Source of the DNA: an uncultured Bacteroidales bacterium
Lineage (GTDB): Bacteria; Bacteroidota; Bacteroidia; Bacteroidales; Bacteroidaceae
Reading direction: 5' to 3'
Length of the DNA: 59,460 bases
NCBI GenBank assembly: GCA_902779165.1
Contig: CACZAN010000015.1
Span: 1 to 59,460 of the forward strand
This document shows, in pieces, positions 1-59,460 of this stretch (the first letter of the stretch is position 1; the number at the start of each line of letters is the position of its first letter). A program made the position numbers and the translations under genes. The notes beneath the pieces were generated by a model that saw only the letters and a program-made list of their open reading frames with translations, made no database searches and was not told the origin of the DNA.

Positions 1-24
1 ACGCTTTTTCCTAGCTGCTTTATA

Positions 25-70
25 CCAGCCGTTGAAACGGCTGGCTACCATTGTCACGCCCCGCTGGGGC
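25..70. repeat. REP-like double hairpin
   Basis: Two hairpins lie side by side. The first has a perfect 9-bp stem CCAGCCGTT / AACGGCTGG (25-33, 36-44) with a 2-nt loop. The second is GCCCC-gct-GGGGC (58-70). Paired short GC-rich hairpins of this kind resemble REP/RAYT-type extragenic palindromes. No RAYT transposase is in the window, so the assignment is by appearance only. Confidence 0.45.
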
Positions 71-158
71 TTTGCATTACAGCTGGTTGGCATACTTGCA
101 AAACTTGAGTTTACGATTTTATGAAATCAGCATTTCACGATTTGAATATTTGTGATAG

Positions 159-4880
<4,722 letters not shown>

Positions 4881-4907
4881 ACCACATAACATAAAATATT
4901 ACAGATT

Positions 4908-5969
4908 ATGGAATTAAAAATTGCAGTCCTTGCCGGTGATGGCATAGGTCCAGAGATTAGTGAACAAGGTGTGGCGGTGATGAGTGCCGTGTGCGAACGC
5001 TTCGGCCATCAGGTCACTTATGAATATGCCATTTGTGGCGCAGATGCGATTGACAAGGTGGGTGATCCCTTCCCTGAAGAGACGTTCCAGACGTGTATGC
5101 GAGCCGATGCGGTGCTCTTCTCTGCGGTGGGCGACCCCAAGTACGATAATGATCCTACGTCCAAGGTGCGTCCTGAACAGGGACTACTCGCAATGAGAAA
5201 GCGGCTGGGGCTGTATGCTAATGTGCGCCCTGTCGAGACCTTCGATTGCCTGATCCACAAGTCACCCCTGAAGGATGAGCTGGTGCGTGGCGCTGACTTT
5301 ATCTGCATTCGCGAACTGACGGGCGGCATGTACTTTGGAGAGAAGTACCAGGACAACGACAAAGCCTATGACACCAATTTCTACAGCCGTCCCGAAATTG
5401 AGCGGATTCTGCGTGTGGGTTACGACTATGCGATGCGGAGAAAGAAGCACCTGACGGTAGTGGACAAAGCCAATGTGCTGGCAAGCAGTCGGCTGTGGCG
5501 TCAGATTGCGAAGGAGATGGCTCCTCAATACCCTGAGGTGCTGACGGATTTCATGTTCGTGGACAATGCCTCGATGCGTATGCTTCAGGAGCCCCGCTTC
5601 TTTGATGTCATGGTGACGGAAAATACGTTCGGCGACATCCTTACCGATGAAGGCTCCTGCATCACCGGCTCGATGGGTCTTCTGCCATCGGCCAGCACTG
5701 GTGAACATACTCCTGTTTTTGAACCTGTACATGGCTCCTGGCCGCAAGCCAAAGGGCAGAACATCGCCAACCCGCTGGCGCAGATTCTCTCTGTTGCCAT
5801 GCTCTTTGAATACTTCGGTCTGCAGGAGGAAGGTAGCCTGATACGCGACGCCGTCAGCGCCAGCCTCGACAATCATGTGCGTACGCCTGAGATTCAAGTC
5901 GAAGGAGGAGCAAAATATGGCACGCGCGAAGTGGGTGCTTGGATTGTGGATTATATCAAGAAAGCATGA
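4908..5969 (+). CDS. leuB: 3-isopropylmalate dehydrogenase
   Basis: Catalyses NAD-dependent oxidative decarboxylation of 3-isopropylmalate to 2-oxoisocaproate in leucine synthesis, in the cytoplasm. The 353-aa length is normal. The N-terminal AGDGIGPE motif, the central ELTGGMYFG segment and the C-terminal metal/NAD region ([27 protein letters not shown]) are typical of LeuB rather than isocitrate dehydrogenase. leuA, leuC and leuD are not nearby. The gene sits 27 nt behind the GH2 gene and overlaps the next gene by ATGA, suggesting translational coupling. Confidence 0.95.
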
Positions 5970-6847
5970 GAAAGCGATTCGCCGCATATTTTCTTGCAGG
6001 CTTGTTCCTGTTGCTGCCGTTCCATCTGGCAGCCCAGCAAACGGATACACCCCTCCCTGCAGAAGAGGGAGGTGCTGCTGTGACATATGGCGAACTGGTC
6101 CGTATGGGTTTTGAGGCGATGGCGGCAGATAGCTTGAAAAAGGCTGAAGTGCTACTGCGCCAGGCGTTGCAGGAAGCTCCAGGGGCTTCAGGAAATGCGC
6201 TGGTATACGGGCAGTTGGCTGCTATCGGTGAACGGATGGTGAGAGAGCAGGCTGCATTGGAGGACTACGACCGTGGTCTGGTTCTCTCGCCTGCAAATAT
6301 TACGCTGCTGCTGGGACGTGCTTCGCTCTATCTGAAGTTGGGAAGGACGGATCGTGCCCGTGCGGATTATGACGAGGTGCTGGCGCAGCGTAGCGATGAG
6401 CCTGAAGCGTTGCTCATGCGAGCTTATATCTTTCAGAGCCAGAGGAGGTTCAAGGAAGCGCGAGCTGACTACGAAGCGCTGTTGAAGTTTCAGCCCACCC
6501 ACGAACAGGCGATGTTAGGACTGGCGCTGGTGAATTCCAAAGACCGCCGTCCGCGCGAGGCGATGGATCTCGTTAACCGTGCTGTAGAGCTGCACCCTCG
6601 CAGCGCAGACGCTTATGCGCTTCGCGCAGGTTTCGAAGCTGATCGCAAGCAATATGAGATGGCAGAAGCGGATTATACAGAAGCGATTCGCCTGGCACCC
6701 GACAATCCCAGCCTTTACCTCGCAAGAGCTCAGTTCTTCACCCGGCTGAAGCGCACCAGCGATGCCCGCGAGGACACCCAGCGGGCGGCACGTCTGGGGG
6801 CAACGGCAGAGGAAATTGCAGGAGCCCTGGGCATGAAGGCTCAGTAA
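5966..6847 (+). CDS. Exported tetratricopeptide-repeat protein
   Basis: This 293-aa protein starts with a signal peptide (MRKRFAAYF...HLAAQQ). It then consists of about six TPR units of roughly 34 residues, seen as recurring A/Y/LA..A spacing such as [14 protein letters not shown] and [17 protein letters not shown] proteins act as protein-binding scaffolds, here probably in the periplasm. The start overlaps the leuB stop (ATGA), which is why the open frame beginning 27 nt earlier was not used. A 22-bp repeat array begins 2 nt after its stop. The partner is unknown. Confidence 0.8.
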
Positions 6848-6849
6848 CT

Positions 6850-7000
6850 CGTCCGTACTTTCCACCTACGTCCGTACGTTTTTCTATTTGCGTCCGTACG
6901 TGTTTGCAATCACGTCCGTACGTGTTTGCGATTACGTCCATACGTGTTTGCGATTACGTCCATACGTGTTTGCAATCACGTCTGTACGTATTTGCTTGTC
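6850..7000. repeat. 22-bp tandem array 1 (about 6.5 units)
   Basis: Six 22-bp units start at 6869, 6891, 6913, 6935, 6957 and 6979, preceded by a shortened 19-nt unit at 6850. Each unit opens with CGTCCGTACGT or a one-base variant (CGTCCATACGT, CGTCTGTACGT). The next five bases are usually GTTTG and the rest of the unit drifts. The core ACGTCCGTACGT is palindromic at 10 of 12 positions. The array begins two bases after the TPR gene's stop codon. There are no unique spacers, so it is not a CRISPR. Confidence 0.9.
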
Positions 7001-7135
7001 TCACAAGTGATACAATCCCATTCAGCCTGCTGCATCCCTCTGTGCAGCCTGCTGGATTGTTCACTGCAGCCAACTGGATTTACCGATGTTACCTGTTGAG
7101 TTTTCTGCCAGTCTTTTGTTAGAATCGGTTTGCAT

Positions 7136-7285
7136 GCAAAATAGAATTTGAAAAACTATGCTAACCTTGCTAACCCTACGAATGAAATGGGGATGATAGC
7201 AGGAAAAGGACGGAATAATTTAAGGGATTTTAACAAAATTAGCAAGGTTAGCAAGGTTAGCATAGTTTTTGAAATTCTGTTTTGC
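7136..7285. repeat. Long inverted repeat with 40-bp arms
   Basis: Arms 7136-7175 and 7246-7285 are reverse complements with two mismatches, around a 70-nt centre. The inner arm ends carry a doubled 9-bp word (AGCAAGGTT repeated). The structure resembles a small non-autonomous (MITE-like) element or a strong RNA hairpin. The open frames crossing it look like artefacts of the repeat. The rest of 7001-7540 holds nothing I can recognise. A lysine/arginine-rich frame on the minus strand (7309-7503) is unconvincing. Confidence 0.7.
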
Positions 7286-7540
7286 AAGACAGGACTCCGC
7301 AGTAGGAGCTATTTCTTGGGTTTCCGGCTGAACTTCCAGCCGATGTGAGCCTTGACGTAGCTGGGAATACCGCGCTGCCTATTTCGTATCCTGTTCGGCT
7401 TTTCCTTGTGCGTAGGCGTACGCGCTGCTCTGATTCTTTTTCTTCCAGCGAGGCGTGTGGGTTGTTGCTTCCAGCAGACAGGGGCGCAGGTGGCTGGCGA
7501 CATGGTTGAACTCGGTGGCTTGCATACATCTATAAATACA

Positions 7541-7567
7541 ATCCGCGTGACGAGATGTCACGCGGAT
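7541..7567 (-). terminator. Hairpin downstream of the purA/HAD operon
   Basis: Perfect 11-bp stem ATCCGCGTGAC / GTCACGCGGAT with a 5-nt loop, 26 nt beyond the HAD stop codon. The bases that follow on the minus strand are only moderately T-rich, so it may terminate or merely stabilise the transcript end. Confidence 0.55.
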
Positions 7568-7592
7568 GTGGGTTAAAAAAGTTTAAGGAGTA

Positions 7593-8240
7593 TTAGGCTC
7601 TTTCTTGAAGCAAGCGCTGGACGCTCATCTCGCTGAAGTCTGGCACCTGGAGGTCTGAGAGGGGGCGGACGGCGTCGAGGGGATTGGTGGTGGTGAGGGC
7701 AACGACATAGGCTCCGGAGTCGCGACCGGAACGGAGGCCATTGATGCTGTCCTCGAAGACGACGCAGTCTTCGGGCTGGGCACCAAAGCGGGCAGCAGCG
7801 CGAAGATAGCAGTCGGGATGGGGTTTGGAATAGGCAAAGTCCTCGCTGGTCAGGATGGCATCGAAGAGCGAACGGAATTCAGGGTGCTGGGCGTAGACGC
7901 GCGACATCTTCTCGTGGTTCGAACTGGTGACGACGGCAGACGGGATGCCGCATCGCCGCAGGTCGGCGAGGAAGTCAAGCACACCTTGAATATAAGGGAA
8001 GGTCATCTGGCGCTCGAAGTCGTTGAGGCGGCGGGTGACGGCCGGGCGCTCACTCTCCAGCGGACCACAGAAGTAGGCGTCGTAGATTTGCGTGAGGGTC
8101 TGGCCCTTGATGCTGTTCTCGAGGCCTGGACGCTCAGGGTAATAGAGACGGAACTGCGAGCCCCAGAACTGTGAGTACTGGGGCTCGGTATCGAAGATGA
8201 CTCCGTCGAGATCAAAGAGAGCGGATGATAGTCTGTTCAC
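7593..8240 (-). CDS. HAD-superfamily hydrolase, beta-phosphoglucomutase-like
   Basis: A 215-aa cytoplasmic phosphatase or phosphomutase. All four HAD motifs are present: DLDGVIFD (motif I nucleophile and acid/base), VVTSSN (II), KPHPD (III, Lys) and VVFEDSINGL (IV). The start is a GTG at 8240, forced by the position of motif I and placed inside the 3' end of purA, giving a 29-nt overlap. Translational coupling to purA is therefore likely. The substrate cannot be told; family members act on sugar phosphates or nucleotides. Confidence 0.85.
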   Translation of the reverse strand: MNRLSSALFDLDGVIFDTEPQYSQFWGSQFRLYYPERPGLENSIKGQTLTQIYDAYFCGPLESERPAVTRRLNDFERQMTFPYIQGVLDFLADLRRCGIPSAVVTSSNHEKMSRVYAQHPEFRSLFDAILTSEDFAYSKPHPDCYLRAAARFGAQPEDCVVFEDSINGLRSGRDSGAYVVALTTTNPLDAVRPLSDLQVPDFSEMSVQRLLQERA

Positions 8241-9486
8241 GGTCGGGACCTACGGAAAGGATGGTGATGGGGGTCTGCAGTTCGTCTTCGAGGAACTTGA
8301 TGTAGTCCTTGAAGTTCTGGGGGAACTGGTCCTCGGAGGTCATCTTGGAGAGGTCTTCCTTCCAGCCGGGGAGGTCGCGATAGACAGCGGTGCAGCCTTC
8401 CGTGTCAAAGGGTACATCGTTCAGGATCTCGCCATTGCGCTCGTAGGCCACGCAGGCACGGATGGTCTCGAAGCCATCGAGGACATCACTTTTCATCATA
8501 ATGAGCTGGGTGACACCATTGATCATGATTGCGTAGCGCAGAGCCACGAGGTCCACCCATCCGCAGCGGCGGTTGCGACCAGTCACGGCACCGTACTCAT
8601 GACCGATTTCGCGCAGGCGGTCGCCCGTCTCGTCAAAGAGTTCTACGGGGAAGGGGCCAGCGCCTACGCGTGTGCTGTAGGCTTTGAAGATGCCATAGAC
8701 CTGGTCGATTTTATTGGGACCCACTCCTAAACCGGTGCAGACGCCGCCGGTGGTGGTGCTGGAGGAACTGACGAAGGGGTAGGTGCCGTGGTCGATGTCG
8801 AGCATCGTGCCTTGAGCTCCTTCGGCGAGTACGCTCTTTCCTTCTGCCAGCAGGCGGTTGATTTCGATTTCGGTGTCGGTGAGCTGGAACTGACGCATGT
8901 ATTCTACGCCTTCGAGCCACAAGCGCTCTTCGTCGGTGATGTCGTAGTCCGTGTAGTGGAGGTCGCGCAGTATCTGCTCATGGCGTGCCTTCAGGGCAGC
9001 GTATTTCGCAGGGAAGTTCTCGAGGATGTCGCCCACGCGCAGTCCTGTGCGGCTGGCTTTTTCGCTATAGGTGGGGCCGATTCCTTTTCCCGTGGTGCCT
9101 ACTTTGTTCTTTCCTTTGGCGGCTTCGTAGGCGCGGTCAAGTACTCTGTGGGTGGGCAGGATCAGGTGGGCTCGCTTGCTGATATGCAGGCGGCTGCGGA
9201 GATCATAGCCGGCGGCTTCGAGTTCCTTGGCTTCATTCATGAAGAGGTCTGGAGCGATGACGCAGCCGTTGCCGATAATGTTGAGCTTTCCCTCGTCGAA
9301 GATACCTGATGGTATGGAGCGCAGGACGAACTTCTTGCCGTCGAAGATGATGGTGTGTCCTGCGTTAGGTCCACCGGCAAAGCGGGCTACTACGTCGTAT
9401 TTGGGTGTGAAGACGTCAACGACCTTTCCTTTTCCTTCGTCGCCGAAGACGATGCCGAGTAGTGCATCTACTTTTCCTTGTTTCAT
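8212..9486 (-). CDS. purA: Adenylosuccinate synthetase
   Basis: Joins IMP and aspartate using GTP to give adenylosuccinate, the first committed step to AMP. The 424-aa protein has the phosphate-binding loop GDEGKGK (residues 15-21), GGPNAGH, and the conserved QGTMLDIDHGTYPFVSSS segment. Its start overlaps the stop of the fur-like gene by 4 nt (ATGA), so the two are coupled in one operon. Confidence 0.97.
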   Translation of the reverse strand: MKQGKVDALLGIVFGDEGKGKVVDVFTPKYDVVARFAGGPNAGHTIIFDGKKFVLRSIPSGIFDEGKLNIIGNGCVIAPDLFMNEAKELEAAGYDLRSRLHISKRAHLILPTHRVLDRAYEAAKGKNKVGTTGKGIGPTYSEKASRTGLRVGDILENFPAKYAALKARHEQILRDLHYTDYDITDEERLWLEGVEYMRQFQLTDTEIEINRLLAEGKSVLAEGAQGTMLDIDHGTYPFVSSSSTTTGGVCTGLGVGPNKIDQVYGIFKAYSTRVGAGPFPVELFDETGDRLREIGHEYGAVTGRNRRCGWVDLVALRYAIMINGVTQLIMMKSDVLDGFETIRACVAYERNGEILNDVPFDTEGCTAVYRDLPGWKEDLSKMTSEDQFPQNFKDYIKFLEDELQTPITILSVGPDREQTIIRSL

Positions 9487-9974
9487 TGCTGTATGTTGTT
9501 TTGTAGTTGTTTTAGTTTTTTTCGCATGGCGGCCTCACATTTGGGGCAGATGCCATAGACGTAGAGTACCCGATGTGAGATATCAAAGCGCCGTGGGCGG
9601 TAGGAATTGATACCATCCATCAGTTCCTTGCTCTTGATGCGTGTGATGCGATGGCAGTTGTTGCAAATCTGGTAGTTTCGCGGTTTTTCGTCGGCAATAC
9701 GCTCAAAGAGCGTGGTCTGCGAAGAGAATGGATGGCGAATGAGCAGGTTGGCCTGCACCAGGAGCTGTGTGGTGTTGTAGAGCGTTGCCGTACTAACTCG
9801 GAAGCGCATTTCTGCGAGGGCGCGCTGTAGCTCTTCGATGGTGAAGGTGCTGTCCATATCGTATACTGCCTTGAGAATGGCAAACCGTTCCTTGGTCTGT
9901 CGCAGTCCGTTGGCCAGCAGGAAGTCCCTTAATCGCTGCTCGACGCTTTTCTGTGAGAACGCTTTTTCGCTCAT
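9483..9974 (-). CDS. Fur-family transcriptional regulator
   Basis: A 163-aa winged-helix regulator. The N-terminal half (NGLRQTKERFAILKAVY ... VSTATLYNTTQLLVQANLL) is the Fur DNA-binding fold. The structural zinc cysteines are kept as C104/C107 and C143/C146. The histidine-rich metal-sensing motif of classical Fur (HHHHDHLIC) is replaced by EKPRNYQIC, so the usual iron-sensing site appears lost. It is first in an operon with purA and the HAD hydrolase. The ligand and regulon are unknown. Confidence 0.8.
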   Translation of the reverse strand: MSEKAFSQKSVEQRLRDFLLANGLRQTKERFAILKAVYDMDSTFTIEELQRALAEMRFRVSTATLYNTTQLLVQANLLIRHPFSSQTTLFERIADEKPRNYQICNNCHRITRIKSKELMDGINSYRPRRFDISHRVLYVYGICPKCEAAMRKKLKQLQNNIQQ

Positions 9975-9981
9975 ACGGGCA

Positions 9982-10013
9982 CAAAAGTACGTTTTTTTGA
10001 TGGAATAACCAAA
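9982..10013 (-). promoter_or_regulatory. Promoter of the fur-like/purA operon
   Basis: On the minus strand TTTG (10013-10010), 20 nt, then TACTTTTG (9989-9982), an exact match to the Bacteroidetes sigma consensus. The -7 box ends only 7 nt before the ATG at 9974, so the mRNA should be leaderless or nearly so. Confidence 0.75.
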
Positions 10014-10028
10014 AAAGCAGCCGAAAAA

Positions 10029-10772
10029 TCATCGGTTTAGTAGTTTCTCGACCTTCACTTGGGCTTCTTTGGAGGTTTCTGCGAAGTGAAGGAGTGCATT
10101 TTGCACCGCTTTTCGCAGCGGAAGGAAGGTTGAGGGGAGTGTGGCTTCAGCCTGATCCAGGAACTCCGTTTCGGCGTCAGGGGAGAGCTGCGCTCCGCGC
10201 ATGATAAGCCGCGTCAGGCAGAGGTATCCGCAGAGCTGGTACATGGGTCGCTCATCGGCAATCCACAGAAACGAGAGTTCAGCGGCATCGGATGTGCGTG
10301 GCAGCAGTTCCGTGCCCAGGAGTTGTGCTATTTCTGCCTGTTCGGGTTGCAGGTCTTCGAGCCATAGGTCAGCGATGTCGCGGTCGAACTCTTCAGCGGG
10401 AAAGAGCAGGATGGCCAGCATCTTACACTCACGGATGTTTTCCTGCCAGAGTCGTATGGCGAGGTGGGCGTCGGGGGGGTAGGAAGAGGCTATATCGCGC
10501 AAGCGGGGGAGTTCGACGCCGTAGACGAGCCTGTAGGCCATACCGCTGTCTTTGATGGCTTTCGAGGCCACGCCGTTCATGCAGGAGCGCAAGTCGGCTT
10601 TGATGGAGAGGACAGGGTCGGCGGACAGACCGCCGACAACAGGGCGCTGGGAGGGGCTTTCAGATGGGGCGGCGGAGGGGTTGTCGACGGAAGGGTTGTC
10701 GACGGTGGGGTTGTCGACGGTGGGGGTGTTATGTGGCTGAGAGGCAGGCTGGGGAGTGTGGGGTTTATTCAT
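10029..10772 (-). CDS. DNA alkylation repair (AlkD-like) protein
   Basis: A predicted all-helical HEAT-repeat protein of 247 aa. The region from KADLRSCMNGVASKA to the end resembles the AlkC/AlkD-type DNA glycosylase family, which removes alkylated bases; catalytic residues could not be confirmed. The start at 10772 is preferred because its ATG overlaps the stop of the dipeptidyl peptidase III gene by 8 nt. Another in-frame start lies 27 nt upstream. The first 45 or so residues are low complexity: three VDNP repeats, then SQRPVVGGLSADP, encoded by repeats that look inserted. Last gene of the AraC/DPP III operon. Confidence 0.65.
   Translation of the reverse strand: MNKPHTPQPASQPHNTPTVDNPTVDNPSVDNPSAAPSESPSQRPVVGGLSADPVLSIKADLRSCMNGVASKAIKDSGMAYRLVYGVELPRLRDIASSYPPDAHLAIRLWQENIRECKMLAILLFPAEEFDRDIADLWLEDLQPEQAEIAQLLGTELLPRTSDAAELSFLWIADERPMYQLCGYLCLTRLIMRGAQLSPDAETEFLDQAEATLPSTFLPLRKAVQNALLHFAETSKEAQVKVEKLLNR
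10617..10660. repeat. In-frame palindromic element, copy in the AlkD-like gene
   Basis: A perfect 8-bp stem GTCGGCGG / CCGCCGAC (10617-10637, loop ACAGA) is followed by AACAGGGCGCTGGGAGGGG. Near-identical units occur twice in the adjacent DPP III gene. Read on the coding strand it encodes SQRPVVGGLSA. Confidence 0.8.
10677..10721. repeat. 15-bp coding tandem repeat (VDNP)
   Basis: Three 15-bp units with core GGGTTGTCGACGG encode TVDNP, TVDNP and SVDNP at the N-terminus of the AlkD-like protein. Each contains the palindrome GTCGAC. The unit is a multiple of three, so gain or loss keeps the frame. Confidence 0.85.
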
Positions 10773-12855
10773 TGATGAGGGGGAGGGTGTTGTAGTCACG
10801 GCTGTAGCGGAGCATCTGTTGGGCGAAGGATTCGTCGTAGCGGAGGCTGATGTCTGTGATGTTCCCCTGGTGGTCGCGATGTACGATGTATTGAGGATTG
10901 ATGAATCCCTTGTAGGGTGCCAGGTTGAGGGCGCGATAGCGGGTAAGTATTTCGTCGTGGAGTGTGGGATTGACTTTCACGGCGTAGTCTTCTACCAGCC
11001 TTTGTGCAGCGTCGTAGTCTCCTTCGCTCTTGATGCGCTGAATCTCGGCCAGCAGGCGTCCGAAGAGTTGGCGCAGGGTGGGGTAGTCGTTGATTTGGAC
11101 GAAGGTTTTGCCGTCGCGCTGGATGAGTTGTACGGCGGGTTGAGTGCCAGTGGGAGCGCAGTAGGAAGCCTGCTCGAGCACCCAATGAGCTATGAGCGCG
11201 CGGTTGCGCATGTGGGCTTCTTCGATGTTCTTTCCAGGCTCAATACGTACGAGCTGTGTCAGTAGCCCGTTCATTAAGTAGGTGTAGTATTGCGACTTAT
11301 AGGCCTCTACATTAGGCGTTAGTTTAAGTTCTACCAGCTTCTGGTCGGCGATGTAGTATAGGCCAAAGAGGTCAGCGCGCGCTTCCTCGATGGTGCTGCC
11401 GTAGGCTTTCAGAGCATCGGGGTCTACCCCGGGCAGTAGTTTGCCTGAGCCGTGACCGAGGCACTCGTGGAGGTCGGTGTGGAGGTCATCGCAGACGTCG
11501 CCGTAGGCATCGATGAGTTGTTGTGTGGGTTCGTCGACGACGAATTCCTCTCGGAATCCGTTGCCTCGTGCGGCTTGGTTGTAGGCTTCCGTGAGGTTGC
11601 CAATGGTCACGCTTTTGGAGCCGTGTTCAGCTCGCACCCAATTGCTGTTGGGCAGGTTGATGCCGATTGCTGATGCCGGATAGAGGTCGCCTCCGAGCAT
11701 GGCTGCAATGATGACCTTGGCGGTGATGCCTCGGCAGTTTTCCTTCTTGAACCGGTCGTCTACAGGCGAGTGGTCTTCGAACCATTGTGCGTTGGCGGCG
11801 AGGCGTTCGGTGCGGGCGGTGGCTTCGTTGTCCTTGAAGTTGGCGAATCCTTCCCAGCTGGCTTTCATGCCCAGCGGGTCGCCGTAGCTTTCTGTGAAGC
11901 CGTTGACGAAGTCCACCAGTCCCTCGGTCTCCTGAACCCATAAGATGGTGTATTCATCATAGGTGAGGAGGTCGCCGGTGCGGTAGAATTCAATGAGTTT
12001 GTTGATGACGTCGGCTTGGCGTTGGTTCTCAGCAACTGTCGAGGCTTGCTGTAGCCAGTAAATGATGCGCTCGATGGCCATTCCATAGAGTCCTCTGCTG
12101 CGCCAGACGTCTTCCCGCAGCAGGCCTTGTTCCTTGACGAGACGGCTGTTCATGCCAAACATGACGGGGTGTGCAGGGTCTGGTGCGGCATCCTTCATCT
12201 GTTGGTAGAAGGCTTCGGCTTCTTTCTGGGTGATATCGGGGGCGTAGTAGTTGGCAGCGCTGGTTTGGACGAGGTCTTGGCCGAAGGCTTGATTGACACG
12301 CTTGGGGAGGACTGCGGGGTCAAAGATAATGGGGAAGAGCTCATCGCAGAGGGCATCGACGGCGGACGTACCGCCGTCAACGGGGCGCTGGGAGGGGGTT
12401 GCTGGGTCGGCGGACGTACCGCCGTCAACGGGGCGCTGGGAGTGGTTTTCTGTGCAGGGGGCGGTTTCTTCGCCGTTATAATGGATGACTTTCAGGGCGT
12501 TTCGCAGGAAGTCGGGGGAGAAGGCGGGGCGAAACTTATCGCAGCTGTAGTGGTGGTGTATGCCGTTGGAGAACCATACTCGCTTGAGGTAGGTCTCGAA
12601 GGCGAGGAAGTCTGGGGTGGTCCTGTCGCCTGGGTAGTCTGTATAGACGGCTTCGAGCAGCCTGCGAATGCGCAGGTTGTAGCGTCCGTTCTGGTCCCAA
12701 AGGATATCCCTTCCCGTCAGTGCAGCTTCGGCGAGGAAATAGATTAGTTTCTTTTGGCGTAGGGACAAATGTTCAAATCCGCGTACTTGATATCGAAGCA
12801 TTTGCAGGTCTGCAAATCGTTCGTCGGCGTAGCGGAAGCGTTGTTCTGGAGTCAT
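10765..12855 (-). CDS. Dipeptidyl peptidase III (M49 metallopeptidase)
   Basis: A zinc exopeptidase that releases dipeptides from the N-terminus of oligopeptides. At 696 aa it carries the M49 signature HECLGH (463-468), where the two His bind zinc and Glu is catalytic, and the second zinc motif EEARAD (490-495). No signal peptide is visible, so it is probably cytoplasmic. Residues around 140-170 hold two copies of SQRPVDGGTSA from in-frame palindromic repeats, within what should be the N-terminal domain. It lies 8 nt downstream of the AraC-type regulator and overlaps the AlkD-like gene. Confidence 0.92.
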   Translation of the reverse strand: MTPEQRFRYADERFADLQMLRYQVRGFEHLSLRQKKLIYFLAEAALTGRDILWDQNGRYNLRIRRLLEAVYTDYPGDRTTPDFLAFETYLKRVWFSNGIHHHYSCDKFRPAFSPDFLRNALKVIHYNGEETAPCTENHSQRPVDGGTSADPATPSQRPVDGGTSAVDALCDELFPIIFDPAVLPKRVNQAFGQDLVQTSAANYYAPDITQKEAEAFYQQMKDAAPDPAHPVMFGMNSRLVKEQGLLREDVWRSRGLYGMAIERIIYWLQQASTVAENQRQADVINKLIEFYRTGDLLTYDEYTILWVQETEGLVDFVNGFTESYGDPLGMKASWEGFANFKDNEATARTERLAANAQWFEDHSPVDDRFKKENCRGITAKVIIAAMLGGDLYPASAIGINLPNSNWVRAEHGSKSVTIGNLTEAYNQAARGNGFREEFVVDEPTQQLIDAYGDVCDDLHTDLHECLGHGSGKLLPGVDPDALKAYGSTIEEARADLFGLYYIADQKLVELKLTPNVEAYKSQYYTYLMNGLLTQLVRIEPGKNIEEAHMRNRALIAHWVLEQASYCAPTGTQPAVQLIQRDGKTFVQINDYPTLRQLFGRLLAEIQRIKSEGDYDAAQRLVEDYAVKVNPTLHDEILTRYRALNLAPYKGFINPQYIVHRDHQGNITDISLRYDESFAQQMLRYSRDYNTLPLINE
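12358..12442. repeat. Two in-frame palindromic elements in the DPP III gene
   Basis: Copy 1 (12358-12378) is a perfect 8-bp stem GACGGCGG / CCGCCGTC with loop ACGTA. Copy 2 (12406-12426) is the same with one stem mismatch. Both are followed by AACGGGGCGCTGGGAG. They start 48 bp apart and are read in the same frame (SQRPVDGGTSA). The only other copy I saw is in the neighbouring AlkD-like gene. Confidence 0.85.
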
Positions 12856-12863
12856 AATAAGTT

Positions 12864-13337
12864 TTATTCCGCCTTTTTCTTCTTAGCCCGTTTGGCTTCT
12901 TCAATCTTCTCGAGAAATTCTTCCTGATATTGCTTGGGAGTCTTCCCCTGAAGGTGGTAGAATGCGGCGTAGAAGGACTGGCGATTGGTGAATCCCACAG
13001 CTTCTGCGACTTCGCTCATCGTCATTTTCTTGTTGCGCTTGTCTTGTAGAATGCTAACGGCGTCGCGCACGCGATAGCCTGCGATGAGCTCGGCATAGTT
13101 CATTTGGAAGCGCAAGTTGATGGTGGCGCTGATGTAACGTGTGTTTGTCTGAAGTTCTTCAGCCAATTTCTTGGCGCTGTACTCTGAGTCACGATACTTC
13201 TTTTCTACAATCATCTTGCGGAGAATTTGTTCGTAGATCTCGTCGATGACTTCTGCTCTCACCTGTGTGCGGTAGGCAGCTACCTTCTCTTTCTTTTCGC
13301 GGTAGTTGTACTTTTTGGTTCCTAAAACTTGTTCCAT
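12864..13337 (-). CDS. AraC-family DNA-binding regulator
   Basis: A 157-aa protein with a C-terminal AraC-type double helix-turn-helix (KKLAEELQTNTRYISATINLR ... MSEVAEAVGFTNRQSFYAAF). The closing motif GKTPKQYQEEF is the family's usual GxxPxxYR-like end. The N-terminal 50 residues are basic and charged, with no ligand-binding cupin, and the C-terminus is Lys-rich. It precedes the DPP III gene by 8 nt, so it may regulate its own operon; targets are unknown. Confidence 0.8.
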   Translation of the reverse strand: MEQVLGTKKYNYREKKEKVAAYRTQVRAEVIDEIYEQILRKMIVEKKYRDSEYSAKKLAEELQTNTRYISATINLRFQMNYAELIAGYRVRDAVSILQDKRNKKMTMSEVAEAVGFTNRQSFYAAFYHLQGKTPKQYQEEFLEKIEEAKRAKKKKAE

Positions 13338-13375
13338 AGTATGCTTTTAAGTTGGGCTTGTTGCTGAAAACGCTG

Positions 13376-13383
13376 CAAAGTTA
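13376..13383 (-). promoter_or_regulatory. -7 box of the AraC/DPP III operon
   Basis: TAACTTTG on the minus strand, 38 nt before the AraC-type start codon. No clear TTTG at -33. Confidence 0.45.
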
Positions 13384-13454
13384 TACATTTTGTCGTGAAA
13401 AACGCTTGCCTTGGATGAATTATTTTTCGGAAATAGGTTGTAAAACATGAATTT

Positions 13455-16163
13455 TTAGATTTCTGTCGTGCCAGTAGCTGTTAATGTCTGCTCATGCGCG
13501 CGTATTAGTTCATCAAGATGTGACATCTGACGCAGTATTTCGCGGCGTCGTGCTTCGAGTTCTTCTTGCTGTTGTTGCATGTTCTGCATCTCTTGGTCGA
13601 TGTCGCTGATATTCGGATGCACGCCTTCTGCCTGCAGGGCGATGATCTGTGCCTTGAGGTGGTCGACACGTGCTTGGGTGATTGCTGTCTGTAGCGAGAT
13701 TTCGCGCACGTTCTTTCGGATGTTGGTCCAGTCAGTGCCGTCGGCCAAGACGCGTTCCAGTTCAGAGAACTGTACGGGTGGGTTGTTGGAGTTGTATTTT
13801 TGCATCCACAGATCCAGTTCGTTGCGATCGTCAGCGATTCGTTTTTCATCGCGCAGGACCATGCCGTCGAGGACTTTTTGCTGGGCTGAGAGATACATGT
13901 ACGCTTTCAGCTGTTGTCCGTAGATTTCTTCGCATTTTATCAGTTCTTCGTTCTTCGACTCCAGTCGTTCCTTGGCCTGCTGGAAGATGACTTTGGCGTC
14001 TTCGCTGGAGAGCAGTCGCTGTAGGGCATTTTCTGCTTTCGAAGCCAGATCCTGTGCCTTAGCACTTTGGCTTTCTAATTGGAGGATGTCGTTCTGTACC
14101 TCGGCAATTATCTTCTCCAGTAGTTCTATCTCCACGTCCTTGGCGCTGATGATTTTTTCGTATTTTTGGATATTTTTCTGAACCTCAGCCCATTGTTCCA
14201 CCATCTTCTGGATGCGCATCTTGATGCCTTCGTGTGATGACTGCCACACGTTGTACCACTCAGGAATGGTGATTTCGTGTTCCAGAGCCTCGTATCGTTG
14301 GCTGTAGTTGCGTGTGGCTTTTGCCAGTCTGAAGTTCAGCCGATCCACCTCTCCTGCCATGACTTGGCAGGCGGTGTTCACCTCATTGAGCCTGACATCC
14401 AATTCTGTGAGTTCCTGTTGTAGCTTTTTTATGTCCTCCCCAATGCGTGAAATAGCATTAAGGTGGAAGGTGAACGCATCGAGTTCCTTGTCAGCGATTT
14501 CTGCGTCGACGGTGGCTTTCTCGATGAGCTGCCGCATCATGCTGGTGCGTGCTTCGCGGTTGGTGGATCGCGAGCATTCTACGAAGGATCGGTCCAGGTT
14601 GGCGAATGTCTGCCATTCGTCGGTGTCCTGTTTCTGTCGTACTTCCAGCAGTTGCAGGTTTTCGCTCTCTACTTCGAGTTTGGCCGTGGTAGCTGTCAGG
14701 TCGCGTTGTAATCCTAATAGCATCTGGCGCTTGCCTCGCAGTTCTGCTTCCATGTTTTCGCAGTCGGCCTTCAGTGAAGAGATGAGTGCGTTCTGGCCGG
14801 TGATTCCCTCGCTTTGCCAGGGGTGGTGTGTGGCTCCGCAGACGGTGCAGGGTTGTCCCTCTTTGAGATCAGAGCGCAATTCGATGACGTTCTGGCTCTT
14901 GGAGAGTGTCCAGTGGTATGTTTTCTGCTGCAGCAGTGTTTCCAGTCGTCGCACTTCTTTGTCCGTGTTGTCGATGTTGCGGTTGAGTTGGTCTGCCTGC
15001 AGCCTGAGCGTGGCTATGTGCTGGTTCTTGAGCTCAATCTGGTCGTATCCGGCAGCGATACTTCGCCACAGCGAGAGTCCAGTCTCGAGCATCAGCTTGC
15101 GTGCGTGTAGTTCCATGGCGCGCCGTTGTAGTGCGAAGCTGTCCTGTCCGGCAGTGTTTCGTCGGTGCCCGTCAACTTCTTCCTGTTTGGCTTTGATGGT
15201 GGCGTTGAGGTTCTGGTGCTCGTTGAAAAGACGTCCCAGCTGTTCGTCGCGCTCTTTCTGGCGTCGCAGTGCCTGGTTGAGTTCGTTGGAAAGGGTGTCG
15301 CGCAGGTTCATGGTCTCCAGCAGTTCGTCGAGCCGTGCGAGGACTCCTTCTGCGCGTGCAATCATTTGGCGGTGTGGCTCCAGTGACTGGCGTTTTAGTT
15401 TCAGTGCCGATAGTTCCTCGTCGCACTGTTCGTTGGTGGCCTTGGCTTCTTTCTGCTGTTTCTGCAGCCGTGCCAGCCTTTCGCTGTAGAGTCTCAGAGT
15501 GCGCTCGATGTCGTTGTGCAGGTTTTCCTGTTGTGTTTGCTGTTCTTTCAGGCGCTCTGCTTCAGTCATGGTCTGGGCAGCCTGCAGGAGTGTGTCGTAG
15601 GCTTCCTGCATCCTGTTGCGCCCTTCGTTGAGTTCCTTGAGTCCGTCGCTTTCGCGCTTCTTAGCCTCGTCGATTTGCAGGGACAGCTGTCCTAATGTCT
15701 GTCGCGCGAGTGCGATGCCCTGGTTGAGCACGTTGATTCGCTGGAATCTTCCGTTCACTGCCTCGAAGTTCTCGAAACGCTCCAGTTCGCGCTGCTGTGT
15801 GAGCACCGATGCCTGCTGCTTGCCGAGTTCATAGAGTCGCTTGCTCAGTTGTTCCAGCTCGCTGCTTAGTGCTACGTAGCGCTTCGTGCGGTCGCGTTGC
15901 TGGCGCAGGCGCTGCAGGGCGTCCTCCACGTTTGCCAGCTTGGTTTGCTGCAGTCGTCGGCCTTCGTGTATACGCTGCAGGGTGATGTCGTCGAGCCTGT
16001 GCATGTCGACGCGTGCGCGCGCTACCTCTTTCTTAAGTAGCCCTCTCAGCCGGATTTTCGCGTCCTCCGGCATGGGCTCTCCAAAGCGTTCCAGCCACCA
16101 ACTGTTTGCCGCCTCCTCAGATGTGGCGTGCGCTTCGGGTATATAGCGTATATCTGCTTCCAT
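13455..16163 (-). CDS. Coiled-coil zinc-hook protein, SbcC-like but lacking ATPase lobes
   Basis: This 902-aa protein is almost entirely heptad-rich coiled coil. At its midpoint is CTVCG (C439, C442) in LKEGQPCTVCGATHHPW, closely matching the SbcC/Rad50 zinc hook, so two chains could pair through Zn. I find no Walker A (GxxGxGKS/T), no ABC signature (SGGE) and no Walker B, so the ATPase halves found at both ends of SbcC are absent. The N-terminal 60 residues (WWLERFGEPMPEDAKIRLRGLL) are non-coiled and unfamiliar. The start at 16163 is chosen because the open frame's extra 30 codons run through its promoter. A tether or nuclease-partner role is inference. No sbcD is adjacent. Confidence 0.7.
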   Translation of the reverse strand: MEADIRYIPEAHATSEEAANSWWLERFGEPMPEDAKIRLRGLLKKEVARARVDMHRLDDITLQRIHEGRRLQQTKLANVEDALQRLRQQRDRTKRYVALSSELEQLSKRLYELGKQQASVLTQQRELERFENFEAVNGRFQRINVLNQGIALARQTLGQLSLQIDEAKKRESDGLKELNEGRNRMQEAYDTLLQAAQTMTEAERLKEQQTQQENLHNDIERTLRLYSERLARLQKQQKEAKATNEQCDEELSALKLKRQSLEPHRQMIARAEGVLARLDELLETMNLRDTLSNELNQALRRQKERDEQLGRLFNEHQNLNATIKAKQEEVDGHRRNTAGQDSFALQRRAMELHARKLMLETGLSLWRSIAAGYDQIELKNQHIATLRLQADQLNRNIDNTDKEVRRLETLLQQKTYHWTLSKSQNVIELRSDLKEGQPCTVCGATHHPWQSEGITGQNALISSLKADCENMEAELRGKRQMLLGLQRDLTATTAKLEVESENLQLLEVRQKQDTDEWQTFANLDRSFVECSRSTNREARTSMMRQLIEKATVDAEIADKELDAFTFHLNAISRIGEDIKKLQQELTELDVRLNEVNTACQVMAGEVDRLNFRLAKATRNYSQRYEALEHEITIPEWYNVWQSSHEGIKMRIQKMVEQWAEVQKNIQKYEKIISAKDVEIELLEKIIAEVQNDILQLESQSAKAQDLASKAENALQRLLSSEDAKVIFQQAKERLESKNEELIKCEEIYGQQLKAYMYLSAQQKVLDGMVLRDEKRIADDRNELDLWMQKYNSNNPPVQFSELERVLADGTDWTNIRKNVREISLQTAITQARVDHLKAQIIALQAEGVHPNISDIDQEMQNMQQQQEELEARRREILRQMSHLDELIRAHEQTLTATGTTEI

Positions 16164-16192
16164 AATGGGGATGATTCTCTTAAAAATCTGTG

Positions 16193-16224
16193 CAAAGGTA
16201 CAAAAATAATCCGAAAATGCCAAA
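16193..16224 (-). promoter_or_regulatory. Promoter of the zinc-hook gene
   Basis: On the minus strand TTTG (16224-16221), 20 nt, TACCTTTG (16200-16193), a full consensus match 29 nt before the ATG at 16163. Confidence 0.75.
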
Positions 16225-16263
16225 AAAAGTGTACACTTATTATGCCCGTTCAATTACTTTTAT

Positions 16264-16271
16264 TACTTTTG
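16264..16271 (+). promoter_or_regulatory. -7 box of the small lipoprotein gene
   Basis: TACTTTTG, 28 nt upstream of the ATG at 16300. Divergent from the zinc-hook promoter about 40 nt away. Confidence 0.5.
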
Positions 16272-16299
16272 CAGCGATGTTTACTAAAATGAGCACAAA

Positions 16300-16650
16300 A
16301 TGAAAGGAAAATGGCTGTTTGCAGTGCCTCTGTTTGCCCTCGCTGCGTGTGTGGGAGGCACTACGGGAGGTGGTTCGTCTGAGGCGGATTCTACCGACTT
16401 TGAGACTGACTCGCAGGACGAGGAGGTCCTCGAGGCTCGGCTCGTCACCGGATTCGTGGGAACGGGTACGTCCATGAATATGATTGAACTCGTTTCCGCT
16501 GAGGCGTCAGATACGTTGTGGCTGGAGCTGGACGATGAAACGGTGCGCGATGCTACGTTGGAGGTGGGGCGTGAGATCGTGGCCGTGGTGACCGATGAAC
16601 CAGATGGCAGCTTGCGCGTGCTGGCTACGCTGGATGCCGAAGAGGAGTGA
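16300..16650 (+). CDS. Small acidic lipoprotein, unknown function
   Basis: A 116-aa protein with a lipoprotein signal (lipobox LAAC, Cys17). A short Gly/Ser/acid-rich linker leads into a compact beta-rich domain of about 70 residues (ARLVTGFVGTGTSMNMIEL ... GREIVAVVTDEPDGSLRVLATLD), which could be a small barrel. Very acidic overall. It is monocistronic and divergent from the zinc-hook gene. I do not recognise the family. Confidence 0.7.
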   Translation: MKGKWLFAVPLFALAACVGGTTGGGSSEADSTDFETDSQDEEVLEARLVTGFVGTGTSMNMIELVSAEASDTLWLELDDETVRDATLEVGREIVAVVTDEPDGSLRVLATLDAEEE

Positions 16651-16725
16651 GTGTGGCTATGTGCGAACGATTTGGCACGTAGGCTCAAATGTGTTTACAG
16701 TCATCTTTGGAGACAGTATAAGATA

Positions 16726-16889
16726 GTCTACGCGCCTTCATTTGTGTTTTGCATTCTGTATTCGGTACTCCCTCCTCGCCATGAAAAAGCAGATTGAATC
16801 TTATATTATAATTTTTTTAATTTATAATATAAGATTCCCATCTGCTCTGCTGTCCCCTATATGCAAGTATTAAATGAAGGCACGTAGAC
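16726..16889. repeat. 164-bp nested inverted-repeat element
   Basis: Outer arms 16726-16743 and 16872-16889 are reverse complements (17 of 18, GTCTACGCGCCTTCATTT). Inside are TTGCAT / ATGCAA, then GCAGAT / ATCTGC, then a perfect 15-bp AT-rich stem (16797-16811 with 16822-16836). The whole element could fold into one long interrupted hairpin. It resembles a MITE or a transcript-end structure. Nothing else is evident in 16651-17068. Confidence 0.7.
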
Positions 16890-17068
16890 GCGTAGATGCG
16901 TTGGATACATCAACAACTCAAGACAGGTGAAGAGCGGCTTGGCAGAGGGGTGTCACTACTACATACCCCCAAACCGATAATAGGGCATCTTCACCAACAA
17001 ATGAAAAACACAAATGTTACGTGATACGTTTTTACGGCAAGCATTATTGCCAGGGGGCCACAGCGTAC

Positions 17069-19525
17069 TTACAGCTCCTTATCTGGATACATGGCCTGCC
17101 ACCATTCCGGCTCGTCCTTCAGCCAGCGTGCGAACCATGCCCAGATGGTCTGTTGCCAGCGCATGCGCTTCGTGTAGTCGAGGATATGGTGGTCCTGGTC
17201 CTTGACGAGTACCATGGCGGTTGGGCGCCCTAAGAGCTTCAGTGCTGTGTACATCTGTATGCTCTCGCCCACGGGCACATTATGGTCCTGGTCGCCGTGG
17301 AGGAAGAGTAGGGGAGTGTGGATCTTGTCGGCATTGAAGAGTGGGCTCTGGTCCACATAGAGGTCTTTGCGCGTCCAGGGATAGCTGTTTGCCATGGATA
17401 CTTCGCTGTAGGTGTAGCCCCAGTATCCCTCGCCCCAGTAGCTGGTGTGGTCGCTGATGCCTGCGTGTGAGATGGCGGCAGCGAAGATGTCGGTTTTCGT
17501 CTGCAGGTACTGCGTCATGAATCCTCCGTAGCTGGCTCCGATGCATCCGATTTTCTTTGCATCCACCCAGCTGTGTTCGTGGCAGAAGGCCTGTACGGCG
17601 CCGATGATGTCCTCTGCCACGCCCTCGCCGGCGCTGTTCACGTGCTGCGCCGACCATTCCTGTCCGAAGCCAGTGGCGCCGTGTGGATTCACCACGAGTA
17701 CGACGTAGCCCAGTGCGGCGTAGGCGTGCTGCGGATAGCGGCTCTCGAAGTTTCGGCTGGTGGGCGAGCAGCCGCCGTAGTAGTTGACAATCATCGGATA
17801 CTGGCGCGAGGCATCGAAATGGGGCGGCAGGTAGTAGCGGCAGTGGATGTGCTCGCCCTGTGCGTTGGTGTAGATATACGGCTCGCAGGCTCCCAGCTCC
17901 ACGTCCTTGAGGGTCTCTGCGCTCAAGTCCTCCAGCAGGCTGAGGTATTTCTCGCTTTTTGCTTTGCCGTTCTTAACGTGCTGCAGCTGCAGTGCATAGA
18001 GCCGGTCGCTGTTCGAGGCACTCTGTGCGTAGAGCACCATCGCGGGTGCAGCGTTGGCGAGGGCGAAGCGTTCTACCAGTTCCTCGGGCAGTGCGATTTT
18101 GAGAAAGGCACCCGTCAGGGGATTCAGCTGGAAGAGGTTCACGCTGTCCTTGTCCTCGGCCGTGAAGTAGATCATGCCGTCGGCGAGGCTCCATTCATGA
18201 GCCTGGACGCTGGGGTCGAAGTCCCTTGTCAGGGGGCGCACGCTGCGGTTGCCGAGGTCCATGAGGAAGAGCTGCGTGTCGGTCATGCTGGGCGTCTGTC
18301 CCTGGCGCACCTTCTTCCCGATGCCACCCAGGGCCTCCGGCGAGCCTGCCAGCAGCACCTGCCTGCCGTCGGGCGAGAAGCTGGCACCGCCCAGGAATCC
18401 CTCGTTGCTAAGCAGTGTGTCTGCGGCCAGCGTCTGCAAGTCGAGACGGTAGAGCGACGAGACTTCCGTGGGACGTGCGCCCAGTTTGCTGCTGGAAGTC
18501 ATCACCAACGCATAGCGGCCGTCGCTGCTGATGTCCGTGAGGTAGGTGGAGGAATGGCCGAAGGTCAGTGGCTGCATCAGTCCTGTGTGCAGGTCATAGA
18601 GTGCCAGATGCGAGCGCGTTCGCCATCCGGGCTGTCGGTCGTCGGGGTGGATGATCTCATAGACGTCGGGACGCTCCTTGGGAGCCTCGTCGTAGAGGGT
18701 GAAAATGAGCCGGTCTTCCGTTGGCGTCATCTGGAAATATCCCTCGGGCAGGCCTTTGGCGAGCGAGGTTTCCTTCTGCGTCTGCGGATCCACGCCGACG
18801 AGTTCACGCTGCTCTCCCCTCATGCGTGTGTAGTAATAAAAGTTCGCGCGAGGCATCCAGCTGATATCGTCGTGCTGGGCAACGACGCGTCCTGTGGCTA
18901 CCTCGCGAACCTCAGCCTGCCGGTTGATGGAGACGATCATCCACTTTCCGTTGGGCGAGAGGCTGACATGGGAATATCGACGCGCGTGCAACACTTCGTT
19001 CATCGTGTAGAGGTGCTTCTGTCCAGGAGCATCGAGGCTGATGCTGCCCTCCACGGTCGGAGCTACGGTCACCAGCAGGGAGTCGTTGCTCGTGGCGGTT
19101 GTTAGCGCCTTGATGACGACTTCGTGCGAAGCGGGCGGCAGTTCTGTCTCTGCGCCGCTGATGACGAGGCTTCCGTCCACGTAGAGCTCGCTGTGGCTGA
19201 GTCCGCTGACGTTGATCTTGGCTTTGGTATAAGTGCTGTTCGTCAGGGCAAACGAAGCCAGATGCAGGGCGGGGCGTCCCTGGGCATCTTTGGCCAGAAC
19301 GGCAGCGTTGCTGAGCTGTCCTTCGTGGGCGCTCTCCAGGCGCAGCGGCGTCTTTAGCAATTCCGCTTCGTCGAAGCGTTTGCCATTGACGTTCGTGCTG
19401 TCGAGGACGGCGGGAATCATCAGCGGCAGAGGGCCTGTTAGGCGGAATGAAGAGACGTGAATTTCCTGTGCTGAAACGGTTGCAGACAGCGTCAAGAGCC
19501 CTGCAAGAAGTAGATTTTTGTTCAT
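17069..19525 (-). CDS. Secreted S9 prolyl oligopeptidase-family peptidase (DPP IV-like)
   Basis: An exported serine peptidase of 818 aa that probably cleaves dipeptides or oligopeptides after proline. A signal peptide ends in ATVSAQ. A beta-propeller with SPNGKW / SSDGRYALV / SPDGRQVLL blades fills the first two thirds, then the alpha/beta hydrolase. The catalytic serine is S665 in GASYGGF, the acid is in HGDQDHNVP, and the histidine is H779 or H780 in DQDHHILD. It is divergent from the P-type ATPase gene, with no operon partner. Confidence 0.9.
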   Translation of the reverse strand: MNKNLLLAGLLTLSATVSAQEIHVSSFRLTGPLPLMIPAVLDSTNVNGKRFDEAELLKTPLRLESAHEGQLSNAAVLAKDAQGRPALHLASFALTNSTYTKAKINVSGLSHSELYVDGSLVISGAETELPPASHEVVIKALTTATSNDSLLVTVAPTVEGSISLDAPGQKHLYTMNEVLHARRYSHVSLSPNGKWMIVSINRQAEVREVATGRVVAQHDDISWMPRANFYYYTRMRGEQRELVGVDPQTQKETSLAKGLPEGYFQMTPTEDRLIFTLYDEAPKERPDVYEIIHPDDRQPGWRTRSHLALYDLHTGLMQPLTFGHSSTYLTDISSDGRYALVMTSSSKLGARPTEVSSLYRLDLQTLAADTLLSNEGFLGGASFSPDGRQVLLAGSPEALGGIGKKVRQGQTPSMTDTQLFLMDLGNRSVRPLTRDFDPSVQAHEWSLADGMIYFTAEDKDSVNLFQLNPLTGAFLKIALPEELVERFALANAAPAMVLYAQSASNSDRLYALQLQHVKNGKAKSEKYLSLLEDLSAETLKDVELGACEPYIYTNAQGEHIHCRYYLPPHFDASRQYPMIVNYYGGCSPTSRNFESRYPQHAYAALGYVVLVVNPHGATGFGQEWSAQHVNSAGEGVAEDIIGAVQAFCHEHSWVDAKKIGCIGASYGGFMTQYLQTKTDIFAAAISHAGISDHTSYWGEGYWGYTYSEVSMANSYPWTRKDLYVDQSPLFNADKIHTPLLFLHGDQDHNVPVGESIQMYTALKLLGRPTAMVLVKDQDHHILDYTKRMRWQQTIWAWFARWLKDEPEWWQAMYPDKEL

Positions 19526-19554
19526 TTTCTGGCGTTTTTAATACTTTTTGGCGA

Positions 19555-19562
19555 CAAAGATA
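19555..19562 (-). promoter_or_regulatory. -7 box of the S9 peptidase gene
   Basis: TATCTTTG on the minus strand, 29 nt before the ATG at 19525. Confidence 0.45.
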
Positions 19563-19601
19563 TATAAAATGGGTCACTTCGACGAATTATCTCCCATAAT
19601 A

Positions 19602-19633
19602 TTTGTTTTTTCCAGGAAAAAGCAGTATTTTTG
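19602..19633 (+). promoter_or_regulatory. Promoter of the P-type ATPase gene
   Basis: TTTG (19602-19605), 20 nt, TATTTTTG (19626-19633): full consensus. The box ends 8 nt before the ATG at 19642, so the transcript should be almost leaderless. This also rules out the open frame's earlier in-frame start at 19603. Confidence 0.7.
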
Positions 19634-19641
19634 TGCTGAAA

Positions 19642-22368
19642 ATGAACTTAGATACGTCCATATCCAATGCCAGCTCGCACCCCACGCCCGACATGCTGGC
19701 AGGTCTCACCTCCGAGGAAGTGCTGGCATCCCGTGCCGCCCACGGAAGCAATGTCCTCACTCCTCGCGAGCGTACGCCCTGGTGGCGCAAGTTTGCAGAG
19801 AAATTCACCGACCCGCTCATCATCATTCTCCTAGTTGCCGCCGTCCTGAGCATAGGCATCTCCTTCTATGAATACTTTGGCCTGGGTGCCGACGCCACCG
19901 CCTTCTTCGAGCCTGTAGGCATCATCGTCGCCATCGCCCTGGCTACGGGGCTGGCTTTCTGGTTCGAGTGGCAGGCCGACCGCGAATTCTCGCTCCTCAA
20001 CCAGCAGAACGACATCGAGCCCGTTCGCGTGGTGCGCAATGGCCGCGAGACGATGGTGCCGCGTTGCGACGTGGTCGTGGGAGATCTCGTGCTGCTGTCC
20101 ACGGGCGATGAGATTCCTGCCGACGGACAGCTGCTGGAAGCCACGCAGATGCAGGTCGATGAGAGCACCCTCACCGGCGAACCTGTATGCCGCAAGAGCG
20201 TTCGCCCAGAGGAACAGGATGCCGACGCCACCTTCCCAACGAATGTCGTCCTGCGAGGTACCAAGCTGCTGGAAGGCCACGGACGCATGCGCGTCGCGGC
20301 TGTAGGCGATGCCACAGAGAACGGACGCGTCTTCACGGAGGCACAAATCGACTCCACTGTCCGCACTCCCCTCAACGAGCAGCTCGACCGCCTGGGACTC
20401 CTTATTTCCCGCACCAGCTACGCCATTGCTGCCCTCGTCGTCGTGGGCAGGGTCGTGATGTGGATGGTCAGCCAGGCTGGAGAACCCGGTTTCTCCCTCC
20501 TTAACCTCCACTTCCTCGCCTACTTCCTCCAGTCGGTGATGCTGGCCGTGACGCTTATCGTCGTCGCTGTGCCCGAGGGACTGCCAATGGCTGTCACCCT
20601 CTCCCTTGCTTATTCCATGCGCCGCATGCTCAAGACTAACAATCTCGTCCGCCGCATGCACGCCTGCGAGACCATGGGCGCTGCCACCATCATCTGCACC
20701 GACAAGACAGGCACGCTGACGCAGAACCAGATGCAGGTGGCGGAAATCAAGAGATCCACCTCCGACCCCTCCAGCCTGATTTGGGTCTATAATAACATCG
20801 CCGTCAACAGCACCGCCTCCCTCGACGGCAACAGCGTCCTGGGTAACCCCACGGAAGGTGCCCTGCTGCTGTGGCTGCGCGACCAAGGTGTCAACTACGC
20901 CACGCTCCGCTCTGCCGCCCGCATCACGGAGGAAATCCCCTTCACCACAGAGCGCAAGTACATGGCTACCCGAGAGCAGGACACCTTATATATTAAAGGC
21001 GCGCCCGAGATCGTGATGGAGATGTGCAAAAGACCAGCCCCCTCCCGTAATGGAGAGGAGGAGGCCTCCGGATTGGGAACGGATGATATCGCGTTAACTA
21101 CCCCCCTCCCAAATGGGAGTGGTTCGGAGGAGGGTCTTCTTCTCTCCTGGCAGCAACGCGGTCTGCGCACCCTTGCTCTGGCACATGCCGACGGCGACGC
21201 GACTCCTCAACTCGATGCCCTCGTAGCCATCGCAGACCCTGTCCGCACCGATGTCCCTGCCGCTGTCAAGGAGTGTCTTGAAGCTGGCATTGCCGTGAAA
21301 ATCGTCACCGGCGACACACCGGCTACCGCTGCAGAGATTGCCAGGCAGATCGGGTTGTGCCCCACAGAGTCATCTCTACTCACTGGCCCCGAAGTTGCTG
21401 CCCTCTCAGAGGAGGAATTGCGCGAACGGGCAGGTGACATCACCATCATTGCCCGCGCACGTCCTATGGACAAACAGCGACTGGTGCAGGCATTGCAAGC
21501 CTGTGGCGAAGTGGTGGCGGTCACTGGCGACGGCACCAACGATGCCCCAGCTCTCAAGGCGGCACATGTAGGCCTCTCCATGGGCGACGGCACCGCTGTG
21601 GCTAAGGAAGCATCGGACATCACCATCATCGACAACTCCTTCGCCAGCATCGGGCGGGCAGTGATGTGGGGGCGCTCGCTCTATCGCAACATCCAACGAT
21701 TCATCCTCTTCCAGATGACGGTCAACGTCTGCGCCTGCCTCACCGTGCTCGCGGGTGCCTTCATGGGAACGGATGCGCCGCTGACCGTCACCCAGATGCT
21801 GTGGGTGAACCTCATCATGGACACCTTCGCCGCCATGGCTCTCGCCTCGCTGCCCCCTACAGAAGCTGTGATGCACGAGCGTCCGCGCGACCGTCGTAAG
21901 TTCATCATCTCCACGCCGATGTGGCACTTTATCCTGGGCGTCGGCGGCTTCTTCTTCGTGCTGATGGGAGTATCCCTCTGGATGGCGGAGCATGCCAATG
22001 TGAATGACATCGGCGACTTTTTTATGATGCTCGTGCAGGGGAACATCACATGGGCGCGCGACGGACTCACCTCATACGAACTCAGCATCTTCTTCACCAC
22101 CTTCGTTATGTTGCAGTTTTGGAATCTCTTCAACGCCCGCGCTTTCCTCACGGGCAAGAGTGCCTTCAACCTGCGTGGCTGCAAGGAGTTCCTCTTCATC
22201 GCTGCCCTCATCTTCTTCGGGCAGATACTCATCGTGGAATTCGGTGGCACGATGTTCAATGTCGTGCCGCTGGAACTCGACGAATGGCTGGGCATCATGC
22301 TCATCACCTCGCCAGTCCTCCTCTTAGGCGAAGGCGTCAGATTTTTGAAAGAAGCATTAAACCATTAA
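19642..22368 (+). CDS. P-type ATPase, calcium-transporting type (PMCA/PMR-like)
   Basis: A 908-aa inner-membrane cation pump. It has an N-terminal cation-ATPase domain (GLTSEEVLASRAAHG), the actuator motif TGEP, the phosphorylation motif DKTGTLT with D354, and the hinge TGDGTNDAPAL. Membrane segments flank these, including PEGLPM in the intramembrane calcium site, and a six-helix C-terminal bundle follows. It most resembles type IIB calcium pumps. An insert of about 40 residues rich in Pro, Gly, Ser and Glu (around 463-501) lies in the nucleotide-binding domain and is encoded by palindromic repeats. Short leader; start set by the promoter. Confidence 0.9.
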   Translation: MNLDTSISNASSHPTPDMLAGLTSEEVLASRAAHGSNVLTPRERTPWWRKFAEKFTDPLIIILLVAAVLSIGISFYEYFGLGADATAFFEPVGIIVAIALATGLAFWFEWQADREFSLLNQQNDIEPVRVVRNGRETMVPRCDVVVGDLVLLSTGDEIPADGQLLEATQMQVDESTLTGEPVCRKSVRPEEQDADATFPTNVVLRGTKLLEGHGRMRVAAVGDATENGRVFTEAQIDSTVRTPLNEQLDRLGLLISRTSYAIAALVVVGRVVMWMVSQAGEPGFSLLNLHFLAYFLQSVMLAVTLIVVAVPEGLPMAVTLSLAYSMRRMLKTNNLVRRMHACETMGAATIICTDKTGTLTQNQMQVAEIKRSTSDPSSLIWVYNNIAVNSTASLDGNSVLGNPTEGALLLWLRDQGVNYATLRSAARITEEIPFTTERKYMATREQDTLYIKGAPEIVMEMCKRPAPSRNGEEEASGLGTDDIALTTPLPNGSGSEEGLLLSWQQRGLRTLALAHADGDATPQLDALVAIADPVRTDVPAAVKECLEAGIAVKIVTGDTPATAAEIARQIGLCPTESSLLTGPEVAALSEEELRERAGDITIIARARPMDKQRLVQALQACGEVVAVTGDGTNDAPALKAAHVGLSMGDGTAVAKEASDITIIDNSFASIGRAVMWGRSLYRNIQRFILFQMTVNVCACLTVLAGAFMGTDAPLTVTQMLWVNLIMDTFAAMALASLPPTEAVMHERPRDRRKFIISTPMWHFILGVGGFFFVLMGVSLWMAEHANVNDIGDFFMMLVQGNITWARDGLTSYELSIFFTTFVMLQFWNLFNARAFLTGKSAFNLRGCKEFLFIAALIFFGQILIVEFGGTMFNVVPLELDEWLGIMLITSPVLLLGEGVRFLKEALNH
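21028..21146. repeat. In-frame palindromic insert within the P-type ATPase gene
   Basis: Two imperfect hairpins, CCCTCCC-gtaa-TGGAGAGG and CTCCC-aaat-GGGAG, lie within outer arms that roughly pair (AAAGACC...CCTCC with GGAGGAGGGTCTTC). The segment is read through in frame, giving a low-complexity insert. Confidence 0.6.
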
Positions 22369-22417
22369 GCTATTCAGGAGTCATAATAGTGCCAACCCAC
22401 TTTGATTGACTCCAAGC

Positions 22418-25400
22418 ATGACGACAAGACAAACACTGATGACGGTGGTGCTCACGTTGCTCACCACTTTTTTTTATAGCGAGCCCGTTGCCGCACAATG
22501 GTTCAACGTTCGTGGCACTGTCTACGAAAGTTCTACATTAAAAGGGCTGCCAGGCGCAAGCGTGATTGTCAACGACTCCACGGGAAGGATGGTTGCTGGT
22601 CGTCAGACGCTGGACAACGGACACTTTATGATTCCAGGTGTGCCTGCCGGCAATTATACCCTGAAGGTGTCGTTCATGGGATTTAAGACACAGACCTTTG
22701 CCCTCAACCTCAAAGGCAAGGGAGGCAACAAGAAAGTCAATGACATTCTCCTGAAAGAAGATGCCACGCTGATGCAGGAAGCCGTGGTGACTGGCAAACT
22801 GCCGGAGATGACCATCATCGATGATACCGTCATGTACAATGCCTCTGCCTTCTCGCTCCCGCCAGGAGCCATGGTCGAGGAACTCATCAAGAAACTGCCG
22901 GGAATCGTTGTCGACGAGAATGGAAAGATAACGCATAACGGAAAGGAAGTCAGGCAGATATTAGTCGACGGAAAGGAGTTCTTCGGGCGCGACCAGCAGA
23001 TGGTGCTGAAGAACATTCCCGCAGAAATCGTGGATAAAGTGAAAGCCTACGACAAGCAAAGCGATCTCGCTCGAATCACCGGCATCGACGATGGAGAGGA
23101 ACAAACCGTACTGGATCTGGAAATCAAGAAGGACAAGCGACGCGGATGGTTTGGACGAGGAACGGCGGGCTATGGAACACAGAACCGCTACACCGCCCAC
23201 GCTGACGTCTACCGATTCCTCGACAAGCAGAAAGCAGGGGTCGTGGGCAATGCTAACAATACGCAGGGCAGCGGCATGCAAGCCAATCAGGATGTCGCTG
23301 CCAGCCTGAATCTCGAATGGGATAAGCTGGAGCTGAACGGTGGACTCACAGGACGGTTCAATCAGGCATCGGGTTCCAGCTGGAGCAATAGCCAGAACTT
23401 CGAAAACAAAAATGCCGCCTACTCCAACAGACAGAGCAGTAATGGCAGTCACAGCAAGAGCTTCAACACCAACTGGCGCATAGAATGGAAGCCAGACACC
23501 ATGACCAACATTCTTATTCGTCCGCAGTTCAGCGTCGGCGGCAACGACAGCCATAGCAACAGCGAAAGTGCCACCTTCAATGATGACCCTTATACCTTCA
23601 CCACGGATCCTTTAGGGCAGTTCGGCAGCGGCACCCTGCCCGCCACCTCACCCATGCGAAATATCGCCGTCAATCACAATCTGAACGCCAATCGTAATGA
23701 CAATAATGACATCAGCGGCTCGCTTTCCATCCAATTCAACCGTCGTCTGATGAAGCCTGGACGAAACATCACCTTCAACCTCAACGGAGGACTCAATCAG
23801 AGCGATGGCAACAGTAGCAGCTACTCACAAATCGATTACTATCAGATTCTTGCCCTCACAGGAGGCGACAGCGTCTACCACAAGATTCAGTACGACGACT
23901 CGCGCAATAAAGGTCGCAACTTCTCTGCACGCTTCTCCTATACCGAACCCATTGCTACAGGGCAGTTCCTGCAGTTCAGCTATAACTACAGCTACCGCTT
24001 CAACGACCGCGACCGCACGGTAGCCAGTATCTTCGACCCGGCGGTTGAGGGAAATGCTCTGGGAATCAACAATTATGATGGTCACCTTGATCTCGCCTCA
24101 CCAGACACGGCACAGTGCAATTACACCGAAAACCGCTACCAGAACCACGACCTGCGTCTGCAGTATCGACTGATCAATTCCAAGATGCGTCTGAACGTAG
24201 GTTTCAACCTGCAACCGCAGGTGAACAGCGTGGACTACACCAAGGGGTGGAAACACTACGATGTCTCCCGCACAGTCGCCAATTGGTCGCCAACCTTGAA
24301 CTTCCGATATCGCTTCACGAGGCAGCATCAGGTGGAGGCACGCTATGGCGGACAGAGCGGACAACCCTCCATCACAGACCTTATCCCAGACACCCTCAGC
24401 AATGCCAACCCGCTGAATATCCGACTCGGTAATCCTGAACTGAAGCCCAGCTTCACACATTCTGCTAACGCCGAGTGGCGATTCTCTCAGCCAGATTACC
24501 AGCGCAGCTATAACTTCAACGCCAATTTCCGTGCCACGCAGAACGCCACGACCAACCGTACAGAGTACAACGAACAGACTGGCGGACGTGTGACCATGCC
24601 TGTGAATATCAACGGCAACTGGAACGCAGGAGCCAACTTCAACTTCAACACAGCATTTAAGGATCAGCGTTTCCGCGTCAACAGCCGCACAGCCTATAGC
24701 CATACCACCGCCAAGAGCTATGTCTATCGCTCAGAGGAGCAGGCGAGTGTGCCCATCACCACCAACAGCAACAATGTCAACGAAGGATTGCGCTTCAGCT
24801 TCCGCGACGAGTTCAACAGCCGTTCGTTCTACGAGGACGAGGACTCTGAAGACGGCGCATCGTACTACAAGAACAGCCTCGAGGTGAATCTCAACGGTAA
24901 CTTCGCTTATAATGCTTCTGTCTCCACCAATACGGCGGCTACTGACCTCAGCCACTACAGCTTCTCCTATGGTCTCAGCGCCCACTGGAATTTCTGGTTT
25001 GGACTGAACCTCAGCACAGACATCAATCAACATAGCCGTCGTGGCTTTGCAGATGCTGAGATGAACACCAACCAGTGGATATGGAATGCGCAAGCCACCT
25101 ACAGCTTCCTCAGCCGCAGGCAAGCAATCCTCACCCTGCGCTGGAACGATATCCTTCGCCAGCGCGACATGGTCAACCGCAGCATCAGCGCCACCTCACG
25201 AACCGACAGCGACAGCGAGCGCATCACCTCCTACGTCATGCTCTCCTTCACCTACCGCTTCAATTTGTTTGGTGGACGCAGCATAGCAGCAAGCCGTAAT
25301 CGCAATAGAGGCGAGGGCGACGGAGATGACGAAGGACGCGGACAACGTGGCGGCGGAGGCAACTTTGGAGGTGGCAGCCGTGGCGGCAGTGGAGGTTTCG

Positions 25401-25435
25401 GCGGTCCTGGCGGTGGAGGAGGCGGTCGTTTCTGA
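22418..25435 (+). CDS. Outer-membrane beta-barrel protein with carboxypeptidase-like N-domain
   Basis: A 1005-aa exported protein. The signal peptide ends EPVAAQ. A carboxypeptidase-regulatory-like domain follows (VRGTVYESSTLKGLPGASVIV ... GNYTLKVSFMGFKTQ), then a plug-like region (LIKKLPGIVVDENGKITHNGKEVRQILVDGKEFFG), then a long barrel with alternating aromatic strands. This matches the TonB-receptor-like barrel family of Bacteroidetes, but no SusD partner is adjacent. The C-terminal 35 residues are Gly/Arg-rich and end in F. ATG 22418 is preferred to the TTG at 22406. The ligand is unknown. Confidence 0.8.
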   Translation: MTTRQTLMTVVLTLLTTFFYSEPVAAQWFNVRGTVYESSTLKGLPGASVIVNDSTGRMVAGRQTLDNGHFMIPGVPAGNYTLKVSFMGFKTQTFALNLKGKGGNKKVNDILLKEDATLMQEAVVTGKLPEMTIIDDTVMYNASAFSLPPGAMVEELIKKLPGIVVDENGKITHNGKEVRQILVDGKEFFGRDQQMVLKNIPAEIVDKVKAYDKQSDLARITGIDDGEEQTVLDLEIKKDKRRGWFGRGTAGYGTQNRYTAHADVYRFLDKQKAGVVGNANNTQGSGMQANQDVAASLNLEWDKLELNGGLTGRFNQASGSSWSNSQNFENKNAAYSNRQSSNGSHSKSFNTNWRIEWKPDTMTNILIRPQFSVGGNDSHSNSESATFNDDPYTFTTDPLGQFGSGTLPATSPMRNIAVNHNLNANRNDNNDISGSLSIQFNRRLMKPGRNITFNLNGGLNQSDGNSSSYSQIDYYQILALTGGDSVYHKIQYDDSRNKGRNFSARFSYTEPIATGQFLQFSYNYSYRFNDRDRTVASIFDPAVEGNALGINNYDGHLDLASPDTAQCNYTENRYQNHDLRLQYRLINSKMRLNVGFNLQPQVNSVDYTKGWKHYDVSRTVANWSPTLNFRYRFTRQHQVEARYGGQSGQPSITDLIPDTLSNANPLNIRLGNPELKPSFTHSANAEWRFSQPDYQRSYNFNANFRATQNATTNRTEYNEQTGGRVTMPVNINGNWNAGANFNFNTAFKDQRFRVNSRTAYSHTTAKSYVYRSEEQASVPITTNSNNVNEGLRFSFRDEFNSRSFYEDEDSEDGASYYKNSLEVNLNGNFAYNASVSTNTAATDLSHYSFSYGLSAHWNFWFGLNLSTDINQHSRRGFADAEMNTNQWIWNAQATYSFLSRRQAILTLRWNDILRQRDMVNRSISATSRTDSDSERITSYVMLSFTYRFNLFGGRSIAASRNRNRGEGDGDDEGRGQRGGGGNFGGGSRGGSGGFGGPGGGGGGRF

Positions 25436-25516
25436 AATAGTCTCAAAAATGACGCTCAAATGTTTCAAAGCGCATTCTTGTGGCTTTGGATGAAATCGTT
25501 TCATGCACTTTTTTGC

Positions 25517-25524
25517 TACTTTTG
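25517..25524 (+). promoter_or_regulatory. -7 box of the hemicellulose operon
   Basis: TACTTTTG, 47 nt before the ATG at 25572. No TTTG at ideal spacing. It lies inside the open frame starting at 25503, supporting the later start. Confidence 0.5.
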
Positions 25525-25571
25525 CAGCGCAAAACCTAATTTTTACGTGCAATCGTCATCCTTTTTACCAA

Positions 25572-27578
25572 ATGAAACGAACACTTGTTTTAATGCTCGC
25601 GGCTTTCGCCACAATGGCGGAAGCGCAGAATCCTATCATCCGAGACCAGTTCACCGCTGACCCTACGGCACGTGTGTTTGGCGATAGGGTCTATCTCTAT
25701 CCCTCCCACGACATCGTGCCCCCTGCAGGCACTCGGCAGGATTGGTTCTGCATGGCAGACTACCACGTCTTCTCCTCCTCGAATCTTACCGACTGGCAGG
25801 ATCACGGAGTTATCCTCTCACAAACGGGTGTTCCCTGGGGTAAACCCGACGGCTATTCGATGTGGGCGCCAGATTGCGTCTTCAAGAACGGACGCTACTA
25901 TTTCTATTTCCCCAATGGTCCAAAGGAAGGGCGCGGATTTGCCATCGGCGTCGCTACAGCTGACACCCCTATTGGTCCTTTCACCCCAGAGGCTGAACCC
26001 ATCAAGGGCATTTCTGGAATAGATCCGTGCGTGCTTATTGATGACGACGGCAGCGCATACATCTATTGGAGCGGCATGGGTATTCGTGGCGGAAAACTGA
26101 AAGACAATATGCTGGAGCTGGACGGCGAATTGCAGGAAATTCGTATGCCACTTCGCGAGGGACAGCCAGAGATGCCCCCGATGAGAGTCGGCGGTCAAAA
26201 TATGGAAGGACTGCCCGAAGGCTTCAAGGAAGGTCCCTTCGCCTTCAAACGCGGCGACTGGTATTACCTGACGTTCCCTTGGGTGCGCGGCGAGACGGGC
26301 GAGGGCAAGAACCCCACAGAGACACTGGCTTACTCTATGTCGAAGTCGCCTCTTGGTCCCTGGGATTTCAAGGGCATCATTATGGCAGAGCATGCCAACC
26401 GATGCTGGACGAACCACCACAGCATTGTTGAATACAAGGGGCAATGGTATCTCTTCTATCACCACAACGCTTTCTCGCCTCGCGATGACAAGCGTCGTTC
26501 CGCACAAATCGAGAAACTGTACTTCAATGCCGACGGTACCATCCAGGAAGTGAAAGAGTCCATGCGTGGAGTGGGCGTCAACCAGGCTACGGAGAAGATA
26601 GAGATTGACCGCTACAGCACCGCCAGCAGCGATGTGACAACGGCACTCATCGATACGGTCAACACCTTCCGCAGCTATCAGGCAACACTGCCGAAGAAGG
26701 GAAGCTGGCTATGCTACAACGATGTGGATTTCAGAGGACTGAACGACAGCTATCTCGTCGTCAGTGCCAAGGCTGCTGAGAATACGGAGTTTTTTGTCCG
26801 CGAGAAAAGCGCTAAGGGCAAGGTGATTGCTAAAGTAAAGATGACTGTCAAGAGTGAGATAACACGTCCTGGCATGGCGACTCCATTCCGACGCGACCAA
26901 AGCAACCAATGGCTCACGCTGACCGTTCCTCTGGAGTACATGCCGAAGGGCATCGCCAATGTCGTAATCACTTGCGAGGGTGATGGCGTCAGCATCGACC
27001 GGCTGCAGTTCAAGAACCGTCCAAAGTATTTTACAACAGTTTCCGATAATGCTGCTCCATCACAGCCTGATGCCCAAGGTTTCATCCGCCGATGGCGTCT
27101 GATGGAGCCCATTGCTGTTGATGTGCGTTCGAATGTCATCTTTACAGACTCATGGCTGCGAGCAAAATTTGCTGAGGAACTGGCGAAACTGCCTAAGCAG
27201 AAGGCGAAGTGGTACACGCTGGAAAGTGAGAACTACAACATGAAGCTGTTCCGCTTTGCTGAGAAATACGGCAAGCAGACTTACGGCTCCTTCTACTGGT
27301 GCGAGACGGTTATCGATAGTCCTGAAGATATTCAGAATCTGCGACTGGCCTGTGGCTCCAATGGCGCTTCACTGTGGTGGCTCAATGGTGAGGAAGTGCT
27401 CCTTCTTGAGGGCGACCGCCGTATGGTGGTGGATGATGGCGTGTCGCAGCGCCTGACATTGAAGAAAGGGCAGAATGTGCTGCGCTGTGCAGTCATCAAT
27501 GGCCCCGGACTTAGCGATATGTGCGCCCGCTTCATCGATGAGAAAGGTAATCCTATTACGAACATCAAAATCCAATAA
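25572..27578 (+). CDS. Secreted GH43 glycosidase with carbohydrate-binding module
   Basis: A 668-aa enzyme, probably a beta-xylosidase or alpha-L-arabinofuranosidase acting on xylan side chains. The signal peptide ends MAEAQ. The five-bladed GH43 domain shows the expected triad: base Asp in TADPTARV, pKa-tuning Asp in GIDPCVLID, and acid Glu in FKEGPFAF. A CBM6-like beta-sandwich follows (around 350-490), then a C-terminal domain of about 170 residues beginning ITTVSD-like sequence that I do not recognise. First of three genes with a 3-nt gap to the next. Confidence 0.85.
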   Translation: MKRTLVLMLAAFATMAEAQNPIIRDQFTADPTARVFGDRVYLYPSHDIVPPAGTRQDWFCMADYHVFSSSNLTDWQDHGVILSQTGVPWGKPDGYSMWAPDCVFKNGRYYFYFPNGPKEGRGFAIGVATADTPIGPFTPEAEPIKGISGIDPCVLIDDDGSAYIYWSGMGIRGGKLKDNMLELDGELQEIRMPLREGQPEMPPMRVGGQNMEGLPEGFKEGPFAFKRGDWYYLTFPWVRGETGEGKNPTETLAYSMSKSPLGPWDFKGIIMAEHANRCWTNHHSIVEYKGQWYLFYHHNAFSPRDDKRRSAQIEKLYFNADGTIQEVKESMRGVGVNQATEKIEIDRYSTASSDVTTALIDTVNTFRSYQATLPKKGSWLCYNDVDFRGLNDSYLVVSAKAAENTEFFVREKSAKGKVIAKVKMTVKSEITRPGMATPFRRDQSNQWLTLTVPLEYMPKGIANVVITCEGDGVSIDRLQFKNRPKYFTTVSDNAAPSQPDAQGFIRRWRLMEPIAVDVRSNVIFTDSWLRAKFAEELAKLPKQKAKWYTLESENYNMKLFRFAEKYGKQTYGSFYWCETVIDSPEDIQNLRLACGSNGASLWWLNGEEVLLLEGDRRMVVDDGVSQRLTLKKGQNVLRCAVINGPGLSDMCARFIDEKGNPITNIKIQ

Positions 27579-27581
27579 GCC

Positions 27582-29033
27582 ATGAAACGAACGATATTTT
27601 ATTCAGTTCTCTTATCTCTATTCTCTGGCAGCATAGCTGCGCAAACAGGAGCTCCCTATATCCATGACCCCTCGACGATAGCTGAGTGCGAAGGCAAGTA
27701 CTATACCTTTGGCACAGGAGGCGGAGGACTCATCAGCGACGACGGATGGAGCTGGCACAGCGGCGCAGAACGTCCTGGCGGCGGCGCTGCACCCGATGTT
27801 CTGAAGATCGGTGACCGCTATCTGGTTATTTATGGTGCTACTGGCGGTGGCTTGGGCGGCGGACACAACGGTCGCATCCTGACCATGTGGAACAAGACCC
27901 TTGACCCCCAGTCGCCCGACTTCAAATATACAGAAGCCGTAGAGGTGTGCTCAAGTGATGGTATGGAGGATCAGGACGCTATTGACCCGGGAATGCTGCT
28001 CGATCCCACAACGGGTCGCCTGTGGGCAAGCTATGGCACTTATTTCGGCACCATCCGCCTCATCGAACTCGACCCCACGACAGGCTTCCGCGTGAAAGGT
28101 AACAAGGAGAAGGACATCGCCATCGACTGCGAGGCTACAGACTTGATTTACAAAGATGGCTGGTACTACTTGTTGGGTACTCACGGCACCTGCTGCGACG
28201 GCGTCAACTCCACCTATAATATTGTAGTGGGACGTTCTCGTTCTGTTGAGGGACCCTATCTCGATAACATCGGTCGCGATATGTATCAGGGTGGCGGGCG
28301 TATGGTCATTGCTGCCGGTGACCGCAAAACGGGTCCTGGGCATTTCGGACGTACGATTATTGATGAAGGTGTGGAGGTGATGTCCTGTCATTTCGAAGCA
28401 GACTTCGACCGCAGTGGCCGCAGTGTACTTGGCATCCTTCCTCTGTTGTGGCGCGACGGTTGGCCAGAAGCTGGCGAGCAGTTCAAGGGCGGAACTTTTG
28501 AGATTGCATCTGCCCGCAGAGGCTATTCTCTGGAGCTCGCTGTGGATTTCGTCCGTATGCAGCAAGAACGTCAGCGCTTCTGGCAGATGGATCCCAATGA
28601 ACCTCTGAAGGCTTTGCCAGAACAGACCTTGGAAGAGGTTATCGGCACTTGGCCACAGGGCGACATTGCTGTCCGCTGCAGCGATTATATGTTCCGCCCA
28701 CATCAGCACTGGACCATCACGCCAGTACCAGAAGCTGGCGGTTACCTCTCTGCTCCCTATTTCAAAATCACCATTGCCGGCACCGACCGCTCTTTGACCG
28801 CAACTGCCAATCTGGAACTCACCGCTACTCCCGCTTTTACAGGCGCACCAGAGCAGCTGTGGCGCATCGAACAACTCACCGATGGCAACTTCCGCCTGCT
28901 GCCAAAAGGCATTCCTGGGCGCGAGGGCATCAATACCAGCTATGTTCTCTATTCCGCTGCTGACAGCACTCCAACACTGGCACTTTGGGATTTCTCCACA
29001 GATAACTCTAAGTGGCGTCTTCGCAGTCGTTAA
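27582..29033 (+). CDS. Secreted GH43 glycosidase (arabinanase-like)
   Basis: A 483-aa exported enzyme; signal peptide ends SIAAQ. The GH43 propeller shows Asp in YIHDPSTI, Asp in DAIDPGML and Glu in DCEATDLIY, consistent with endo-arabinanase or related activity. The last 130 residues (from HWTITPVPEAGGYL) form a separate beta-rich domain that may bind sugar. Located 3 nt after the first GH43 gene, so almost certainly cotranscribed. The precise linkage cleaved is not readable. Confidence 0.85.
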   Translation: MKRTIFYSVLLSLFSGSIAAQTGAPYIHDPSTIAECEGKYYTFGTGGGGLISDDGWSWHSGAERPGGGAAPDVLKIGDRYLVIYGATGGGLGGGHNGRILTMWNKTLDPQSPDFKYTEAVEVCSSDGMEDQDAIDPGMLLDPTTGRLWASYGTYFGTIRLIELDPTTGFRVKGNKEKDIAIDCEATDLIYKDGWYYLLGTHGTCCDGVNSTYNIVVGRSRSVEGPYLDNIGRDMYQGGGRMVIAAGDRKTGPGHFGRTIIDEGVEVMSCHFEADFDRSGRSVLGILPLLWRDGWPEAGEQFKGGTFEIASARRGYSLELAVDFVRMQQERQRFWQMDPNEPLKALPEQTLEEVIGTWPQGDIAVRCSDYMFRPHQHWTITPVPEAGGYLSAPYFKITIAGTDRSLTATANLELTATPAFTGAPEQLWRIEQLTDGNFRLLPKGIPGREGINTSYVLYSAADSTPTLALWDFSTDNSKWRLRSR

Positions 29034-29081
29034 ATATTGAAAATAAAAAGTGTAAGTATAGAACGTTAAACTTTAAATTAA

Positions 29082-31694
<2,613 letters not shown>

Positions 31695-31698
<4 letters not shown>

Positions 31699-32999
31699 TT
31701 TTTAATCTCAATAACAAAGTCGGCTGCATCGCGCTCGGCAGGAAGCTGGATGCTCAACGTCTTTGCCTTCTTGTTGAAGGTGAAGGGTAGGGGAGCAGAG
31801 GTGGCGAGAGCCCTCACAGCCTTTGCCTTCTTGGCGCTCCATGGGATTGTTATGACGGAGAGTTCTGCATTGTCCTCCTGAGAGAACACATGGAGGAAGA
31901 GGCGGTCGTCCTTCTGGGTACTGACACCCCATGGCTGTTCGCCCAGTTCTGTTGCATGTGTACCATAGATGCTCTCGCCGTTTGCCTTCATCCAGCGGCC
32001 AATGCCATGCAAACGGTCGAGCGCTGTAGCCGGCAGCTCGCCATTGGGTTGCGGTCCGATGTTGAGGAGGAGATTGCTGTTCTTGGCGGCAGCACGGGCG
32101 ATGAGGCAGATAAGCTCTTCCGTCGATTTGTAGTTCTGGTCTGCGACCTTGTAGCCCCACATACCATTCATCGTCTGACACATTTCCAGCGGTAAGCGGC
32201 TGATTTCCTGCCCTGATAGTCCTGCCGTATTCTCGCCAGGGAGGTCGCGCTCGAACATTTGGAAGTCTTCACCCTCGATGGGTGTGATGTGGTGGTTGTT
32301 GCCAATAAGACAAGCGGGGCTCAGCTCGTGGATGTAGCGATAGAACTCGGGCATTCGCCAATCAAAAGGTATGCTGTCTGAATCGTGGTCCCAATAGCCG
32401 TCGAACCAAAGTCCGGCAACGTTGGGATAGCTTGTCAGCAGTTCCATAACCTGCGTCTTCATGAAATTGAAGTAGGTGTCGTAGTTGGACTGCAGCTGGC
32501 TTCGTGTCTTTCTCCCTGTGCGTCCGAGCGGGTAGTCGGGTCTCATCCAATCAAGGATGGAGTAGTAGAGGTGCAAGCGTAGGTTCTGTTGCCTGCAGGC
32601 CTCTGCCAGTTCGCCAAGAATATCGCGACTGAAAGGGGTGGCATCACATATGTTATATGCGTTCGCGCGCGTTCGGAACATCGAGAAGCCGTCGTGATGG
32701 CGGCTGGTGAAGGTGATGTAGCGTGCTCCAGAGTCTTTGATGGCTTGTACCCAAGCCGTTGCATCATAGCGGATAGGATAAAAGGCGCTGGCAGCCTTGG
32801 AATATTCTTCGTGGGTAAGCCCGCTGTTGAGGTACCATTCGCCCTGAGCAAAAGTGCTGTAGATGCCCCAATGGATGAAAATGCCGAATCGGCAGTCCTC
32901 GAATTCCTGACGTGCGGCGAGGTTATCGTCCGAAGGGACATACTGAGCTGAGAGGCTGAAAGAAAAGAATGAGAGGATGACGATAAGGAGGTGGCGCAT
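31695..32999 (-). CDS. Alpha-L-fucosidase, GH29
   Basis: A 434-aa exported enzyme that removes alpha-linked fucose. The signal peptide ends SLSAQ. The GH29 barrel is recognised by FGIFIHWGIYS, YITFTSRHHDGFSMF and the nucleophile D200 in GLWFDGYWD. It is the middle gene of a cupin/fucosidase/cutC operon (44-nt gap upstream, 4-nt overlap downstream). Likely scavenges fucose from host or plant glycans. Confidence 0.93.
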
Positions 33000-33043
33000 A
33001 TTCTCAACTGCAAATAATCATTGTTTCAATGTGATAGCCTCAC

Positions 33044-33430
33044 TTACAACACGTCTTCTGGCTTCAATGGTTCCCAGGCACCATCCTTGCATTCAAGGAT
33101 GACTGTGGGCTCGAAGACTTCGATGCCGTGCCACTGACCCATTGGAATAGAGAGGCCATAAGTGCCTTTACTGGCATCGAGGTGGTAGCGGGCAATTTCA
33201 TGGCGATTGTCGTCGTAGAAGATTTCGTCCATACGTCCACGTAGGATGACCACCACTTCTGTACTCTTCGTGTGGCGGTGGATAGGCAACACGGTGTCTG
33301 GCTCCAGGGCGTTGAGCATACGTTGTGATTGGTCGTCAGCCGTTGTGCGCAGGTCAAAGTTCATACGCCGACGTTCTGACAGACGTGCCTTTTCGGCGAG
33401 TTCATTGAGCAGTTTCTCGTTTAGTTCCAT
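33044..33430 (-). CDS. WbuC-family cupin metalloprotein
   Basis: A 128-aa single-domain cupin. Metal-ligand histidines are visible in LPIHRHTKSTEVV and GQWHGIEV, with Glu in EVV. It matches the WbuC family found in surface-polysaccharide loci; the reaction is not established. Cytoplasmic, no signal peptide, first gene of the fucosidase operon. Confidence 0.8.
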   Translation of the reverse strand: MELNEKLLNELAEKARLSERRRMNFDLRTTADDQSQRMLNALEPDTVLPIHRHTKSTEVVVILRGRMDEIFYDDNRHEIARYHLDASKGTYGLSIPMGQWHGIEVFEPTVILECKDGAWEPLKPEDVL

Positions 33431-33455
33431 AGTTCATTTTGCTTTAGTTTGGGGG

Positions 33456-33463
33456 CAAAGATA
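33456..33463 (-). promoter_or_regulatory. -7 box of the cupin/fucosidase/cutC operon
   Basis: TATCTTTG on the minus strand, 25 nt before the ATG at 33430. Confidence 0.5.
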
Positions 33464-33537
33464 CACAATAATGCCCATTCATCAATAAAAAACCGATAAA
33501 TATTTGTATTTTGTGCTTGCTTTTAGTGAATTCTTTG

Positions 33538-33545
33538 TAACTTTG
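33538..33545 (+). promoter_or_regulatory. -7 box of the djlA-like gene
   Basis: TAACTTTG, 31 nt before the ATG at 33577. Confidence 0.5.
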
Positions 33546-33576
33546 CGCCCAAATCAAGTAATAACAATAGGTATAT

Positions 33577-34377
33577 ATGGCAAAAGCAAAATGGATAGGT
33601 GGCTTCCTCGGGCTGTTCTCTGGTGGAACGTTGGGAGCTTTAGCTGGTTTCGTTCTCGGAGCCTTGTTTGATGTAGTGAACGACGATGGCCGCGAGGGTG
33701 TTGTCGATGAAGGGGGCAGTTATCGCAGCTATGACCCGGCCCAGGATAATACAGGTGGCAACCGTAATGGTTTCCTTTTCTCGCTGCTCACCCTTGCCAG
33801 TTACATAATCAAGGCAGATGGTAAAATCATGCACAGCGAGATGGAGGCTATGCGCCAGTTCCTTCGTTCGAACTTCGGTGAGGTCGCAGTTTCGCAAGGC
33901 GAGCAGATTATGCTTCGACTCTTCGAGCGCCAGAAGCAGATGGATGCCGAGCAGCCGGGAGCTTATCGCCAGACAATCTATGAGTGCTGCGCTCAGTTGC
34001 GGCATATCCTCAATGACTCGCAACTGCTGCAACTGCTTTCGCTGCTGGCCATGTTGGCAAAGGCAGATGGACATGTGGCTTCTGAGGAGATTTCCGCTCT
34101 GCGGGAGGTTGCTCAGCAACTCGGTCTTTCAGAAGCAGAGTTGAATTCCATGTTGAATCTTGGTGCTACTACGTTGAAGGATGCTTACGCAGTTCTCGAA
34201 ATTGATGAATCGGCTTCGGACGACGAGGTAAAGGCTGCTTATAAACGTATGGTCGTCAAGCATCATCCTGACCGCGTAGCTGCTATGGGTGAAGAGATCC
34301 ACGCTGTGGCAGAGAAGAAAATGAGTGAAATCAATGCTGCCAAAGAGTTGATTTATAAAGCAAGAGGATTGAACTAA
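33577..34377 (+). CDS. DjlA-like membrane-anchored J-domain co-chaperone
   Basis: A 266-aa protein with an N-terminal glycine-rich membrane segment (FLGLFSGGTLGALAGFVLGALF). A TerB-like helical domain follows (LASYIIKADGKIMHSEMEAMRQFL, then AKADGHVASEEISALREVA). A C-terminal J-domain has the HPD motif at 230-232. This is the DjlA architecture: an inner-membrane DnaK partner with the J-domain in the cytoplasm. It is followed 18 nt later by an exported thioredoxin-fold protein, which may share its transcript. Confidence 0.85.
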   Translation: MAKAKWIGGFLGLFSGGTLGALAGFVLGALFDVVNDDGREGVVDEGGSYRSYDPAQDNTGGNRNGFLFSLLTLASYIIKADGKIMHSEMEAMRQFLRSNFGEVAVSQGEQIMLRLFERQKQMDAEQPGAYRQTIYECCAQLRHILNDSQLLQLLSLLAMLAKADGHVASEEISALREVAQQLGLSEAELNSMLNLGATTLKDAYAVLEIDESASDDEVKAAYKRMVVKHHPDRVAAMGEEIHAVAEKKMSEINAAKELIYKARGLN

Positions 34378-34395
34378 CTATCAAACATATCTTTT

Positions 34396-36246
34396 ATGAA
34401 GAAGACACTACTCACTTTATTCGCTCTGTTAGCCACGGTGGTGGTTGAAGCAGACAACGAAATGCTTTATGGTGTCTACCGGGGGTCAGGCACCCTCACG
34501 GGTATTGGCACCAAGAAGGCAGAGACCTATGATGTAGCCATGCACCTAACCGACCCTTATTTGGTGGGGATGGAGGTGCGTGGCTTGAGAGTACCTATCA
34601 ATACATCAGCAAAGAATACCGCGGACTATAAGGCATGGATCACCACGGAGTTGAAGGTGGACGATAATGCGAATGTGCCGGATATCCTCAGTGTGGATTT
34701 CACTCCAGATGGCAAATGGGCTGATGTGACTTTCGATACGCCCTATGTCATCACGGAAGGCGGCATCTATGTTGGCTATTCGTTCACAGTCTCTTCTGTG
34801 GATACTGATAACAGTAGTGATGCCAACCAGCTTCCGTTGATGACTATCAGTGGCGCTGATCTCAGTGAACTCTATGTCCACACCAGCCGTAGTGTGCGCA
34901 AATGGACGGAATTCGAAAAGACCAGTTACTTCACAGCCAAGAATGCATTTGCATTTGTGGTGCGCTTGAGTGGTAGCAAGGTGAAGACACGTGCTGCAGC
35001 CTTCGTGGCTCCCGATGACTTGAATGCCTACTCACTCACGGGCAAGAGCCTGAAGGTGCCTCTCACCATTCTTAATCATGGCGTAGAAGCCATAACGAGT
35101 TTGGAGTACACCATCGAAGTGAATGGTCAGACCACAGAGCGGACAACCAGAGTCTCTATCGCAGGCCAATACTATGGCAGCCAGGGGAAGCTGAATGCCA
35201 CAGTGCCCGCTGTGAGCGAAGAAGGTATGCAGCCCATCACTTTCCGCATTACCAAAGTCAATGGCGAGGCTAATGAGGATGATAACCCGGCTACGGTTTA
35301 CACAGTGGCCTATCTGACAGAATATCCCAAACATAAGCCGCTGATGGAAGAATATACCGGAACGTGGTGTGGTTGGTGTCCGCGGGGAATGGTCGCTATG
35401 GAGGCAATGACAGAAATCTATGGCGACGACTTCGTGGGAGTGGCTTGGCACAATAGCGACCCGATGCAGATTACAAACAGCTATCCGAACGAAGTCAATG
35501 GCTTCCCCCACTTCTTTCTTGACCGTGTGATAGAGGGTGATCCCTATGGCGGTTCTGGTGGCGGTACTCTTGGAGTTCAGAACGACTGGAAGTCCCGTTC
35601 CAAAGTGATGGCACCTGCTACCATCGAGCTCTCTGCTGTGTGGGATGACGACAACCAGAATGTCATTCGCGTCACCTCCAAGACCCAGTTCATCCGCGAC
35701 TTTGCCAACAGCCCCTACCGCCTGAGCTATATGCTTGTGGCCGATGATTTATCAGGTTCGGGCAAGAGTTGGGCGCAATCCAACAACTTCGCAGGGCAGT
35801 CTTCTTATGCGAACGAAAAGTATCTGGGTCCTCTCACCAGATTGCCTGGCACAATCACCGATATGAAGTACAAGGATGTCGTTGTCTTTGTCTCTTCATA
35901 CGGTAATACCGCCATTGAGACCAGTCTGCCATCGAACGTGAAGGCAGCAGAGCCTGTGACTCATGAGTACCTTATCGACATCACGAATAATTCTTTGGTA
36001 CAGGACAAGACTAAACTGCGTGTCGTCGCCGTTCTGCTCAACGTAGAGAGTGGTGAGGTAGCACAGGCAGAGAAAGCCAAGGTGATCGATACCACAGGCC
36101 TCTCTGAAATCCAAAGTCACCAATCCGCCAGCAGTCAATACTTTGATCTCAGCGGACGCCGCGTCAGCAGTCTTGGTCGGGGTATCTACATCAAGACCAC
36201 GACCAATTCCGATGGCAGCGTACACACCACGAAGGTGAGACGTTGA
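34396..36246 (+). CDS. Exported Omp28-like thioredoxin-fold protein
   Basis: A 616-aa exported protein; signal peptide ends VVVEA. The first 300 residues are beta-sandwich-like. Then comes a thioredoxin fold with the redox motif CGWC in EEYTGTWCGWCPRGM, as in Omp28-type surface proteins of Bacteroidetes. The C-terminus (YFDLSGRRVSSLGRGIYIK) is the group's common DLxGR tail, which may be a sorting or anchoring signal. Role in thiol chemistry or adhesion is unknown. Confidence 0.75.
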   Translation: MKKTLLTLFALLATVVVEADNEMLYGVYRGSGTLTGIGTKKAETYDVAMHLTDPYLVGMEVRGLRVPINTSAKNTADYKAWITTELKVDDNANVPDILSVDFTPDGKWADVTFDTPYVITEGGIYVGYSFTVSSVDTDNSSDANQLPLMTISGADLSELYVHTSRSVRKWTEFEKTSYFTAKNAFAFVVRLSGSKVKTRAAAFVAPDDLNAYSLTGKSLKVPLTILNHGVEAITSLEYTIEVNGQTTERTTRVSIAGQYYGSQGKLNATVPAVSEEGMQPITFRITKVNGEANEDDNPATVYTVAYLTEYPKHKPLMEEYTGTWCGWCPRGMVAMEAMTEIYGDDFVGVAWHNSDPMQITNSYPNEVNGFPHFFLDRVIEGDPYGGSGGGTLGVQNDWKSRSKVMAPATIELSAVWDDDNQNVIRVTSKTQFIRDFANSPYRLSYMLVADDLSGSGKSWAQSNNFAGQSSYANEKYLGPLTRLPGTITDMKYKDVVVFVSSYGNTAIETSLPSNVKAAEPVTHEYLIDITNNSLVQDKTKLRVVAVLLNVESGEVAQAEKAKVIDTTGLSEIQSHQSASSQYFDLSGRRVSSLGRGIYIKTTTNSDGSVHTTKVRR

Positions 36247-36276
36247 CTGTCCTGTATTTATCTCGAAATCTTATTA

Positions 36277-37890
36277 ATGAAAAATCCAATTATGAAATAC
36301 CATTTCCTTCTTCTTCTCGCCCTGCTTTGTTCAGTCTCCTCCTTTGCTCAGGGCGAATCATCTGTCAAGCGCTTTGCAGCCCTTGCACCCGTCTCTGCCG
36401 ATAACCACGGCATCATCTATGACCAGCCAGAAGGCACTACCCGTCTCTATATCCGTGAGGGCAAGGCCACTTATGCAAATCTATATTTCCGTGATGACCC
36501 ACAGGACGGCATCCTTGCTGAGGCCGTTTTTTCTGAAGATGGAACCACGGTCTGGTTCAAGAATATCGTCTCTCACGCTGCAACTGGCACATGGGTAAAA
36601 GGTACCATCAGCGGCGACTCCATTATTGTTCCCCTCGGCCAGATGGTTTATTGGTTCGAAGACGGTGATTATGGTATGCAGCTCGCTCGCGTGAAAGTGA
36701 ATGGCAGCATCAACAATCCTACTACAACGACAAAGGGTGAATTCGTATTCATCATCAAGGATAATGACCTATACCTTCAGAATACAAGCGGCGACGCCGA
36801 GACCACGACCTATGATGGACTTGGACTCGTCTATACTGAGTATAGAGATGATAATGGTAAGATGCAGCCTGCTGGTGAGTGGGCCTACTATATTGACTAT
36901 GAGAGCATCTTCCATTTCAAGGACGTCACACCCGTCAGTCCTCCTGCAGCCTTGACCACCAGGCCGTATTCCATGGAATACCAGAGTACATCGGGCTTCC
37001 AGACAGGAAACCTCGTGGATGTGGGCTTCTATGACCAGGATGTCTATGTCTATGGTGTCAGTCACGACAATCTGCCCGATGCCTGGATGAAAGGCTCTGT
37101 CAGTGCGGATAAGATTGTCTTCCCCATGCAGTATGCCGGTCACATGGAGAGCTTCATGCTCTTCTTTTGCGGCGGCGAAGCCTACTATGACAGCGAGGCT
37201 TATGCTTGGAAGTATGTGCTTGGCGACGGCAGTGCCACCTTCGCCTTCGACCAGCGCACCATGAGTTTCCGCACCGAGGGCATGCTTGCCACGAATAGTG
37301 CAGATGACCATGTGGACCGCATCGAAGCTTATTTGGCACCCCTCTTCCGCCCGTTTACTGAGAAGCCTGCCACGCCCGCTACACCTGGTATCCGTTTCTA
37401 CCAGAACATGGGCGCCTTCACCATCGTGATGCTCGACCTCCCCCTGAAGGACACTGAAGGCAACTTCATCGATCCCGCCAAGGTCTCTTATCAGCTCTAT
37501 ATCGATGACGACGAACCGTTCATCCTCTATCCCGACGAGTACAAGGGGCTGAATGAACCACTCTCAGAGGTGCCTTATTTCTTCCCTGCCGACAAACTCG
37601 AAGACTATTCGCGTTCCTATATCTATGAGCGCGGTTATGCCATCTACATCTTCCAGACAGGATTCGACCGCATCGGGGTGCAGACCATCTATCGTGGTGG
37701 CGAAGAAGAGCATCGTTCAGAAATTGGTTACTACGACATTGTACCTGTAGGTGTCAGTGGCATTTCGTCCGATGCTGGTGCTTCTGTCCAGCACTTCGAC
37801 CTTACTGGCCGTCCCGTTTCTTCAAACCATAAAGGACTGACGATCAGCCGTGATAACAGCGGACGAGTGGTAAAACACTTTCAGCGATAG
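36277..37890 (+). CDS. Exported protein of unknown function with DLxGR tail
   Basis: A 537-aa protein. The signal peptide (MKYHFLLLLALLCSVSSFAQ) begins at an internal ATG, 36292, which may be the true start. The body is beta-rich with many aromatic and acidic residues and shows two similar halves (YANLYFRDDPQDGILAEAVF against VDVGFYDQDVYVYG). The C-terminus QHFDLTGRPVSSNHKGLTI resembles that of the preceding gene. I do not recognise the domain. Lies 30 nt after the Omp28-like gene, so possibly cotranscribed. Confidence 0.65.
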   Translation: MKNPIMKYHFLLLLALLCSVSSFAQGESSVKRFAALAPVSADNHGIIYDQPEGTTRLYIREGKATYANLYFRDDPQDGILAEAVFSEDGTTVWFKNIVSHAATGTWVKGTISGDSIIVPLGQMVYWFEDGDYGMQLARVKVNGSINNPTTTTKGEFVFIIKDNDLYLQNTSGDAETTTYDGLGLVYTEYRDDNGKMQPAGEWAYYIDYESIFHFKDVTPVSPPAALTTRPYSMEYQSTSGFQTGNLVDVGFYDQDVYVYGVSHDNLPDAWMKGSVSADKIVFPMQYAGHMESFMLFFCGGEAYYDSEAYAWKYVLGDGSATFAFDQRTMSFRTEGMLATNSADDHVDRIEAYLAPLFRPFTEKPATPATPGIRFYQNMGAFTIVMLDLPLKDTEGNFIDPAKVSYQLYIDDDEPFILYPDEYKGLNEPLSEVPYFFPADKLEDYSRSYIYERGYAIYIFQTGFDRIGVQTIYRGGEEEHRSEIGYYDIVPVGVSGISSDAGASVQHFDLTGRPVSSNHKGLTISRDNSGRVVKHFQR

Positions 37891-37945
37891 GGAAATTCCC
37901 CTATAAGTTTAGGAAAAATTGTTTTCGTATCTCGCAGTTTAGCCA

Positions 37946-37953
37946 TACCTTTG
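37946..37953 (+). promoter_or_regulatory. -7 box of the DDDD lipoprotein gene
   Basis: TACCTTTG, 22 nt upstream of the ATG at 37976, with TTTT at the -33 spacing. Confidence 0.5.
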
Positions 37954-37975
37954 CAGCAGTAAACCAAAACACAAT

Positions 37976-38539
37976 ATGAAAATGAAAAATTACTACCACA
38001 AAATTTCAATGTTGGGCCTGCTGCTCATGGCCCTCGTAAGCTTTAGCAGCTGTATGGATGATGATGACCGTGTCGGTTACAACATTCAGGGGCATTGGTT
38101 CGGTGATATGGATATGTATTACAATGGAGAACGTGCCCGCGGTTCTGAACTTGAGTTTGACTCTGGATGGGGGTGGGGCAACAAAAGTGGAACGGGCGTC
38201 GAGGTGGACTATTATATGTACCGCGCGATAACCAACAGATTTGACTGGAGAGTGCAAAACCAGATCATCTACCTCACATTCAGCGATCCTCAGCTTGATT
38301 GTGCCATTGTGGATTACACCCTCGGGTATGATTACTTCCGCGGCTATATCGCCGATTACAACACATTGGAGAACCAGACCTACTTCACTCTGCGTAACTA
38401 TGATCGCTATTGGGATGAATATGGTTATGGTGGCTACTATGTCAAAGGTACTCGTGCAGCAACCGACAGCATTGCCGCAGACAGCATTGGTGATTACCGA
38501 GGCATCCGTGGCATCAACATGAAGCCCGATGCACAATGA
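37976..38539 (+). CDS. Lipoprotein of unknown function
   Basis: A 187-aa lipoprotein (lipobox FSSC followed by MDDDD; the acidic residues after Cys fit the surface-export signal of Bacteroidetes lipoproteins). The mature part is rich in Tyr, Asp and Gly (GYDYFRGYIADYN, YDRYWDEYGYGGYY) and looks beta-rich. An ATG at 37982 is an equally possible start. Family not recognised. Followed by the B3/4 gene after 22 nt. Confidence 0.65.
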   Translation: MKMKNYYHKISMLGLLLMALVSFSSCMDDDDRVGYNIQGHWFGDMDMYYNGERARGSELEFDSGWGWGNKSGTGVEVDYYMYRAITNRFDWRVQNQIIYLTFSDPQLDCAIVDYTLGYDYFRGYIADYNTLENQTYFTLRNYDRYWDEYGYGGYYVKGTRAATDSIAADSIGDYRGIRGINMKPDAQ

Positions 38540-38561
38540 TCATCCATTCAAGATACAGATA

Positions 38562-39236
38562 ATGATTACTTTACAGGTATCAGACGAGATTAGAGAGCGG
38601 TGCCCCGAGTTTGTGGGCGCCGCTGTCTTTGCTGATGTCGACAACAGCCAGTTCAGTTCTGAACTATGGCAGGAGATCGACAGCTTCATTGATGATTATC
38701 GAAATCGATATACTATTGATAGCATCAAACAGATGCCATCCATTGAGGCCACCCGCACGGCCTACCGGCGTTGCGGTAAAGATCCCAGCCGCTATCGACC
38801 CAGCGGAGAAGCCCTCGTTCGCCGTACCCTTCAGGGTAAGGAACTCTATCGAGTCAACACCCTCGTAGACCTCATCAACCTTGCCAGCATTGCCTACGGC
38901 TACAGCATTGGTGGCTTCGATGCAGATAAGATTGTGCCGGATTCCCATCTTTCCCTAACCCTCGGAATTGGGCGCGAAGACGAACCTTACGAAGGCATCG
39001 GGCGCGGGCCCCTCAACATTGCTGGCCTTCCTGTCTACCGCGATGCCCTTGGAGGCATCGGCACTCCCACCAGCGACCACGAGCGCACAAAGCTCAGCCT
39101 CGAGACCACCCATCTGCTTACCATCGTCAACGGCTACGACGGTAATCGTCAGAACACACTCTCTTGTGCCCATTTCCTTCAGGATCTACTGCGCCGTTTT
39201 GCCCACTCCGATGGCGGAAAGGTTATTGAATTCTAA
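38562..39236 (+). CDS. B3/B4 tRNA-binding domain protein
   Basis: A 224-aa stand-alone protein of the B3/4 domain family, related to the editing domain of phenylalanyl-tRNA synthetase beta. The family pattern is visible in RTAYRRCGKDPSRYRPSGEALVRR, NTLVDLINLASI and IGGFDADKI. Probably trans-editing or tRNA/amino-acid binding, unproven. The ATG at 38562 is preferred over 38529, which would overlap the lipoprotein gene by 11 nt. Confidence 0.8.
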   Translation: MITLQVSDEIRERCPEFVGAAVFADVDNSQFSSELWQEIDSFIDDYRNRYTIDSIKQMPSIEATRTAYRRCGKDPSRYRPSGEALVRRTLQGKELYRVNTLVDLINLASIAYGYSIGGFDADKIVPDSHLSLTLGIGREDEPYEGIGRGPLNIAGLPVYRDALGGIGTPTSDHERTKLSLETTHLLTIVNGYDGNRQNTLSCAHFLQDLLRRFAHSDGGKVIEF

Positions 39237-39370
39237 ACGATGCTTCTTCTCAGTTGAAAAGGTCAACGCTCTCAGAACGGAGTCCACTCATCCGGTTAAA
39301 GATCATTTTTGTGCTTGCAATCAGTAAACCTACTATCCAGTAGGAGTAGCCATCTTAAGGCATTTGACCT

Positions 39371-39489
39371 CGAGTTCCAGAAAATTCCAAGTGTGGAACT
39401 CGCGAGTTCCAGTACTGGAACTCGGCAGTTCCATAGGTGGAATTCGCGAGTTCCATAGGTGGAATTCGAGAATACAATAGGGGAACTCG
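39371..39489. repeat. 22-bp tandem array 2 (palindromic)
   Basis: Units based on CGAGTTCCA...TGGAACTCG. The unit at 39403-39424 is a perfect 22-bp palindrome. The next at 39425 and 39447 (CAGTTCCA / CGAGTTCCA with TAGG and TGGAATTCG) are also 22 bp, and a 21-bp degenerate unit is at 39469. The first unit (39371-39402) is longer. The array lies between the convergent B3/4 and lipoprotein genes. The rest of 39237-39546 shows nothing. Confidence 0.85.
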
Positions 39490-39546
39490 ACGACACGACC
39501 CTATCTGAAAGCGGGGAGGAAGCAGATAAGGAATGCTTGACGGGTT

Positions 39547-39792
39547 TTACTTAGCCTGACTGCCGTTGTTGCGATACCGTGAGGGTGGGGGGCCATAGAG
39601 GACGCGCATACGTGTGGGATCATCGGGACGTATTTGGATGGGTCGCCCAGGAATGTTGGTGACGGATGATGAGTCCTTGGCGGCCTGACTCTCTTCCTTG
39701 GCAGCGCGTTTCCCCGACTTGCAGCCTCCGAATCCCAGCAGCACCAGCAGGCTGGAGAGGATGACGGTGGATAGTTTAGTAATCTTTTTCAT
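39547..39792 (-). CDS. Small lipoprotein of an rSAM/lipoprotein system
   Basis: An 81-aa lipoprotein: signal and lipobox LGFGGC with Cys24, then a Lys/Glu/Ser linker. Near the C-terminus is the motif RVLYGPPPSRYR (63-74). The partner lipoprotein across the radical SAM gene has RVLYGPAPTSYR. A short precursor with a conserved Tyr/Pro/Arg motif next to an rSAM/SPASM enzyme suggests this motif is what the enzyme modifies or recognises (inference). Third gene of the minus-strand operon, 70 nt after the rSAM gene. Confidence 0.75.
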   Translation of the reverse strand: MKKITKLSTVILSSLLVLLGFGGCKSGKRAAKEESQAAKDSSSVTNIPGRPIQIRPDDPTRMRVLYGPPPSRYRNNGSQAK

Positions 39793-39862
39793 AGGCTGTT
39801 GCTTTATTGCTTTATGTTTTATTGTGATAATCCGTTATTATGAAAAGTGGAGATGATGTTAA

Positions 39863-40939
39863 TTATTCGGTTTCCTCGAAACGTTTCATGTGGCAGAGAA
39901 TCGTTTGTCCGTTGTCATCGCGCAGGTGCATTCCGTTTCCCCGACAGTAGCGCCAGTGCCGACAGTCCTTACAGTCTCCCGTCCGTCGCCAGTCGAAGGT
40001 GCGATGTGGCTGGTAGCGGTGTTCCCAGACGTCCATGAAGTCGTCCTCATAGATGTTGCCCTGGTTATAATCGGAGCGGATGCTGGCACAGGCGGCAATG
40101 GCACCATCTGCCATAACGCTGCCCACGGTGATGCCCGCCTGACAATGGAAGAAATGATCGCGGACGTCGCCTTCGTAGTTTCCGAGGTATCCTTCGCAGC
40201 CGTAGCTGGCTTTGATGATCCCTTCCTTACGTGTTCTCTTAATGAACTCAAAGACTCCTCGAAACTCCTCGCCGGAGAGGCGCATATCGGGGTCGTTCTT
40301 GGCTCGTCCCATAGGGAAGATGGTGTAGATGCGCCATTCGCGGACGCCTTTCTGGATGAGGAAGTCGCGGATGGCGGGCAGTTCAGAGTAATTGCGGCGG
40401 TTGACGCAAGTTACGCAGTCGAAGGTGATGTCGGATTTGACGAGCAGGTCTATCGCCTGCGATGCCATGCGGAAGGCATCCTTGTGGCCACGCAACCAAT
40501 TGTGATTCTCTTCCAGCCCGTCTAAGCTTAAGGCCACACTGTGCATACCAGCTTCGCAGAGAGAACGGAAACGTTCGGGGGTGAGGTAGAGACCGTTGGT
40601 GACGAGTCCCCAAGGGAATCCGCGGCGGTAAATCTCTGATGCCACCTCCTCCAGGTCGTCGCGCAATAGTGGCTCTCCGCCCGTCAGAATGACGAAGACG
40701 TCGTGGGGATTGCATTTCTTCTGCACGCTGTCGAGTACTCGCAGAAAGTCCTCGGCAGGCATGTCTTCGACTCCTGCCACCCGTTTGCAGTCGCTGCCGC
40801 AATGTCGACAATGTACGTTGCAGCGGAGTGTGCATTCCCAGAAGAGCTGGCGCAAAGGATGCTCGCGCTCGACCTGTTGGTAGAGCTTGCGGGCAATCTC
40901 GAGTGCCAAGTGGCGGCGAAGAGTCAGTCGTTCACTCAT
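39863..40939 (-). CDS. Radical SAM/SPASM enzyme of an rSAM/lipoprotein system
   Basis: A 358-aa cytoplasmic enzyme. The 4Fe-4S/SAM motif is CNVHCRHC with C40, C44, C47. The core then shows LTGGEPLLR and SLDGLEENHNWLRG. The C-terminal SPASM domain has C323-x2-C326-x5-C332-x16-C349 for auxiliary clusters. SPASM enzymes install thioether or C-C bonds in peptides. From memory this fits the Bacteroidales family defined as the rSAM partner of a small lipoprotein (TIGR04133/TIGR04134), not sulfatase maturases or PqqE. It overlaps the upstream lipoprotein gene by 8 nt. Confidence 0.85.
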   Translation of the reverse strand: MSERLTLRRHLALEIARKLYQQVEREHPLRQLFWECTLRCNVHCRHCGSDCKRVAGVEDMPAEDFLRVLDSVQKKCNPHDVFVILTGGEPLLRDDLEEVASEIYRRGFPWGLVTNGLYLTPERFRSLCEAGMHSVALSLDGLEENHNWLRGHKDAFRMASQAIDLLVKSDITFDCVTCVNRRNYSELPAIRDFLIQKGVREWRIYTIFPMGRAKNDPDMRLSGEEFRGVFEFIKRTRKEGIIKASYGCEGYLGNYEGDVRDHFFHCQAGITVGSVMADGAIAACASIRSDYNQGNIYEDDFMDVWEHRYQPHRTFDWRRTGDCKDCRHWRYCRGNGMHLRDDNGQTILCHMKRFEETE

Positions 40940-41165
40940 CTGAGTTGTCGTTTTCGTTCTTCAGGATGACCTGTTCTTTCACAGCGGCTTCGTTGTTCTC
41001 GGGCACAGAGTCACGATAGCTTGTTGGCGCGGGTCCATAAAGCACGCGCTCGTACTCGGGCAATGGGCCGTACTCATCTGGAGTGGAACAGCTGAATGCC
41101 GTTCCGAATCCCAATAGTGCCAACAACCCTTGAAGCACCCTAAAATAAAGTTTTCTTGTTGCCAT
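40932..41165 (-). CDS. Small lipoprotein, first gene of the rSAM operon
   Basis: A 77-aa lipoprotein: basic start, hydrophobic stretch, cysteine at residue 26 in GTAFSC. Right after the cysteine come two related motifs: YGPLPEYER (32-40) and RVLYGPAPTSYR (40-51), 11 residues apart. The rest is acidic and hydrophilic. The second motif is shared with the lipoprotein at 39547-39792. Its stop overlaps the rSAM start by 8 nt, so enzyme and proposed substrate are translationally coupled. Confidence 0.8.
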   Translation of the reverse strand: MATRKLYFRVLQGLLALLGFGTAFSCSTPDEYGPLPEYERVLYGPAPTSYRDSVPENNEAAVKEQVILKNENDNSDE

Positions 41166-41183
41166 AATAGAGCTTATTTACTG

Positions 41184-41215
41184 CAAAAGTAGGCGTTTTT
41201 GCGGAAGGTAGCAAA
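41184..41215 (-). promoter_or_regulatory. Promoter of the rSAM/lipoprotein operon
   Basis: On the minus strand TTTG (41215-41212), 20 nt, TACTTTTG (41191-41184): exact consensus, 18 nt before the lipoprotein ATG at 41165. Confidence 0.75.
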
Positions 41216-41261
41216 CAATTCACAAAGTTTATGACGTTTATTGCAACTTTTCACATTTCTT

Positions 41262-41293
41262 TTTCGTCTATGACATAAAGAAGCCGTAACTTT
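41262..41293 (+). promoter_or_regulatory. Promoter of the MacAB-type exporter operon
   Basis: TTTC (41262-41265), 20 nt, TAACTTTG (41286-41293); one mismatch to consensus. Divergent from the rSAM operon promoter. Confidence 0.55.
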
Positions 41294-41337
41294 GCACCCG
41301 ATTTCGACATTAAACACTATAATCTATTCATACAGCA

Positions 41338-42003
41338 GTGATTCACCTCGAAGGTATCCACAAAACATACGCTGGCGCGCAGCCGCTTCATGTACTCAAA
41401 GGCATCGACCTCGATATTGCTGAGGGCGAACTGGTAAGTATCATGGGAGCGTCGGGCTCAGGCAAGTCCACCTTATTAAATATATTAGGAATCCTCGATG
41501 ATTACGATGAGGGAGATTACTATTTGGCAGGCACACTGATAAAGAATCTCAGCGAGACACGTGCTGCCGAGTACCGTAACCGAATGATTGGTTTCATCTT
41601 TCAGTCGTTCAACCTCATAGGTTTCAAGACTGCAGTAGAGAACGTGGAACTGCCGCTTTTCTATCAGGGCGTTGGGCGCCGCCGTCGTCATGAAATGGCG
41701 ATGGAGGAACTGGAAAAGATGGGACTCACAGACTGGGCTTGGCACTATCCTAATGAGATGTCTGGCGGTCAGCGACAGCGCGTAGCTATAGCCCGAGCAC
41801 TCGTTACACGTCCAAAGATTATTCTCGCCGACGAACCCACAGGAGCTCTGGATTCCAAGACGGGCGTAGAGGTTATGGAGCTGCTGAAACGGCTGAACCG
41901 TGAAGAACACATAACCATGATCATAGTCACTCACGATCCCTCGGTGGCCGCACAGACCAATAGGATTATCAGGATCAAGGACGGAGTGATAGAGCATTCA
42001 TAA
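41338..42003 (+). CDS. ABC transporter ATP-binding protein, MacB/LolD type
   Basis: A 221-aa ATPase with Walker A GASGSGKST, signature MSGGQRQRVAIARAL, Walker B IILADEPTGALDS and the H-loop VTHDPS. It powers the two FtsX-type permeases that follow. The start is GTG at 41338, giving the usual family N-terminus MIHLEGIHKTY. First gene of the exporter operon; 35 nt to the next. Confidence 0.93.
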   Translation: MIHLEGIHKTYAGAQPLHVLKGIDLDIAEGELVSIMGASGSGKSTLLNILGILDDYDEGDYYLAGTLIKNLSETRAAEYRNRMIGFIFQSFNLIGFKTAVENVELPLFYQGVGRRRRHEMAMEELEKMGLTDWAWHYPNEMSGGQRQRVAIARALVTRPKIILADEPTGALDSKTGVEVMELLKRLNREEHITMIIVTHDPSVAAQTNRIIRIKDGVIEHS

Positions 42004-42038
42004 TCCGAAATTCTTTTTAGGTTTTAAGTGAAACATAT

Positions 42039-43298
42039 ATGATAGAACTCATTGCTGAAATCTGGCAGACAGCACGGCGCAACAAGTTACGTACTTCGCT
42101 CACAGGATTTGCTGTGGCGTGGGGTATCTTCATGCTTATCGTACTGCTGGGAGCTGGCAATGGCCTCATCAATGCGAGCGAGGAGAACAACGACCGCTAT
42201 GTAGATAACTCGATGGTGGTCTTTGGTGGTATGACATCCAAAGCCCACAACGGTCTGAAGGAAGGACGCGACATCCAGTTAGACGACAACGACTTGTATA
42301 CCACTCAAAGCCGCTTCACCAAGAATGTTGACAAGGCAGGTGCCATTCTCTATGAGGGTGGTGCCACAGTCAGTTATGGCGAGAACTATGTCAGTAGCAG
42401 TCTTCGAGGTGTCTTTCCCGTAGATGCAGACATCAACAAAAAGGATATTGTGGCCGGTCGTTTCATCAACGATATTGACATCCGCGACCAGCGCAAGGTG
42501 CTCATCATCTCAGAGAATCAGGCTCGCGAACTCATACCTGGAAACCCTCGTTCCCTGCTGGGTAAGGTCGTGAAGGTGGGCGAGATGGCATTCACGGTAG
42601 CAGGCATTGAAAAGGAAGACAAAAGCCGCATGAGCACGGAGATTACCGTACCGTTTTCCACCTTACAAACCATATACAATCGCGGTAACCATGTGGGACG
42701 TATCACCTTCACCTTCCATGGGTTAGCAACAGAGGCGGATAACGAGGCTTTCGAGAAACGCTATCGTGCCACCATCAACCGCCAGCACCAGGCAGCACCA
42801 GACGATGAGGATGCCATTTGGATATGGAACCGCTTCACCCAGGCGATGAAAATGGAAAAAGGTACCCGTATTATCCGCACGGCGCTTTGGATTATTGGCC
42901 TCTTCACCTTGCTGAGTGGCATTGTGGGTGTATCTAATATCATGTTAATAACGGTTCGTGAGCGCACACGTGAGTTCGGAATCCGAAAGGCGATAGGTGC
43001 CTCACCTGCCAGCATTCTTCGAATAATCATCACCGAGAGCATCATCGTCACCGGCTTCTTCGGATATATAGGGATGTTGCTGGGCATTTGTGCAAACCTC
43101 TATATGGATGCCACCCTTGGCTCCAAACCCATCGAGACGGGACTGTTCACCACCACCGTATTCGTCAATCCTACCGTTGGCCTTGGCACCTGCTTCGGCG
43201 TCACTGTTGTTCTCATCATTGCGGGCACCATTGCTGGCCTCGTGCCATCGCTGAAGGCCGCACGAATCAGGCCCATCGAGGCGCTGAGGGCGGAATGA
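42039..43298 (+). CDS. ABC transporter permease, MacB/FtsX family (1)
   Basis: A 419-aa inner-membrane protein. One N-terminal helix (GFAVAWGIFMLIVLLGAGNGL) leads to a large periplasmic MacB-PCD domain. Three C-terminal helices follow, with the family motif RTREFGIRKAIGASPASIL and the end GLVPSLKAARIRPIEALRAE. MacB-type mechanotransmission exporters move substrates from the periplasm, not across the inner membrane. Confidence 0.9.
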   Translation: MIELIAEIWQTARRNKLRTSLTGFAVAWGIFMLIVLLGAGNGLINASEENNDRYVDNSMVVFGGMTSKAHNGLKEGRDIQLDDNDLYTTQSRFTKNVDKAGAILYEGGATVSYGENYVSSSLRGVFPVDADINKKDIVAGRFINDIDIRDQRKVLIISENQARELIPGNPRSLLGKVVKVGEMAFTVAGIEKEDKSRMSTEITVPFSTLQTIYNRGNHVGRITFTFHGLATEADNEAFEKRYRATINRQHQAAPDDEDAIWIWNRFTQAMKMEKGTRIIRTALWIIGLFTLLSGIVGVSNIMLITVRERTREFGIRKAIGASPASILRIIITESIIVTGFFGYIGMLLGICANLYMDATLGSKPIETGLFTTTVFVNPTVGLGTCFGVTVVLIIAGTIAGLVPSLKAARIRPIEALRAE

Positions 43299-43310
43299 GA
43301 GGTCTGAGGG

Positions 43311-43390
43311 TATAAAGTATAAAGTTTAGGGTTTAAAGTTTAGAGTTTAAAGTTTAAAGTTCAAGAGTTTAAGAGTATAAGAGTTCAAGA
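43311..43390. repeat. Low-complexity AAAGTTTA-type repeat between permease genes
   Basis: About 80 nt composed of variants of AAAGTTTA and GAGTTTAA, largely lacking C, between the two permease genes. A short similar run (GTTGAAAGATTGAAAAATTG) follows the second permease. Probably slippage-generated spacer. Confidence 0.75.
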
Positions 43391-43396
43391 AGATAT

Positions 43397-44638
43397 ATGA
43401 TAGACCTCGATTCCTTTCATGAATTGTTGCAGACGCTGCTTCGCAACAAGACGCGCTCCTTCCTCACAGGATTCGGCGTGTTCTGGGGCGTGTTCATGCT
43501 CGTTGCCCTTATCGGTGGTGGTTCGGGTATGAAGGAGCTGCTGAACAAGAACTTCGAGGGCTTTGCCACGAACTCCGCCATGATTTGGGAACAGGCGACA
43601 ACAAAACCTTATCATGGATTCCGCAAGGGACGTTACTGGAGTTTGACAACGGGCGACTTGCAACGCCTGCGCCTGCAAGTGCCGCAACTCGATGTCATAT
43701 CGCCGATTAACTCCAAGTGGGGAGTGCAGGCCGTCTGCGGCGACCAGAAGTACAGCAGCAACGTCAAGGGATTGCTGCCCGAATATGCACTGGTGGAAGC
43801 TCCTACCATGTACTATGGCCGCTTCATCAATGAGATGGACATCGCCCAGCAGCGTAAGGTTTGTGTCATCGGCAAGAAAGTCTATAAGACGCTTTTCCCA
43901 AAGGGCGGAGACCCCTGCGGAGAGCTTATCCGCTTGGATTCTGTCTATTACACGGTAATCGGTGTGGATTACTCTTCAGGAAACATGAACGTCAACGGTT
44001 CGGCAGAAGAGTCTGTTTCCATCCCGCTCTCTTTGATGCAGCGTGCATTCAATATGGGCGATAACATAGAGATGATAGCCATCACGGCTCGTCGCGGTAC
44101 GGCTATTAGTGACATCACGCCCCGTATCCGTGAAGTCATCGCACGTGCTCACGATATAGACCCTACAGACGAGAAGGCGGTAATGGTCTTCAATACAGAA
44201 GTATTGTTCGGCCTGCTGGATAACCTCTTTTCGGGTGTGGATCTACTCATTTGGCTGGTCGGCATAGGTACTCTGCTGGCAGGCGCTATCGGTGTGTCGA
44301 ACATTATGATGGTAACCGTAAAGGAACGTACCACAGAAATAGGTATCCGCCGCGCCATTGGCGCCACTCCGCGCGTCATCCTCTCGCAGATCATTTCCGA
44401 GAGTATATTGCTCACAACTGTAGCTGGAATGAGTGGAATCCTCTTTGCTGTGCTCATCCTACAGATGATGGAGCTTGGCTTCACGGAAGATGGTATAGTA
44501 CAATCTCACTTCCAGGTCTCATTCTGGACAGCTATTGGTGCAGCAGCTCTGCTTGCTGCTCTTGGTGTGCTGGCAGGATTGGCACCTGCAGGTCGGGCTA
44601 TGGCCATCAAACCCGTAGATGCCATGCGGGAAGATTGA
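43397..44638 (+). CDS. ABC transporter permease, MacB/FtsX family (2)
   Basis: A 413-aa permease with the same layout as its neighbour: N-terminal helix (FGVFWGVFMLVALIGGG), a periplasmic domain, three C-terminal helices with ERTTEIGIRRAIGATPRVIL, and the end GLAPAGRAMAIKPVDAMRED. Two different permeases imply a heterodimer driven by one ATPase, common in Bacteroidetes. Confidence 0.9.
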   Translation: MIDLDSFHELLQTLLRNKTRSFLTGFGVFWGVFMLVALIGGGSGMKELLNKNFEGFATNSAMIWEQATTKPYHGFRKGRYWSLTTGDLQRLRLQVPQLDVISPINSKWGVQAVCGDQKYSSNVKGLLPEYALVEAPTMYYGRFINEMDIAQQRKVCVIGKKVYKTLFPKGGDPCGELIRLDSVYYTVIGVDYSSGNMNVNGSAEESVSIPLSLMQRAFNMGDNIEMIAITARRGTAISDITPRIREVIARAHDIDPTDEKAVMVFNTEVLFGLLDNLFSGVDLLIWLVGIGTLLAGAIGVSNIMMVTVKERTTEIGIRRAIGATPRVILSQIISESILLTTVAGMSGILFAVLILQMMELGFTEDGIVQSHFQVSFWTAIGAAALLAALGVLAGLAPAGRAMAIKPVDAMRED

Positions 44639-44678
44639 AAAGTTGAAAGATTGAAAAATTGAATAATACTATAATAAA

Positions 44679-45815
44679 ATGAAAAAGGCTATTCGCGTCA
44701 TCCTTGCTGCCCTTGTGGCACTCATCTTTATCGGAACTTTTGTGTTCCTCTACAAGAACTCACTCCCGAAGCCTGTACAGTACGAGGTCTTCACTCCCGC
44801 TGTGCTCGACCTCTCACGAACCACTGTCGTTACGGGAAAGATTGAACCGCGCGATGAGGTGGCTGTGAAGCCCCAGATCAGTGGTATCATCACAGAATTG
44901 CTGAAGGAAGCCGGACAGCGAGTGGAAGCTGGCGAGGTGATTGCCAAGCTGAAAGTCATTCCCGATATGAACCAACTTGCTTCGGCTGAGAGCCGTGTGC
45001 GCCTATCCCAATTGAACCTGGAACAGGCAAAGGTGGATTACGAACGACAGAAGACACTCTACGACAAAGGACTTATCAGCGCCAACGACTACGAGAAGGT
45101 GCGGCAGAGCTACAACCAAGCTCGTGAGGAAGCCAGCATAGCTCAGGAGCAGTTGGAACTCACGCGTGATGGTGTCTCTGCCTCCAATGCCAGCAGCAGC
45201 AACACCCTCGTACGATCCACCATCAGCGGCATTATTCTGGATATTCCCGTGAAGGTCGGTAACTCGGTCATCCTCTCGAATACGTTCAATGATGGAACCA
45301 CAATTGCCTCTGTCGCAGATATGAGCAAACTCATCTTTAGGGGTAATATCGATGAGACCGAGGTGGGGCGCTTGACGGTTGGTATGCCTATGGACATCAC
45401 TATCGGTGCCCTTCAAGACCTCCGTTTCTCTGCTTCGCTGGAGTACATTAGTCCAAAGGCTACAGCTACAACGGGTGGTGCCAATCAGTTCGAGATTAAA
45501 GCTGCGGTAAGAGTACCCACAGATTCCCTTGGCGGTTCTGCCGCCCTCATCCGCAGCGGTTACAGTGCCACTGCCAATATCGTTCTTGAGAATGCCAACC
45601 AGGTCCTTACCATTCCAGAAGCAGCTATCGAGTTCTCTGGCGACAGTACCTTCGTCTATATTGTGAAGAATCCTGGTGCTAAAGAGCTCGAATACGAGCG
45701 CCGACAGGTTCAGACGGGCCTCTCGGATGGCATCAATATCGAAGTACGCTCAGGACTGAAAGCCGAGGAGCGCGTTCGCGGAGGCATCATCGTCAAGGAA
45801 GATGACAACAATTAG
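44679..45815 (+). CDS. Periplasmic adaptor of the exporter, MacA/HlyD-like
   Basis: A 378-aa membrane-fusion protein: N-terminal anchor helix (VILAALVALIFIGTFVFLY), biotinyl-lipoyl half (VAVKPQISGIITELLKEAGQRVEAGEVIAKL), helical hairpin, second lipoyl half (VRSTISGIILDIPVKVGNSV) and barrel. It links the permeases to an outer-membrane TolC-type channel, which is not encoded here. The operon ends at the following terminator. Confidence 0.9.
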   Translation: MKKAIRVILAALVALIFIGTFVFLYKNSLPKPVQYEVFTPAVLDLSRTTVVTGKIEPRDEVAVKPQISGIITELLKEAGQRVEAGEVIAKLKVIPDMNQLASAESRVRLSQLNLEQAKVDYERQKTLYDKGLISANDYEKVRQSYNQAREEASIAQEQLELTRDGVSASNASSSNTLVRSTISGIILDIPVKVGNSVILSNTFNDGTTIASVADMSKLIFRGNIDETEVGRLTVGMPMDITIGALQDLRFSASLEYISPKATATTGGANQFEIKAAVRVPTDSLGGSAALIRSGYSATANIVLENANQVLTIPEAAIEFSGDSTFVYIVKNPGAKELEYERRQVQTGLSDGINIEVRSGLKAEERVRGGIIVKEDDNN

Positions 45816-45861
45816 TCTCCTGATGAACGCCTGACGACAGTAAACTGACAAATATCAACAA

Positions 45862-45905
45862 AAAACCGCATGGGAGCTGAAAAACTACGGCTTTCGTGCG
45901 GTTTT
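45862..45905 (+). terminator. Terminator of the exporter operon
   Basis: Perfect 9-bp stem AAAACCGCA (45862-45870) / TGCGGTTTT (45897-45905), with a smaller internal AGC/GCT pairing, ending in T residues. Confidence 0.7.
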
Positions 45906-45920
45906 CTGCATGAATATGTT

Positions 45921-45928
45921 TATCTTTG
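45921..45928 (+). promoter_or_regulatory. -7 box of the aminotransferase gene
   Basis: TATCTTTG, 29 nt before the ATG at 45958 and just past the terminator. Confidence 0.5.
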
Positions 45929-45957
45929 CGGCCAAAAAGTGATAAAAAGAGAAGTAT

Positions 45958-47289
45958 ATGCAAGAAAACAATTCTGCAAACACAACAACTCCTATAGTAA
46001 AGGATATCGTTGATGGACTGATTGCCAATCTTGGCATTCAGGACTTCGCCAAAGCCACAATCCGCGAAGTGAAGCAAGTAGCCGCTATGGCTGAACAGCA
46101 GAGTGGGGTAGAGTTTATTAAGATGGAAATGGGAATACCGGGACTGCCGGCAGCCGAGGTGGGCGTTCGTGCTCAGATCAAGGCGCTGGAAGAGGGCATC
46201 GCTCACTCGTATCCTGATATTCAAGGTTATCCAGAGCTCAAGCGTCAGGCTTCGCGTTTTGTGAAGGCCTTCATCGGCGTGGATATTGCTGCTGAAGGCT
46301 GTGTGCCTGTCTGTGGTTCTATGCAAGGAACCTTCGCTTCGTTCCTTACCTGCTCACAGGCCGATAAGCATAAGGACACCGTGCTGTTTATTGACCCCGG
46401 TTTCCCTGTTCAGAAGATGCAGCTGCAGGTGCAGGGCGTGAAGTACGAGACGTTCGATGTCTATGATTTCCGTGGCCCCAAGCTTCGTCCAAAGCTGGAG
46501 AGTTACCTCTTGCAGGGCAATATCTGTGCCATCGTCTATTCCAATCCCAATAATCCTTCGTGGGTTTGTCTGACCGAGAGCGAACTGCAGGCTATTGGTG
46601 AACTCGCTACGCAGTACGATACGATCGTGATGGAAGACCTTGCCTATTTCGCTATGGATTTTCGCGAGGACCTCAGCGTGCCGTTCCAGCCGCCCTATCA
46701 GCCCACCGTGGCCCGATATACCGATAACTATATGCTGCTCATCAGCGGTTCGAAGGCGTTCTCTTATGCCGGCGAACGAATCGGGGTGGTATGCATCAGC
46801 GATGGGCTCTTCCACCGCCACTATCCAGACCTTGGAGCACGCTACGAAGGACTGCCCTTCGGCCTCGTCTTTTCCACCCGTATGCTCTATGCTCTCAGCA
46901 GCGGTACCAGCCATTCGGCACAGTACGCCTTGGCAGAGATGTTTCGTTCTGCCTGCGACGGAGAGTATCGTTTTCGTGATGAAGTGATAGTTTATGGGAA
47001 ACGAGCCCGCAAGCTGAAAGACATCTTCTTACGCCATGGTTTCCATATCGTCTATGATCATGATCTTGACCGTCCTGTGGCCGACGGTTTCTACTTTACT
47101 ATTGGCTATAAGCAGATGACCAGTGGCGAACTCGCCCAAGAACTGATGTACTATGGCGTCTCAGCTATCTGCCTCATCACCACTGGCTCTCATCAGGAGG
47201 GTCTTCGCGTCTGCACCTCTTTCATCGAGGACCATCAGTACGCTCTGCTCGAAGAGCGAATGACAGTCTTCGAAAAGAATAATCCATAA
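45958..47289 (+). CDS. PLP-dependent aminotransferase, class I/II
   Basis: A 443-aa fold-type I enzyme. The PLP lysine is K266 in SGSKAFSYAGERIG. Other landmarks are YPDIQGYPELKRQ near the N-terminus, SNPNNPSW, and the terminal arginine in GLRVCTSF. Substrate unknown; it resembles broad-specificity amino acid aminotransferases. The gap to the porin gene is 71 nt and contains a doubled CCCCAAT-ATTATTAA word. Confidence 0.85.
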   Translation: MQENNSANTTTPIVKDIVDGLIANLGIQDFAKATIREVKQVAAMAEQQSGVEFIKMEMGIPGLPAAEVGVRAQIKALEEGIAHSYPDIQGYPELKRQASRFVKAFIGVDIAAEGCVPVCGSMQGTFASFLTCSQADKHKDTVLFIDPGFPVQKMQLQVQGVKYETFDVYDFRGPKLRPKLESYLLQGNICAIVYSNPNNPSWVCLTESELQAIGELATQYDTIVMEDLAYFAMDFREDLSVPFQPPYQPTVARYTDNYMLLISGSKAFSYAGERIGVVCISDGLFHRHYPDLGARYEGLPFGLVFSTRMLYALSSGTSHSAQYALAEMFRSACDGEYRFRDEVIVYGKRARKLKDIFLRHGFHIVYDHDLDRPVADGFYFTIGYKQMTSGELAQELMYYGVSAICLITTGSHQEGLRVCTSFIEDHQYALLEERMTVFEKNNP

Positions 47290-47360
47290 GCCCAATAAAG
47301 ACATTTGAGCCCAACAAGCCATATAAACCCCAATTATTAACCCCAATAATTATTAACTCT

Positions 47361-48506
47361 ATGACAAGAAAATCTATTTTCGCTAAGGCGACACTGGCGG
47401 TAGCATTAGCTATCTTCAGTAGCACGGCGGCTATGGGACAACAAGATTCCATCGCCCAACAACAACCTACACTCCTTCGTAGAATAGTAGGAGAGAAAGC
47501 CCCCGACTGGGCAAAAGATGTCGCTGACCGCATTCAGCTTCACGGCTATGCACAAGGTGGATACACCTTTACTCACAAAGGCGGTGCCAACACCAACACT
47601 TTTGATTTAAAACGCGTCCTTTTCTGGGTCAATGCCCGAATCACCGACCGCTGGTCATTCCTATTCATGCACGACTTCTCGAGTGTCGTTCAGGAATATT
47701 ATACAGACTTTCGCATTACTAAGAACAATGCCCTTACAGTTCGCATTGGACAATTCAAGAATGGTCTGACACTCGAGAATCCCCTGTCTCCAACATCCAT
47801 GGAAGCTATAGATGTATATAGCGAAGGTGTCACGTTCCTCTCGGGTTGTGGCAGCGACCCCCTTATGGGTGTGCAGTATGGCCGTGACCTCGGACTCGCC
47901 CTCTTCGGCGAAACCAACAACGGCAAGCTACGCTATGAGTTGGAAGTCATGAATGGACAGGGAATTAACAAAAAAGACGGCAATAATTTCAAAGACTTCA
48001 TAGGCCGCCTGGAGTACCGCCCCATAACAGGGCTGAACCTGGTGGCCACAGGGCAGATAGGCCGAGGACATAATATCCTCACCGATGGCAAAGTGTCTGT
48101 CTTTAATCCCACCATCCAAAACGGACAGGACTACAAGCGCAACCGCTGGACGATAGGTGCCGACTACAAATGTAATTACTTCAAGGTCCATGGCGAGTAT
48201 CTCGAGGGTTACGACGGCGATGTTGTCAGTCGCGGCGGATACGTCACGGGTTCCGTGCCCCTCGGCACGCCCAAGGTGGAGTTCGTCGGATCTTACGACT
48301 ACTTCAACTACAACACCGCACTTGGCTACGATGTGCACAAGGCCATCGCCGGCTTCCAGTACTGGTTTTTCAAGAAGTGTCGCGTGCAGGTGCAATACGT
48401 ATATAAGAGTGCCTATACTTCCGCTCAGTCTGGCAATCCTGCCCCGCAGTTCATTCGCGATGGCAACCACGCTGTGATGTGCCAGTTGCAAGTCCGCTTC
48501 AACTAA
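47361..48506 (+). CDS. Outer-membrane porin, OprO/OprP-like
   Basis: A 381-aa exported barrel; signal peptide ends AAMGQ. Barrel strands such as LHGYAQGGYTFTHKG, LKRVLFWVNARITDRWSFLFMHDFSS, YYTDFRITKNNALTVRIGQFKNGLTLENPLS, and a final strand CQLQVRFN fit the phosphate-selective porin family of Bacteroidetes. The true solute is not deducible. Confidence 0.8.
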   Translation: MTRKSIFAKATLAVALAIFSSTAAMGQQDSIAQQQPTLLRRIVGEKAPDWAKDVADRIQLHGYAQGGYTFTHKGGANTNTFDLKRVLFWVNARITDRWSFLFMHDFSSVVQEYYTDFRITKNNALTVRIGQFKNGLTLENPLSPTSMEAIDVYSEGVTFLSGCGSDPLMGVQYGRDLGLALFGETNNGKLRYELEVMNGQGINKKDGNNFKDFIGRLEYRPITGLNLVATGQIGRGHNILTDGKVSVFNPTIQNGQDYKRNRWTIGADYKCNYFKVHGEYLEGYDGDVVSRGGYVTGSVPLGTPKVEFVGSYDYFNYNTALGYDVHKAIAGFQYWFFKKCRVQVQYVYKSAYTSAQSGNPAPQFIRDGNHAVMCQLQVRFN

Positions 48507-48508
48507 CG

Positions 48509-48661
48509 ACCCACCCCTCACCCTCCCTGTGAGGGAGGGAGTGGTCACCTTCAAGAAGAGTAATTAATCAAGTATTATCCTATATATTAAAAATGGCCCA
48601 ATAAGCCCCGAAGTAGCAAAACAATCTACTCCCTCCCTCACAGGGAGGGTGAGGGGTGGGT
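48509..48661. repeat. MITE-like element with perfect 34-bp inverted repeats
   Basis: Arms 48509-48542 and 48628-48661 are exact reverse complements, 34 of 34. Each arm contains its own hairpin CCTCCCT-gtg-AGGGAGG. The 85-nt centre is non-coding. The element fills the gap between the porin and symporter genes and ends 9 nt before the symporter ATG, so it carries that gene's 5' leader. Confidence 0.85.
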
Positions 48662-48670
48662 CTTGATCCT

Positions 48671-50197
48671 ATGTTCATAAAAGTACTCCTGACCATCATC
48701 TTCCTGGTCGTGATGGTAGGCGTGGGACTCTATTCCCGCAAACAGGCCAGCTCGGTCGAGGGTTTTGTCCTCGGCGGTCGTAATGTAGGTCCTTGGCTGA
48801 CGGCTTTTGCCTTCGGCACCTCGTATTTCTCTGCTGTCGTCTTTGTGGGCTATGCAGGACAGTTCGGCTGGAAGTATGGTCTTTCCAGCGCCTGGATTGG
48901 TGTAGGTAATGCCGTGATAGGTTCCCTGTTGGCATGGCTCATCCTTGGCCGTCGTACCAAGCTGATGACGCAGCATATCGAGAGTCGCACCATGCCCGAC
49001 TTCTTCGGCACACGCTTCAATAGCCAGAGCCTACGAGTCGTGGCCAGCGTCATCGCCTTTGTCTTTCTTATTCCCTACACAGCAGGTGTGTACAGCGGAA
49101 TCTCCCGACTCTTTGAGATGGGCTTCAATATCCCTTATGAGTACTGTGTAGTCATCATGTCTGTCCTCACCGCCGTTTATGTCATACTTGGTGGCTACAA
49201 GGCCACAGCGCTGAACGACTTCATCCAGGGCATCATCATGCTTTTCGGCATCGTCACCGTGATTTTTGCCGTCCTCAATGCTCAGGGCGGACTGGCCAAT
49301 GCGGTATCGAAGCTGGCTGTTATACCTTCCGATGCCGACCCGGCTGTGAACGGAGGTTTTGCATCCTTATGGGGACCCGACCCGTGGGGGCTGCTCGGCG
49401 TTGTCATCCTGACCTCCCTCGGCACCATGGGACTGCCCCAGATGGTGGGCAAGTTCTACAGCATCACCGACGAGAGCGCCATTCGTCGCGGCACGATCAT
49501 CAGCACCATTTTCGCCTTCATCGTTGCAGGTGGCTGTTACTTCCTCGGCGGTTTTGGCCGGCTGTACGACCCTGTCATCAATGAGGCTACTGGCAAGATT
49601 GCCTTCGATTCCATCGTGCCCGCCATGCTTGTCACCCTGCCCGATGCTCTCATCGCCCTTGTTGTACTCCTGGTTCTCTCGGCATCCATGAGTACTCTGG
49701 CTTCCCTCGTCCTTACCTCCAGCTCCACCATGACCCTCGACTTGATTTATCGCGACAAGAAGGCTCTGCCGGGCGAAGTAGAGGAGGGTAGTATTGATGA
49801 TGTCGTTTCCGAGAAAGTTGAGCGCCGCAAGGTCGTAGTCATGCGCGTTCTCATCGTATTCTTCATTGTCATCTCCTTGATGATAGCCCTGAACCCGCCC
49901 ACCTTCATTGCTCAGCTGATGGGTATCTCGTGGGGTGCACTGGCAGGTGCTTTCCTGGCTCCCTTCATGCTCGGTCTTTATTGGCGTGGCGTCACCACAA
50001 GTGCCGTATGGGCTTGCTTCGCATGGGGCGTAGGACTCACCGTTGTCAACATGCTTCTCGGTAATCCTATCAATCCTATCAACTGCGGTGCCATCGCTAT
50101 GATTGGTGGCTTCCCCGTCGTCGTCATTGCCAGTTTGGTTACTCCTAAGATGCCCAGTCAGCTTGTCGACCACATGTTCGCTTGCTACAAGAAGTGA
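48671..50197 (+). CDS. Sodium:solute symporter (SSS family)
   Basis: A 508-aa inner-membrane protein with about 13 helices. SSS landmarks are GRNVGPWLTAFAFGTSYFSAVVFVGYAG near the N-terminus, GGYKATALNDFIQGIIM, and GTMGLPQMVGKFYS. It may carry proline, pantothenate or another organic solute with Na+. The ATG at 48671 is preferred because the five preceding codons lie in the inverted-repeat arm. Confidence 0.9.
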   Translation: MFIKVLLTIIFLVVMVGVGLYSRKQASSVEGFVLGGRNVGPWLTAFAFGTSYFSAVVFVGYAGQFGWKYGLSSAWIGVGNAVIGSLLAWLILGRRTKLMTQHIESRTMPDFFGTRFNSQSLRVVASVIAFVFLIPYTAGVYSGISRLFEMGFNIPYEYCVVIMSVLTAVYVILGGYKATALNDFIQGIIMLFGIVTVIFAVLNAQGGLANAVSKLAVIPSDADPAVNGGFASLWGPDPWGLLGVVILTSLGTMGLPQMVGKFYSITDESAIRRGTIISTIFAFIVAGGCYFLGGFGRLYDPVINEATGKIAFDSIVPAMLVTLPDALIALVVLLVLSASMSTLASLVLTSSSTMTLDLIYRDKKALPGEVEEGSIDDVVSEKVERRKVVVMRVLIVFFIVISLMIALNPPTFIAQLMGISWGALAGAFLAPFMLGLYWRGVTTSAVWACFAWGVGLTVVNMLLGNPINPINCGAIAMIGGFPVVVIASLVTPKMPSQLVDHMFACYKK

Positions 50198-50322
50198 GCC
50201 ACCGGGTTCGCACCCCGTTTTCCTCATAATTAAGAAGGTGATCAAATACATAAACACACCTACTGGAAAAAATATGTAAAATAAATTTGATTACCTACTT
50301 AACTCAAACAACACTCACAACA

Positions 50323-50385
50323 ATGAAACAACTATTCCTTTTTGCCTGTAGCTGTATCCGCGCAGCCTTGGGTGCCACACAGTAA
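50323..50385 (+). CDS. Possible 20-aa leader or small protein
   Basis: An ATG frame encodes a 20-residue peptide, MKQLFLFACSCIRAALGATQ. It sits 34 nt after a -7-like box (TAAATTTG, 50282-50289) and is followed 26 nt later by a terminator hairpin. That layout fits a tiny hydrophobic transcript of its own, but it may be chance. The remainder of 50198-50407 shows only a weak hairpin (GGGT-tcgc-ACCC) after the symporter stop. Confidence 0.35.
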   Translation: MKQLFLFACSCIRAALGATQ

Positions 50386-50411
50386 CCTCCCTCTACGGAA
50401 GCAAAAAAACT

Positions 50412-50439
50412 CCCCGCCGCAGACCACCCTGCAGCGGGG
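50412..50439 (+). terminator. Terminator at the head of cassette 1
   Basis: Stem CCCCGCCGCAG / CTGCAGCGGGG (one mismatch) followed by ATTCTTTCTTTTTT. Confidence 0.8.
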
Positions 50440-50509
50440 ATTCTTTCTTTTTTCACCCCTCCCTCCCCATTTTTCTTCTCAAAAAGTGCGGGGAATGAGA
50501 AATAATTTG

Positions 50510-50517
50510 TACTTTTG
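50510..50517 (+). promoter_or_regulatory. -7 box of toxin-antitoxin module 1
   Basis: TACTTTTG, 29 nt before the antitoxin start; identical box and context upstream of module 2. Confidence 0.6.
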
Positions 50518-50546
50518 CGGCGGTAAACAAAAGAAAACGAAGAATT

Positions 50547-50780
50547 ATGGCAACAATAGTCCTACAAATTCCTGACGAGAGCATGGTATCGAAAGTCAAG
50601 CAGGCTTGCAAGATGCTTGTTGGCGTGGCATCCGTGAAGGTGCAGAAGACAACAGCCTCCCCAAAGACATTTGACATTACCAAGACGGCAGGCTACCGCA
50701 AGGCAATGGAAGATGTAAAGCATGGGCGTGTGACGGAATACGCGTCATTGGATGATTTTTACAAGGAAATGGGATTGTAG
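50547..50780 (+). CDS. Antitoxin of a YafQ-type module
   Basis: A 77-aa protein directly upstream of a YafQ-type toxin (3-nt gap). The N-terminal half (TIVLQIPDESMVSKVKQACKML) looks like a short beta-helix DNA-binding or dimerisation unit. The C-terminal half (FDITKTAGYRKAMEDVKHGRV ... LDDFYKEMG) fits a toxin-wrapping tail. It should neutralise the toxin and autoregulate the operon (inference from family behaviour). Confidence 0.75.
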   Translation: MATIVLQIPDESMVSKVKQACKMLVGVASVKVQKTTASPKTFDITKTAGYRKAMEDVKHGRVTEYASLDDFYKEMGL

Positions 50781-50783
50781 ATT

Positions 50784-51059
50784 ATGGTATACACTGTCAG
50801 AATCTCGAACCAGTTCAAAAAAGACTTCCGTCGCTGCATCAAGCGAGGACTTAACATGAAGCTCATTACCGACGCAATGGACTTGCTCGCCGCCACGGGT
50901 ACGCTACCCATGAAGTATCGTCCTCACAAGTTGGTTGGCCAAAAGCAAGAGACATGGGAATGCCATATAGAACCCGACTGGTTGATGACATGGCAGCAGA
51001 ACGATACCGAACTCACGCTGCTCTTCCTTCAGACCGGCACACACTCCGACCTATTTTAA
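50784..51059 (+). CDS. YafQ-family mRNA interferase toxin
   Basis: A 91-aa RelE/ParE-superfamily toxin that cuts mRNA on the ribosome. The residues corresponding to E. coli YafQ's active site are all here: H48 in RPHKL, H61 in CHIEPDW, D65, W66, H87 in GTHSDLF and terminal F91. It therefore looks intact. Confidence 0.88.
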   Translation: MVYTVRISNQFKKDFRRCIKRGLNMKLITDAMDLLAATGTLPMKYRPHKLVGQKQETWECHIEPDWLMTWQQNDTELTLLFLQTGTHSDLF

Positions 51060-51071
51060 TCGCAATAATTC

Positions 51072-51135
51072 ACCCCTCGTTTAACCCTCATAAATTGACG
51101 ATGCCTATGGGCTGAGATAGAGATAAAAGGACATA
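51072..51135. repeat. Duplicated 3' cassette flank, copy 1
   Basis: About 64 bp, starting ACCCCTCGTTTAACCCTC and ending AAAAGGACATA, nearly identical to 52236-52298. It lies just after the YafQ-type gene and directly abuts the next 5' flank. Confidence 0.9.
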
Positions 51136-51142
51136 AGAAACT

Positions 51143-51170
51143 CCCCGCCGCAGAGTGGTCTGCAGCGGGG
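51143..51170 (+). terminator. Terminator at the head of cassette 2
   Basis: Stem CCCCGCCGCAG / CTGCAGCGGGG followed by ATTCTTTCCTTTTT. It would end the transcript of module 1. Confidence 0.8.
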
Positions 51171-51240
51171 ATTCTTTCCTTTTTCATCCCTCCCTCCCCA
51201 TTTTTCTTCTCAAAAAGTGCGGGGATTGCAAAATTATTTG

Positions 51241-51248
51241 TACTTTTG
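51241..51248 (+). promoter_or_regulatory. -7 box of module 2
   Basis: TACTTTTG, 22 nt before the ATG at 51271. Confidence 0.6.
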
Positions 51249-51270
51249 CGGCGGAAAACGAAAGAAAACT

Positions 51271-51522
51271 ATGGGTACAACACCAAATTATCGACAACAA
51301 CCGCAAGCCCAATTTGCCACTTTGGCCATTGGAGCCACGGCTCAGCGCATGGGCATCAGCTCCACAGAGCTGTTCAACCGCTTGAAGCATCATGGATTGG
51401 TGCGGCGTTTGTTGTTCGACTGCTACGACACATTGCACACCGAAAGCATTGATGGCGTGGTCTGGAACATCCAGGAAGCCCTGAAGAACTGGGACGCAAA
51501 AGAGAAAGGAGGGCAGCCATGA
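51271..51522 (+). CDS. DUF3791-like small protein (1)
   Basis: An 83-aa protein. ATAQRMGISSTELFNRLKHHGLVRRLLFDCYDTLHTESIDGVVWNIQEAL fits the small DUF3791 family that accompanies DUF3990 proteins, probably as antitoxin. The C-terminus KEKGGQP is encoded by the 21-nt junction that contains the next gene's ribosome site (AAAGGAGGG), and its stop overlaps the next ATG (ATGA). Confidence 0.7.
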   Translation: MGTTPNYRQQPQAQFATLAIGATAQRMGISSTELFNRLKHHGLVRRLLFDCYDTLHTESIDGVVWNIQEALKNWDAKEKGGQP

Positions 51523-52025
51523 TTCTCTATCACGGTTCCTACCTGAGTGTGGCTGCACCACTCACAGGCGTAGGCCGTCGTGAACTCGACTTCGGTCCTG
51601 GCTTCTATGTCACCAACCTTCGAGATCAGGCCGAGCGTTGGGCTCGTCGCGTCTGCGTCATACGTGCTGTGGACACACCTATGCTCTCCACCTATGAGTT
51701 TGATGAATCCCAGCTCCCCTCCGATGTCTGCCGCTTGCGCCTGGAACACTACGATCAGCAGTGGCTTGACTTCATCGTAAGCAGCCGTCGTGGCGAAGAA
51801 CCTTGGCGCGGTTTCGACATCATCGAGGGTGGCGTGGCCAACGACCAAGTCATTGATACCGTTGAAGATTATTTTGCAGGACGCATCACAGCTGAGCAAG
51901 CCATTGGTCAGCTCCGATTTGCCAAACCCACCCACCAGATGTGCATCAGCAATCAGTTCATCGTCGACCACTGCCTGCATTTTATCTCCACTGAGCCAGT
52001 AGATGAGAAAGGAGGGCAGCCATGA
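51519..52025 (+). CDS. DUF3990-like protein, possible ADP-ribosyltransferase toxin
   Basis: A 168-aa protein beginning MILYHGSYLSVAAP. An N-terminal YHGS strand and DFGPGFYVTNLRDQAERWA resemble the NAD-binding core of small ADP-ribosyltransferase-fold toxins, to which I recall DUF3990 being related. Acidic ED/EE pairs occur later. It sits between two DUF3791-like genes with ATGA overlaps on both sides. Its C-terminus DEKGGQP repeats that of the upstream protein because the 21-nt junction is identical. Confidence 0.7.
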   Translation: MILYHGSYLSVAAPLTGVGRRELDFGPGFYVTNLRDQAERWARRVCVIRAVDTPMLSTYEFDESQLPSDVCRLRLEHYDQQWLDFIVSSRRGEEPWRGFDIIEGGVANDQVIDTVEDYFAGRITAEQAIGQLRFAKPTHQMCISNQFIVDHCLHFISTEPVDEKGGQP

Positions 52026-52222
52026 GAGACCAAGTTTTATGGCGAAAGACAGGGCGCATAGCCTCTCTGCTTGCCGACAGTCTCAATATAGACGCAGAGC
52101 GTGCCCTCGACATCCTCTACAACTCGCGCACCTACTCCCTGCTCATCAATCCCGAAAGTGGACTGCAGCTACAGAGCGACCAATACATCCTCATAGACCT
52201 GCTCCGAGAGCTGGAAGCTTAA
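52022..52222 (+). CDS. DUF3791-like small protein (2)
   Basis: A 66-aa protein (GRIASLLADSLNIDAERALDILYNSRTYSLLI ... YILIDLLRELEA) of the DUF3791 type, only distantly similar to the copy at 51271. It is coupled to the DUF3990-like gene by ATGA. Having one before and one after the presumed toxin is unusual. Confidence 0.7.
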   Translation: MRDQVLWRKTGRIASLLADSLNIDAERALDILYNSRTYSLLINPESGLQLQSDQYILIDLLRELEA

Positions 52223-52235
52223 TTGTCAGGACTAT

Positions 52236-52298
52236 ACCCCTCGTTTAACCCTCATAAATTGACGATGCCTATGGGCTGAGATAGATATAAAGGACATA
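52236..52298. repeat. Duplicated 3' cassette flank, copy 2
   Basis: Second copy of the block at 51072-51135, with GATAGATATAAAGG in place of GATAGAGATAAAAGG. It closes the second cassette. Confidence 0.9.
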
Positions 52299-52537
52299 TA
52301 GGATGAGCTCGAGCTTTGCTTGCAAAGAACGTCCACTTTTGATTCTTGTATTCCAAAATCGGCAAAATTGAAGAATATTGCAAGAACTGAAGTAGATAGT
52401 TCACGCCGTTCGGCGTGGGCATTTACTCGTTTAAGCAATATAGGTGTTTGCCGATACCTGGAATACGTAGACGAAGTAAATTGTCCACGTTTTCTTTTTG
52501 TGTGTATTCTAAGCAATAACTAAAAATCAATATAATT
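52299..52537 (+). other. Leader region of the BspA-like gene
   Basis: About 240 nt with no gene. It holds a perfect hairpin CACGCCG-tt-CGGCGTG (52402-52417). A/T-rich sequence follows, with no clear TAnnTTTG box near the ATG at 52538. A long structured 5' leader is possible but I recognise no riboswitch. Confidence 0.35.
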
Positions 52538-54672
52538 ATGAAGAAACAACTACTATTTCTATTCATGACACTGCCGACGATGATGGCAAGTGCATATGAT
52601 GTCATTGTTGGCGGTATTTACTATAATCTTGATACTGACAACATGACTGCAGAGATTACAAAAGGAGAAGGTAAACAGACTGGTGACATTGCCATTCCGG
52701 AAACGATTTCGGCAGGAGGGACTAACTATACTGTTTCATCCATCGGCGAAGAAGCCTTTGAGCTTTGCAAAAATCTGACGTCAATCACGCTTCCGGGGAC
52801 AATCACTTCTATTGGGAAATATGCTTTCTATCAGTGCCTAAGTCTAAAGGAAATAAACAAGTAAGCGAAATAGACGAGGGCGCCTTTCGTTATTGTTGGA
52901 GCTTAACGGCCATTGACTTGCCAAATTCCATTGATAGGATTTCTGCTCAACTCTTCGCTGACTGCCATGAATTGAGAACGGTTACAATACCCAGCACAGT
53001 TACTTCTATAGGTGAATGCGCCTTCTTGAACTGCTATAAAATCGCTGCAATAGCTCTTCCGAATGCAGTAACAAGTATCGGGAGGTCTGCATTCAAGAAT
53101 TGCGATTCACTTAATACCATTTATTTACCAGAAACCATTTCCAATGTGGGAGGGGCTGCGTTCTCCGGAACGCCTTGGCTATCCAACCTCCCAGAAGGAC
53201 TGATTTACATAGGAAAAGTAGCTTATGAGTTCAAAGGGACAATGGCGGACAACACTCAAATAGAATTAAGAGATGATACAAAGCAGATTGCGACAGGCGC
53301 TTTTTGGCAATGCAGCGGGCTGACCTCTATCAATATACCGGAAACCGTGGAAGCAATTGGAGCGCAGGCCTTTGGTGAATGTATCAATCTTAAGTCTGTC
53401 AATATTCCGCAAAAAATCGCCAATATTTCAGAAGGAACATTCTATAATTGTTCAAGTCTGAGTTCTGTTGAATTTCCTGAAGGATTGCAGAGTATAGGTA
53501 CTTCTGCATTCCAGAATTGTGGATTCACTTCCATAGAATTGCCAGATAAACTCACTACAATTGGAGACCATGCGTTCTACCTATGTAACGGGATAGAATC
53601 TATCCATATTCCCTCTTCCGTGACAAATATCGGTGAGAATGCATTCTGGAATGGAACCCTGAAATCCATTACCATAGCAGTAGACAATCCAGCATACGAC
53701 TCGCGCAACAACTGCAATGCAATTATAGAGAGTGCAACGAACACATTGATATTCGGATGCGAGAAATCCTTCGTTCCAGATGGTATTGAACACATCGCAA
53801 ACTTTGCATTCTGTGGATGTGAGGGTCTGATGTCTATTTCAATGCCAGAGTCGTTGAAGGACATAGGTGAATTTGCTTTTGATTCATGCCCTCTTTTATC
53901 ATACGTAGAACTGAATGAAGGGCTTGAGATTCTAGGGAAACAAGCCTTTTGTAGTTGCCCTTCTATAAAAGAAATTGTCCTCCCTTCAACACTTATAGCT
54001 ATAGGCCAACATGCTTTTGCCAGTACTGGCTTGACTAGCGTAACCTCCAATATAGAGAATCCTTTCGCGATAACATTGGATGTCTTTAACCCCATTTTCC
54101 TAACTGCCACCTTATATGTTCCGGCCGGAACGAAGGAGAAATATGAGGGGGTTGATGCCTGGAATCGATTCTCGAACATTGTGGAAGTGACCAAGCAGTG
54201 TGGTGTGCCGACGATTGCATACCACGACGGCCAACTTAGATATGAATGCGATACGGATGGAGCAGAGTTCATCACTTCAATATCCGACGCAGACGTCAGG
54301 AATCATCTCGGAAGTATTATCAACTTAACTGCGACTTACGTAATTAAAGTATATGCCAAAGCCATCGGCTACAAGAACTCCGATGCCGCCACCGCCACCC
54401 TCTGCTGGATTGAAGCCGAGCCAAAGAAAGAAGGGATTGAAGACGGAGTCGCACAGATAGCGGCTCATCCCGTGCTGATTCAAAGAACGAGGGAAGGCCT
54501 GAGCATTACAGGCTCCCCTTCGGGCGTCCCTATCCTCATCTATGATCTTGGAGGCCGTATCCTTGCTTCTGCTACGGCAAACGATGGCGAAACGCGGATT
54601 GACGTTAAGACTGACAGCAGAATGGTTGTCGTCCAAGTCGGCAACACAGCGGCAAAGGTTTTTGCGAAGTGA
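52538..54672 (+). pseudogene. BspA-like leucine-rich-repeat surface protein, frameshifted
   Basis: The first frame (52538-52864) gives a signal peptide (MKKQLLFLFMTLPTMMASA) and the first repeats, stopping after LSLKEINK. The remaining repeats continue in the -1 frame from about 52855 (KQVSEIDEGAFRYCWSLTAIDL) to 54672. Repeats of about 23 residues (IGEEAF..C.NL.SITLP.TITSIG) are the BspA/treponemal LRR type, used in adhesion. The C-terminus has a beta domain and the tail IYDLGGRILASA. Repaired length is about 711 aa. No canonical slippery heptamer is at the junction, so mutation or read error is likelier than programmed shifting. Confidence 0.8.
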
Positions 54673-54694
54673 ACCTCTTACATATCTACAATAG

Positions 54695-54731
54695 GAGAAC
54701 TCTGCCCATGTGAATGTGTGGTGGAGTTCTC
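54695..54731 (+). terminator. Terminator of the BspA-like gene
   Basis: Stem GAGAACTC / GAGTTCTC followed by TGTTTT, 23 nt after the stop codon. Confidence 0.6.
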
Positions 54732-54835
54732 TGTTTTGAGCTGAATATTCCTAAAGTATGTGAAAAAGTAGGGACATATAGGTTTTACGGAGATAATAAT
54801 AGGGAAATGATGCAGGGAATGTCGGGAAAAAGAGG

Positions 54836-54843
54836 TAAATTTG
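54836..54843 (+). promoter_or_regulatory. -7 box of the 344-aa gene
   Basis: TAAATTTG, 28 nt before the ATG at 54872. Confidence 0.45.
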
Positions 54844-54871
54844 CAGTTGAGAATTTAAGAAACTAATAGAC

Positions 54872-55906
54872 ATGGAAAATAGTATGATGAGCGCAACGTA
54901 CATACCATCGCGACCTCCCTATCAGATCATCATGTATGAAAACAAGATTGGAGTGCAGATTGGCACACAGAGAATTACGCTGGTTCGTAGAAACCCGTTT
55001 ATAACAGAAACACACGATTATCCCGTAGTTGCTGTCGAGGACCGTTTGTCGGCACTCCAAGACCCGGGCTATACGTCCGATGTCTGTACTGAAGGTGAGG
55101 TCTGGGACAACATAGAATCTAAGCAGGTGACAATCCTTTGCAAACTCGGAGAGCAACTGCAATGGCAGGATTTCATCAGAATGCTATGGCTTGACCACAG
55201 CCGTTCTGGTAGCAGAATACAGAAAATAAAGAAGGTGCAGATATTTCAGAAGTTGTTGAAGTACAATGGAAGTATGAGTCTGCCTGATCCCGGCTTGCAT
55301 ATCATCCATCTTCATTCAGAATCATTTGCTGACAAGCCTAAGGTGGTGCGTTCTATGAAAGACGATACTTTTGCATTGAATGTGGAGTGGACAGATGACC
55401 TTGATGAGTTGGAACAGCGAATAGTAAGCGATCTTTTGGAATACTTGTTGATTATTTCACCGAGGACCAGCACTAAATACTGGATGCTGGCTTATGAAAC
55501 GGAGGAAGGACATCTGCAACCTCTGGCTACTAAGCTGAACGCCAACGCCAAGGCGACCCGATTCCATAACACGCTGATGGCTTCTTTTACAATTCGGGCC
55601 ATACCTACTTACATGGACAAGGATACAACATTGGTGTTACCCGAATCGCTAATTGATGAGAATTTAGCCAACAAGCTGAGACCTATCTTTTATGGTGATG
55701 AGGATGAGGTAAGGGCTTTTCTCAATAAAATCGTGAAAGAAGGGAAGAATGCAAAGCCAACCGAAATTACGGGGTTGGTCAATGAGTTATTAAAAAAACG
55801 AATAATCTCCCCAAAAAGTTGTAAGCGTCCATTATATACCGTTTTACGTGATGCAAAACTTTATTTAAGGAGTGAGTCGAACTGGAACTCTCAGGTAAAG
55901 AATTGA
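54872..55906 (+). CDS. Unknown 344-aa protein
   Basis: A soluble-looking protein with no signal peptide or membrane segment. Predicted alpha/beta character: an N-terminal beta-rich part (YQIIMYENKIGVQIGTQRITLV), then mixed segments, and a C-terminal helical part (VNELLKKRIISPKSCKRPLYTVLRDAKLYL) like a small winged-helix end. Base composition is more AT-rich than the operons to the left. It stands alone with its own promoter and terminators, beside toxin modules and element genes, so it may be accessory. Family not recognised. Confidence 0.65.
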   Translation: MENSMMSATYIPSRPPYQIIMYENKIGVQIGTQRITLVRRNPFITETHDYPVVAVEDRLSALQDPGYTSDVCTEGEVWDNIESKQVTILCKLGEQLQWQDFIRMLWLDHSRSGSRIQKIKKVQIFQKLLKYNGSMSLPDPGLHIIHLHSESFADKPKVVRSMKDDTFALNVEWTDDLDELEQRIVSDLLEYLLIISPRTSTKYWMLAYETEEGHLQPLATKLNANAKATRFHNTLMASFTIRAIPTYMDKDTTLVLPESLIDENLANKLRPIFYGDEDEVRAFLNKIVKEGKNAKPTEITGLVNELLKKRIISPKSCKRPLYTVLRDAKLYLRSESNWNSQVKN

Positions 55907-56016
55907 TAATGCTTGTGATATAATCAATAAAGGGTATGATATAGCTCATCCCAAGATGGAAGACTCATGCTTAATCCTCTGCACTTTCGGGTGTGGGGGA
56001 TTATTGCATTTAGAAG

Positions 56017-56074
56017 ACTTGTACAACTTGTAGAACTTGTACAATAACTTGTGGAGGACTTGTATTTACTTGTA
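56017..56074. repeat. Iteron-like ACTTGTA direct repeats
   Basis: Six direct copies of ACTTGT (five of them ACTTGTA) start at 56017, 56026, 56035, 56047, 56058 and 56068, that is 9 to 12 bp apart, close to one helical turn. They precede the RepA-like ATPase operon. They could be initiator or regulator sites. The rest of 55907-56254 holds the promoter below and a GGCAC/GTGCC stem near 56155-56172. Confidence 0.6.
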
Positions 56075-56134
56075 TTTTTCTTTATAATTCAAAAAGGCCG
56101 ATTTGTGTCCCACGCACTTATTGCACTTTATTTG

Positions 56135-56142
56135 TACCTTTG
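56135..56142 (+). promoter_or_regulatory. -7 box of the RepA-like operon
   Basis: TACCTTTG, 112 nt before the first ATG (56255), implying a long leader. Confidence 0.5.
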
Positions 56143-56254
56143 CGCCAACTTTTGAGGCACGAAGCCGCGTGCCAATTATGAAGCGGTGGAAAAGCAGGGG
56201 AGCGTCGGCAAGTAAACCTGAGACCACTTAACTTCCGAAAATAAAAACACGATT

Positions 56255-56431
56255 ATGAAAAAGGAAGTTAAAAGCACCGAGGGCCAGCGAGCTCTCATCG
56301 CGGCCTACGAGGCCATTCAAGACCAACTGCCTGAGACCCCTTCCAGCGCATGGAGCGCTTGGGTGAAGCTCGGAGAGCAGGCGGAACGTCGCATGTCGTA
56401 CCTTAAAAGTCTGTGGTCATGGAAGAGATGA
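56255..56431 (+). CDS. Small basic protein upstream of the RepA-like ATPase
   Basis: A 58-aa open frame starting MKKEVKSTEGQRALIAAYEAI and ending LKSLWSWKR. It is helical in appearance, with a clean ATG after an A-rich leader, and overlaps the ATPase start by 13 nt. Overlap, composition and promoter position support a real gene. Function unknown; possibly an accessory to the replication-type ATPase. Confidence 0.6.
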   Translation: MKKEVKSTEGQRALIAAYEAIQDQLPETPSSAWSAWVKLGEQAERRMSYLKSLWSWKR

Positions 56432-57585
56432 AGATGCATGAGGAGGCCATGGTCAGCTCGACAACAAAGGCTGCGAAGGTGGCGGATGTGGTCAGCGACA
56501 AGCTGAACCCAGAAGCGGTGGCACAGGTACTGAAAGCCATCGAGATTGTGAACTGCGCCGACGAGGAGGAGCCGCAAGGCTTGTTTCTGGTTGGCGGTGT
56601 GGAAGTGCTTCCGCGGCAGTCGGTGAACATCGTTGCGGCACAGAAGAAGAGTGGCAAGACGAACTTTGCGGGACTGCTGATGGCGGCTTGCGCTTCGGCG
56701 CAACGTCAGGTCTTCAACGGGCTCGTGTGTTGCACGCAGGATTCTACAAAGGTACTGGTGGCCGACACGGAGCAGCCTCTGAAGGACGCTCGAAGGACGT
56801 TGCGCCGCGCCATGAAGACGGCGGGCTTCGGCTACGACGAGCAGTGGTCTGACCACGGCATCAACGTGCTGAGCTTCAAGGACATCGACAGCACCGAGGA
56901 GACGGAGATGTTGGTGGAGGGGCAGAAGGTGATGATGCGCGTGCAGCGTCTGCTGTTGGAAGAGGCTGTGAAGCGCATTCATCCCGACCTACTCATCATC
57001 GACGGCATCGCGGACTTGCTGCAGAGCATCAACGACGAGGCCGAGGCGCGCGAGCTGATGCGTTTCCTCGACCGCCTGGCCTGCGAGTACAACTGCGCCG
57101 TTGTCGGTATGTTGCACCTCAACTACGGCAGCGGCAAGATTGGCGGCTGGGCTGGCACTCAGGCGAACAAGAAGTTCACGGACTGCTTCACCCTGCGGAA
57201 AAAGAACGGCTACTTCGAAGTCGTACACGAAGGGCGCGGCGCAGAAGCTCCGAAACTCAGATTCCGCATCCTGTGTCCCCCGGGCGACAAGTTCGGATGG
57301 TGGGAGTATGTGCCTGACAACGAAATCCTTGTAACGACCGAGGACATGAAGCGGCAGGAGCTTGTGACGATGCTGGAAGGTGCGCCGTTGCCTTGCAAGA
57401 ATGCGGTGCTCGTCCACTGGATCATGAGCAAGGACCACCATCCCAGCCAATCTACAGCCGACCGCCTGCTCCGCCAGTGCAAGGAGCAAGGTATCCTCCA
57501 AAGCCACAAAGAAGGCCGCTGTTCCATCTGGAACTGGGCAAAGGAAGAGGATGCCGAGGAGGCGGAAATGGAGTTCGACGATTAG
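56419..57585 (+). CDS. RepA-like AAA ATPase of a mobile element
   Basis: A 388-aa RecA-fold ATPase. The P-loop is AAQKKSGKTN (K80) and Walker B LLIIDGIADLL (D195). A later segment (CAVVGMLHLNYGSGKIGGWAGTQANKKFTDCFTLRK) is typical of RepA/AAA_25-type helicases of plasmids and integrated elements. The C-terminal 80 residues look like a winged helix (NAVLVHWIMSKDHHPSQSTADRLLRQCKEQGIL). ATG 56419 is preferred to GTG 56413. It probably unwinds or loads at an element origin together with the next gene. Confidence 0.8.
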   Translation: MEEMKMHEEAMVSSTTKAAKVADVVSDKLNPEAVAQVLKAIEIVNCADEEEPQGLFLVGGVEVLPRQSVNIVAAQKKSGKTNFAGLLMAACASAQRQVFNGLVCCTQDSTKVLVADTEQPLKDARRTLRRAMKTAGFGYDEQWSDHGINVLSFKDIDSTEETEMLVEGQKVMMRVQRLLLEEAVKRIHPDLLIIDGIADLLQSINDEAEARELMRFLDRLACEYNCAVVGMLHLNYGSGKIGGWAGTQANKKFTDCFTLRKKNGYFEVVHEGRGAEAPKLRFRILCPPGDKFGWWEYVPDNEILVTTEDMKRQELVTMLEGAPLPCKNAVLVHWIMSKDHHPSQSTADRLLRQCKEQGILQSHKEGRCSIWNWAKEEDAEEAEMEFDD

Positions 57586-57651
57586 TGTCAACTGTCACCA
57601 CATATATATAAATTGACAGTGATAGTAATTGTTAACTACCTACCTATAAAT

Positions 57652-57692
57652 AGTGTCACGCCCGCCTATCTGTATAGGGGCGGGCGGACACT
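57652..57692 (+). terminator. Strong hairpin between ATPase and BT4734-like genes
   Basis: Stem AGTGTC...CGCCCGCC...TAT with matching ATA...GGCGGGCG...GACACT and small bulges. There is no T-tract after it, so it could be a regulatory or processing structure rather than a true terminator. GTCAACTGTCAC / TTGACAGTGA words just upstream add further symmetry. Confidence 0.55.
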
Positions 57693-57743
57693 GATAGGAA
57701 TAATCAAAAACAAATAATACTTTTTTAAATCGGTTGTACAACT

Positions 57744-58757
57744 ATGACTACCAATATCTTTAATCGGTTGATGACGTCGTTAAATCGCGTCACGCTGCAA
57801 GCCGCCGAACAGAACGGCGACAACATCAAGACCATCACCATCGGTCAGTTCGTGAGCCCTGAATATCAGGCGAATTATGCGCAGCAGATAGCACAGATCC
57901 GCGCACTGTGTCCCACACTTGAGGACAAGATCAAGAATGAGGACAGGGTGAAACAGCTGAAGGTGCGTTTGCCCGCAGGCATCATCTCCGGAGTGGCCGC
58001 GGATGGCATTGGACAGGACAATATCGTAGAGCGGAACGGGGTCATTTCCATCGACATAGATGCCAAGGACAACCCCGACATCCACGATTGGGAGGCGCTG
58101 AAACGCGACCTCGCTTCGCTGCCCTTCGTGGCCTACGCAGGCATCTCCGTCAGCGGACTGGGCGTCTTCGCCCTCATCCCCATCCTCGACCCTACGAAGC
58201 ACAAGGAGCACTTCGACTCCCTCGACCGCCGCTTTGCCGACTATGGTCTGAAGCTGGACCGTGCTCCCCAGAACATCTCCTCCAAGCGATTCGTCAGCTA
58301 CGACCCCGCGCCCGTGTGGAACACCGAGGCCGAGGTCTATGAGCAACTGGTGGAGGCGCCCTTAAACTCCTTAAACCCCTTAAACTCCTTAACCCCCTTA
58401 AACCCCTTAAACTCCTCGAACCCCTTAAACTCCTTGAACTCCTCTTTGGAACCGCGTCCGGGAATGTTGAAGCAGATGTTGCGCAACCTGATGATGCCGC
58501 TATCGGTCAACGACTTCGCGCCCTTCGACCTCGAAGACTTCCTGCATCGTCATGGCATTGAATATGAGGCGCGTCCGCGACAAGGGGGCACCCAGTACAT
58601 CGTGCACTGCCCCTGGGCCCACCTCCACAGCAGCCACAGTTATGCCGACAGTGCCCTCTTCCGCTACCCCGACGGGCGCATAGGCTACAAGTGCCTGCAT
58701 GACCACTGCGCCGACCGCACGTGGCATGACTTCCGCGAGTACTACGAGACGCAGTAA
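57744..58757 (+). CDS. BT4734/VirE N-terminal domain protein, primase-like
   Basis: A 337-aa protein. The first 190 residues match the BT4734-like N-terminal domain (GIISGVAADGIGQDNIVERNGVISIDIDAKDNPD ... YAGISVSGLGVFALIPI), found in VirE-type element proteins. A 28-residue L-N-S/P repeat linker follows (207-234). The C-terminal domain has a Cys/His pattern (VHCPWAHLHSSH ... CLHDHCADRTWH), like a zinc-binding primase finger. The helicase domain usual in VirE proteins is absent and may be supplied by the preceding ATPase. Confidence 0.75.
   Translation: MTTNIFNRLMTSLNRVTLQAAEQNGDNIKTITIGQFVSPEYQANYAQQIAQIRALCPTLEDKIKNEDRVKQLKVRLPAGIISGVAADGIGQDNIVERNGVISIDIDAKDNPDIHDWEALKRDLASLPFVAYAGISVSGLGVFALIPILDPTKHKEHFDSLDRRFADYGLKLDRAPQNISSKRFVSYDPAPVWNTEAEVYEQLVEAPLNSLNPLNSLTPLNPLNSSNPLNSLNSSLEPRPGMLKQMLRNLMMPLSVNDFAPFDLEDFLHRHGIEYEARPRQGGTQYIVHCPWAHLHSSHSYADSALFRYPDGRIGYKCLHDHCADRTWHDFREYYETQ
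58362..58445. repeat. 9-bp coding repeat (LNS/LNP)
   Basis: Nine 9-bp units based on TTAAACTCC or TTAAACCCC encode a Leu-Asn-Ser/Pro linker in the BT4734-like protein. Length changes by slippage would stay in frame. Confidence 0.9.
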
Positions 58758-58760
58758 CCC

Positions 58761-58848
58761 GTAACGTCCTCCGCCGAAAGACGTCACGTCCTCCACGAGA
58801 AGACGTGACGTCTTATTCCTCAGGACGTAACGTCTTCCACCAAAGGGC
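58761..58848. repeat. 22-bp tandem array 3 (4 units)
   Basis: Four 22-bp units start at 58761, 58783, 58805 and 58827, each opening GTAACGTC, GTCACGTC, GTGACGTC or GTAACGTC. Unit junctions form the odd palindrome GACGTNACGTC. The array begins 3 nt after the stop codon of the BT4734-like gene. Its sequence differs from arrays 1 and 2 but the period is the same. From 58849 to the promoter there is only A-rich sequence. Confidence 0.85.
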
Positions 58849-58925
58849 CCGCGAAGGGAACAAAACAGATGAAGAATTTTTAACAAAAATAATTGCTGAA
58901 AAACACGAAAAATAATACCTAAAAA

Positions 58926-58957
58926 TTTGCGTATGTCGCTGATTTTTCGTACCTTTG
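58926..58957 (+). promoter_or_regulatory. Promoter of the HU-HIG gene
   Basis: TTTG (58926-58929), 20 nt, TACCTTTG (58950-58957): exact consensus. The leader to the ATG at 59089 is about 125 nt. Confidence 0.75.
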
Positions 58958-59088
58958 CAGTGTCAAAGAAGAGGCCTCGACCGCGACAACAACCACTTTC
59001 ATTAACCTTAACTCCCGAAGCCCCAATAGGAGTTTCTCCGAAAAACCTGAAAAACACACACGGAGATTAGCAGGGGGCACCAAGTACG

Positions 59089-59460
59089 ATGAAAAAGATT
59101 CAGTATTCCCTGGCCCTGATGGCCAATCCCGTCCACGAAGGAGACCCCAAAAAGGCCTATGCCAACCTCCAGCTCACCGGCGTCGTAGGCACGCGCGAGC
59201 TCGCCCAGCACATCATCGAGCACGGCTCCACGTTCAGCCGCGGCACCATCGAGGGCATCATCAGCGACCTCGGCGTCTGCGTGCGAGAGTTCATCCTCCA
59301 GGGCTACAAGGTCGTCCTCGGCACCATCGGCTCCCTCGAACCCGAGATCAAGAGCTCCGGCGCCATCAGCCTCGAAGCCTTCACCGAGAGCAACATCGAG
59401 GACTACTACGTCAACTTCCGCCCCAGCGACGACCTCTCCGGCCTGCGCGCCGACGCCGAG
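59089..59460 (+). CDS. HU-family DNA-binding protein, HU-HIG type (partial)
   Basis: The 3' end lies outside the window; 124 codons are visible. The opening MKKIQYSLALMANPVHEGDP, then AYANLQLTGVVGTRELAQHI and FILQGYKVVLGTIGSLEPEIKSSG, match the HU-related fold of Bacteroidetes HU-HIG proteins, which usually carry an Ig-like domain further on. It probably binds and bends DNA. Such genes often follow BT4734/VirE proteins in integrated elements. Confidence 0.82.
   Translation, partial: MKKIQYSLALMANPVHEGDPKKAYANLQLTGVVGTRELAQHIIEHGSTFSRGTIEGIISDLGVCVREFILQGYKVVLGTIGSLEPEIKSSGAISLEAFTESNIEDYYVNFRPSDDLSGLRADAE

What the first reader, a model, noticed from the sequence alone, without database searches (positions are those of the whole stretch)
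39371..58848. Three arrays of different sequence share a 22-bp period and palindromic units
Arrays at 6850-7000 (CGTCCGTACG core), 39371-39489 (CGAGTTCCA/TGGAACTCG) and 58761-58848 (GACGTNACGTC) have no common consensus, yet all have 22-bp units built on palindromes, and two start 2-3 nt after a stop codon. Equal period with divergent sequence points to a common generating or maintaining mechanism, or a protein that reads shape and spacing. I know of no named element that fits. The span given covers arrays 2 and 3.
Basis: partly seen in the sequence, partly recalled or inferred. Interest (0 to 1): 0.8.

Follow-up and report, generated by a model that had tools for sequence, protein, structure and literature searches.

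The report
HU-protein genes with private palindrome arrays
The three repeat arrays belong to a class of 22-base palindrome arrays that are probably the landing strips of a little-studied family of histone-like (HU) bacterial proteins: many of these protein genes carry their own palindrome array in front of them, and arrays of the same palindrome lie elsewhere in the same genome.

Summary
All three arrays exist; a fourth (7023-7088) was missed. In 1.26 Mb of this genome 22 bp is the commonest period among noncoding arrays (27; next 8 bp, 21; shuffle 0). Units are palindromic, with a second symmetry centre 11 bp away. Congeneric species keep the period but use other palindromes.

The co-occurring gene is HU-HIG (PF18291), a DNA-binding family of the HU superfamily. 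In 15 genomes of the genus, 39 of 88 HU-HIG genes have a 21-23-bp array within 700 bp upstream and 2 downstream; background genes 23 of 823 and 19 of 386 upstream. Window array 3 lies upstream of such a gene (59089-59460). Dispersed arrays match HU-HIG arrays of their own genome (0 of 2000 permutations), and more similar HU-HIG proteins have more similar arrays (0 of 1000). In six other Bacteroidales genomes, 9 of 20 HU-HIG upstream regions hold such arrays.

Best reading: each HU-HIG paralog binds its own palindrome, one dimer every two helical turns, controls its own gene and acts at dispersed arrays. Binding is inferred. About half of HU-HIG genes lack an array, and the palindromes of window arrays 1 and 2 have no partner gene yet.

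The parts
6848..6998 (.). Array 1, family E: 22-bp units with core ACGTCCGTACGT / ACGTCCATACGT and second dyad near TTGCAA
   Evidence: dyad test 0 of 200 shuffles. No HU-HIG partner found in this genome; core shared with the array before the G016 HU-HIG gene L205
6998..7013 (.). Single imperfect palindrome GTCTCACAAGTGATAC at the end of array 1; GTCTCA-N4-TGAGAC-like copies also stand beside arrays in L030 and L037
   Evidence: 3 single copies in the sample, 2 in shuffled DNA: may be chance
7023..7088 (.).
   Evidence: dyad not significant (24 of 200)
39371..39495 (.). Array 2, family B: TGGAAYTCNNGARTTCCASYRS units with a leader GAGTTCCAGAAAATTCCAAG shared with seven other B arrays in this genome
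58760..58848 (.). Array 3, family A: GACGTNACGTC units, upstream of the HU-HIG gene
   Evidence: L192; near-identical array and gene at G000:C23 (L197)
58950..58957 (+). TACCTTTG, fits the Bacteroidetes -7 promoter consensus TAnnTTTG (consensus recalled, not from a call)
   Evidence: such boxes stand in 63 of 88 HU-HIG upstream regions, 7 after shuffling
59089..59460 (+). HU-HIG gene, cut by the contig end (124 codons present); proposed binder of family A arrays
   Evidence: PF18291 E 6.4e-20
57744..58757 (+). BT4734-like gene directly before array 3; BT4734/DUF3987-type genes also stand near HU genes in Parabacteroides and Bacteroides records
   Evidence: PF08800 E 1.1e-8

Best explanation
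The arrays are cognate DNA sites of HU-HIG proteins. A genome holds several HU-HIG paralogs; many carry an array of 22-bp palindromes just upstream of their own promoter. A dimer probably sits on each palindrome and neighbours abut every two helical turns, so the period is fixed by the protein while the palindrome can change. The array at the gene most likely gives self-regulation; arrays of the same palindrome elsewhere would be places where the protein organises or silences DNA. SHOWN by sequence analysis: excess at 22 bp, double symmetry, upstream association, same-genome matching, protein-array co-variation. INFERRED: binding, cooperativity, autoregulation, function of the dispersed arrays.
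For: 39 of 88 HU-HIG genes (ORF of at least 140 aa) in 13 of 15 congeneric genomes have a 21-23-bp array within 700 bp upstream, 2 of 88 downstream; background genes 23 up and 52 down of 823 here, 19 and 20 of 386 in relatives. Shuffled HU-HIG upstream regions: 0 in each of 20 rounds. Period assigned there: 22 in 37, 21 in 7, 20 in 3, 23 in 1. In 16 of the 26 with a TAnnTTTG box the array ends 23-52 bp before it. Dispersed arrays match own-genome HU-HIG arrays: mean best score 25.8 against 11.2 with genome labels permuted, 0 of 2000; even the 21-bp period of G013 is shared by its HU-HIG array (L226) and its dispersed array (L125). Protein similarity follows array similarity across genomes (Spearman 0.257, 0 of 1000). 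Nine of 20 upstream regions from six other genomes of the order hold such arrays, shuffles 0 in 10 rounds. Symmetry is kept at the DNA level: no G-U excess.
Against: No binding data. 49 of 88 HU-HIG genes show no array by this scan. Families B, C and E of this genome, so window arrays 1 and 2, have no partner among its HU-HIG genes; 8 of 16 dispersed arrays of relatives have no own-genome partner above score 14, and both G003 arrays match a G016 gene's array better. Only 27 of 48 HU-HIG arrays beat 95% of column shuffles for symmetry. Some close proteins have unlike arrays (L203 and L217, 74% identical). HU proteins are better known for structure than sequence preference. The structure model of the window protein failed (mean pLDDT 37) and no solved homologue was found.
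Confidence: 0.8

Rival explanations
1. The arrays bind another protein, for example a regulator common to HU-HIG genes and other loci, and HU-HIG genes are merely its main targets.
For: The upstream position fits any regulator; many HU-HIG genes lack arrays.
Against: The palindrome differs from paralog to paralog within one genome and follows the HU-HIG protein; one regulator would give one palindrome per genome.
Confidence: 0.12
2. The arrays are minisatellites carried by miniature transposable elements, like BrickBuilt of Porphyromonas gingivalis, with no protein partner of their own.
For: At least six B arrays lie between inverted arms of about 100-130 bp; eight share a leader; like other dispersed repeats, the arrays favour convergent regions (22-bp arrays 13 of 35, other repeats 16 of 35).
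Against: The window arrays' flanks are not repeated as elements in the sample: two of six flanks have short partial matches, four none. BrickBuilt is one sequence family; here unlike families share period and symmetry and are tied to HU-HIG genes.
Confidence: 0.04
3. REP elements moved by a RAYT transposase.
For: Short intergenic palindromes, species-specific, in several families; the genome has Y1 transposase matches, one flanked by its own other repeats.
Against: PF01797 has no match in 8 of 12 congeneric genomes, including 6 of the 8 in which I saw 21/22-bp arrays (these genomes are incomplete). B and C palindromes are almost never single.
Confidence: 0.02
4. RNA hairpins: terminators or 3'-end stabilisers for convergent genes.
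For: In this genome 13 of 35 convergent, 14 of 213 tandem and 1 of 73 divergent intergenic regions hold arrays.
Against: No excess of G-U over A-C among broken pairs on the sense strand (26 against 56 tandem, 45 against 55 convergent; relatives 14 against 20 and 11 against 6). Other dispersed repeats share the bias; relatives show it weakly (4 of 22, 7 of 100, 3 of 35). HU-HIG arrays lie upstream of genes.
Confidence: 0.04
5. Neutral arrays born by replication slippage or fold-back copying, palindromic because of the copying mechanism.
For: The genome also has many 7-9-bp intergenic arrays.
Against: Those are placed differently (convergent 1 of 35, divergent 5 of 73). Slippage predicts varied periods and no tie to HU-HIG genes.
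Confidence: 0.03

Closest known systems
BrickBuilt minisatellite/MITE of Porphyromonas gingivalis (PMC4596501; abstract, section 5 and passages seen)
   Same: Intergenic 23-nt tandem units at 19 places in a Bacteroidales genome; 11 of the 19 with leader and tail. Some B arrays here also have a shared leader and inverted arms.
   Different: One sequence family, one species; the word palindrome does not occur in the paper. Here at least six families per genome with palindromic units, many without recognisable element ends, and a tie to HU-HIG genes.
REP/BIME repeats and RAYT transposases (PMC3733652; listing and start of abstract seen)
   Same: Short intergenic palindromes, species-specific, several families.
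   Different: Head-to-tail at 22 bp; no dependence on a Y1 transposase.
HU/IHF nucleoid proteins, including autoregulation of E. coli hupA and hupB (as told in PMC3969353; passages seen)
   Same: The proposed binder is of the HU superfamily; HU genes are known to act on their own promoters, and hupA has an inverted repeat there.
   Different: There a single inverted repeat and structure preference; here tandem 22-bp palindromes that differ for each paralog.
P. gingivalis HU PG0121 and its 77-bp inverted repeat (PMC3969353; passages seen)
   Same: An HU protein of the same order studied with an inverted repeat.
   Different: PG0121 is a ~10-kDa HU with highest affinity for looped and bulged DNA; no tandem palindromes.
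Iteron and partition-site arrays of plasmids (recalled)
   Same: Tandem sites about two helical turns apart for a cooperative protein.
   Different: Here tens of chromosomal places and several unlike palindromes per genome.

Membership tests
HU-HIG proteins (PF18291), for the gene at 59089 | Match to the Pfam model above its cut-off | tested here: met
   71.9 bits, cut-off 26.2
HU-HIG proteins (PF18291), for the gene at 59089 | HU fold in a structure or reliable model | tested here: inconclusive
   single-sequence model, mean pLDDT 37
HU-HIG cognate array (proposed kind) | 21-23-bp palindromic array upstream of a HU-HIG gene or sharing the palindrome of one in the same genome | tested here: met
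   array 3 met; arrays 1 and 2 not met in this genome
HU-HIG cognate array (proposed kind) | Bound by the protein | not testable with these tools
   needs EMSA or ChIP-seq
REP/RAYT | A RAYT (Y1) transposase in the genomes that have the repeats | tested here: not met
   no PF01797 match in 6 of 8 array-bearing congeneric genomes; G000 has 3 matches; genomes incomplete
REP/RAYT | Terminal GTAG or CGTC tag | not tested
   no tag count was made
BrickBuilt-type MITE | Leader, tail and terminal inverted repeats around the array | tested here: inconclusive
   found for part of the B arrays; no full element at the window flanks
CRISPR array | Repeats separated by unique spacers | tested here: not met
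   units are contiguous and linkers repeat too; cas genes were not searched for

The most novel reading that the evidence does not exclude
HU-HIG proteins and their arrays form a diversifying addressing system: several mutually independent, sequence-specific nucleoid proteins of the HU superfamily in one cell, each assembling as a two-turn-phased filament on its own palindromic arrays spread over the chromosome, organising gene ends or silencing mobile elements, with the protein-palindrome code rewritten from species to species.
Probability: 0.4. Interest if true: 0.92.

Novelty: new variant of a known kind. Interest (0 to 1): 0.8.

Why it matters
HU proteins are textbook nucleoid proteins with little sequence preference, and the expanded HU-HIG set of Bacteroidetes has, as far as I know, no established function. 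The arrays give each paralog a candidate binding site that can be read from sequence, so binding, autoregulation and genome-wide occupancy become directly testable. Close pairs with different palindromes (L203 and L217, 74% identical; L180 and L195, 83%) offer a natural experiment on how such a protein changes specificity. It would also explain a class of intergenic minisatellites.

Tried and rejected
RAYT/REP was tested with PF01797 and rejected as a general cause. RNA hairpins were tested by G-U counts and not supported. A function at convergent gene ends was first favoured, then weakened because other dispersed repeats share the bias and relatives show it less. BrickBuilt-like element: true of part of the B arrays only. 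No hypervariable DNA-binding paralog family was visible when the sample's ORFs were clustered, and a home-made HU model found only 2 HU-HIG genes in the sample; the Pfam model found more. Rfam gave nothing in the window. The structure model failed, so no fold search was made. HU-HIG relatives in viral contigs: none confirmed, one query. The winged-helix-bearing paralog L207 had no plasmid match. The comparison of L203, L235 and L217 gave 23 scattered candidate specificity positions and no clear cluster.

Limits: gene calls are my own. HU-HIG arrays were sought at 29 of 44 matching bases, dispersed arrays at 31 of 44, plasmid loci at 28 of 44. The background counts all genes of at least 100 codons, including genes inside operons with no upstream gap. 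The array similarity score is a plain ungapped local score. Of 127 PF18291 matches in 15 genus genomes 100 were examined; the 27 left out are all weaker than E 2e-10. Families A-H were named by eye. The fixed A-to-C junction in mixed arrays was read by eye and not tested.
Full report
CHECK OF THE OBSERVATION. The three arrays are real and have period 22. A fourth 22-bp array lies beside the first at 7023-7088. For arrays 1-3 none of 200 column-shuffled versions is as symmetric; for the fourth 24 of 200 are. Over 30 noncoding 22/23-bp arrays of the sample so tested, 17 exceed 95% of their shuffles. I took 60 stretches of 20 kb from the same genome and scanned them with the window, 1,259,460 of 3,589,683 bases. 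Noncoding arrays by period: 22: 27; 8: 21; 7: 19; 9: 7; 23: 3; 24: 2; 21: 1; 20: 0; one dinucleotide shuffle gave none of any period. Sorted by eye, the palindromes fall into at least six families: A GACGTNACGTC, B GGAAYTCNNGARTTCC, C ACGTATATACGT, D GGAACTATAGTTTGT, E ACGTCCGTACGT, H AACCATCGTGATGGTT. B and C occur almost only in arrays at exactly 22 bp (long B form 39 of 39 in arrays, spacing 22 in 29 of 30; C 38 of 45, spacing 22 in 25 of 27); D 19 of 21 in arrays; E 6 of 9; A cores are in arrays in 18 of 44, the single ones at about the level of shuffled DNA.

ANATOMY. Besides the main dyad a second symmetry centre lies 11 bp away: above shuffled linkers in 28 of 39 arrays of this genome and 13 of 15 of relatives. 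Such an array reads almost the same on both strands. Where symmetry is broken, G-T pairs are not favoured over A-C on the sense strand (tandem 26 against 56, of which 14 A-C from one array; convergent 45 against 55; relatives 14 against 20 and 11 against 6), so RNA pairing is not what is kept. The plainest reading is one protein dimer per 22 bp, with outer contacts also symmetric.

EVOLUTION. Stretches of 15 congeneric genomes gave 15 further 22-bp arrays in 7 of them, with other palindromes, for example AAGACGCGCGTCTT (G001), GGTTAACC (G012), ACGTGCGCACGT (G018), and a 21/42-bp array in G013; the stretches of the other genomes, some of them short, gave none. A two-unit B pattern occurs in one other record of the 84,980-species collection, a 5.9-kb contig titled Bacteroidaceae bacterium RGIG3567, goat rumen (the tool may leave out this genome's own records), 95.6% identical to this genome over 4.1 kb. 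A one-and-a-half-unit pattern occurs 69 times (33 forward, 36 reverse) in this genome and in one of 60 other congeneric genomes, at that same contig. Positions also turn over: G003 has an array directly after purA where this genome has none.

THE PARTNER GENE. A Pfam scan of 73 genes next to arrays gave one family with 3 members, HU-HIG; all others had 1 or 2. I searched PF18291 in 15 genus genomes (127 matches), examined 100 of the matches and kept the 88 with an ORF of at least 140 aa. 39 of 88, in 13 of 15 genomes, have a 21-23-bp array within 700 bp upstream, 2 downstream. The same test on other genes gave 23 upstream and 52 downstream of 823 in this genome, 19 and 20 of 386 in relatives. 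Per intergenic region of at least 120 bp the background is also low: tandem 14 of 213 and divergent 1 of 73 here, 7 of 100 and 3 of 35 in relatives. Two further copies in this genome cut by contig ends, one of them in the window, also have arrays. Shuffled upstream regions gave 0 in 20 rounds. Periods assigned in these regions (lags 14-30): 22: 37, 21: 7, 20: 3, 23: 1, all others together 14. Where a TAnnTTTG box stands in the last 260 bp (26 of 39), the array ends 23-52 bp before it in 16. In the window the order is BT4734-like gene, array 3 (58760-58848), TACCTTTG (58950), HU-HIG start (59089).

MATCHING. Sixteen dispersed arrays of relatives were compared with 46 arrays upstream of HU-HIG genes. 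The best own-genome match averages 25.8, with genome labels permuted 11.2; 0 of 2000 permutations reach the observed value. Clear own-genome partners (33 or more): L097 (G018), L109 (G016), L114 (G001; a G017 array is closer still), two arrays of L124 (G012) and L125 (G013); weaker L107 and L106 (20, 16); the other eight have none above 14, and both G003 arrays fit a G016 gene's array best. In this genome, of 42 arrays listed, 3 are the HU-HIG arrays themselves and 14 others match one of these at 19 or more and better than any foreign one: family A with the C15/C23 gene, D with C14:50351. Families B, C and E have no partner here: the other HU-HIG genes of this genome show no array upstream, and one is cut at its start. 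The core ACGTCCATACGT of window array 1 is also that of the array before a G016 HU-HIG gene (L205). Across genomes more similar HU-HIG proteins have more similar arrays (Spearman 0.257, 0 of 1000). Exceptions are informative: L203 and L217 are 74% identical with unlike palindromes, L203 and L235 70% identical with the same one.

SPREAD. Ten genomes of other families of the order gave 21 PF18291 matches, none below E 5.9e-11 and nearly all about 90-110 aa, as for ordinary HU; 378,720 bases from these genomes held no 22-bp array, but one 23-bp array (L136) and three 21- or 42-bp repeats (L150, L151, L153), not tested for symmetry. Among 149 genomes of the order, own included, 21 have PF18291 at E up to 1e-12. 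From six of the others I fetched 20 upstream regions; 9 hold arrays with a 21-23-bp lag, in 5 of the 6 genomes; shuffles 0 in 10 rounds. Taking own-genus and other-genus HU-HIG arrays together, 27 of 48 beat 95% of column shuffles for symmetry. Among 7 plasmid records of named Bacteroidales with such genes, Segatella hominis NZ_CP137560.1 has a 22-23-bp array within 160 bp of the gene; one Phocaeicola massiliensis and one Parabacteroides distasonis record have arrays about 500 bp upstream; Bacteroides finegoldii has a 20-bp repeat; three have none.

WHAT THE DISPERSED ARRAYS DO is open. In this genome they favour convergent regions (13 of 35) over divergent ones (1 of 73), but other dispersed repeats do so too (16 of 35, 5 of 73), and relatives show it weakly (4 of 22, 3 of 35). 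Several B arrays lie inside a larger inverted-repeat element, so some arrays may travel as cargo. Chromosome organisation, silencing of mobile DNA, or a sink for the protein all remain possible.

NOVELTY. Self-regulating DNA-binding proteins with operator arrays are a known kind; an expanding HU-superfamily set with a private, two-turn-phased palindrome array for many of its paralogs is not known to me. Nine searches of the held open-access library listed no report of it; I saw listings and abstract starts, plus parts of PMC4596501 and passages of PMC3969353. Subscription papers are mostly not held, and a 2017 comparative paper on HU/IHF clades, recalled from memory, could not be read.

Noticed in passing
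window 7023-7088: A fourth 22-bp array (CAGCCTGCTG units) directly beside array 1, of a family seen nowhere else in the arrays I looked at.
   Followed up: partly
L018 2150-3429 (G000:C18), L064: A weak Y1-transposase match (354-aa frame, below the Pfam cut-off) flanked on both sides by 44- and 64-bp repeats holding GTCGCCCTTTAGTGCGAC: looks like a separate RAYT/REP system.
   Followed up: partly
L014, L026, L032, L034, L054, L156: A dispersed hairpin element of about 145 bp with ACACTCCGAA repeats lies near several 22-bp arrays.
   Followed up: partly
L015, L026, L027, L047, L162: B arrays sit between inverted arms of about 100-130 bp (TGCAGTAGATTTTTC motif).
   Followed up: partly
window 43313-43385, 44634-44667; many stretches: Intergenic arrays of 7-9-bp units are common in this genome and, unlike the 22-bp arrays, not enriched between convergent genes.
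   Followed up: partly
window 58360-58443: A 9-bp array (CCTTAAACT) lies inside the BT4734-like reading frame.
   Followed up: no
window end (C15) and G000:C23 end: Both contigs end in nearly the same HU-HIG gene (98% over 124 aa) with the same array, so the assembly probably breaks at a recent duplication.
   Followed up: partly
L154 (contig JAFSXQ010000089.1, RGIG3567), same place as G051:C266: A 5.9-kb contig 95.6% identical to this genome sits in a genome otherwise free of the B pattern; it may be misbinned.
   Followed up: partly
L323 893-997 (Phocaeicola massiliensis OY725985.1): An array with CACGTATATACGTG units, like family C of this genome, about 500 bp before an HU gene in a distant species.
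   Followed up: no
window 50784-51059: YafQ-type toxin gene (PF15738, E 8e-29).
   Followed up: no
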